From positions 1-32,916 of IMG/VR virus record IMGVR_UViG_3300037861_000124: 32,916 nucleotides of DNA; one strand, given 5' to 3'. The position numbers and the translations under genes are program-made. This document shows positions 1 to 32,916 of the stretch, one piece after another. Below the pieces are notes generated by a model. It did no database searches. It worked only from the letters and a program-made list of their open reading frames with translations, and had not been told where the DNA came from. Positions within the stretch are counted from its first letter, which is position 1, and each line of letters starts with the position of its first letter. This DNA is from a virus.

Positions 1-1181
1 AACTGGTAATCATACCGTTCCAGCATGTTTGACTGATCGAACCCACCCCGGTCAAAGTGGGCACCTGTGTCAACAGCGGACCGTTCACGGTAATCACCCA
101 TGTTCATGAGAGACTCAAAACTCATTCGATTTAGAAGTCGGTCTTCATCATTATCCCCACGAGTGTTCATCTCTCTCGTGTCAATCACAGACCTAGTGTC
201 ATAAGCCCCTGTCTCCGCACCCAGTTGATCTCTGAGACGACTGGGGGCTTCATCATATTTCTGCTGTTCAAAGTTCATGCCCGCATCAAACTGCCCACTA
301 CTCTGTAGAAGGCGCATTATATCGGGGCCTGAAAGACGATCCAATCCAGCCAGCACACCTGGACCTATGTTCATCGCCTCCGCAACACCTGGCAGCGCAT
401 TGGGGTCAATGAGAGGACCCCGCCCGTACTCATCACGCTGTTGCTCCAGGTTCAACCCCATCTGCTGAAGACCTAGACTACCTCGACCCAACTCACCCCG
501 TAGATCAAGGTCTCCACGTCCCATCTCTTGATCGAACCCAAACTGGTCACGAGCAAGACCGTGGTTTGCCCAGTCCAGACCTAGACTACCTCGACCCAAT
601 TCTGCACTAACAGCGTCCCTGCCCTCAGTGAGATCAAGAGTTCTACCCCCCAATTCAAACTGACGATCACCCGTCAACTGATCCAGAGCAAGCTGACGTG
701 CAAACCTACTGGAATCAAAGTTAAGGTTCTCATCAAACTGCGCACCCTGCTGGGCTCTGTCCGCATCCGCATTCACATCCGCAATCCCCATCTGTCCTGT
801 GCGCTGGAGAGTAGGGAAGAGAGCTAAGGCTTGCTGGTTATTCAGATGATCCAGCACAGACTCAGGAAGATTTAGTGCCTCTGCGTACCCACCCAAAGCA
901 GCGTTTGGCTTCTGCTCAGGGATCATAGGAATGCCACCCCAACCCTGCCCGCTAAGATGGGTCTGCGGGGGAAGGAACTGATCCTGCATGTATGAACTCT
1001 GTTCCTGATCCATAGCCAAACGATCCCGGTCAATCTCTGTCCGGGCAGCATCGTTTTCGTTGGCAGTCTTACCCTGACGCCATTGCGCGAGGGTGCCCGC
1101 GCCTTGCAGCGCGGCACCAAGAAGGGTCAGGAAGAACTCCCTATCTTGTTCTTTGGCGGATGGCCCTGTACGTCTAGCCAT
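1..1181 (-). CDS. Gln/Asp-rich repeat virion protein, 3' end cut off by window edge
   Basis: The minus strand stays open from ATG at 1181 to the left edge (393 codons, no stop seen), so the C terminus is missing. The protein begins MARRTGPSAKEQDREFF. It is rich in Q, D, G, R and L, with recurring units of the type QFDxxLxFD, FELGGRTLDL and two exact ELGRGSLGL copies about 36 residues apart. The start overlaps the stop of the upstream gene as TAATG, as at most junctions of this operon. The pattern suggests a long helical or amphipathic virion protein; internal or DNA-ejection proteins of podoviruses often sit at this end of the operon. That role is inferred from position and composition only. 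No enzymatic motif was seen. Confidence 0.8.
   Translation of the reverse strand, partial: MARRTGPSAKEQDREFFLTLLGAALQGAGTLAQWRQGKTANENDAARTEIDRDRLAMDQEQSSYMQDQFLPPQTHLSGQGWGGIPMIPEQKPNAALGGYAEALNLPESVLDHLNNQQALALFPTLQRTGQMGIADVNADADRAQQGAQFDENLNFDSSRFARQLALDQLTGDRQFELGGRTLDLTEGRDAVSAELGRGSLGLDWANHGLARDQFGFDQEMGRGDLDLRGELGRGSLGLQQMGLNLEQQRDEYGRGPLIDPNALPGVAEAMNIGPGVLAGLDRLSGPDIMRLLQSSGQFDAGMNFEQQKYDEAPSRLRDQLGAETGAYDTRSVIDTREMNTRGDNDEDRLLNRMSFESLMNMGDYRERSAVDTGAHFDRGGFDQSNMLERYDYQ
469..599. repeat. 23-nt direct repeat pair inside the partial left-end gene
   Basis: A 23-nt sequence occurs at 469-491 and again, identical, at 577-599. Both copies lie in the same frame and encode the ELGRGSLGL unit on the minus strand. 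This is an internal duplication within a repeat-rich protein, not an intergenic element. Confidence 0.75.
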
Positions 1182-2410
1182 TACCCTACCCACCCTTCCT
1201 GTCCGTAAGCACTACGGAGGATCCAGTCCATCATAAACTGAGCCTGGGAATCCCTACTGTTCTGGAAATTCTGCCAGCTGAGCATTCGGTCATTCCGGTC
1301 CTGGTTCTGCACACCCTGATTGGTATACATATTCTGAAGCTGATTCCCAATATTAAACTGCTGTCCTGCATTGGTTGCTTGCTGATTCGCTAGACCAAAC
1401 TGATTCTGCCACTGCTGGTTTGCTGCACTCGCCTGGTTGGAAGCCTGCTGGTTCGCCATTCCTGCCTGCTGCTGCCACTGAGCGTTATTCGTGTTTGCTT
1501 GATGGCGAGCATTCTGATTCATGGACTGGGTTTGCATGTCTGCCTGCATCCCCTGAGAATATGCGTTAGCACCTGCATTCGAAGTACTCGCGCTTGCCTG
1601 ACGGTTAATATCCCCCATCACAGCAGCCATCGCTGCGGGGTTCATTCGACGGTTGCCCATCTGCTGTGCAGCCGCCCCCGACTGGAGCATTGCGCCACGC
1701 TGGGCCACATCCTGAGCACCCTGAGCCATCTGCATCGCACGAGAAGCCGAAGGTCCACCGGACAACGCAGCCGTCATAGACGAAGCATTCATCATGGTGG
1801 GATCCATCATCTGTGCTTCAGCCATCGCAGGATCAAGGTAGGCAGAGCCCCCCTGCTGGAACATGCTTTGGTTACCGGCTGTATAAGGATTACCAAACTG
1901 CTGATGCCATTGACTTGTACTCTGAGAAGGGTTATTCATCATGGAATCAAACATGCCCAGAGAGTTACCAATGGCAGTCACATCATCCCAACGAGAAGTA
2001 AGGCCGGGCACAGAAGGATCAAATCCTGTAGCTCCACCAAACAGGTCAAGCCATCCATTTCCTTCCTGCATCCAGGGAGGAGGGTCATTACCCTGTGAAG
2101 GAGGGGTATCACTCCCCTGACCCCCACCTGGGAAATTCATGCCGCCTCCTGGAGCACCCCCACCATTCTGAAAGTGGTTGGCCCACTGGAGAAATGTAGG
2201 ATCCATGTTCTGACCCTGACGCTGCCACTCCATGAGATTGCCTAGATCCCAACTTTCTGAATTCTGGTCAGGCATCTGGTTATACCAACCAGAGAAATTG
2301 TTGAACCAGTTATCAGACTGTTCACCAGGGTTATACTGCCAACCCTGTGGATCTGGAGGTGCTCCCCCTCCACCCTGACCGCCGCCTTGCTGGTTTTCCA
2401 TGATGGGCAT
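1181..2410 (-). CDS. Low-complexity Gln/Asn/Gly/Met-rich virion protein
   Basis: This 409-residue protein starts at ATG 2410 (MPIMENQQGGGQGG). That start makes a TAATG overlap with the upstream stop and has GGAGG five bases before it; an upstream in-frame start is less likely. Residues 1-140 are Gly/Pro/Asn/Gln-rich with many Trp (NWFNN, GWYNQ, WLDLF). The C-terminal half holds irregular repeats built on ANQQ and QWQNQFG, with Met-rich stretches (MAEAQMMDPTMM). No catalytic motif is visible. The composition resembles flexible, prion-like or ejection-associated virion proteins. Adjacency to the similarly repetitive left-edge gene suggests the two act together, which is inference. The real function is unknown. 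Confidence 0.8.
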   Translation of the reverse strand: MPIMENQQGGGQGGGGAPPDPQGWQYNPGEQSDNWFNNFSGWYNQMPDQNSESWDLGNLMEWQRQGQNMDPTFLQWANHFQNGGGAPGGGMNFPGGGQGSDTPPSQGNDPPPWMQEGNGWLDLFGGATGFDPSVPGLTSRWDDVTAIGNSLGMFDSMMNNPSQSTSQWHQQFGNPYTAGNQSMFQQGGSAYLDPAMAEAQMMDPTMMNASSMTAALSGGPSASRAMQMAQGAQDVAQRGAMLQSGAAAQQMGNRRMNPAAMAAVMGDINRQASASTSNAGANAYSQGMQADMQTQSMNQNARHQANTNNAQWQQQAGMANQQASNQASAANQQWQNQFGLANQQATNAGQQFNIGNQLQNMYTNQGVQNQDRNDRMLSWQNFQNSRDSQAQFMMDWILRSAYGQEGWVG

Positions 2411-2745
2411 TAGAAACCTCCGTAATACTTCCAATCAGCTTCGGGGATCCTTGCGGCTTTAAGCTGATCTTCAACCGTGACGACGTGCTCTTCCATCCAG
2501 AGAGGAACCTCGTCCTTCTCAGGGGGGATATCTGGAGGAAAGATTTGTCTATACCGTCTGTCTACATAGTAGAGAAGGGTGCCTTCTTCGGTCAAGAGTA
2601 GCTCCCCCTCGATGGGCGACCGAGACTCCGCAACCTTGCGGAGCACCACCCTCTTCGTGTTGAGGAAGTCCCGCACCCGGTCCATGAACGCCAGCATTGC
2701 GGGGTCATCTGAGTCGATGCGGAAGATGTCTGGATTACGTGGCAT
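2410..2745 (-). CDS. Small acidic hypothetical virion-operon protein
   Basis: This 111-residue protein (MPRNPDIFRIDSDDP) has no family I recognise. It is charged and soluble-looking, with a predicted helix near residues 15-40 and a beta-like segment GELLLTEEGTLLYYVDRRY followed by a Pro-rich acidic stretch. ATG follows the TAG of the upstream gene without a gap. TAATG coupling to the Gln-rich gene downstream places it firmly in the virion transcript. It could be a small assembly or tail component; nothing in the sequence decides this. Confidence 0.75.
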   Translation of the reverse strand: MPRNPDIFRIDSDDPAMLAFMDRVRDFLNTKRVVLRKVAESRSPIEGELLLTEEGTLLYYVDRRYRQIFPPDIPPEKDEVPLWMEEHVVTVEDQLKAARIPEADWKYYGGF

Positions 2746-3471
2746 CTAAGAACCATCCCTTGGTCCCGTGTACTTTCCAATAACCATGTAGTTAATGGAG
2801 ATGCCTGCTATCTGACTGTTTACAGCAAGCAACCACTCCCCTGCTTTCTTCCCTACCCAGGGAGTTGCCAAGTTGCCTATCCCCAAGCTTCCTGTGCCCC
2901 GCATAGCAGTAACCACAACAGCTATTACTTCGTAATCCAATCCATCATAATACCCAGAGTCGTAGTCACTCCCTGAATCAATATCCAAGGCGCAGGCGTT
3001 ATTCTGGTCATTCGTTACGGTCACTCCTGGCTGTGTTTGGAGCATTACATAGCGAGTAGTGCCCGCGTTTGTGTACCCACTAGAGGAGCCATCAGGAATG
3101 AAATCTTCATCAATGGAGGCAAGACCTGTGAGCACAACTAGCTTGGACGACGTGTCCCCACCCAGGATATCATTCCAGTAATCCGCCCAAAGGACATTGG
3201 TAGCGTTAACATCTATCTGCCTCTTCTCCACCGCATCCGGGTGTAGTCTACGACCTCCATAGAAACCATGATCATGACCACTATTATTCGTAGCGAATAG
3301 TAGCTTATGAGGCTGAAGATTCTTGCTCTCATTAGAAGGATCCTTAGGATTGCCGAAGTCTAGGTTGTCGTCACTGATCGTGTGCAAGGCCGTGCCTACC
3401 TGCCAAAACATGTTCCATAGCTCTGTGCGGTCAGCATTATCGCTCAGTGTGATCGCGGGGACATTAGCCAT
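2746..3471 (-). CDS. GHxH-motif virion protein, paralogue 1
   Basis: This 241-residue protein starts at ATG 3471 in a TAATG overlap. An N-terminal helical part (about 1-60) is followed by GHDHGFYGGRRL, then a beta-rich C-terminal half (SSKLVVLTGLAS, YEVIAVVVTAMRG). The next two genes upstream in the operon carry the same plan: a short helical part, a GHxH-G motif at a similar place, then beta-rich sequence. All three are 228-241 residues long, so they look like tandem paralogues. HxH motifs in phage tail-fibre and spike proteins can bind a metal ion along a trimer axis. A fibre, spike or appendage role is therefore plausible but unproven. Confidence 0.8.
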   Translation of the reverse strand: MANVPAITLSDNADRTELWNMFWQVGTALHTISDDNLDFGNPKDPSNESKNLQPHKLLFATNNSGHDHGFYGGRRLHPDAVEKRQIDVNATNVLWADYWNDILGGDTSSKLVVLTGLASIDEDFIPDGSSSGYTNAGTTRYVMLQTQPGVTVTNDQNNACALDIDSGSDYDSGYYDGLDYEVIAVVVTAMRGTGSLGIGNLATPWVGKKAGEWLLAVNSQIAGISINYMVIGKYTGPRDGS

Positions 3472-4157
3472 TAGACACCTGCCGGATTTGTGAGGTACCC
3501 CGGAGCCCTACCAATCGCTACGTAGAAAGCTCTCCATGTATCCGTAGGGGGTTCACCCCCTACGGTCTCATCGTAATAAGTCGCAGTAAGTTCTGTCTTA
3601 TAGCGCAGAGTGAAGAACGCACTAGTTACATCTTCCAAAGTTAGAGAGATGTTTTTTTCATTCCACTGCTCAATAGCATTCCCACCTGCTTCATAGTACA
3701 GTTCATCGTTGTCATAGATCGTAGCAATGACAGTGGGTGTTGTGCCAGGATCGAAGGTTGTCGGATGCTCTGCGCCCTGCCCAAAAAGGGCAGCAACGCG
3801 GTAGCCAATAGCAGCCACCTCATCCGACAACCAGATAGGAAAAGAGGGGGTAACCCCAGCAATCATCTTGACCCCTGGTGTCTGAGCCAAGACCCACTGA
3901 ACACCCCGCTCACCCGCGACGTTGAGTTGAGCGTCAGTAATGATAGAATCACCAAGTGAACCATCTCGATGATCGTGTCCTGAGTCTACATCCCAGGCTA
4001 TCAGATGCTCGGGTACCCCTGCGTTATCTGCAAAGTTCACATTCCCCAGTTTCGTAGTGTTAATAAGGGTGCGCAAAGCATCGTAAGTAGCCTGCGTATT
4101 TGCCTTAACAATAGTATGACCACGAGTGATAGGGGTCGTGATTGAAATCCTTGGCAT
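3471..4157 (-). CDS. GHxH-motif virion protein, paralogue 2
   Basis: This is a 228-residue protein starting at ATG 4157 (TAATG overlap). An N-terminal segment with RTLINTTKLGNVNFADN leads into SGHDHRDGSLGDS, then a C-terminal domain of beta strands (TPTVIATIYDNDELYYE, SAFFTLRYKTELTATYY). The motif and layout match the flanking two genes, which supports a triplicated gene family. A perfect 10-bp hairpin (3542-3565) lies in the C-terminal coding part, over VGGEPPTD. A structural or appendage role is inferred from gene position and the HxH motif. Confidence 0.8.
   Translation of the reverse strand: MPRISITTPITRGHTIVKANTQATYDALRTLINTTKLGNVNFADNAGVPEHLIAWDVDSGHDHRDGSLGDSIITDAQLNVAGERGVQWVLAQTPGVKMIAGVTPSFPIWLSDEVAAIGYRVAALFGQGAEHPTTFDPGTTPTVIATIYDNDELYYEAGGNAIEQWNEKNISLTLEDVTSAFFTLRYKTELTATYYDETVGGEPPTDTWRAFYVAIGRAPGYLTNPAGV
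3542..3565. repeat. Perfect 10-bp inverted repeat inside a coding sequence
   Basis: CCGTAGGGGG, a 4-nt loop (TTCA), then the exact reverse complement. It lies inside the paralogue 2 gene, far from its ends, and no T-run follows on either strand, so it is not a standard terminator. Confidence 0.85.
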
Positions 4158-4879
4158 TACGCCTCCGGACGTGCCTGGACAATTAGAGTCCAGTGCAGAA
4201 ACATTCCATCAGTAGACTCAATAGGAGCCTCCGATCCACGGAACTGAATAGTTGCTCTCAGATACATGGCAAAGATACCGTTCGTAGGACCGTACTGAAC
4301 AACTCCCAAGTTCTGAACGGTAACGTAACCCAACAGCGCAGGATTCAGAACTTGAAGAGAACCGAATGCTCTCGCAGTTACCTGGTCAGTCCGCCAGAAC
4401 TTGGGTAACCGAACAGGGTCATAAGGAATGTCGATGTAGACAGAGCGTCGTCCAGAGGTACTATCTGTGCTCTTCGGCCAAGACACCTGGATAGGAACTA
4501 CCCCGTGATATGTAAAGACAGGTCGATCATTGCTGGGGAACATGTACGCCCCAAATGACCGACGCTCTGTTACCCTACGATCCACCGACCCAATACTGAG
4601 GAAAGAACTATCCACCCCATTATGCCCATGGGTATGCCCCACGTTAGGCTGCACGTCACGAATGAACTCAGGGAACTGGATCTTCTTCTCATCAATAGAG
4701 ACGTTATCCCAATCTAGGTTCTGCGCAGTCATCCCCCCATTTACTGCTGTGTAGAGACGACGAAAATTCCCACCAATCAGATCAGCGTCAATAAGATCCT
4801 CTTTGTCCGTCCAGGACGCTGCTACCTCTGTCTGATAAGGAGTTCCGCTGGGCATCTCTGGCCTAACGATTACTAGCAC
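4157..4879 (-). CDS. GHxH-motif virion protein, paralogue 3 (GTG start)
   Basis: This is a 240-residue protein. The chosen start is GTG at 4879: it overlaps the upstream stop as TAGTG and has GGAGG six bases before it. The next in-frame ATG lies eight codons later and lacks as good a site. Residues 40-100 include LYTAVNGGMTAQNLDWDN and then VGHTHGHNGVDSS, matching the GHxH-G motif of the two genes downstream. The C-terminal half is beta-rich (VYIDIPYDPV, IFAMYLRATIQFRG, HWTLIVQARPEA). It lies directly after the propeller-type tail gene, which fits a tail or receptor-binding accessory. The function is inferred. Confidence 0.8.
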   Translation of the reverse strand: MLVIVRPEMPSGTPYQTEVAASWTDKEDLIDADLIGGNFRRLYTAVNGGMTAQNLDWDNVSIDEKKIQFPEFIRDVQPNVGHTHGHNGVDSSFLSIGSVDRRVTERRSFGAYMFPSNDRPVFTYHGVVPIQVSWPKSTDSTSGRRSVYIDIPYDPVRLPKFWRTDQVTARAFGSLQVLNPALLGYVTVQNLGVVQYGPTNGIFAMYLRATIQFRGSEAPIESTDGMFLHWTLIVQARPEA

Positions 4880-6933
4880 TACTGGCCTCCATATCCAGGG
4901 GGATCGAGCACGGCACTGGATCCCTCGGGGTCCTGAGAATCATAGACAAACACGAGCTTCTGTAGGATGAGAGGACCAACAACTGCTTGGAACCGAATAT
5001 AGAAAGTAAAACTTCTTCCTGCAATCTGATGAAAGTTAACCCTTGCATGATTAAGTTTCATTGCACCTGTCTTGGTGAAAGATGCCCACGCTCCTCCCCA
5101 CTTTGCTGTATCCTTAGGAGTCACATACGTAGCGCCACCAGACGTTGGTGTATTCGTAGGCTCAACAGTTACAGTCTGACTAAATGTAGGAGCGTAAGTA
5201 GCCTCCTCATCATCAATTTGTGGAGCCTCACGGTGCACTACAACTGCCAACACGCACTCTTTCAATGCTTCATAGTGGATATCCACGTACTTTAGAGTTT
5301 TATCCACATCAGGAAGATCAAAGTCTAGTGCTTTGAAAACCATACGAGGAATTGTCCTCTTATGATCATCATAGTCGTAGTCAGGGCTAAGGAGCATGAT
5401 GTACCGATTTGGGTGATTCACACTCTTTGATGTATAGATCAACGCTTGATCAGAACGGAAGGGAGTCGAAAGATAAAAAGATCCCTTATTCTTTACTCCC
5501 CACTCTCTAGAACGAAGATCACAGACCCACGTTCGATTGGGGAAATTACCCTCATCCGTAACAGCTAACCCTGAAATGTTCATGCACAGGTAATAGAAGT
5601 CTCCCGTCACCGCTCCTACGGCAGTGTCCGTAGGGACACTGCCTGGAGCTTCAATACGGAGGACTGCATCAATAGGCTGGGAGATGTCCTCATAGGAAGA
5701 ACCATTGAAGAACTTCACCCCCTGTGTAGTGAGGAGAACTACCCCATTCTTATAAGGCTGCAATGACCGAGGAGCCGCGCATCCTAGGTAAGAACTCACC
5801 AAATCAAGTGAGTAGTCCTCCGCACTGAACCCAGAAATACGGAACGTCTTCTCTCGACAGAAGACATAGAGGGTCCCATTGATGACCCAGAGTTGAACAA
5901 TATCTTCACCTTCACCGATCACACCTGTGTCGATCTCATACTGAGGGGGCCAGACATCAGGGTAGAACACCTTGGAAACAGAGATGCGGTTACGTTTGCC
6001 GTAACCGCCCACAGCAAACATCTGATCGTTCCAACTACGAAGCAACCGGAAGTTCGCTGGTTTTCCATTGTCCAAAGGAATGCCGTAGCCAAGGTCAGAG
6101 TCTCTGGCTGAATCCACGTAACTACTCACACCCCTGGGAACACGAGCGACAAACTGGAGATCCTTTCCCAAGACAGAATCTCGATAGAGATTCACGTGGG
6201 TGACAGAGGAGTCCACTCGAGTCCAATCAATGATGAAAGTCGGGGAGAACCCTGTAGGTCCCCCTGCTTCACCTTCACTTTGCTCAGGGGTTGTGCTGAT
6301 GTTGCGGAACCGGAAGGAAGACGCAGGACTCTCCCCCCACTTAGACAGCGTAGTCACTGCATAGGTAAAGGACGCTCCGGGAACAGAGGAGAGTGCTGCG
6401 ATAGGCTTACGGTCGATCGCAAGGAAGTCAGAGAAGAAAACGGGGACGCCTGTAAATTTCGCCGTGAGCCATCCTGTGTCATCAAGGGTGATTCGCAGTG
6501 GAGGATTGACTCCATCAGCGTAATACAAGGCGTCACCATAAGGTTCAAAGCAGCCAAAGGAGAACTCATCCCCCACAGGGATACTTCCAGTAGTTTCCTC
6601 AGTCATGAGGTACTGCCAGTACCACCCACCACTACCACGTTGAAGGTTAAAGATCCGACCTTCATTAGCAATAAGGATGTAATCCCCGCCTCGTGGTGGG
6701 GTCCAGTAGTACATTGCGTTCACATTACTCCACTGGCTAAACATAATAGATGAAGGACCACCAAGCCCTCTCAACTCCCCATAGGGAGTAGGAATGGTGT
6801 CATCTACATAACCGGAAGAGTAGCTGTACCCAGGGTTATACTCGTCGTTAAGACCTTGCCCCTGAAACCGGGTTGGGGAGATCCCTTGGTAATAACCCCG
6901 GAACTGTTTGATTTCATAACGACGAATAGGCAT
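4879..6933 (-). CDS. Large beta-rich tail protein, probable propeller / nozzle-type
   Basis: This 684-residue protein has an ATG at 6933 in a TAATG overlap. Repeated four-stranded-looking units fill residues 60-480: DYILIANEGRIFNLQ, ALYYADGVNPPLRI, DQMFAVGGYGKRNRISVS, GTLYVFCREKTFRISG, NGVVLLTTQGVKFFNGSSY, RTWVCDLRSREWGV. This is the pattern expected of a beta-propeller. In podoviruses such proteins (P22 gp10 hub/stabilisation protein, T7 gp12 nozzle) attach below the adaptor. Here two adaptor-like genes lie directly upstream in the operon, which supports the reading. The last 150 residues look like a separate beta-sandwich. The family call rests on pattern and context, not on a search. Confidence 0.65.
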   Translation of the reverse strand: MPIRRYEIKQFRGYYQGISPTRFQGQGLNDEYNPGYSYSSGYVDDTIPTPYGELRGLGGPSSIMFSQWSNVNAMYYWTPPRGGDYILIANEGRIFNLQRGSGGWYWQYLMTEETTGSIPVGDEFSFGCFEPYGDALYYADGVNPPLRITLDDTGWLTAKFTGVPVFFSDFLAIDRKPIAALSSVPGASFTYAVTTLSKWGESPASSFRFRNISTTPEQSEGEAGGPTGFSPTFIIDWTRVDSSVTHVNLYRDSVLGKDLQFVARVPRGVSSYVDSARDSDLGYGIPLDNGKPANFRLLRSWNDQMFAVGGYGKRNRISVSKVFYPDVWPPQYEIDTGVIGEGEDIVQLWVINGTLYVFCREKTFRISGFSAEDYSLDLVSSYLGCAAPRSLQPYKNGVVLLTTQGVKFFNGSSYEDISQPIDAVLRIEAPGSVPTDTAVGAVTGDFYYLCMNISGLAVTDEGNFPNRTWVCDLRSREWGVKNKGSFYLSTPFRSDQALIYTSKSVNHPNRYIMLLSPDYDYDDHKRTIPRMVFKALDFDLPDVDKTLKYVDIHYEALKECVLAVVVHREAPQIDDEEATYAPTFSQTVTVEPTNTPTSGGATYVTPKDTAKWGGAWASFTKTGAMKLNHARVNFHQIAGRSFTFYIRFQAVVGPLILQKLVFVYDSQDPEGSSAVLDPPGYGGQ
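5620..5643. repeat. Perfect 10-bp inverted repeat inside the propeller gene
   Basis: GGCAGTGTCC, loop GTAG, exact reverse complement. Five more flanking bases (GCTCC upstream, GGAGC downstream) could extend pairing across a small internal loop. No T-run follows on the coding strand. Confidence 0.85.
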
Positions 6934-7682
6934 TAGGAGATCGTCCCCGGAAGTCTAGGCACCTGGAGGAACGGCATGTCCAACTCCCCTGGCCTGATTC
7001 CCTTCAGTGTAGTGTTCTGATCCGGAGCACGATTCATCAGAAGAGTCATAGCCTGAAGCCACAGCTCATACTCTGCTTTGTAGGCATCCGCCAACTCAGG
7101 ACGAACCATGGGAGCACCCTTCGCACATGTCCCCCAAACAAGCACATGCTCAAAGTGATATGGCAACCACACGTAATCCGTACCTGCGGGAGTATCATCC
7201 ATCGCATTACCCGTGTGCCAGAGCCACGCACTGTAGGCTTCCGTTACCTGAGGCCAGTACCTAACGGATCTCCGACCATCATATTCCGTCCCATCGAGAG
7301 AACTCGTAGAGACTGTCCAGTACCGGGGTTCGGTAGCTGTGGCTACCGAACCACCCGTTCCACGAGACTTATAGAGACGATCGAAATCCACTGGCTCCCG
7401 ATATTCAGGCACAATGGTGTTTCCACCAGAGCGAGTCATAACGAGAAGGATAGGGCTGCCTAGATAGGCTTCCTGATCTGCGGATAGGTCCACACCATTG
7501 GAGTCATCAGCAACAGTAAGGGGTCCCATGACATCGTGGAAAACGGGGTTAATGGAGCGGGACACCATATCATTGAAAGTCAACCCAATCCAATCAAAGA
7601 TACGACGATCCATGTTGCTCACACCGAGAAGATCCGCAGCCTCGTCAGCAATCTCACTTACGATTGTCCGTGCGTTAGCCAT
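6933..7682 (-). CDS. Head-tail adaptor-like protein A
   Basis: This 249-residue protein has an ATG at 7682 in a TAATG overlap. It begins with a helix-rich segment (IVSEIADEAADLLGVSN, IFDWIGLTFNDMVSRSINP), then a beta-rich middle, and ends with helices (YHFEHVLVWGTCAKGAPMV, ADAYKAEYELWLQAMTLLM). Late helices with a conserved aromatic-G-A/C-x-K-G stretch are typical of podovirus adaptor (tail tubular A / gp4-type) proteins that dock under the portal. A second protein of similar length and shape lies immediately upstream. An adaptor role fits the position between capsid genes and the propeller protein; it is inferred. Confidence 0.6.
   Translation of the reverse strand: MANARTIVSEIADEAADLLGVSNMDRRIFDWIGLTFNDMVSRSINPVFHDVMGPLTVADDSNGVDLSADQEAYLGSPILLVMTRSGGNTIVPEYREPVDFDRLYKSRGTGGSVATATEPRYWTVSTSSLDGTEYDGRRSVRYWPQVTEAYSAWLWHTGNAMDDTPAGTDYVWLPYHFEHVLVWGTCAKGAPMVRPELADAYKAEYELWLQAMTLLMNRAPDQNTTLKGIRPGELDMPFLQVPRLPGTIS
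7327..7352. repeat. Perfect 11-bp inverted repeat inside adaptor gene A
   Basis: GGTTCGGTAGC, loop TGTG, exact reverse complement. It lies mid-gene over the codons of VATATEPRYW and has no T-run on the coding strand. Confidence 0.85.
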
Positions 7683-8392
7683 TACATCATCCTCCGGATA
7701 TACTCAGCAACAATGTCCCTCATCACAGGGGCGTGTGCGATGGTTCCAAGCTCCTGACTAATCACGTCCTTGACACCATTCATGAAATCTGATCGAGCCC
7801 GCATGTACCTAGGGACGTTGCCTACGTAAAGAAAAGCCCTGCGGAGCGTGCCATTGAGCACAACCTCAGGGTACCGCCGCAAGATCCAGTTCGTGTCACT
7901 CCCCGTAGTGAGCGCTTCCGGAGCAGCCAGGTAATGGATCTCCATCGCACGGGAGCTATCTTCATTAGGGAAGACAGCCACATCAGGAGCCATCTGTGCT
8001 GTACCATTCGTGCGCCACCTGGCAACAGCATAAGCGTCAATCTGATCGTTGCTGACAGTCGCAGCGCCCCCTCGATAGAAGGCATATAAATCCCGGACAC
8101 CCACCCTCGACAGTGGATTGTAGAAGGTGGTGTCCGTAGTAGGGCTCTGGATTGCAACTCGATGGATGTCCACAATGTTGTCCGCAGTGATCGCATTCCA
8201 AGCAGAGGTGATTGTGTTACTACCAGAATTGATAGGGAACTGACTCTCACGCTTGAGGTTCTTACCGAAGAAGGCTGATGATGAAATCTCCATGATTGCA
8301 CGGTTGCACCACCGGGTCACCTTGTCAGTAAGCCCATCCTGCCTTGTCACAAGCTGTACCTGAGACTGGATGTTTTGAAGATCCCATGACAT
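7682..8392 (-). CDS. Head-tail adaptor-like protein B
   Basis: A 236-residue protein, ATG 8392, with AAGGAG nine bases upstream. The N-terminal part is helical (LVTRQDGLTDKVTRWCNRAI), followed by beta strands around TITSAWNAITADNIVDIHRV and a LSRVGVRDLYAFYRG segment. The C terminus is helical (RYPEVVLNGTLRRAFLYVGN, then a long helix to the end). The RYPEVVLNGTLRRA block resembles helices of phage adaptor / head-closure proteins. It probably forms a connector layer together with adaptor A. The assignment is by pattern and neighbours; it could instead be a head completion protein. Confidence 0.6.
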   Translation of the reverse strand: MSWDLQNIQSQVQLVTRQDGLTDKVTRWCNRAIMEISSSAFFGKNLKRESQFPINSGSNTITSAWNAITADNIVDIHRVAIQSPTTDTTFYNPLSRVGVRDLYAFYRGGAATVSNDQIDAYAVARWRTNGTAQMAPDVAVFPNEDSSRAMEIHYLAAPEALTTGSDTNWILRRYPEVVLNGTLRRAFLYVGNVPRYMRARSDFMNGVKDVISQELGTIAHAPVMRDIVAEYIRRMM

Positions 8393-8404
8393 CAGCCTTG
8401 CTCC

Positions 8405-8944
8405 TTAGAAGTTGTTGACGTTATCTGCTTCTTTGTCGTGTTTAACAATGAGCTTAAACGCACTCAGATTGAAATTCTCCCGGAACCTCGTAGGGAACAG
8501 AGGTGCTGGGATAGGATCTGTAGGTTGGAACGCAAAGTCGCTGAACGCCGTAAGGGAAATCAAAGTAGGATCCACAGCTATCCGGTAGAGCACACCTACT
8601 GCATGAGGAATAGCAGAAGACTGAATAGCAAAGGAACTCAGTGACCAGTCAAGATCCGGAGGGACATCCAACGTACCGATCACGTTGCTCCCCTGATAGA
8701 GATCCAAACGTGAATTGCCACGATCATCATGCGGCTCTAACTCCACTTCATACTCAACCCAAGCATACGTCACCGTAGCCCCATCAGGGATAGACGACGT
8801 GTCAAAGTGGAGGTACCCCTGCACGCTATCTGAACCTGTGTTCTTATCAATCAACACATGCGTGCAGAAACTTGCACCGGCGTAGACTCCACTAATGTAA
8901 GAAATTGTCCCCGTGTTAGGGAGAGTAGGAATAAAGGTCGCCAT
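8405..8944 (-). CDS. DNRLRE-like beta-sandwich virion protein
   Basis: This 179-residue protein starts at ATG 8944 (MATFIPTLPNTG), preceded by GGGGGAG seven bases upstream and just after the stop of the previous gene. A longer in-frame extension to 9151 overlaps the real upstream gene and is rejected. The segment YLHFDTSSIPDGATVTYAWV matches the pattern of DNRLRE-type domains (xLxFDxSSIPxGATVxxAxL), a beta-sandwich module usually found in secreted or surface proteins. The larger secreted protein at 14601-15524 has the same signature. Inside a virion operon this suggests a decoration or appendage module. It is probably structural, with a possible binding function. Confidence 0.7.
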   Translation of the reverse strand: MATFIPTLPNTGTISYISGVYAGASFCTHVLIDKNTGSDSVQGYLHFDTSSIPDGATVTYAWVEYEVELEPHDDRGNSRLDLYQGSNVIGTLDVPPDLDWSLSSFAIQSSAIPHAVGVLYRIAVDPTLISLTAFSDFAFQPTDPIPAPLFPTRFRENFNLSAFKLIVKHDKEADNVNNF

Positions 8945-8954
8945 GATCTCCCCC

Positions 8955-9347
8955 TTAGTAGTAGAAGAAGCAGACGGTGATGTAGACTGTGCCGCTGGAA
9001 CCGGACCGGTTACCATAGAGATTTTCTCCCCTGCCCAGGACCAACTCAGAGCCCAGCAGATTGCGAGTAACGACAGAGCCCCCACGCACCGGACCCTTGT
9101 GTTTTGCGTCACCAGACGCGCCAATTCGGACATAAACCACTTCATCTGCACTATCCCCGTTTCCGATTTCTAGGTGTGTTACGACGACTTGGTGACTTTC
9201 GTTCCCCGTCACCAGCAGTGTGTTCCCGCTTGTCGTCAACTCCACTGTCGTTGCCGACTCCTCGGCTTGGGGCCGAGGAGTCAGCCATGCTGTTCCCCTC
9301 CCCAACTGGGCTCTCCGTTGGGAGGACTCTGTTGGCTGGCCCGTCAT
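8955..9347 (-). CDS. Small beta-rich capsid- or tail-associated protein
   Basis: A 130-residue protein whose ATG (9347) overlaps the glycosyltransferase stop as ATGA. Residues 1-35 look disordered (TESSQRRAQLGRGTAWLTP), and the rest is a run of beta strands (TVELTTSGNTLLVTG, HQVVVTHLEIGN, EVVYVRIGAS) ending SSGTVYITVCFFYY. That layout is common in small phage head or tail surface proteins. A perfect 11-bp hairpin lies within its N-terminal codons. A different frame also stays open across this N terminus (9151-9492), so the exact start is less certain than the body of the gene. Confidence 0.7.
   Translation of the reverse strand: MTGQPTESSQRRAQLGRGTAWLTPRPQAEESATTVELTTSGNTLLVTGNESHQVVVTHLEIGNGDSADEVVYVRIGASGDAKHKGPVRGGSVVTRNLLGSELVLGRGENLYGNRSGSSGTVYITVCFFYY
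9256..9282. repeat. Perfect 11-bp inverted repeat near the start of the small beta-rich gene
   Basis: GACTCCTCGGC, loop TTGGG, exact reverse complement. It lies about 65 bases into the 8955-9347 gene on the coding strand, with no T-run after it. It could affect translation of this gene or RNA processing between it and the glycosyltransferase. Confidence 0.85.
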
Positions 9348-10159
9348 TTGGCACCTCTGGAGACTTCGGCATTCTTGCTACTGTCGGCGCGCCACCCTTT
9401 GGATGGGTCCAATCGCTTTTGATCTCTATCCCCGAAGGCAGAGTAATCTGACTCGATGACTTGTCGTAGTGTATGTTCACCCATTGAACCATTTCTCAAC
9501 AGCTCCTCTTTGACAGCCAAGTAATCGGCTTCTGTGATTTCCTTAGGATCTTCATGGATATGCCCACACTTGGCCCCCGTGTGAACGGCAAGAGTGCAAC
9601 CTGACTGAATCAGGCGAGCACAGAAAGCAGCGTCTTCCCCCCAACTCCCTGCGATATTGAACCAGGGAGCAGTCACCTGATCGAGCACACGAGAGTCAAA
9701 GAGAATGAACCCGAACCCCACAACATCAAGACCGTCTTTGTTTGTGATGACGGTGTTGGCTGGATACTCATAAATTGGGACTGTGCCCCGTGGGGTTGCT
9801 CTCCAAATGCAGGGAACGGTCACAGGCTGACTACGCACGAAATAGAGAGCACTCACAGCGGAAGGCTTCTCCATGGCGATGCACGCCTCCCACACCTTAT
9901 CGAAGGTATCAGGATCAAACGTCATGTCGTCATCGAGCATCATGAAGTGCGTAGCCTTGGACAGCTTTGCATTATCGCAGATAGCTTGCCTTGCTCCCTG
10001 CCGATAGGTGCGGACATTGCGCTCTCTCCAAACATGTTTGATCTCAGGGTGCTTTCTACCGATGTGGAAGAGCATGTCCCCATAGCTATCCATGCTGAAG
10101 CGGGTATCTGGCTTGTTGTAGGTGGGACAGCCAATATAGAGGGAGTACTCACTTCGCAT
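9344..10159 (-). CDS. Family-2-like (GT-A) glycosyltransferase
   Basis: This 271-residue protein starts at ATG 10159 and overlaps the zinc-ribbon gene end by 11 bases. It opens with YIGCPTYNKPDTRFSMDS. It then has RxxARQAICDNA and the nucleotide-sugar/metal site HFMMLDDDMTFDPDTF (Asp triplet at residues 76-78). Later come GFGFILFDSRVLD and SWGEDAAFCARLIQSG, the acceptor-side ED motif of GT-A enzymes. These enzymes transfer sugar from a nucleotide sugar. In a phage virion operon, targets could be a capsid or tail protein, host surface glycan or modified DNA bases; the sequence does not say which. There is no signal peptide or membrane segment, so it should act in the cytoplasm. The last 50 residues share DNA with another open frame. 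Confidence 0.75.
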   Translation of the reverse strand: MRSEYSLYIGCPTYNKPDTRFSMDSYGDMLFHIGRKHPEIKHVWRERNVRTYRQGARQAICDNAKLSKATHFMMLDDDMTFDPDTFDKVWEACIAMEKPSAVSALYFVRSQPVTVPCIWRATPRGTVPIYEYPANTVITNKDGLDVVGFGFILFDSRVLDQVTAPWFNIAGSWGEDAAFCARLIQSGCTLAVHTGAKCGHIHEDPKEITEADYLAVKEELLRNGSMGEHTLRQVIESDYSAFGDRDQKRLDPSKGWRADSSKNAEVSRGAK

Positions 10160-10478
10160 GGGTCACACTCCTTCGGATGCCATCTCTCTCCGCTGCGTTC
10201 TTCCAACCTTTAGAGCGCCAATTACGAGTGAAATGTAGGAACTGGATTCTGCACCACTCTGACCAGTTGGGAGAGCCACCACAGAACTTCATGCCTCCAC
10301 AGCTACGGCAGACACCTAAGAGCCTCATCTCCCATTCGGTATTCAAAGTCCGACAACCCATGCACCGAACAACATTCAAACCATCTGGATCTTTGGGCTG
10401 ATGAATAGTGGACATCGCACCATGCCGGGCATCGTACTTTGTGTTTTCTTTCACGTCTATCGCGGGAGTCTTCTTCAT
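10149..10478 (-). CDS. Zinc-ribbon small protein
   Basis: This 109-residue protein starts at ATG 10478 (MKKTPAIDVKEN), with GAGGA seven bases upstream. An upstream extension would run into the previous gene. Two CxxC pairs, C39-C42 (RCMGC) and C57-C60 (CRSC), suggest one structural zinc site. The C terminus is basic and aromatic (FTRNWRSKGWKNAAERDG). Its end overlaps the glycosyltransferase start, so the two are probably translated together. It may assist the glycosyltransferase or act as a nucleic-acid-binding factor; neither is shown by the sequence. Confidence 0.65.
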   Translation of the reverse strand: MKKTPAIDVKENTKYDARHGAMSTIHQPKDPDGLNVVRCMGCRTLNTEWEMRLLGVCRSCGGMKFCGGSPNWSEWCRIQFLHFTRNWRSKGWKNAAERDGIRRSVTHAK

Positions 10479-10488
10479 TGGTTCATCC

Positions 10489-11064
10489 TCACAGTGCCCG
10501 GATATGCCCCTTGCAATACCGGACAGCAGCATCAGTCATTGTCACCAAAGTAGTTCCAACGTCCCCATAACCGTTCTGGGTGTAGAACCCATCAACCGGA
10601 ACGATGAAGCCACCACCATAATCGGACCAATCTCCAAACGTGACTACACCCATGTAGCCAGCATCCGTAGCTGCTCCTTCATTTGTCCCATTGCCGTAAA
10701 TGCCAACAGGAAGCAGCACAATGTTCGTAAGCTCATTAGCCCCCGTGCCTGCCACTGTTACAAAATTCCCACTGGTTGTGCCCTGCACCAAGATAAAATC
10801 ACACCAGCCCCACACCTGCACAGAACCAAAGTCTTCAGAAAGGATCGGGCGCTTCGCAGCAACACCAGCAAAATTGCCAGGGTGTGGGGGGTAGTTCGTG
10901 TCTGTGCCCGCTAGTGTGACCTGATACCCACGACCCGCAGGGGTAGTCCCACCTGTGTAGTGGAAGAATGCGGGGGCTCCCGTAGGAATGTCTTCTGAGT
11001 GTGAGTTATAAACGGACATGAAGACTTGTTCGGGGGAGCTTTGATTGATGCGAGTGAAAAGCAT
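10489..11064 (-). CDS. Capsid-associated protein, paralogue 3 of 3
   Basis: A 191-residue protein. Start chosen at ATG 11064 (MLFTRINQ) because GAGG lies five bases before it; a GTG two codons earlier falls inside that ribosome site. It shares ordered motifs with the next two genes: SPEQVF near the N terminus, NFAGVAAKRP, GSVQVWGWCDFILV, GYMGVV, and a C-terminal KGHIRAL. Located three genes downstream of the major capsid gene, it is likely a head decoration, vertex or fibre protein. No enzyme motif was seen. It is the most diverged copy at its C terminus. Confidence 0.75.
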   Translation of the reverse strand: MLFTRINQSSPEQVFMSVYNSHSEDIPTGAPAFFHYTGGTTPAGRGYQVTLAGTDTNYPPHPGNFAGVAAKRPILSEDFGSVQVWGWCDFILVQGTTSGNFVTVAGTGANELTNIVLLPVGIYGNGTNEGAATDAGYMGVVTFGDWSDYGGGFIVPVDGFYTQNGYGDVGTTLVTMTDAAVRYCKGHIRAL

Positions 11065-11071
11065 CGTCACC

Positions 11072-11635
11072 TCAAAGACAGCGTATGAACGCCTTGGTAG
11101 TTCCTGTGCTCGTATTCGCCAACGTACCGTAAGTAGTAGATCCAGAGGGAATCACTGCATCCACAATCTGAATAACTGGAGAATACCCCTGCCTATTTGT
11201 CGCATTAGCTATAAGAACAACAGCAAAGAGACCAGGAGATGTGGAGTAATACTGCTGGTCAATAGGTTCCAAGTAAAGATTTTGAAGGTCTGCATCAGCA
11301 ATTATTTGGCTCGTGATGGAATTCCAGAGGGCAGCGAAGCCGTTAGTTTGCCCCCCAACGACGATGTGTTCGCAGTGTCCCCATATCTGTATGGGACCGA
11401 ACCCTCCAGGGTAGATTTTCCCCCCAGAGACCACGCCAGCGAGACCATTCCGGACTGCACCGTCAGTCCAGTGATCCGCAGCGAACTTGACCGAGTAGCC
11501 GTTGTTCGATCCACCGTTGTTCGTTCGATAGTCATAGTACACTCCATAACCAGAAGTCATTACAGTGGAACCTGCATTCTTAGCAAGAATGAAGATTTTA
11601 TCAGGGGATTGAGTGGATACCTTTTGCCAGAACAT
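11072..11635 (-). CDS. Capsid-associated protein, paralogue 2 of 3
   Basis: This 187-residue protein, ATG 11635 (MFWQKVSTQSPDKIF), has the same motif order as its neighbours: SPDKIF, GLAGVVSGGK, GPIQIWGHCEHIVV, GLFAVVLIAN, and C-terminal KAFIRCL. A terminator-like hairpin lies nine bases upstream of its start, between it and paralogue 1, so expression of this gene and those after it may be lowered relative to the capsid protein. A decoration or minor capsid role is inferred from position and family duplication. Confidence 0.75.
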   Translation of the reverse strand: MFWQKVSTQSPDKIFILAKNAGSTVMTSGYGVYYDYRTNNGGSNNGYSVKFAADHWTDGAVRNGLAGVVSGGKIYPGGFGPIQIWGHCEHIVVGGQTNGFAALWNSITSQIIADADLQNLYLEPIDQQYYSTSPGLFAVVLIANATNRQGYSPVIQIVDAVIPSGSTTYGTLANTSTGTTKAFIRCL

Positions 11636-11639
11636 TGAG

Positions 11640-11670
11640 AAAACGGGAGCGGTCTTTGGGACCGCTCCCG
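11640..11670 (-). terminator. Rho-independent terminator or attenuator between capsid-associated paralogues
   Basis: On the minus strand an 11-bp perfect stem (CGGGAGCGGTC with a 5-nt loop) is followed at once by TTTTCTC, then the next gene's ATG. The stem spans 11644-11670. Because it lies within a run of co-directional virion genes it most likely acts as a partial terminator that keeps the major capsid transcript abundant and reduces readthrough into later genes. Confidence 0.7.
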
Positions 11671-11683
11671 CACCTCCTTCCGG

Positions 11684-12265
11684 TTAGCCAAGACAGCGAA
11701 TGAAAGCCTTCGCAGTCGTGGTATCCGTGGTTGCGTCAGTCGTGGTAGTCGAAGCCACCGTAGCATTCTGCTCCACAGGGAGCAGATAGTTACGAGCGAG
11801 CTTCAGCGGGGTATGACCTGTAGTGATCGTCGAACCCTGACCCTGCACAAGCGCCATGTACCCAGGCTGAGCACCAGCGTTAGCCGTGCCGTACCCGAAA
11901 GGCACAAGGATCTTGTTCGTGATCGAGGCAGCATTGAACGCTGCCTGGAATCCACCAACAAACCCGTTGACGGATGCATTCTTCACGAGCACAGACGGAT
12001 GATACCCAAACACCTGCATAGAACCGTACTCTGCAACTCCAAGCGTTTTCCCCTGAGGAATGACACCTGCAAAGTTATCGGGTCCGAGTCCATTGGCAGT
12101 TGCAACCAGACTAATTGCTTCTACCCAGTTCGCCACACCATCGTCGTTAGCAGGATCAAGATCCCACTTACAACCTTCACCAGCAACCAACTCTGATGCC
12201 CCAGAGTTATAGACAGAGAAGTAGATGTTTTCCGGAGAGTCTTTGTTGATACCTTGCCATTGCAT
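11684..12265 (-). CDS. Capsid-associated protein, paralogue 1 of 3
   Basis: This 193-residue protein, ATG 12265 (MQWQGINKDSPENIY), has GGGAGG nine bases upstream. Motifs shared with the two genes that follow: SPENIYFSVYN, NFAGVIPQGK, GSMQVFGYHPSVLV, GYMALV, KAFIRCLG. The C-terminal stretch before KAFIRCLG is Thr/Asp-rich and looks flexible. It is the first gene after the major capsid protein and the only copy upstream of the internal terminator, so it may be the most highly expressed. A head decoration protein is the simplest explanation. Confidence 0.75.
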   Translation of the reverse strand: MQWQGINKDSPENIYFSVYNSGASELVAGEGCKWDLDPANDDGVANWVEAISLVATANGLGPDNFAGVIPQGKTLGVAEYGSMQVFGYHPSVLVKNASVNGFVGGFQAAFNAASITNKILVPFGYGTANAGAQPGYMALVQGQGSTITTGHTPLKLARNYLLPVEQNATVASTTTTDATTDTTTAKAFIRCLG

Positions 12266-12280
12266 GTTTCAGTTCCTCCC

Positions 12281-13543
12281 TTACGCCGTGTAATAGTCTT
12301 CGGCAGTGGCGCAAGAAATCACACCCTGACGCTGACGGTTGGAGCAAGTGAGCTGAGCCATTGCAAGGATCTGAGCAGTACGAGCATCCTGGTTGTGAGG
12401 GCGCATGAAACCCGTCGTAATGAAGTCCCGCTTACGATGGACGCACCACTCAAGATAATTCGAGTTTAGGAAGTAGAACGGCACCGGAGGAGCCGAGGCA
12501 GACACAGTAGTCGGAAGGGCATTCCGAATACCATGGTCCGGCATCACCGTCATCTTCTTATAACGAAGATTGTCGAATCCAGCGTCTCCCGTCTCCGTGC
12601 TGGTAAAGCGTTCCTGGGGAACCAGGGAAGCTTCATACAATTCGTAGATCTCGAAAGACGTAAGACCCAGGTCCGGCTTATCCGTACCTTCCGTCACGCG
12701 GTTGTACATGGCACGCATTACAGATGTGAGATCAAAATTGGAGATATCATCAATATCACCAGCCCAACCTCGCTCCAGTGCGCTGTTCGCTGCACCCAAC
12801 TCAGCCCTCTGAGGTGCGTACTTGAGGAACCCAGGGTTCGAGTAATTCATCCACCAGGAGTTCTGCTGTGCTGTCACCACAGCATCCTGGAAGTCATCAA
12901 TCGTACCACCCCCACCATCGGTGGTGATGGAAACCTCAATCTCACCCAGCTTGTGAGTACGAGCACCCGTAGTCATAACATCCATGAACCCTGGATACAT
13001 ACGCACAATGTTATCGAGGGAGTTAAACCCCTCCGTCGAAACATCCGTGCCACCCCAAGAGTCCTTACCAGAACCAAGCAGAACTTCCGTACCGTAGGTC
13101 TTTTCCTTAGAGCCAAACCTACCGTGAAGGTTCTCATTGATATCATAAGAAAGGGACTTCTCAGCCTGCATGAACTTCGCCTGAAGAAGATCAATCAACT
13201 GTTCGTCACCACTGTTCAGGGTCTCGGACTCACCGTCGATCGAAACCGACACTGAAATCTGATGCCACTTGAAGTTCGCTGCCGTGATGCCTTCCTGAGG
13301 AGTAACATCCAACAGTTCATAGCCCTTGTAATGCTTGACCGTATTGTTGTGCCCATAGATCAGAGGCACGACAAGACTTCTTCCACCCTTGCGCTTCGTC
13401 CGCTTCTTCTGCTTCAGCCAATAGTACAGAGGAATGTCCTGGAAAGCATTGTCTTCCAGAGTCTTCATGTAATTGCGAAGAGTCGTTGTGGCGACCGCAT
13501 CAAAGGTGTCAGTCAAGACTAGGTTACTGACACTCAACGCCAT
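12281..13543 (-). CDS. Major capsid protein, HK97-like fold
   Basis: This 420-residue protein, ATG 13543, has AAGGAGA directly upstream. It begins MALSVSNLVLTDTF and includes an N-arm and early beta segments (GGRSLVVPLIYGHN, ISVSVSIDGESETL) and a long helix (LIDLLQAKFMQAEKSLSYDI). The C-terminal block has the NSNYLEWCVHRKRDF strand and then MRPHNQDARTAQILAMAQL and TCSNRQRQGVI. That last block matches a widespread phage major capsid family. Its position right after the scaffold gene and within 10 kb of portal and terminase agrees. Length is typical. It forms the icosahedral shell. I see no separate protease gene nearby. Confidence 0.85.
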   Translation of the reverse strand: MALSVSNLVLTDTFDAVATTTLRNYMKTLEDNAFQDIPLYYWLKQKKRTKRKGGRSLVVPLIYGHNNTVKHYKGYELLDVTPQEGITAANFKWHQISVSVSIDGESETLNSGDEQLIDLLQAKFMQAEKSLSYDINENLHGRFGSKEKTYGTEVLLGSGKDSWGGTDVSTEGFNSLDNIVRMYPGFMDVMTTGARTHKLGEIEVSITTDGGGGTIDDFQDAVVTAQQNSWWMNYSNPGFLKYAPQRAELGAANSALERGWAGDIDDISNFDLTSVMRAMYNRVTEGTDKPDLGLTSFEIYELYEASLVPQERFTSTETGDAGFDNLRYKKMTVMPDHGIRNALPTTVSASAPPVPFYFLNSNYLEWCVHRKRDFITTGFMRPHNQDARTAQILAMAQLTCSNRQRQGVISCATAEDYYTA

Positions 13544-13566
13544 TCTCCTTAGATTGAGTCACACTG

Positions 13567-14361
13567 TTATCCAAGCTTGCCAGCTTCTCTCTGTGCCGCA
13601 GCAAAAGCTTCCTCAAAAGTCATGTTCTCCTTATGAAGAGCTGTCTCTCTGGGATTACCAGGGGCCTCTACATTAGGGGCGGCTTTTGGAGCACGCTTCT
13701 TCTTCGACTCAGAAATCTTGTGCTGCCAATTTCGGAGTTTCGCAATCTCATAGGCTTCTTTCGGACGAAGGTTGGGGTTTTCCCTCCAGGCTTGCTGCAT
13801 CGCCTCCTGATACTTTGTCCAGTCAGGATTTGCATCTTTGAACTTATCCGCTTCACGTCGGATGTTCTCTTGACGCAACTGGGCTTCCAAGCGATCAATG
13901 CGTGCCTGTGAGGGGTCCACTTGTCCGGCAGGGGTTCCGCTTTGGGTGCGTCCCTGCTCCTCCGCGACATTGCCCGATCCACCAGCCTGAATGAAAGTAT
14001 TACGAATGGCATCCTGAACAGCAGGGATACCCATAAGCTGTTCCAACTGTGCTGCTTTATACGCAAGTTCCCCAGAGTCAGTAAGCCGCTTCTCTGCCTC
14101 TCGACGGATCGCAGCCAACTCCTGGGTCTTCCTGGTATACGCAGCCTTGTAACCTTTCGTATGCTTTTCCCATACAGGCTTTAGATTCTCAGGGATTTCA
14201 CTATCATCGTAATCTAGAGAAGATTCAGGCGCTTCTCCATCAGACGAATCAGCGTCGGGTGCGTCCCCACGCGCGTCTTCCGTTACATCATCGTCAAGTC
14301 CATCAAGGTCCAGATCAAGATCCGGTTCGCCTTCATTTGGGTTGTTGACTTGCGGTCCCAT
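13567..14361 (-). CDS. Capsid scaffolding protein
   Basis: This 264-residue protein, ATG 14361, has AAGGA eight bases upstream. Residues 1-60 are extremely acidic (DLDLDLDGLDDDVTEDARGD). They are followed by a long coiled-coil-like region (YTRKTQELAAIRREAEKRL, ARIDRLEAQLRQENIRREAD), a basic helical segment (SESKKKRAPKAAP) and a C-terminal helix TFEEAFAAAQREAGKLG. This order, with a basic C-terminal part that binds capsid protein, is typical of podovirus scaffolds. It lies immediately before the major capsid gene. The protein should guide procapsid assembly and then leave the head. Confidence 0.85.
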   Translation of the reverse strand: MGPQVNNPNEGEPDLDLDLDGLDDDVTEDARGDAPDADSSDGEAPESSLDYDDSEIPENLKPVWEKHTKGYKAAYTRKTQELAAIRREAEKRLTDSGELAYKAAQLEQLMGIPAVQDAIRNTFIQAGGSGNVAEEQGRTQSGTPAGQVDPSQARIDRLEAQLRQENIRREADKFKDANPDWTKYQEAMQQAWRENPNLRPKEAYEIAKLRNWQHKISESKKKRAPKAAPNVEAPGNPRETALHKENMTFEEAFAAAQREAGKLG

Positions 14362-14600
14362 GAACGTATCCTTACAGGTTTAGTTGTTTTTGTCAAACTG
14401 CTCAGGGGGTTCCGCCAGAACCAGCGACTCCCCCTAACTCGTCACTCACACCCGACATTCCTCGGCGCACCGTGCCACCACTCTCTACAGACGGGTACTC
14501 TGCCGCACCCGCATCCAGGGCATATCAGTAATATCTATTACAGTCTACCCTAAAGCAGAAGTAGCAACCATCGAACAAAATACTGCAACAAATAGTAACC
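14362..14600 (-). other. Gap between the secreted-protein cassette and the scaffold gene
   Basis: This is the longest gene-free stretch in the leftward operon. A TTGACA box lies on the minus strand at 14391-14396, but the -10 position expected from it coincides with the scaffold ribosome site, so it is not a convincing promoter. A small minus-strand frame (14402-14458, 18 codons, MSGVSDELGGVAGSGGTP) sits in a longer open frame with protein-like composition but has a poor ribosome site. It may be a remnant gene end. Confidence 0.4.
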
Positions 14601-15524
14601 TCATGGACCACCTGCTCCTGCCATTCCCGTACCTCCTCCGCTACCCCCACTAGAAGCAACAGCATACAAATAATGCACGACCAGCTCAGGCCGGTCTTCT
14701 ACCGTTGCATTTTCCGAGTCCGCGAAAGTCACCGTGCTATTGTGGTACCCAACGTAATCCATGAAAGAAATTCCATAGTTAGCCCAAATCCCTGCGTGCC
14801 ACCCACGAACCAAGGGAGTCACGTCGATACGGAAACGCTTAGGAACATCAAGACCTTCTCCAAGAAGACCATCAATTTGGAGGTACGTAGTTGTATAACC
14901 CCCAATAATGTCCACATCATTTAACCCAGTAGCGTACCCAGAGAACACAGAATCCGCACCTTGAGTTAATTCCTGGTACCTGCCCCAGTCGGTATCATAG
15001 TTGTTGAACCGAGTAGAAACTAGCTTTCCACCTGCTTCTCCATAGAGAAACATAGTCATAGAGGCGTCTGATGCACCCGCAGCAGACCAAGTAGAGTCTC
15101 CCACGGGAGATTTACGTGCAGCCCAAGTAGCAGTAGCTTCATCCCAGTCTCGCATAACTCTCGAACCTTGAAGGTTAATCTGAGTGTCCGCTCCCTCATC
15201 CTCCGCAGTCATCTGAAGACGTAGCTCAGCATAGTGGATAACAGCATCATCCGGAATAGCTGAGATATCAAACCGGATAAGCGTATTGTTATTCGCATAC
15301 CCGGTGAGCAAACTAGACCCATTTCGATTGGTGGTGGTAGCAGCAGAGTCCAACCAGATATCTGTGCACCCATCATAAGCAGCACTTGGTTGTGCACCAT
15401 TCTGGAATATGATGGTCTCAATACCTGAGTAATGATTAGGGGGGTTGCCTGTCCATTCATTAACTGCAAATGCTTGACTTGCAAGGAACATCCCCGCAAG
15501 TGCTAGTAATCTTCCCCACTTCAT
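14601..15524 (-). CDS. Secreted DNRLRE-like protein
   Basis: This 307-residue protein starts at ATG 15524 (MKWGRLLALAGMFLASQAFA), overlapping the phosphoesterase stop as ATGA with GGAGG eight bases upstream. A clear Sec signal peptide with likely cleavage after AFA is followed by one or two beta-sandwich units. The block LIRFDISAIPDDAVIHYAEL is the DNRLRE signature, with TQINLQGSRVMRDWDEATATW after it and YLQIDGLLGEGLDVPKRFRI, RIDVTPLVRGWHAG later. The C terminus is Gly-rich and flexible. Such domains often sit beside enzymes acting on polysaccharides or surface polymers. Its coupling to a phosphoesterase suggests a shared extracellular or envelope target. An exported protein inside a capsid operon is unusual. 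Confidence 0.75.
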   Translation of the reverse strand: MKWGRLLALAGMFLASQAFAVNEWTGNPPNHYSGIETIIFQNGAQPSAAYDGCTDIWLDSAATTTNRNGSSLLTGYANNNTLIRFDISAIPDDAVIHYAELRLQMTAEDEGADTQINLQGSRVMRDWDEATATWAARKSPVGDSTWSAAGASDASMTMFLYGEAGGKLVSTRFNNYDTDWGRYQELTQGADSVFSGYATGLNDVDIIGGYTTTYLQIDGLLGEGLDVPKRFRIDVTPLVRGWHAGIWANYGISFMDYVGYHNSTVTFADSENATVEDRPELVVHYLYAVASSGGSGGGTGMAGAGGP

Positions 15525-16564
15525 GCTGGATTCCTCCAAATATTACTTGAATGAACAAGAACTGCATTTACACCATCCGTACACTCGTACATCCTCACTC
15601 CTGCCATATTGCCAAAGAAATCCAGCATTGTCAAAGAAGCACAGCCAAGACCCGACTCGCTAAATCCGCTAGCATATCGGTAATCTACCCCTAATGTGGG
15701 AGTCCCAGGTAACTCAGTTAAGTCAACATTGCGATTCGTAGCATATGTGCCTGAGTTAACAATAGGCCAGCATCCAACACCTGCCTGCGAGTCCACTACA
15801 GTAATACCCGCCTTAGCTTCCGAAATACCGTTCTGAATGTACTTTGCACCCACAAAACGAATGTGCTCATCCCCCTGTGCGAGCACTGACATCCCATTGA
15901 GGACAGCTCTTCGAATCACCCCATTCCGCTGGCTTGTCATAGTGGGACGACCCACCCCTGAGACGGGATACGGGGCGTAAAGAGGACGATGAAGAGACCC
16001 AATCTTCCAAAGATGATCTGAGGTAAATGCTTCATCTATGAAAGCATGTTGCTCTGAATCCTCTGTATCGAAGCCAGAGTAGTCTGGATTAGGCATCTGC
16101 CCATCATAAGGAGGGTTGCAGTTATTGTAGTTTCCAGAAGAGTCATCCACGCAATTAAGCATCACAACAATACGCAAAGATTCGTAATCCCACGTATACC
16201 ACCCCTTTCCTTTAAAAAGAGATGGATACCTACTTTTGATAAGCTCATGCGGGGGATTCACCGCATCCGCACCACTTGAATAGGATATTGGATGATAAGT
16301 ATCGTGGTTACCAATCGTAGGCAGCACTATGATTGAAGGGTCCAATGATTGTACCGCAATCCAATCATCATAATCATTCTCTGCCGCATCCTCCACCCAT
16401 TGACCAATACTTAGATCACCACTATTAAGCAAAGCTACAGGTACTTCCGCCCGGACAATATCCATCAGCGGATCCATATTCCCACCAAAACTTGTTATAT
16501 TAACGTGAGTATCTGAAATAAGAGCTAAGCTATACCCAGTAGTTTTCCGAACAACATTAGCCAC
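15521..16564 (-). CDS. Calcineurin-like metallophosphoesterase
   Basis: A 347-residue protein with a GTG start (16564), GGAG upstream, and a few bases after the preceding stop. Metallophosphoesterase motifs occur in order: ISDTHVN (D18, H20), NSGDLS (D50), TIGNHDTYH (N86, H87), SLHRPLY (H192) and QGDEHIRF (H234). The usual last motif is GHxH; here it is GDEH, so the first His is replaced by Asp 232, and activity or metal preference may differ. The family hydrolyses phosphomonoesters or diesters using two metal ions. There is no signal peptide, though its partner gene downstream has one. A virion-borne or infection-stage phosphatase is possible; the substrate is unknown. Confidence 0.8.
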   Translation of the reverse strand: MANVVRKTTGYSLALISDTHVNITSFGGNMDPLMDIVRAEVPVALLNSGDLSIGQWVEDAAENDYDDWIAVQSLDPSIIVLPTIGNHDTYHPISYSSGADAVNPPHELIKSRYPSLFKGKGWYTWDYESLRIVVMLNCVDDSSGNYNNCNPPYDGQMPNPDYSGFDTEDSEQHAFIDEAFTSDHLWKIGSLHRPLYAPYPVSGVGRPTMTSQRNGVIRRAVLNGMSVLAQGDEHIRFVGAKYIQNGISEAKAGITVVDSQAGVGCWPIVNSGTYATNRNVDLTELPGTPTLGVDYRYASGFSESGLGCASLTMLDFFGNMAGVRMYECTDGVNAVLVHSSNIWRNPA

Positions 16565-16567
16565 ATA

Positions 16568-17089
16568 TCACTCCGCGTAAAGGGTAACCCACGTACCATC
16601 AACATCAGACCACATACGAAGACTATCCACCTCTGCACGGGTAGACCATCCAACAACAGTAGAATCCACAGACGCAATAGTCACAAAAGACGTATCACTA
16701 TGTGAAGTATAAAAGGGACGAACCCAAACAGTGCCCTTATTCACAATGATACGAGTGAACTTCGGGTGAAAAGACTTGTAGTTCCTAGGATCAAATGGGA
16801 TCCAAATGTTTGCTTCATCATCATTACCCGTAAACACCTTCACTCGACGTTCACAGGTCACATTAACATTTGAAACAGAATTGAACGGGTTCCTACTATT
16901 ATTAGGATACGTCCAGTCAATGATGACTGTAGAACCCGCAGCATTGCCATCTCCCGTATTATACCTGACATCACTAGCCTGGGTGGTGCTCCATAGAGGG
17001 AGACTCACTAGAAGGGTTGTCACGAAGAAGAGAACGCATAGCACGCCTACCAGCCTCTTCCACTGTGTCTGCATCTTCCAATTCTGCAT
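16568..17089 (-). CDS. Membrane-anchored or secreted small protein
   Basis: This 173-residue protein is read from ATG 17089 (MQNWKMQTQWKRLVG), with GGAG seven bases upstream; an ATG five codons later is an alternative. A basic N terminus and a strong hydrophobic stretch (VGVLCVLFFVTTLLVSLPLW) ending near TTQAS form a signal peptide or anchor. The rest is beta-rich (STVIIDWTYPNN, TRIIVNKGTVWVRPF, TSFVTIASVDSTVVGW) with no catalytic motif seen. It is the first of three genes in an exported/enzymatic cassette. Its 5' end overlaps the preceding gene by about 116 bases in another frame, more than any other junction here. Confidence 0.65.
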   Translation of the reverse strand: MQNWKMQTQWKRLVGVLCVLFFVTTLLVSLPLWSTTQASDVRYNTGDGNAAGSTVIIDWTYPNNSRNPFNSVSNVNVTCERRVKVFTGNDDEANIWIPFDPRNYKSFHPKFTRIIVNKGTVWVRPFYTSHSDTSFVTIASVDSTVVGWSTRAEVDSLRMWSDVDGTWVTLYAE

Positions 17090-17207
17090 CTTCAATCTCC
17101 ACTTCCAGGGTTTCTTCGGCAACCATTACTACACGACCATCTACACGAAACGTAACTTCATCTCCAACACGGAGAGCACGATAATCTCCATCAAGAAACA
17201 TGCGCAT
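16974..17207 (-). CDS. Small acidic hypothetical protein overlapping the membrane protein
   Basis: This 77-residue protein, ATG 17207, has GGAGAG about seven bases before it. The first 30 residues look like a beta-barrel-type fragment (YRALRVGDEVTFRVDGRVVMV), followed by a strongly acidic helix (EETLEVEIEDAELEDADTVEE) and a basic tail. The final 116 bases double as coding sequence for the N terminus of the next gene. The function is unknown. Both frames look protein-like, so I accept both. Confidence 0.6.
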   Translation of the reverse strand: MRMFLDGDYRALRVGDEVTFRVDGRVVMVAEETLEVEIEDAELEDADTVEEAGRRAMRSLLRDNPSSESPSMEHHPG

Positions 17208-17216
17208 AGGACTCTC

Positions 17217-17456
17217 CTAAAAGAACCGCTGAAACGGACTAAACATGGGCTGTTGCTGTTGGGGGGGTCCCTGAGGTTGCTGCCGCCTAGCCATCATTGA
17301 TTGAATAAAAGGACTATGCTGACCAGACAACTGCTGAGGCATGATCCCACTTGCCTGGCTCCTATAATCCTCAGGCTTACGCTTCATTCGGTCATAGGTG
17401 CTTGTACCAATGCCCAGTCCCAAGTTAGCCAGAGCTATCAACGTCATAGGATCCAT
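17217..17456 (-). CDS. Small Gln/Pro-rich virion-operon protein
   Basis: This 79-residue protein (MDPMTLIALANLGLGIG) has GGGAGG eight bases before its ATG. A short hydrophobic N-terminal helix is followed by a basic segment (DRMKRKPEDYR) and a Gln/Pro/Met-rich tail. Small proteins opening with MDPxTLxxL and a Gly-containing helix are common in phage virion operons, often near internal or ejection proteins. No function can be assigned from the sequence. Confidence 0.65.
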   Translation of the reverse strand: MDPMTLIALANLGLGIGTSTYDRMKRKPEDYRSQASGIMPQQLSGQHSPFIQSMMARRQQPQGPPQQQQPMFSPFQRFF

Positions 17457-17459
17457 GAC

Positions 17460-17681
17460 TCACACCTCCCTACGATTGAGGGAACCTTGTTCTATCAGAC
17501 CCTCTGCCTTGAGGATCTTCCGCTTATGAGAACGGGACTCCACTCTGCACTCTAGATTGGGGGAGTAATACCCACCCTCAGGACAGTAGACATCAAAGAC
17601 CTGAGTGTTAGGGATGCGGTCACTCACTAGCACCATCTTCCCCAGCACCTTGCTCCACTTATACGTACCTGTTTTGTTCAT
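17460..17681 (-). CDS. Small hypothetical protein coupled to the portal gene
   Basis: This 73-residue protein (MNKTGTYKWSKVLGKMV) starts in a TAATG overlap with the portal stop. The middle has VYCPEGGYYSPNLECRVESR with two Cys, and the end is a basic helix with the pattern SRSHKRKILKAEGLIEQG. Small phage proteins next to portal genes often end in this R/K-rich helix followed by GLxE. It may bind nucleic acid or the portal; that is a guess from context. Confidence 0.65.
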   Translation of the reverse strand: MNKTGTYKWSKVLGKMVLVSDRIPNTQVFDVYCPEGGYYSPNLECRVESRSHKRKILKAEGLIEQGSLNRREV

Positions 17682-19621
17682 TACTGTCTCCCTGTCTCCA
17701 TACGGGGATTAGGTGCCCCCTGACCCACGGCTCCCCCATTCTGAATCTCACTGAGCATGGCCCCCATATTAGGGGTCATCGGTCCGTTCTGCATGTTCTG
17801 GCGCTGGCCCGGAGGCTGTTGGCCTCCGGGACCGCCCATTCCTGGAGGCGGACCCCCCTGCATTGGTGGAGGAGCCATGGGAAGAATAAAGTCCTCTGGT
17901 GCTTCCAAGTCAATCATCTCTGCAAGCCGAACAATGACTGCTCTCACATTCACAATGGGGAGGTTCGTCATCGGGTCTACAAGTTGACCTGTAAGGTTGA
18001 GAAACTTGAGCATCTGCTGGACCTGGACTTCCTTGGACTTATAACCAGAGGAACCCACACGAACCTTTACATCTGCCTGCATCCGAAGGATCTCATCCGC
18101 ATGTTCCTGCCACACCATTGCAGTCTCAGGATCCGTCACAAAAGCTGCATAGTTCCGATCGAGATAGGCAACATTTAGCTGGTCCAACTTTGTAACAATA
18201 TTCTCCACAAAAGCAGTCACAAGCCCCAAACGATCATCATCACGCCTGGAAGACTGAGCTTCCATAAACGATGCTTCTGTTGCGGTCTTCTCTCCTACAG
18301 ACTGTCCCTGACGCTGCGCAGTAACTCCTGAAAGCTGATCCATTTCTCTCCGAGTATCAGAGAGGTAGGCATAGATGTCACCCGACATAGGAGCATCAGG
18401 GATCGGGAAGATACTGGGACCTTTGTTCGTAGACTGACTCTGCACAACTGTGCCGTCTGCGGGAGACGTGAGCTTCGTCATCTCTTCTGGATCAAGATTT
18501 CCCTTAGCTGTCTCGTACTTACGGTTGAACCTCTTCACATGGTTGAAACGCATGGATGTCACAAGGTTCATGGAGAGGGCGGGATTGTGCCAAGTCTTCA
18601 CATCCGAAAGACCAAAGGGATGATCGGGATCAAGGTTGAAAGTCAGAATCTCAAAGGGGAATCCATTGATACAATCGTAAGGCCAATCATCCTCAATGAG
18701 ATACTCTTTGTCTGAACCACCATGCATCATGGTGTGCTCATCTATAACGAGATACCGCTTGTTCTGAAGATCCCAAATCTCATAGAGCATCACGGCTGCA
18801 TCGTGCTCTTTATCGGAACTATAGTTTCTTCCGCTATTGCGCACCTCATTGATAGCCTTCTCATCAGTAATGCGACGAGTACCTTTCATGCCGTCAACAA
18901 CGGATCTCTTGTAACGAGAATCCTCTTTGACATCCTCCAGAGGACGCAGGACACAATGAACAACCCAACGAGCTTCCTCAAGATGAGTAGCCGCTGGGTC
19001 TACATAGAAGTGGGCTGGGGAGATCCTAATGGAGAAAGGGTTCTGCTCAGAGACCCTTTGGTTAGGCTCGTAGCTTGCGTCTTCTTCCTTCTTCTCTGCT
19101 GCCTCTTCATCTTCCAACATAGCGAGCAGCGCGTCCACATCCAACTCACCTAGGGACTTCTCACCTCCCAAAGCAAGAGAATCCATGCGGGGCTTATAGC
19201 CCAACTTCACAACACCGTAGCCTGCCACTAGCGCGTCAAAGATGACTCGACGTGCCTCATCTTGAAACTTCATCTTTTCAACTTGATACTGGAGGAGCTT
19301 CTGACGTGCCTTGGCGAATTTGTACTTCATCAAGACCATCATCTTCCCCTGCTCCCCATACATATCGTAGCCACCGCTAAAGCGGGGGGAGACCAAGATA
19401 TCGGGATTACGAAAGTAGACGGAAGAAAGGATGTTGCGGATTGTGGAGAAGTGATAATTGATGTAGACAGCCAAACCCGCTTCAAGAGCTTCTGCACTCT
19501 CAAGATCCGTGCGGTAGAAATCAAGGTAGGTTCGCCACTCGGACAAGCGATCCTGCATCCTCCGCTCTGCCTCTGTGATCTCCCTGCCCCAGTCAGAGTA
19601 CGTGTTCATTGAAGAACTCAT
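17681..19621 (-). CDS. Portal protein
   Basis: This 646-residue protein has its ATG (19621) immediately after the large terminase stop. Features fit podovirus portals: an N-terminal helical stretch (EAERRMQDRLSEWRTYLDFY), a long helical wing (KMMVLMKYKFAKARQKLLQY) with acidic DEEAAEKKEED insertion, ISPAHFYVDPAATHLEEARW, SMRFNHVKRFNRKYE, the RREMDQLSGVTAQRQGQS region and a later helical stem. The C-terminal 80 residues are Pro/Gly/Met-rich (APPPMQGGPPPGMGGPGG) and look disordered. It forms the dodecameric DNA channel at one vertex and docks the terminase. Confidence 0.85.
   Translation of the reverse strand: MSSSMNTYSDWGREITEAERRMQDRLSEWRTYLDFYRTDLESAEALEAGLAVYINYHFSTIRNILSSVYFRNPDILVSPRFSGGYDMYGEQGKMMVLMKYKFAKARQKLLQYQVEKMKFQDEARRVIFDALVAGYGVVKLGYKPRMDSLALGGEKSLGELDVDALLAMLEDEEAAEKKEEDASYEPNQRVSEQNPFSIRISPAHFYVDPAATHLEEARWVVHCVLRPLEDVKEDSRYKRSVVDGMKGTRRITDEKAINEVRNSGRNYSSDKEHDAAVMLYEIWDLQNKRYLVIDEHTMMHGGSDKEYLIEDDWPYDCINGFPFEILTFNLDPDHPFGLSDVKTWHNPALSMNLVTSMRFNHVKRFNRKYETAKGNLDPEEMTKLTSPADGTVVQSQSTNKGPSIFPIPDAPMSGDIYAYLSDTRREMDQLSGVTAQRQGQSVGEKTATEASFMEAQSSRRDDDRLGLVTAFVENIVTKLDQLNVAYLDRNYAAFVTDPETAMVWQEHADEILRMQADVKVRVGSSGYKSKEVQVQQMLKFLNLTGQLVDPMTNLPIVNVRAVIVRLAEMIDLEAPEDFILPMAPPPMQGGPPPGMGGPGGQQPPGQRQNMQNGPMTPNMGAMLSEIQNGGAVGQGAPNPRMETGRQ
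17808..17830. repeat. Perfect 9-bp inverted repeat in the 3' part of the portal gene
   Basis: CCCGGAGGC, loop TGTTG, exact reverse complement, within the Gly/Pro-rich C-terminal codons. Repetitive GGN/CCN codons could create such a repeat without selection, so it is weaker evidence than the 10-11 bp cases. Confidence 0.7.
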
Positions 19622-21385
19622 TTAATATGCCCTCAACTTTGTTGACCGACTACCGCGATCCATCTCACGCTCTAGCCAGGCATAAGTACCCGGAGAAATA
19701 TCCGGAGTTGTCGTCTCTGCCGCAGGGAAAATCAACTGAGGAGCGTAAGCTAGGGCGTCTAAGCAGTCTTTTGTAGTCCCCACAGGGAACCTTTCTGCTT
19801 CATCTAGAAGCACGTCCTGGTCTTCCATCAAGTGGAACCGTAGCTCTTCCATGGGTGTCTTGTCTAGATCCACACCAGGACCCACACGGAGGTAAATGCG
19901 CCTAGCTTTCCAGTAAGGCTGAAATCCCTTTATACGCATATCCTTTGTAATCTGGTTATCCGTGGCTAATTCCTGAATGGGTAGATACTGACCCCTAGTT
20001 CTACATGCATCCTTAAAGGACCAAAGCAAATACTTCTGAAAAGCAATGGACTCCACTCCCATTCGTATGGGCTTGTAGAGACTATGTATAGTGAACATCT
20101 CTTCTAGAGCAAGAGCAGTGTCGCCGGCAAACCTCTTCCTACGCACATCCCACACGTACATATTAAAGTGCGGGTCTACAGCAAGAGTATCAAAAGCAAA
20201 GAAGTCTGAATCTGCGTTATTCCCAACACTGGGGTCGAGCAGGGAGAAGAAATTAAGTTCCCTGGGAAGCTCTCTCACCTGCATCTTGGTTAGCTCAGGA
20301 TGATCGGGCACTCCCGCAGCAATCCGCTCTTTCACCTTCCCAGAACCATCAGGTTGCACCTGGAAGTAGTTTACATACTTTGGGGAGAAGACCTGATCTT
20401 CATCAGGCAGGGGGTTGTTGAGGTAGTTGCAAGAGAACCTGTAGCGAGTCATGCTCTCTGCGATGTCATCCAGATAGGCATCATTGAACCGGGTAGGGAA
20501 GTAATAGACCTTAGGCTTCCCAGCCTTCTTTGTGAATGCCTCACGAATGAGCATCCGTAGCTTGGGACCCTTTCCCTCTCGTCTCCTCTTCTTCTCCGCA
20601 GCAATCAGGCGACCGTAGATATCGTCAAAATGCCAGCGGGTTCCTACGAGGAGCTTGGGTCCCTTCTCACTCTCCCCTGATTGACCCGGCTGTGGGTCAA
20701 TGATGGGAAGCATAAGCTGGATGTAACCCTCAATCTTGTCGATGAATTCCTTGCTCGTTGCATTCTTCTCTACCTGGAGATCGTCAAAGATTCCTGCATC
20801 GTAATGCTGAGAGACTTTAGACACGTCGATGGAAGAAGCAGTGAGTGAGTTCTCAGCCTTGAGCTTGGTTCTGCCTGCAATAGAGAGTGCAGTGGAGTGC
20901 CACGTCTGCCCACCATTCTCATCCCAGTTGCCAAACAGTTCCCTGAAGTCAGAGCTCAGCTTTAGGTTCTGGCTAATGAGCCCAAGGAATCCTTTGGTGT
21001 TTGCAAGCTCCGCACTGGAGAGGAGGAAACGCAGGTCTGGATTCTGTAACCAGCGCCAGATGGGATAACCCACAGAAGCAATGGAGGACTTGAAAGTAGC
21101 GCGGGGAAGGAGGACTAAGCAGTCTGCACGGTGACCCCAGGTCTGGAGGAATTGACACAACTCCCAATGAGGTTGGAGTTCCATGTCCCTAAAGCCAATG
21201 ACGTACTTGCAGAAGTAGTAGAGGGAGTTACGGGCAAGACGACGCTTCTTCTCAAGCAAGAGACCATGCAGCTTTACCTGACGACCCCGATTATCCAGCT
21301 CATCCATCTGCATCATGTCATACAGCTCAACATCCGGAGACTGGATGATTGCGGTGGATACCGCCTTGCCTTTCTTAATCTTCAT
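19622..21385 (-). CDS. terL: Large terminase subunit (ATPase and nuclease)
   Basis: This is a 587-residue protein, ATG 21385, overlapping the small-terminase end by 11 bases. The ATPase has a Walker A-type loop LPRATFKSS (about 93-101), a Walker B-type AGIFDDLQ (197-204) and the coupling motif VGTRWHFDD (247-255). The C-terminal nuclease contains SLLDPSVGNNADSD (D384, then D392/D394) and the late acidic TKDCLDALAYA. This enzyme drives genome packaging into the procapsid through the portal and cuts concatemers. It sits in the usual order: small subunit, large subunit, portal. The length is typical. Confidence 0.9.
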   Translation of the reverse strand: MKIKKGKAVSTAIIQSPDVELYDMMQMDELDNRGRQVKLHGLLLEKKRRLARNSLYYFCKYVIGFRDMELQPHWELCQFLQTWGHRADCLVLLPRATFKSSIASVGYPIWRWLQNPDLRFLLSSAELANTKGFLGLISQNLKLSSDFRELFGNWDENGGQTWHSTALSIAGRTKLKAENSLTASSIDVSKVSQHYDAGIFDDLQVEKNATSKEFIDKIEGYIQLMLPIIDPQPGQSGESEKGPKLLVGTRWHFDDIYGRLIAAEKKRRREGKGPKLRMLIREAFTKKAGKPKVYYFPTRFNDAYLDDIAESMTRYRFSCNYLNNPLPDEDQVFSPKYVNYFQVQPDGSGKVKERIAAGVPDHPELTKMQVRELPRELNFFSLLDPSVGNNADSDFFAFDTLAVDPHFNMYVWDVRRKRFAGDTALALEEMFTIHSLYKPIRMGVESIAFQKYLLWSFKDACRTRGQYLPIQELATDNQITKDMRIKGFQPYWKARRIYLRVGPGVDLDKTPMEELRFHLMEDQDVLLDEAERFPVGTTKDCLDALAYAPQLIFPAAETTTPDISPGTYAWLEREMDRGSRSTKLRAY

Positions 21386-21860
21386 TCACTACCTCAAAGT
21401 TCGCAGGCTCAATGGAACTCCCGGCAGTGATCAGCTCTTCCGGAGTAATCTCTCTAAGCAGACGAGTGATGTCCTTATCCAATTCTTCGTCTGTCATTCG
21501 ATCGTACCTAACATTTGCGGAGGACTCAGCAGCGTGAAAGTGGATGTTGGTATCACTTCCCTTCAGGAACCCCATCGACTCCAAGTAGAGCTTGGTAGCG
21601 CTGGTGGACCCTCCCTTAGCCTGGCGAATGAGATGCTTGAAGATGATGGGCGCGGACATTCCCATCTGTTCTTTAAACTCATCGAGCACCTGCTTAGAGA
21701 ACTTCTTCCCTCGACAGATCACTCGTATCTCTTTGGCGGTGAACCCCAAATCTTCACCAATCTCAATGGGATCTCTAATATCCATAGGATCGGAGAGAGC
21801 ATTGCGGAGATGCTCTAGACGCTGGGGACGGGTTAGTTGGGTTGGTTCATCATGTGCCAT
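21375..21860 (-). CDS. Probable small terminase subunit
   Basis: This 161-residue protein, ATG 21860, is the first gene of the leftward operon. Residues 25-75 look like a helix-turn-helix region (IEIGEDLGFTAKEIRVICRG), followed by a helical oligomerisation-like segment (APIIFKHLIRQAKGGSTSA) leading to TKLYLESMGFLKG. An acidic C-terminal tail (DEELDKDITRLLREITPEEL) may contact the large subunit. Position directly before the large terminase and a DNA-binding-like N terminus support the call. A small terminase recognises the packaging site, which may lie in the adjacent control region. Confidence 0.65.
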   Translation of the reverse strand: MAHDEPTQLTRPQRLEHLRNALSDPMDIRDPIEIGEDLGFTAKEIRVICRGKKFSKQVLDEFKEQMGMSAPIIFKHLIRQAKGGSTSATKLYLESMGFLKGSDTNIHFHAAESSANVRYDRMTDEELDKDITRLLREITPEELITAGSSIEPANFEVVNED

Positions 21861-22066
21861 GACTTCACAGTAACCTGGGGAATGCTGTTGTTGTCAAGCA
21901 CAGTAGGAGGGGAGCCACCAAGGCTCCCCGACCTCAAGAATTACCTGGAGAAATTGTAAGAGCCTTTCTTTGTCTTTACCCTTAAGACATTACAGGCTCC
22001 TATGGCCCCATTGATCGTCCAGCCCTTGGTGGTCTGGCCGATCGGGGCCTTATGGAGCCCCTCTGT
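21861..22066 (-). promoter_or_regulatory. Structured 5' leader of the leftward virion transcript
   Basis: If transcription starts near 22066, this stretch is a roughly 200-nt untranslated leader. It can form a long bulged hairpin (arms 21995-22000 with 22054-22059, 22004-22009 with 22044-22049, 22013-22017 with 22039-22043, 22019-22022 with 22034-22037). A 5-bp hairpin (21972-21976 with 21984-21988) and a perfect 8-bp hairpin (21909-21929) follow. None is followed by a T-run on the minus strand. A second TTGACA box lies at 21892-21897 with only a weak -10 match. The leader could control late expression, mark a packaging site or act as a small RNA. Confidence 0.5.
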
Positions 22067-22072
22067 AGGAGT

Positions 22073-22103
22073 ATTATAACTAGATACTCAAGATGGGTGT
22101 CAA
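22073..22103 (-). promoter_or_regulatory. Sigma-70-type promoter for the virion operon
   Basis: On the minus strand a perfect TTGACA (22098-22103) and a perfect TATAAT (22073-22078) are 19 bases apart, or 18 if TTATAA is used. The spacing is slightly long, but both hexamers match consensus. It points leftward toward the small terminase. This implies the virion genes can be read by host RNA polymerase, and no phage RNA polymerase is visible in the window. Confidence 0.65.
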
Positions 22104-22178
22104 TAGGTAGACGGGATTTTCTTTAGAGAAGGCACCAAGTGGGCGGTAGTGGGCGTATGAAGGGCACATGCGGAATCC

Positions 22179-22363
22179 GGGGGGCGTATTCTGGTAGGCG
22201 AACGATCGAAGGGGGGTGGGGGGATTATGATATACCGACCTGTCCCACGCTGGGGGGGTGTGACCGCCTACCTCCACACCTCGATTCCCACAACGCTGCA
22301 TAAGGGGGGATTATGCTTCTAGGGTAGTGTGCATCATTGGGGGGAATAGGGAAACGTGGGGGG
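22179..22363 (+). repeat. G-tract cluster in the divergent control region
   Basis: Seven runs of six or seven G lie on the plus strand at 22179, 22211, 22218, 22252, 22304, 22339 and 22358. Two are part of an exact repeat GGGGGGATTATG (22218-22229 and 22304-22315). The tracts could fold into G-quadruplexes. The surrounding 22104-22575 has no convincing gene; open frames here, for example 22157-22303 plus and several minus frames, have compositions dictated by the tracts. From 22364 to 22575 the plus strand is pyrimidine-rich and then AT-rich around 22478-22490 (a possible -10), ending at the ribosome site of the next gene. An origin, packaging or regulatory role is possible. Confidence 0.6.
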
Positions 22364-22575
22364 TAGGACCAGACCATACACTCCCCACTACTATCCGCAT
22401 CCTTGCACTCCCTCACAATCCCTCACCGAACCTATTGAGCATCCCTCCCCCTAACGTCCTTTCTATCTCATCTGACAATATTATATTGATTCCCTCGAGT
22501 TCCCATGCTTTACTGCCGACAGACAGATTGCTGTACAGACTAACCGCTAGGGCCACTCATAAGGAGGTCTCCAAG

Positions 22576-22725
22576 ATGAAGATGCAGAAGCGGCGTGACC
22601 AAGGGTACGTGCTGGAGGCCGGAGCTATCATGGTCTGCACGATCGTGCTAATCGCGATACTGCTAGCCTTTGGCGCGCACGATTCTGGCTTGTGGGTCGC
22701 CGAAGCCCTGAACGCCCCTCAGTAG
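22576..22725 (+). CDS. Small single-pass membrane protein
   Basis: This 49-residue protein starts at ATG 22576, seven bases after a strong AAGGAGGT; the longer open frame upstream is not used. A basic N terminus (MKMQKRRDQGYVLEA) is followed by one hydrophobic helix (IMVCTIVLIAILLAFG) and a short C-terminal tail (HDSGLWVAEALNAPQ). By the positive-inside rule the N terminus should face the cytoplasm. As the first rightward gene it may be made early. Options include a host-envelope or exclusion protein, or a holin-like protein; no lysis partner is adjacent. Confidence 0.7.
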   Translation: MKMQKRRDQGYVLEAGAIMVCTIVLIAILLAFGAHDSGLWVAEALNAPQ

Positions 22726-22742
22726 TTCCACCGATGGCCGGA

Positions 22743-22766
22743 AGGAGCCGCGCGGTTGCGGCTCCT
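22743..22766 (+). terminator. Hairpin between the first two rightward genes
   Basis: A perfect 9-bp GC-rich stem with a 6-nt loop (arms 22743-22751 and 22758-22766) follows the membrane-protein stop by 17 bases. The downstream sequence CCACTTCTCACC is pyrimidine-rich without a real T-run, so it may be a weak terminator or an RNA-stability element. Confidence 0.45.
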
Positions 22767-22792
22767 CCACTTCTCACCATGGAGGTTTCCCG

Positions 22793-22972
22793 ATGAAGAA
22801 CGAAGCGACGATCTACTGGGACACGCAGGACCCGAGCGACGTGGGATGGGCATGGCGGGATCCGGACTGTTCTGGCCCGCTCGACCTCCCCGCTGATGCG
22901 TCCGACTTCGATCTCGAGGTAGCCTATCGCGCCGAGAATGGGATCGAGTACCCGGTAGCCATTGCCCGATAG
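22793..22972 (+). CDS. Small acidic hypothetical protein
   Basis: A 59-residue protein (MKNEATIYWDTQDPSDVGW) with GGAGG eight bases before its ATG. It is acidic and Trp-containing (WAWRDPD) and has no recognised domain. A clean ribosome site, codon pattern and position between two rightward genes support it. It is probably an early host-interaction protein, as is common in this kind of gene cluster, but that is inference. Confidence 0.7.
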   Translation: MKNEATIYWDTQDPSDVGWAWRDPDCSGPLDLPADASDFDLEVAYRAENGIEYPVAIAR

Positions 22973-23022
22973 ATAACAGACCTAGAAGGAATCTCATTCC
23001 AATTCAGATCGGAGGGATCTAA

Positions 23023-23304
23023 ATGATAGGTAAATTCGAAGGAACTCCTTCATTCGTGAAGTACTACTGGAACCGTTTCCTTGAAGGTCTTGGGGATGGA
23101 GATGCTTTCCCGTCTGGCGACGAGCACGCAGCGTACTATACGTTGTTTGAAGTAACGCCCAACGACGTAGAACGGTTCCCAGGGTTGCTACACGTAGGGC
23201 ATTGCATTGCTATCTACGAGGAAACCCAGGGTTTCATTGGATATTATGAATTCGCCGACATCGATACCGCGTACAAACAGATACAAGGTAGGGCAATATG
23301 CTAG
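23023..23304 (+). CDS. Small hypothetical early protein
   Basis: This 93-residue protein (MIGKFEGTPSFVKYYWNRF) has GGAGGG six bases before its ATG. It is acidic and aromatic-rich, with a helix at 10-25 and mixed alpha/beta sequence after (YYTLFEVTPNDVERFPG, GHCIAIYEETQGFIGYYEF). No family is recognised. It overlaps the next gene by seven bases, so the two are probably translated together. Confidence 0.7.
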   Translation: MIGKFEGTPSFVKYYWNRFLEGLGDGDAFPSGDEHAAYYTLFEVTPNDVERFPGLLHVGHCIAIYEETQGFIGYYEFADIDTAYKQIQGRAIC

Positions 23305-23756
23305 CACGTCCGATCCATCAACGGTTCCACGTCATTCTGACCAAGTCTGAGCCGGACGATATCGATACAATGGACATATACCGATACCGCATTGTTGACC
23401 TAGAGGAAGACAGAATGGTAGGGGGGCACGCGTACTACCGTAAATCCGACGCACAACGGGAAGCCGCTTATCTCGAATTCGACAGAGCTACACCAGAGTT
23501 CCTCAAGGTAGCAATCCGCACAAGTGCATATGAGACTGGAAAACGAGACGACAATCAACTCCACATTGTCCGTGTCCCTTGTATTAACGCGCGTACATAC
23601 AATCGTCTCTTCCGTATTCTCCAAGCCCTACCTACCAATGTTATTGGGCACGGTATGCCCGGAGTAGCACTATTCACGGGAGACACGGGAGACGCTAACC
23701 CATTGGGTACTGGGCAACAGTGGGCAATCGAGCTAGTAACAGAGGAAGCCAAATAA
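23298..23756 (+). CDS. Hypothetical early protein
   Basis: This 152-residue protein (MLARPIHQRFHVILT) overlaps the previous stop. Mixed alpha/beta sequence with an acidic N-terminal third (KSEPDDIDTMDIYRYRIVD) and a segment NARTYNRLFRILQALPTN followed by a Gly-rich turn region (GHGMPGVALFTGDTGD). No catalytic motif or family is recognised. Its stop overlaps the next start as TAATG. Confidence 0.7.
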   Translation: MLARPIHQRFHVILTKSEPDDIDTMDIYRYRIVDLEEDRMVGGHAYYRKSDAQREAAYLEFDRATPEFLKVAIRTSAYETGKRDDNQLHIVRVPCINARTYNRLFRILQALPTNVIGHGMPGVALFTGDTGDANPLGTGQQWAIELVTEEAK

Positions 23757-24004
23757 TGTACACTACGAAAACGGAACTTGAGACAGAGGGAACCCCTTAC
23801 GATACCGATATCCCTCAGGATGTATGGAAACGCATGCGTACTGCTTCGGGCACCAATCCCTACGGACATATCGTTGTCGCCTACCCCGAAGGATTCGTCT
23901 TTGGGACTCTTACAGCTACCGATAGGACAGGGGAGAAGATCCTAGCGCACTATCTTGCTGATGCGGCTCGTGAGAGGGCATCCAAAGACTACTCAAGGTC
24001 CTAA
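23756..24004 (+). CDS. Small hypothetical early protein
   Basis: An 82-residue protein (MYTTKTELETEGTPYDTD); ATG 23756 overlaps the upstream stop as TAATG, which decides the start over a GTG 12 codons earlier. It has a central beta segment (GHIVVAYPEGFVFGTLTA) and a C-terminal helix (EKILAHYLADAARERASKD). Last gene before a strong terminator, so 23023-24004 form a three-gene unit. No family is recognised. Confidence 0.7.
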   Translation: MYTTKTELETEGTPYDTDIPQDVWKRMRTASGTNPYGHIVVAYPEGFVFGTLTATDRTGEKILAHYLADAARERASKDYSRS

Positions 24005-24018
24005 CTATCCATCCTAGG

Positions 24019-24048
24019 GGGGAGTGCTTTACAGCACTCCCCTTCCTT
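24019..24048 (+). terminator. Rho-independent terminator after the 23.0-24.0 kb genes
   Basis: A perfect 10-bp stem GGGGAGTGCT, loop TTAC, reverse complement, followed by TTCCTT. It lies 14 bases after the stop of the last gene of the unit. The T-run is interrupted, so termination may be partial. Confidence 0.65.
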
Positions 24049-24072
24049 GTGCCCGATTCTAGGGGGATTAGA

Positions 24073-24153
24073 ATGCCAAAGAAAAAGACAATGCGGGAAA
24101 CCCGATTCTACGGATATAGGGTTCTGTTCCAGAAGCGTAACGGAGGATCCTAG
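24073..24153 (+). CDS. Very small basic peptide gene
   Basis: This is a 26-codon frame (MPKKKTMRETRFYGYRVLFQ) with GGGGGA before its ATG and its stop one base before the next gene's ATG. The peptide is strongly basic and aromatic, so it could bind nucleic acid or serve as a leader peptide coupled to the next gene. The end of this frame also carries the GGAGG ribosome site of that gene. Confidence 0.5.
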   Translation: MPKKKTMRETRFYGYRVLFQKRNGGS

Positions 24154-24154
24154 G

Positions 24155-24655
24155 ATGTTGCAAAGATATGAGGATTATCAGCCTACCACTTTCGACCGTA
24201 AAGGTGCCTTTCTCGACGATGGCAGGCAGGAATGGTTGGTCGCACCGATCGGAACGAACCGAGACGCCGATTGCCTCACTAGGTCGAACTGGGATTCTAT
24301 GATTGCCACTCTCGAACATGAGACAGACGACGATGAGACAGAAACGTGGGAGGAACATAGTTTCAACCATTGGGGCCCAGGATGGTTTTCTATTGTCATC
24401 GTGAAACCTGGCAGTGTAGCGGAAAGTCTAGTAACAGAGATGGCGCGCGCATTGGAAGACTACCCCGTTTTGGACGATGAGCTATTTTCCCAGTATGAAA
24501 CAGACGAAGCAGAACTAGCCTGGACAAACCTGTCTTTGCATGAACGTTTCGATTTATGTCAGGAAGCTAGTGGAGTTTCCATCTTTGCGGCTCGTCACGA
24601 CTATCCTCCCTCGGACGATCAAGGGTACATACAGGAAAGGCTGATAGGGTGCTAA
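24155..24655 (+). CDS. Acidic hypothetical early protein
   Basis: This 166-residue protein (MLQRYEDYQPTTFDRKG) starts at ATG 24155 with GGAGG about eight bases upstream; a longer in-frame extension is not supported. It is highly acidic, with a DDDETETWEEHSFNHWGPGW block, a beta strand FSIVIVKPGS, a helix ESLVTEMARALEDYPVLDDE and a final segment with ARHDYPP. The pattern W-GPGW...YPVLDxE resembles conserved hypothetical proteins of phages and mobile elements. No function is known to me. Confidence 0.7.
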   Translation: MLQRYEDYQPTTFDRKGAFLDDGRQEWLVAPIGTNRDADCLTRSNWDSMIATLEHETDDDETETWEEHSFNHWGPGWFSIVIVKPGSVAESLVTEMARALEDYPVLDDELFSQYETDEAELAWTNLSLHERFDLCQEASGVSIFAARHDYPPSDDQGYIQERLIGC

Positions 24656-24701
24656 AACATTGGAACGAGGTTTTACCCTCAGGAACAGAGAGGATGGATC
24701 A

Positions 24702-24968
24702 ATGAGCTTCTGCAACGTGCTCGGGTGTTCCCGTGGCGCTGTCGTTCAACCCGTACTGTTGCTTTGGGCCCCGAAGAGCTTCGGAAGCTCTGACCCGATC
24801 CGGGTCAACATCGGGATTGGCCTATGTTCGGAGCATCAGAAGACATTCACGCGGTCTTCCCCTGGAGTCGCGGATATGGAGGAGCTCGCGGTCAGACTGG
24901 CAATCCGGGCGGGGAAGGTGAAGCCCGACCTTGCGAGGACCCGGATCGACTTCCTCGCCTTTCAGTAG
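24702..24968 (+). CDS. Small Cys/His-containing hypothetical protein
   Basis: This 88-residue protein (MSFCNVLGCSRGAVVQ) has GAGGA about nine bases before its ATG. C4, C9 and the later GLCSEH (Cys and His) could form one zinc site. The C-terminal half is a helical basic region (MEELAVRLAIRAGKVKPD). Its codons look more G+C-rich than its direct neighbours. A zinc-binding early protein is possible. Confidence 0.6.
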   Translation: MSFCNVLGCSRGAVVQPVLLLWAPKSFGSSDPIRVNIGIGLCSEHQKTFTRSSPGVADMEELAVRLAIRAGKVKPDLARTRIDFLAFQ

Positions 24969-25012
24969 CTCGGAGTTCTCTAGTAGGATCTTAATTCGGA
25001 AAGGATGACGCA

Positions 25013-25282
25013 ATGAAACTCGCGCTGGTATACCAAGCTGGTATTGCACACGTCTTTGAAGTGATCTGTTTTAATCTGTCCGATTATGGCAGAGGTGCAA
25101 AACGTCTTTGGCAAGGTTCTTTTCAGGAGTGCGAAGTCTACTGTCTCGGTGCTGCAAAGGCAGGAGCAGTTATCCGTTCCCTTGGGTGTAATATGGCAGG
25201 AGATATTTCTAGCTTCAAGTGGACCGATGAAATTGAATCTCTCCCATGGTCTGAGGAGCATCGGCCAGTCCATCGGAACTAG
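25013..25282 (+). CDS. Small hypothetical protein of a mobile-element type
   Basis: An 89-residue protein (MKLALVYQAGIAHVFEV) preceded by GGAAAGGATG. N-terminal beta strands (LALVYQAGIAHVFEVICFN) are followed by YGRGAKRLWQGSFQECEVY, a helix with AGAVIRSLGCN, and a DEIESLPW tail. It resembles short hypothetical proteins frequent on phages and plasmids, but I cannot name a function. A terminator-like hairpin lies just after its stop. Confidence 0.65.
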   Translation: MKLALVYQAGIAHVFEVICFNLSDYGRGAKRLWQGSFQECEVYCLGAAKAGAVIRSLGCNMAGDISSFKWTDEIESLPWSEEHRPVHRN

Positions 25283-25289
25283 ACACCAT

Positions 25290-25321
25290 GGGGGGATGCT
25301 AGGTCTCTACCTAGCTCCCCC
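25290..25321 (+). terminator. Bulged hairpin after the 25013-25282 gene
   Basis: A G-run (25290-25295) and C-run (25317-25321) can pair around a perfect inner stem CTAGGT, loop CTCT, ACCTAG (25299-25314). Only TT follows, so this may be a weak terminator. Confidence 0.5.
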
Positions 25322-25408
25322 TTGCATGGTCAGACTCTACCGAGGGGACAGGGGAGGGGCGAGTTCGAGACAGGCAGACAGGCATAGAGAAAGAGACACA
25401 AAGAAGGG

Positions 25409-25438
25409 TTGACATGTTAGGGGAGTCAGAAGTAGACT
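25409..25438 (+). promoter_or_regulatory. Sigma-70-type promoter
   Basis: TTGACA (25409-25414) and TAGACT (25433-25438) are 18 bases apart on the plus strand. It lies in the 230-base gap before 25514 and after a terminator-like hairpin, so it would start a new transcript covering the genes that follow. A strong hairpin (25453-25478) would lie at the 5' end of that RNA. Confidence 0.55.
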
Positions 25439-25452
25439 CTCTCTTAAGAGGG

Positions 25453-25478
25453 GCAGCCGCCCCCTAAGGGGCGGCTGC
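25453..25478 (+). promoter_or_regulatory. Perfect 11-bp hairpin at a likely transcript 5' end
   Basis: GCAGCCGCCCC, loop CTAA, exact reverse complement, then AAG. It begins about 15 bases after the putative -10 box, so the RNA would start with this stable stem, which can shield a 5' end from decay. No T-run follows. A similar stem, also opening GCAGCC and ending GGCTGCAA, occurs at 26260-26286. Confidence 0.6.
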
Positions 25479-25513
25479 AAGATGGGATGAGACGGGAAAG
25501 AAAGGACTGCACA

Positions 25514-25882
25514 ATGTCTAGAAATCTTATCGACGATCTGTATTCCATGGACGAGACAGAACTAGTCGAACTGGGAATCGAAGTACCTTCCTGGATTTCC
25601 CAGGATATCGACTCTTATCAGCTTGCAGCCATTCTCCATGGTGGTTGTGCTTCGGGTGCGTATATGCCAGCTGTTACCTACTACGACGCGCGGGAAACCA
25701 TGATGCAGTATGAAGACGAGATACTGGATTACGCTGACTGCTCGTCCTTCGATCAGTTCAACGCTACCTATCTGTCTGGCCTAATATGTGACATTCTTTC
25801 GTTTGCTGTGGAACTGTGGGCTTCTAACGTGGCGGATGAAGTTGTGGCAGCGTTGAAAGACAGGAATGAGGTGGAAGCATGA
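25514..25882 (+). CDS. Acidic conserved-type hypothetical protein
   Basis: A 122-residue protein (MSRNLIDDLYSMDETEL), ATG 25514 with AAGGA eight bases upstream; an earlier in-frame ATG is possible but weaker. It is helical and acidic. The segment YQLAAILHGGCASGAYMPAV followed by YYDARETMMQYEDEILDY resembles a conserved hypothetical family found on phages and mobile elements. Its stop overlaps the next start as ATGA. The function is unknown; an anti-host or anti-defence role is only a guess. Confidence 0.7.
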   Translation: MSRNLIDDLYSMDETELVELGIEVPSWISQDIDSYQLAAILHGGCASGAYMPAVTYYDARETMMQYEDEILDYADCSSFDQFNATYLSGLICDILSFAVELWASNVADEVVAALKDRNEVEA

Positions 25883-26109
25883 ACCCCGGAGACAGGAAGG
25901 TAGCTAGGTGGGAATCTAAGGGAGGCTCCCACATTGTGGAACTATGGAAGTTGGACGGTTCCGGATGGTATTACCGTGCGACTAACGCCGGAGGATACCT
26001 AGGAAACGAGTTCCAGGATGACAAGGAAGTCATTGAATCCTTTCTCCCACGAGTCAATGATTTCCAGCCTGACAAGAACGTGACACCCATGAGAAGGATT
26101 TCCTTATGA
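25879..26109 (+). CDS. Small hypothetical protein
   Basis: A 76-residue protein (MNPGDRKVARWESKGG) in ATGA overlap with its neighbours on both sides. Early beta strands (HIVELWKLDGSGWYYRATN) are followed by a short helix with KEVIESFLPRVND. It looks like a small beta-sheet protein with Trp-rich strands. No family is named. Confidence 0.7.
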   Translation: MNPGDRKVARWESKGGSHIVELWKLDGSGWYYRATNAGGYLGNEFQDDKEVIESFLPRVNDFQPDKNVTPMRRISL

Positions 26110-26249
26110 ACTGCCCGAACTGTGGATTTAGAGTGAGAGGCAAAGAGCACGAGAACGGCGACCACCATAGAAGAGGAGGCAAGGGACCGCAGAAGCAACG
26201 CAAGAGTTGGAACGTACACGAGAAGGGTGCAGGCAAGAGAAAGTCCTAG
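26106..26249 (+). CDS. Tiny basic zinc-finger-like protein
   Basis: A 47-codon frame whose ATG overlaps the upstream stop as ATGA. MNCPNCGFRVRGKEHENG gives a CxxC pair followed by several His (KEH, GDHH), then a very basic tail (RRGGKGPQKQRKSW). It could bind zinc and nucleic acid. The overlap and position make it a likely real gene despite its size. A strong hairpin follows 11 bases after its stop. Confidence 0.65.
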   Translation: MNCPNCGFRVRGKEHENGDHHRRGGKGPQKQRKSWNVHEKGAGKRKS

Positions 26250-26259
26250 GACAAGACAG

Positions 26260-26286
26260 GCAGCCCGACCTTGTAGGTCGGGCTGC
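26260..26286 (+). terminator. Perfect 11-bp hairpin after the zinc-finger-like gene
   Basis: GCAGCCCGACC, loop TTGTA, exact reverse complement, followed by AAAA rather than T. It is probably a weak terminator, a processing site or an RNA 3'-end stabiliser. It resembles the hairpin at 25453-25478 in its outer six bases. Confidence 0.55.
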
Positions 26287-26303
26287 AAAACTGGAGGGTG
26301 TAA

Positions 26304-26717
26304 ATGCTAATCCACTTGAATCACTGGGAAGTTGCAGACGTAGCAGAGAAGAACATGCAGATAGTGGATGCACGTATCTGGGGTAAAGCTTGGTATGTGA
26401 CAGACAATTTCTCTGCTTTTATTCTCTTTGCCGACAACGAGCAGGATGCATTGGATGAGGCAGCCGATAGAGGCATTCTTGACACTTTGCGTGTGCCTGA
26501 AAGCGAAGACTACAGAGATGACCCAGACGTGATTAGACTGGGGAACGAGAGTGCTCCTTTCAGTTGTGATTTTCGAGTTGAAGAACTTTGCCTCCCTATG
26601 CCTCTCGCAACACTCATAGAGTATGCAGCAAACGCGGGGTACGAAACCTTGCAGGAATATTTTGACGCAACGGGAACCACCTGGAAAGGCACGACAGATG
26701 CGAGTAGCAAAGCCTAA
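26304..26717 (+). CDS. Acidic hypothetical protein
   Basis: A 137-residue protein (MLIHLNHWEVADVAEKN) with GGAGGG six bases before its ATG. It contains FSAFILFADNEQDALDEAAD, an acidic helix, then ESEDYRDDPDVIRLG and a C-terminal helical part (ATLIEYAANAGYETLQEYF). The composition is typical of small DNA-mimic-like or adaptor proteins, but no family is recognised. It overlaps the next gene by 20 bases. Confidence 0.65.
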   Translation: MLIHLNHWEVADVAEKNMQIVDARIWGKAWYVTDNFSAFILFADNEQDALDEAADRGILDTLRVPESEDYRDDPDVIRLGNESAPFSCDFRVEELCLPMPLATLIEYAANAGYETLQEYFDATGTTWKGTTDASSKA

Positions 26718-27084
26718 GACAATCCGACAAACCCGCGCGCCATACGTGCGAGTTCGGATTGAGTGGATCTGGGATACCAGAGCAAAGCCGAACCGGGTTC
26801 TTGCTTCTCAATCCTTTTCATTCGAGAGGCACGAAACCTCATGGATCCAAGTTGTAAAACAGTTCCTTCGGTCACAGGGAATCCCTGTGCCGCAGTCTAG
26901 CTACGAGAAGTACAAGAAAGCATTGGAGACATTCATGCAGGAACACACCCAGACTTGGGAGCAGATGGAAATCGACTTCCCTGAGGTTTCCGAGCACGTG
27001 ACAGGTAAGTTTAAGGAGGTTGAAGATGAAGACACCCCCGAAGTGGAACGACCTACCCCTAAAGGAACAAGCAAAGGTCTATGA
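26698..27084 (+). CDS. Hypothetical protein with basic N terminus
   Basis: A 128-residue protein, ATG 26698 (MRVAKPKTIRQTRAPYV). The first 40 residues are basic, possibly nucleic-acid-binding. The C-terminal half is helical and acidic (EKYKKALETFMQEHTQTWEQ), ending in a PT-rich tail. Start chosen at this ATG; an earlier in-frame TTG-type start would overlap the previous gene more. No domain is recognised. Confidence 0.6.
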   Translation: MRVAKPKTIRQTRAPYVRVRIEWIWDTRAKPNRVLASQSFSFERHETSWIQVVKQFLRSQGIPVPQSSYEKYKKALETFMQEHTQTWEQMEIDFPEVSEHVTGKFKEVEDEDTPEVERPTPKGTSKGL

Positions 27085-27367
27085 GTTGTTAGGGGGTGTG
27101 CTGAAGTCTAGCGGGTTCAGCGGGGGCATTCTGGAGAAAGTGTGGTGGGTGTGGGTCTCACTTCATTGGGAGGACAATGGAAATCACAAGTCAGACAGAT
27201 GGCAGAGCAAGGAATATCTTCAGCTTCAGAAGAGAGGATTATTGGGTAAGTTGGGAGTTGGGAAAGTTCGTGTACCTTTCTCGGAAATCGACTTCACAAA
27301 GAAGAAACCAGGACCCAAACGTAGATCACGTCGCCTGTACTACACGGGAGAGACGAGGTACAGATGA
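27026..27367 (+). CDS. Small basic hypothetical protein
   Basis: A 113-residue protein (MKTPPKWNDLPLKEQAKV), ATG 27026 with AAGGAGG six bases upstream, overlapping the previous gene by 59 bases in another frame. It is helical at first, then Trp-rich (KVWWVWVSLHW), with a basic C-terminal tail (KKKPGPKRRSRRLYY). It may bind DNA or RNA. Its stop overlaps the next start as ATGA. Confidence 0.65.
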   Translation: MKTPPKWNDLPLKEQAKVYELLGGVLKSSGFSGGILEKVWWVWVSLHWEDNGNHKSDRWQSKEYLQLQKRGLLGKLGVGKVRVPFSEIDFTKKKPGPKRRSRRLYYTGETRYR

Positions 27368-27615
27368 GCAAGAAGACGAGCGCGGAGATGCTCAGGCATT
27401 TGTGTATGAAGTTCGACCTTGGCCAGGCATGCGAAGACTCGATCGCTACTGTCATTATTGCCCGCGAGCGCGAGGTGCGGGCGGAAATCAAGACGGAGAA
27501 GGACTACTTTTCAGCAAAGCAAACGATGAAGTTAGCAAAGGCGCGCGCTGAAGGTGTGTTGGTGGTCGAGGTGCGGCAGGTGTTGGACTTCGTGAAGGGA
27601 TTGGAGGAAGCATGA
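27364..27615 (+). CDS. Helical hypothetical protein, paralogue A
   Basis: An 83-residue protein (MSKKTSAEMLRHLCM) in ATGA overlap on both sides. Its opening MSxKTSAE and its AREREVRAEI block recur in the next gene (AKEREVRAEF), so the two look like a duplicated pair. It is mostly helical, with no metal site. G+C content rises from about here to 29.3 kb, which marks a likely acquired segment. Confidence 0.65.
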   Translation: MSKKTSAEMLRHLCMKFDLGQACEDSIATVIIAREREVRAEIKTEKDYFSAKQTMKLAKARAEGVLVVEVRQVLDFVKGLEEA

Positions 27616-27953
27616 GCGAGAAGACGAGCGCGGAGATTTACGCCACGATGAAGCGGAACGTATCACAGTACGATTCAAGGTACGAACTCTATGACGAGAT
27701 CGACGCCCTCCTCGCCGCCAAGGAGCGCGAGGTGCGGGCGGAGTTTGCGGGACCGATGCCCGACCCCGCCAAGGCCGACGTGTGCGCGAACTGCGGGGCG
27801 CTGCAGTGGGACTTTCATTGCGTGGCGCTTGATTTCGATCACATATATTCGCCGCGGTTCTGCCGCCATTGCGGGGTGCAGGAGAGCATCAACACAAAAA
27901 CCCACCGATGGACGGTTGATTACCCTGGCAAGGGCGCGGAGGTGACGGAATGA
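27612..27953 (+). CDS. Zinc-ribbon hypothetical protein, paralogue B
   Basis: A 113-residue protein (MSEKTSAEIYATMKRN). The N-terminal helix matches its neighbour, but the C-terminal half adds two CxxC pairs (C58-C61 in CANC, C84-C87 in CRHC) that would form a zinc ribbon. ATGA overlap with neighbours indicates one transcript. A nucleic-acid-binding role is possible. Confidence 0.65.
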   Translation: MSEKTSAEIYATMKRNVSQYDSRYELYDEIDALLAAKEREVRAEFAGPMPDPAKADVCANCGALQWDFHCVALDFDHIYSPRFCRHCGVQESINTKTHRWTVDYPGKGAEVTE

Positions 27954-29065
27954 GCAACCTGCTGGCATTCCCCTACAACGACCCTGCGGGCTACGAGCAC
28001 CTGGGTGAGATCGAGTGCATCCGCTGCATCACCGGGGCGCTCTCCCAGTACGAGAGGCTCCAGGCGGAGCACCCGGGACTCGGGGTCCAGATCAGCGTTC
28101 AGCTGGCCGAGTTCCTCCGGGAGGAGGATACGCGGCCATCGCAGTGCGACAACTCCATCCGGCACCGGCTCGCGATTCTGGCACAGGAGGCTTTCGGGCT
28201 CGTGATCGACGAGCGCGACGACGAGGCCTGGTGGGGGCTGGGAGCGGCACGCCTCGACGATGTGGGGCCGCTCGACGAGTACCTGTACGAGGCCGGGCGA
28301 CTCATCGGATCGCGGGCAACCAAAGATCTCCAGATCGCCGATACCGTCCAGATCGACACAGCCGCCTGGACTATGCCTGAAAAGCGGGCTCTGCTCGGGC
28401 TCACTCTCACGGGAACCGATCTCATCGACTGGATCGACGCCAGGTGCTCGGCATTCATCGAAGGTTACCGGGAGGGAGGAGCCTCAATTCAAGTCGTCCT
28501 GAACTCACTGGGCCCGAACGGCTCCACGTCGCTTCGGCTCGATCGCGTCGCCGCAGGCTACTCGGCAGAGAACTGGGGGACCCGGCACTACGGCCGATTC
28601 AAGTACCCCAGTGTCTACGAGATGATGCTTGCAGAGTGGCGCACGGTCTCCCAGTTCCTCACGAATCCGCCGGCCAACGTGTGGGGCTTTTCGATGAATC
28701 CGATCCCGCTGTCGTGGCGTGGTGGGCCGTTCGACTGGATGTGGATGGACTACATGCGGACCCACGCGGGGCTCTTCGTGGCGCTGCGGGACGGCGTGGC
28801 GCGGATGAGGAACGTGCCCATGTACTTCCACACGGGCTACGAGCGGTCGGGGAAGAAGGACACTGCCTTCTGGATTGGTGACTATCCGATCGTTGCTGGC
28901 CACCTCATCGGCCAGAGCTGGGACCGTGTCCGTGTTCCTCTGCGAGAGGAGGAGTTCGTGGTGATCTCACGAGAGACCAGCAAGAGGCGGCGGCTCACGC
29001 TCACGATCGGGGTCGACCCGGCAGACCAGCAGATGCGGATCGTCGATCGCGAGGTGACCGCATGA
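27950..29065 (+). CDS. Large hypothetical protein in a G+C-rich insert
   Basis: A 371-residue protein (MSNLLAFPYNDPAGYEH), ATGA overlap with the previous gene. The first 150 residues are helical with a charged stretch (FREEDTRP, ERDDEAWWGLGAARLDD); the central part has the NPPANVWGFSMNPIPL and FDWMWMDYMRTHAGLFVAL blocks. The C-terminal 80 residues are beta-rich (KDTAFWIGDYPIVAGHLIG, RRLTLTIGVDPAD). Codons are visibly more G+C-rich than in the virion and replication genes. I recognise no family or catalytic motif. As a cargo-like gene in an early region it could be anti-defence or regulatory, but that is a guess. Confidence 0.7.
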   Translation: MSNLLAFPYNDPAGYEHLGEIECIRCITGALSQYERLQAEHPGLGVQISVQLAEFLREEDTRPSQCDNSIRHRLAILAQEAFGLVIDERDDEAWWGLGAARLDDVGPLDEYLYEAGRLIGSRATKDLQIADTVQIDTAAWTMPEKRALLGLTLTGTDLIDWIDARCSAFIEGYREGGASIQVVLNSLGPNGSTSLRLDRVAAGYSAENWGTRHYGRFKYPSVYEMMLAEWRTVSQFLTNPPANVWGFSMNPIPLSWRGGPFDWMWMDYMRTHAGLFVALRDGVARMRNVPMYFHTGYERSGKKDTAFWIGDYPIVAGHLIGQSWDRVRVPLREEEFVVISRETSKRRRLTLTIGVDPADQQMRIVDREVTA

Positions 29066-29116
29066 GTACGGAGAAGACTGGCGGAAGGAGCAGGACGATG
29101 AGAAGGAGAGAGACGC

Positions 29117-29329
29117 ATGAGACGCAAAACGCTCCGGGACTACGCCCCCGACTTCGAGCGGATGCACTGGGAGAACCGGAACGGAGAGCTCGACCAGAAG
29201 GAGCTCCGACGGCTCGTGGACGAGATCCTCGCCGGATGGACTCCGAACGGCCTCAAGACCGTGGAGGATCTCGCGTGGAAGCGCTTTCGGCGGAAGCTCG
29301 CGGCGCAAGGGTCATCTGCTGGCTCATAG
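29117..29329 (+). CDS. Small basic hypothetical protein
   Basis: A 70-residue protein (MRRKTLRDYAPDFERMH) with AGGAGAG seven bases before its ATG. It is basic and helical (QKELRRLVDEILAG, KTVEDLAWKRFRRKLAAQG). The overlapping frame 29062-29364 has low-complexity Arg-rich sequence and is not chosen. It belongs to the G+C-rich insert. Confidence 0.65.
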   Translation: MRRKTLRDYAPDFERMHWENRNGELDQKELRRLVDEILAGWTPNGLKTVEDLAWKRFRRKLAAQGSSAGS

Positions 29330-29344
29330 GAGATGGTGAGAGCA

Positions 29345-29470
29345 ATGGATCTCATGGATCTTGAAGAACTCTACGAGGAAGCCATCATCGCTTACTACGA
29401 GTCTGGCACTTATTACGAACTGGACGTAGACATGGGCGATTGGTGTGATGAATGGGTGGAGGAAAGATAA
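29345..29470 (+). CDS. Tiny acidic protein upstream of the primase
   Basis: A 41-codon frame (MDLMDLEELYEEAIIAYYES) very rich in Asp and Glu and containing Trp (GDWCDEWVEE). Its stop overlaps the primase start as TAATG, and its last codons carry the GGAGG ribosome site for the primase. Small acidic peptides of this kind can be DNA mimics or coupling leaders. No further assignment is possible. Confidence 0.65.
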   Translation: MDLMDLEELYEEAIIAYYESGTYYELDVDMGDWCDEWVEER

Positions 29471-30270
29471 TGCAGCGATCAGTTTTCTACCAGATGGTAG
29501 GTGAGCTTGTTTCTTCTAATGACAGTGAAGAATGCTTCATCTGTCTTGGGTGTGGAAAGCCAAAGCTCTACAAGAACATTGTCTCAGGCAGGTACATCTG
29601 CCATGTCTGTGGGTATGCAGGACAAGCAGAAACCAATGAGGATAGACCCATCTATATTCCTTCCAGTCAGCGACACATGCCAGCTTGTGCACCAATTTAT
29701 CGGGAGTTTTCTCATCCATCTCTAGCGTCCCCACCTAACATGGGGAGGTTACAGGGTAGAATCACTCATGATAATGCGAAGGAGTTAGGGTTCTGCGGGT
29801 CTGGTGTAAAGATGTTCCTCCAGAACACTCTTTGTGGATTCCATTCCTACAACCCAAACAATCCCTACCGGTACATAACAGAGGGGAAGCGGGGGGTTGT
29901 TACATACGAGAACAAGGACGGTGACAGCGTCTACCGTAAATACACTCCCTCAGGGGAGATTATAGATAATCAAGTCTTTCTCTTTGAGGGTCTCTTTGAT
30001 TGGGCGACTGCTGCTACTCGCGTTCATGGCACGAGCATCTTCCTCGCTGGAAACACCTGCACTCCCGCACAAATTGATGAGTTGTTCTGCTGCACGACAC
30101 CTGAAGACATCATTCACGTTTGCTTTGACTCGGACAAGCCGGGCTTTGCGGCCCGGCTTGCCCTGACTCTTAGTTCCATCCGTAACGTGAGAATGACGCT
30201 ACCACCAGAGGGGTACAAAGACTGGGATGAGGCGATCCAGGTAGGATACGCATTAGGACTGGGGGACTAA
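29470..30270 (+). CDS. Zinc-ribbon / TOPRIM primase-like protein
   Basis: This is a 266-residue protein; ATG 29470 overlaps the upstream stop as TAATG with GGAGG nine bases before. An N-terminal zinc ribbon (C25, C28, C44, C47) is followed by a TOPRIM-like region: FEGLFDWATA (Glu 173), the Asp pair in FDSDKPGFAARLA (D220, D222), then GYKDWDEAI. These are signatures of DnaG-type primases, as in T7 gp4. No helicase domain is attached and none lies beside it, so a separate helicase may lie outside the window. It would make RNA primers for the polymerase encoded four bases downstream. A strong hairpin (30135-30160) lies over the TOPRIM codons. Confidence 0.75.
   Translation: MQRSVFYQMVGELVSSNDSEECFICLGCGKPKLYKNIVSGRYICHVCGYAGQAETNEDRPIYIPSSQRHMPACAPIYREFSHPSLASPPNMGRLQGRITHDNAKELGFCGSGVKMFLQNTLCGFHSYNPNNPYRYITEGKRGVVTYENKDGDSVYRKYTPSGEIIDNQVFLFEGLFDWATAATRVHGTSIFLAGNTCTPAQIDELFCCTTPEDIIHVCFDSDKPGFAARLALTLSSIRNVRMTLPPEGYKDWDEAIQVGYALGLGD
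30135..30160. repeat. Perfect 10-bp inverted repeat over the primase TOPRIM motif
   Basis: CAAGCCGGGC, loop TTTGCG, exact reverse complement, encoding part of DSDKPGFAARLA. No T-run follows. Confidence 0.85.
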
Positions 30271-30273
30271 CCA

Positions 30274-32625
30274 ATGGGCTGCACCCTATGCAAGCTCCAC
30301 AAGACCTGCAAGTCAGTGTGCATTCCTGCTAAGAGCTTTGGGGAAAAGCCTGACATCATGGTCGTATTGGAAGCACCTGGAAAGGAAGACGATGACAACG
30401 CCACTGTTGCTAATGGAAGAGTTGCACAAACTCTTGTTCAAGTTCTCAGGGAACTCAATCTCTTGGAACGTGTCGTGCTCACAAACGCAGTCAAGTGCAC
30501 ATCTCCAGTTGGAAATTCACCTTCCCTTGACATCCTCAGAAGATGCCGAGTGCATCTCGACGCTGAACTCGAAAGATATAAACCCTCTTTCGTCATACTC
30601 TGTGGAGCAAGCGCGGTTAAGTCATTCACTGGAAGAGCGGGTACAAGACTATCTGAGATCCGAGGCAGAAAGAACTGGGTCTGCCCCATCTCGGGGGCCG
30701 CAGTTCTAGCCACCTATCATCCGGCTGCGGCACTTGCGGTGCCGCAGCGATGGTATGACATCGTGGATGACCTGGAGAGAGTGACCAGTCGGGAGTTCTT
30801 TGACCCTCAGGTAGTCAACGTCACGCATGGGAGAGTGACCAAGTTACCCAAGACACTTGCTTTTGACCTGGAGACAATGGGTCTCGATGCTTGGGACCCT
30901 GCGAGGAAGATCATCTGTGTTGCATGGTCGAGTAAGAAGGACAAAGCCAGAGTCACCACAGACGTAGACGGGTTTGTCGAGGAGCTAAAGAAGGACCCCA
31001 CAAGAAAGCTCATCGGACACAATATTAAGTTCGAATTGCGATGGCTTCATACCAAATACGGCTATGAGCATCAAGGTCCTGTCTTCGATACAATGATCGC
31101 CCTACATCTCCTCCAGGAAGACGCACCTTCTAAGTCTCTCAAGTGGGCAGCGCATCAGTACACGGGACTTGGGAACTACGACAGTGCTGCGGCAGAGTTC
31201 CTCAAGTTCAATGGTCCCCACTGGGAAGTTGAGGGAGACTATGTTACCCGCACTCATGTCAATGGAGACCAGAAGTCCATAGCTCTCGTAGATTTCATGG
31301 AGTACTGCGGGTGGGATGCGGGGGCAACCTGGGAAATCTATGAGAAGTTCACTGCTGATTTGAAGAAGGACGGGTTGACTCAACTGATGATGGCAGAGAT
31401 GCAGATCCTCCAGGCTGTGCATCGAATGGAGTGCAACGGGATGGAGGTGGACCCTAGCATTGCCAAGCGTCTTAGAGGGACGTATCTGAGGAAGAAGAGC
31501 ACGCTGAAGCGAGCAGTGATGAGGAAGATTGAGGCTATCACGGCACTACCTGATGGATTCAGTCTGGACTCTCCGCTCAAGCTAGGCAGTGTGCTCTTCG
31601 GGACGCTTGGCTTGCCTGTGATTTCTAGGACTAAGATGGGCAACCCTCAAGTCAATGAGGCTGTGCTCATGGAGTTGTCTACTCACCCCACATGGGGCAA
31701 GACGATCGCTAAGATTCTAGAATACCGCAAGTGTGGGAAGATCATCTCTACCTACCTGGACAACATGTTAGAGAGAAGGGATGAAGACAATCTCATCCAT
31801 GCGAACTACAAGATCCATGGAACACGCACGGGCAGGCTTTCCTGCACGGAACCCAATCTCCAGAACATCCCTCGGGATGCCAATGCTCCCATTAAGAAGG
31901 TGTTCATTGGAGGACAGGGGAGGAGCTTCATCCAGGCAGACTACTCTCAAATGGAGCTACGGGTAGGAGCCTTGCTTTCCCAGGACCGGAGGATGCTAAG
32001 CACGATCCGTGGAGGAGAGGACATCCATTCCCTTACGGCAGCCCTTCTCTTCGGCACAAACTTTACAAAAGAGCAACGAGCAGTTGCCAAGACGATTAAC
32101 TTCGGTATATTCTATGGTGCAGGTCCGAAGAAAGTCAGCGCCACTGGAGGGATGACGATCAAGGAAGCAGGGGCACTTATCCGTAACTGGTTTTCTGCTT
32201 ATCCTGGAGTGAAAGACTGGATTGCTGAACAGCACCAACTTCTCATGGACCAGGGTTACGTGTCCGACTTGTTTGGGAGAAAGAGACGGCTTCCCTTAGA
32301 AGTAGCTGCGGATCGACAGGAATACGCATCACTCATGAGGAAGGCAGCCAACATGCCCGTGCAGGGGACTGCTGCACAAATTACTAAGCTGGCTGTTGCT
32401 TACCTCACCGATATGAGATTCCGTGCTCCGTTCAACGTAGTGGGTAGTGTACACGACTCCATTCTCTGCACTACCTCTGTGAGATTTGAAGATCGTGCTG
32501 TTGTCACCATCCAGAAGGTAATGGAAGATGCACAAACCCTCTGCTGGCACTATGGATTCAAGGACATAGTGATTGATGTACCTACTCCAGTAGACATTGA
32601 CGTAGGTGAGAGTTGGGCTAGGTAG
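30274..32625 (+). CDS. Uracil-DNA glycosylase fused to family A DNA polymerase
   Basis: A 783-residue protein starting four bases after the primase stop. Residues 1-170 match a family-4 uracil-DNA glycosylase: LEAPGKED (32-39), TNAVKC (70-75) and YHPAAAL (148-154). Cysteines C3, C6, C75 and C91 have the spacing of the family's 4Fe-4S ligands. A 3'-5' exonuclease follows: DLE (198-200), GHNIKFE (248-254), D272 and YCGWD (344-348). The polymerase has motif A DYSQMELR (556-563), an O-helix R602, K606, F610, Y614 and motif C VHDS (726-729). All catalytic residues appear intact. It should replicate the genome with proofreading and perhaps remove or sense uracil. An N-terminal glycosylase-like domain has been noted on some other phage family A polymerases. 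Confidence 0.9.
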   Translation: MGCTLCKLHKTCKSVCIPAKSFGEKPDIMVVLEAPGKEDDDNATVANGRVAQTLVQVLRELNLLERVVLTNAVKCTSPVGNSPSLDILRRCRVHLDAELERYKPSFVILCGASAVKSFTGRAGTRLSEIRGRKNWVCPISGAAVLATYHPAAALAVPQRWYDIVDDLERVTSREFFDPQVVNVTHGRVTKLPKTLAFDLETMGLDAWDPARKIICVAWSSKKDKARVTTDVDGFVEELKKDPTRKLIGHNIKFELRWLHTKYGYEHQGPVFDTMIALHLLQEDAPSKSLKWAAHQYTGLGNYDSAAAEFLKFNGPHWEVEGDYVTRTHVNGDQKSIALVDFMEYCGWDAGATWEIYEKFTADLKKDGLTQLMMAEMQILQAVHRMECNGMEVDPSIAKRLRGTYLRKKSTLKRAVMRKIEAITALPDGFSLDSPLKLGSVLFGTLGLPVISRTKMGNPQVNEAVLMELSTHPTWGKTIAKILEYRKCGKIISTYLDNMLERRDEDNLIHANYKIHGTRTGRLSCTEPNLQNIPRDANAPIKKVFIGGQGRSFIQADYSQMELRVGALLSQDRRMLSTIRGGEDIHSLTAALLFGTNFTKEQRAVAKTINFGIFYGAGPKKVSATGGMTIKEAGALIRNWFSAYPGVKDWIAEQHQLLMDQGYVSDLFGRKRRLPLEVAADRQEYASLMRKAANMPVQGTAAQITKLAVAYLTDMRFRAPFNVVGSVHDSILCTTSVRFEDRAVVTIQKVMEDAQTLCWHYGFKDIVIDVPTPVDIDVGESWAR
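30724..30748. repeat. Perfect 10-bp inverted repeat at the end of the glycosylase domain
   Basis: GCTGCGGCAC, loop TTGCG, exact reverse complement, over AAALAVPQ. It lies just where the glycosylase motif YHPAAAL ends, before the linker to the exonuclease. No T-run follows. Confidence 0.85.
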
Positions 32626-32674
32626 TCTGGCCCATGTTGAAGGGGAATCCTCCCCGCGACGAAAGGAAAGTATA

Positions 32675-32842
32675 ATGGCTGGTAAGAAGAAGACGGCGGA
32701 ATCAGAAGTGGTGAAGAAGGTCCAGATTGGTGTGTCTCGGGAGGTCCGTGCCTCTCTCAAGCGCCTCTGTCTCGATCGCGAGATTGAGACGGGCGAGGCT
32801 GTTTCTCCTAGTACCATCATCGCTGAGATGCTTGGCCTTTAG
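32675..32842 (+). CDS. Small ribbon-helix-helix-like protein
   Basis: A 55-residue protein starting at ATG 32675 (MAGKKKTAESEVVKK), preceded by GGAAAG. The pattern KVQIGVSREVRASLKRLCLD then SPSTIIAEMLGL matches the strand-helix-helix layout of Arc/MetJ-type DNA-binding domains, which act as dimers and often repress their own operons. It follows the polymerase gene by 49 bases and could regulate the replication region. The Lys-rich N terminus may add DNA contacts. Confidence 0.6.
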   Translation: MAGKKKTAESEVVKKVQIGVSREVRASLKRLCLDREIETGEAVSPSTIIAEMLGL

Positions 32843-32855
32843 ATCCATACATGTG

Positions 32856-32882
32856 GGCAGCGCGGGGAGCACCCGCGCTGCC
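32856..32882 (+). terminator. Perfect 11-bp hairpin after the RHH-like gene
   Basis: GGCAGCGCGGG, loop GAGCA, exact reverse complement, 13 bases after the stop. The following bases (ATATGTCTC) hold only scattered T, so termination may be weak. The next gene starts 31 bases later. Confidence 0.55.
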
Positions 32883-32913
32883 ATATGTCTCAACCTCAAG
32901 AGGAAATTCAATC

Positions 32914-32916
32914 ATG
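32914..32916 (+). CDS. Start codon of the next rightward gene (cut by window edge)
   Basis: The window ends with ATG preceded by AGAGGAAATTCAATC, a good ribosome site. Only the start codon is visible, so no product can be named. Confidence 0.45.

Follow-up and report, generated by a model that had tools for sequence, protein, structure and literature searches.

Perfect short hairpins across a phage lineage and their possible birth by replication template switching

The stretch of viral DNA considered here (IMG/VR record IMGVR_UViG_3300037861_000124, 32,916 nt, the whole of which is referred to as the window) raises the question of why a phage should carry so many perfect hairpins with short loops, half of them inside its genes, and of what makes and keeps them. 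An original prediction, made from the letters of the window, had listed eleven exact inverted repeats with stems of 10-11 bp and loops of 4-6 nt, together with five shorter ones. An exhaustive scan recovered all eleven as perfect 10-12 bp stems, their loops measuring 3-6 nt, at exactly the positions listed (Table 1), and the geometry was as described except at 26260-26286, which has 12 bp and a 3-nt loop. The five shorter stems were also recovered, and one further stem absent from the list was found at 5986-6008.

Table 1. Hairpins of the window, with their location and the analyses applied to each
Position (strand)	Stem (bp)	Loop (nt)	Location	Encoded or covered	Analyses
3542..3565 (-)	10	4	in gene 3471-4157 (tail/receptor-type protein)	TVGGEPPTD	scan, homologue alignment, fold
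5620..5643 (-)	10	4	in gene 4879-6933 (tail protein, 'tailB')	GSVPTDTA	scan, alignment, fold
5986..6008 (-)	9	5	in gene 4879-6933 ('tailB')	codons 309-316	scan, homologue comparison
7327..7352 (-)	11	4	in gene 6933-7682	GSVATATEP	scan, alignment, fold
9256..9282 (-)	11	5	near 5' end of gene 8955-9347	residues 22-31	scan, alignment, fold
11644..11670 (-)	11	5	between decoration-type genes 11684-12265 and 11072-11635		scan, relatives, fold
17808..17830 (-)	9	5	in portal gene 17681-19621	variable C-terminal part	scan, alignment
22743..22766 (+)	9	6	18 nt past stop of small ORF		scan
24019..24042 (+)	10	4	15 nt past stop of 23720-24004		scan, fold
25453..25478 (+)	11	4	9 nt ahead of ORF start at 25487		scan, fold
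26260..26286 (+)	12	3	18 nt ahead of ORF start at 26304		scan, fold
30135..30160 (+)	10	6	in Toprim-domain gene 29452-30270	over DxDKPG motif	scan, alignment, fold
30724..30748 (+)	10	5	in UDG-DNA polymerase A gene 30274-32625		scan, alignment, fold
32856..32882 (+)	11	5	14 nt past stop of 32606-32842		scan, fold

Codon-preserving shuffles, which keep the codons and amino acids of each gene, had been put forward as the means of separating chance from signal; for stems of at least 10 bp with loops of 3-8 nt they gave 0.20 per genome against the 11 observed, in line with the 0.1-0.2 stems that the prediction had estimated for chance. The excess is limited to loops of 2-6 nt, those of 7-60 nt lying at background in the window, and the density of perfect stems (3.3 per 10 kb) compares with 0.23 in GC-matched random IMG/VR loci, the hairpin rate in this phage family being about 15 times the usual one. 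Five of the eleven stems are intergenic, in a window of which intergenic sequence forms 6% (P = 3e-4), and the remaining six lie within genes. RNA folding predicts every one of the eleven stems, at z-scores between -2.8 and -5.6. The stem sequences are unrelated to one another across the window, which agrees with the earlier claim that an architecture is shared rather than a single repeat copied. A search for tRNAs and known RNA families found none. No consensus stem or loop that could serve as a protein-recognition mark was seen by eye across the sites, and CAA/TTG, which recurs in several loops, was to the eye consistent in neither gene sense nor genome strand.

The excess recurs in IMG/VR relatives whose capsids are homologous, and there too it extends to stems within genes. 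Coding sequences alone hold 37 stems across six lineages where codon-preserving shuffles predict 1.8, and the arms measure 10-20 bp and the loops 3-9 nt across the clade. It is missing in nearly all of about 30 loci linked only through the polymerase, as well as in 120 random IMG/VR loci, T7 and three other phage records, which together rule out a general property of phages. The sites themselves are mostly lineage-specific, being gained and lost between lineages, and most in-gene sites are missing in relatives which keep the protein at 30-50% protein identity. Neither a provirus nor a host came to light: one scan of genome contigs was empty, and the terminase has only distant matches among named phages.

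In geometry the window stems match intrinsic terminators, which are GC-rich hairpins with short loops and stems of some 7-12 bp. In the terminator scan, however, a U-tract directly after the stem was missing at most of the 11 stems of at least 10 bp, as had been noted of the T-runs originally; the scan matches only 26260 (on the minus strand), and 11644 has TTTT on the gene strand. Canonical terminators were rejected as an explanation, their overall number being no higher than in shuffles and almost none of these hairpins being listed among them. The rho-independent terminators and 3' stem-loops surveyed in bacteria (PMC1590033) are similar in stem and loop size and in clustering at gene 3' ends, but differ in that most of the phage sites are without a U-tract and half are in coding sequence.

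Intercistronic hairpins lie 14-18 nt past stop codons or just ahead of starts, and a Shine-Dalgarno-like GGAGGG is found between the 26260-26286 hairpin and its ORF start. At 11644 the hairpin stands between a Shine-Dalgarno sequence (AAGGAGG) and the next ATG; about 10 nt are left between the two once it is looped out, and in the predicted fold some of the Shine-Dalgarno is itself base-paired. Phage T4 has stable hairpins between cistrons, and split ribosome-binding sites, in the leaders of its genes 25 and 38 (reviewed in PMC3014915), and the arrangement at 11644, alone among the window hairpins, resembles that of gene 25, in which 27 nt become 11 nt. The most likely role of the intercistronic hairpins is to mark the ends of transcripts or shield them, to bring about partial termination where no U-tract follows or, at 11644, to close a split ribosome-binding site, whilst it is only a guess that the in-gene hairpins are mRNA stability or pausing elements. 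We infer that the hairpins would act as very stable mRNA structures.

Against the 11 perfect stems in the window there are none interrupted by one mismatch or G-U, whereas in shuffles the interrupted stems outnumber the perfect ones; G-U-containing stems are almost absent, and are no commoner than A-C interruptions. This near all-or-nothing perfection is what a single-step copying event produces. The two arms also differ, protein conservation being higher over the 5' arm (coding sense) than over the 3' arm (P about 0.005 against position-shifted windows), with nine sites against one at the 5% level, the same sign for genes of both strands and no arm bias in either of two control sets, shorter repeats and long-loop repeats. 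This test used a larger genome set, a matched null and controls; an earlier one on a smaller number of genomes fell short of significance (P = 0.2). The asymmetry that would mark one arm as ancestral and the other as its copy is significant on the protein-level average and not at each site. Clear cases are the G007 polymerase (DAAAT kept, VAAAL new), residue 790 in G004, the portal of G005 and G007 and, in the window, the hairpin at 30724, where the UDG domain ends (HPAAAL), of which the 5' arm is conserved and the 3' arm is not. Homologues likewise conserve the 5' arm at 5620 and mostly not the 3' arm, and at 3542 the 3' arm coincides with a gap in the G005 homologue. The asymmetry is missing at the in-gene sites 7327, 30135 and tailB codon 321, and is opposite, at the DNA level, at 24604 in G007. 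Cumulative GC skew reaches its minimum around 21-22 kb, where the divergent gene switch lies, a position which agrees with replication running with transcription. The 3'-5' exonuclease domain of the polymerase looks intact, thus offering no obvious source of unusual template switching.

The one close pair of genomes, G009 and G011, informs on the retention of hairpins and not on their birth. Five hairpins lie in segments of 76-90% identity and carry 0 stem changes against 17.2 expected (joint empirical P about 4.5e-6), with no compensated base-pair changes seen. In tailB, three lineages (G004, G007 and G009/G011) have the identical in-gene stem at codon 321 although local identity is about 67%, and the window's hairpin at 5986-6008 is 24 nt upstream of this place. 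Three viral contigs that are not related also contain this codon-321 stem sequence, away from any homologue; by our estimate this is about the number expected by chance, because the collection holds many perfect hairpins. A hairpin follows the capsid/decoration gene in 7/7 lineages, the stems differing; in the window this is the hairpin at 11644, to which one in the corresponding position answers in each of six other lineages. Retention under DNA divergence, together with this always-occupied post-capsid locus, is shown at a few sites, and it is there, at the post-capsid place and at tail codon 321, that the expectation of stems kept by relatives with compensatory synonymous changes finds support; most in-gene sites are absent from relatives. 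The original interpretation stands in so far as the hairpins are not due to chance, share an architecture and in some cases have conserved stems, and an RNA processing, stability or pausing role for those retained is possible. However, it is not supported as a full account, and stem perfection and arm asymmetry point to a mutational origin which it did not consider.

Our tentative preference is for lineage-wide perfect short hairpins which are born when replication switches template and some of which selection then keeps, the origin being suggested by arm asymmetry and perfection, with statistical support. During synthesis of the coding-polarity strand, the 3' end would fold back onto the sequence just copied, extend for 10-20 nt on its own 5' arm and then switch back, so that in a single event the downstream arm would become an exact reverse-complement copy of the upstream one, with a loop of 3-9 nt between them; some of the stems so born would then be retained as mRNA elements. 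Template switching creates and maintains perfect stems (PMC8794818) and rewrites inverted-repeat arms in yeast coding genes (PMC8604942), and the phage hairpins would share with these cases the one-step perfect stems, the swapping of one arm for the reverse complement of the other and clustered amino-acid changes. For those cases ancestors were reconstructed, in rRNA genes and among yeast strains, whereas here asymmetry and perfection would indicate the origin, and the density is far higher. Stem sequence kept beyond mere pairing needs selection, which is counted against this best explanation. A bolder version, in which the replication mode of the clade writes perfect hairpins at a high rate and these are co-opted genome-wide as structured mRNA elements, in and between genes, is unlikely; if true, this would be a viral system whose mutational mechanism keeps supplying regulatory RNA structure.

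It is somewhat doubtful that the hairpins are purely selected RNA elements built by point mutation, such as U-tract-less terminators or pause and processing hairpins read by their shape by host RNA polymerase or RNases. The combination of a 10-12 bp stem and a 3-6 nt loop, the intergenic enrichment with its sites 14-18 nt past stops, the conservation of stems under divergence and the post-capsid hairpin of seven lineages, matched in T7 by a terminator likewise after the capsid gene, would all follow from such selection. Yet half of the hairpins are in genes, where terminators would truncate messages, most are without a T-run, G-U stems are almost absent though selection on RNA tolerates G-U, and the direction of the arm asymmetry is left unexplained. 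It is quite improbable that template switching and repeat conversion keep making and repairing functionless perfect repeats, the proposal made for the mitochondria of Nematomorpha, whose genes carry coding palindromes with arms of up to 284 bp (PMC6649704). The phage hairpins are a viral counterpart of these palindromes, sharing the many perfect in-gene inverted repeats without an imperfect excess, scattered and gained or lost between relatives, and both this binary pattern and the arm asymmetry fit a neutral by-product. However, the phage arms and loops (10-20 bp and 3-9 nt) belong to a dsDNA phage clade, and intergenic enrichment, a conserved post-capsid place and stems unchanged under divergence set them apart from the mitochondrial case, the first two being unexpected of a by-product; repeat conversion keeps pairing and not sequence, whereas the G009/G011 stem sequences are unchanged without a compensated pair.

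Cruciforms or single-strand hairpins that a phage protein would recognise when replication starts, DNA is packaged or genes are transcribed would explain the strict Watson-Crick pairing, which serves both strands equally, and the presence of hairpins whatever the gene orientation, but are very improbable given that inspection revealed no stem or loop consensus across sites and that in-gene positions are mostly not conserved between lineages. The N4 hairpin promoters, with a conserved short hairpin upstream of genes, differ similarly, there being no common stem sequence here and half of the hairpins lying in genes. The window stems also exceed those of the N4 promoters in length. Ordinary causes, be they chance, biased codon use, palindromic mobile inserts or an artefact of assembly, are hardly credible and have in the main been refuted, even though high-GC phages also have perfect-stem terminators, as at control locus L066. 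Chance and codon bias are ruled out by the codon-preserving shuffles, in the window and in six lineages, and inserts by the gap-free alignment of most hairpins to homologues, over protein segments, with unrelated stems; the pattern also recurs in independently assembled contigs from several metagenomes. Rickettsia palindromic elements and REP differ in the same respects, since the phage copies are unrelated in sequence and most sites show no insertion relative to homologues.

The origin of perfect RNA stems is an old puzzle, to which template switching is the leading answer, with cases so far drawn mostly from genes for rRNA, from yeast and from mitochondria. One perfect stem per 2-4 kb, with half of the stems in conserved genes, would make a compact phage clade a natural setting for the study of template switching, in which a series of close strains could reveal the birth, fixation and loss of hairpins. 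The retained stems, at tail gene codon 321 and after the capsid gene, would be direct targets for finding the role of a stable hairpin in a phage message.

When the window was scanned exhaustively for perfect inverted repeats, allowing loops of 3-8 nt, every one of the eleven stems of at least 10 bp described in the original prediction was recovered in its place, as were the shorter ones, and a hairpin at 5986 which had been overlooked was added. The 11 perfect stems of at least 10 bp compare with a mean of 0.20 in shuffles which preserved the amino acids and codon set of each gene and shuffled the intergenic bases, and the excess over these shuffles is restricted to loops of 2-6 nt. Each of the 11 is present in the predicted RNA fold (z-scores -2.8 to -5.6). 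With gene boundaries taken from ORFs, six lie inside genes; the other five fall in the 6% of the window sequence that is intergenic (P = 3e-4), typically 14-18 nt past a stop or directly ahead of a start.

The window, an IMG/VR virus record, derives from a tailed phage in which the terminase, portal, major capsid and tail genes are on the minus strand and the early genes on the plus strand; its DNA polymerase A has an N-terminal uracil-DNA glycosylase (UDG) domain, and an equivalent arrangement aligns in the related phage loci G002, G004 and G005. These and the further relatives G007, G008, G009 and G011 have terminases which are approximately 48-54% identical and gene content in common with the window, the latter being true also of G012, a more distant relative. 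No near relative was found among named phages, and no provirus in 85,000 genomes.

Coordinates of features in the window
Feature	Position	Description
Tandem paralogues, probably decoration proteins	10489-12265	Three (193, 187, 193 aa) following the capsid gene, against a single one in G002 and G005
CBM96-like protein and calcineurin-like phosphoesterase	14601-16564	Between scaffold and portal genes; homologues searched for in relatives, none found
Divergent intergenic region, candidate origin or G-quadruplex region	22140-22340	Many runs of at least 6 G on one strand, where GC skew flips
GC island, probably recently acquired	27950-29065	64% vs 52% GC; contains a 371-aa ORF with zero matches in PHROGs or Pfam
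UDG-DNA polymerase A gene	30274-32625	Pfam UDG at residues 23-158, then exonuclease, polymerase

The hairpin excess is a trait of this clade. Perfect stems of at least 10 bp (loops 3-8 nt) occur at 3.3 per 10 kb in the window, 3.7 in G002, 1.7 in G004 and 1.1 in G005, compared with 0.23 for random IMG/VR loci at equal GC. When loops of up to 12 nt are allowed, the density is 3.7-5.2 per 10 kb for the G007 and G008/G009/G011 loci and 0-1 for most loci linked through the polymerase alone. In homology-supported coding sequence alone, the six lineages considered hold 37 stems where codon-preserving shuffles predict 1.8, and T7 has zero perfect stems of at least 9 bp. Lineages differ in loop length (window 3-6 nt, G002 a mode of 5, G004 6-9). 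Hairpins were also seen in two further viral contigs. In L066 (IMG/VR 3300033076_001357), which is unrelated and of high GC, the perfect stems are very long (12-18 bp, with loops of 3-5) and are probably terminators, some of them having a GAACGG sequence in common downstream. L207 carries a repeated hairpin element, stem GGGGGTAGGGG with loop GTC, in three copies.

Three features argue for template switching, in which a nascent strand folds back and copies its own 5' arm, rewriting the 3' arm in one event, as the mutational origin of the hairpins. The eleven perfect stems of the window have zero equivalents interrupted by one mismatch or G-U, unlike the shuffles, in which interrupted stems outnumber perfect ones; G002 tends likewise, G004 and G005 less sharply, and such near all-or-nothing perfection argues for this origin. 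Protein conservation is higher over the 5' arm (in the coding sense) than over the 3' arm, which points to one-sided rewriting (41 deduplicated in-gene hairpins, with only two to five homologues per gene; mean difference P = 0.005 against position-shifted windows). At the 5% level the 5' arm was better conserved at nine sites and the opposite held at one, and the controls were flat (8 vs 8 for 7-bp stems, 2 vs 2 for 8-bp long-loop stems); an earlier, smaller test of this asymmetry was not significant. In the G007 polymerase hairpin, for example, the conserved YDAAAT is encoded by the 5' arm, and the VAAAL encoded by the 3' arm stands in place of the VWKVL or IYKRM of relatives. The asymmetry has the same direction for genes on either strand, and GC skew changes sign near 21-22 kb, at the divergent point of the window, as would be expected if the copied strand had coding polarity on either side of a putative origin there.

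The closest published parallel is found in Nematomorpha mitochondria, whose coding palindromes are perfect, scattered, both gained and lost, and lack a near-perfect class, template switching being among the mechanisms proposed (PMC6649704). Template switching is also reported to make or repair RNA hairpins (PMC8794818) and to rewrite inverted-repeat arms in yeast genes (PMC8604942), and it is the mechanism we favour for the phage hairpins, which differ in having short arms and loops, in being enriched between genes and in retaining their sequence.

In-gene sites are mostly unshared: relatives align gap-free across the hairpin, with the protein preserved and the stem missing. A hairpin following the capsid/decoration gene is found in seven of seven lineages with differing stems (11644 in the window, G002, G004, G005, G007, G008/9/11 and G012), and a portal stem near codon 152 is common to G005 and G007 at a local identity of 70%. 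G004, G007 and G009/G011 have an identical stem, GGGTAGCCTG...CAGGCTACCC, at codon 321 of the tail gene amid flanking DNA which is 66-68% identical; the pair immediately outside it is A-T in G004 vs C-G in G011, both changes being synonymous. In the window a different stem, of 9 bp, lies 24 nt upstream of this position. G009 and G011 form a mosaic pair well suited to testing hairpin retention, with more than 99% identity over one half and 76-96% over the other. Their five hairpins at local identities of 0.76-0.90 show 0 stem changes vs a total of 17.2 predicted from frame-matched shifted windows, one loop being altered with the stems unaltered, and the joint empirical probability of unchanged stems, based on these five hairpins in a single genome pair, is ~4.5e-6. 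Stems, once present, are thus kept.

Inspection by eye revealed no stem or loop consensus across the hairpins, an argument against a binding protein that is sequence-specific. The intercistronic hairpins occupy positions typical of transcript-end or stability hairpins and are without U-tracts, apart from partial ones. That at 11644 sits between AAGGAGG and the following ATG, and looping it out would reduce the spacing from 37 nt to approximately 10 nt, a predicted geometry like that of the split ribosome site of T4 gene 25 (27 to 11 nt; PMC3014915); the predicted fold also sequesters part of the Shine-Dalgarno. We infer that the hairpins of these phages act as RNA.
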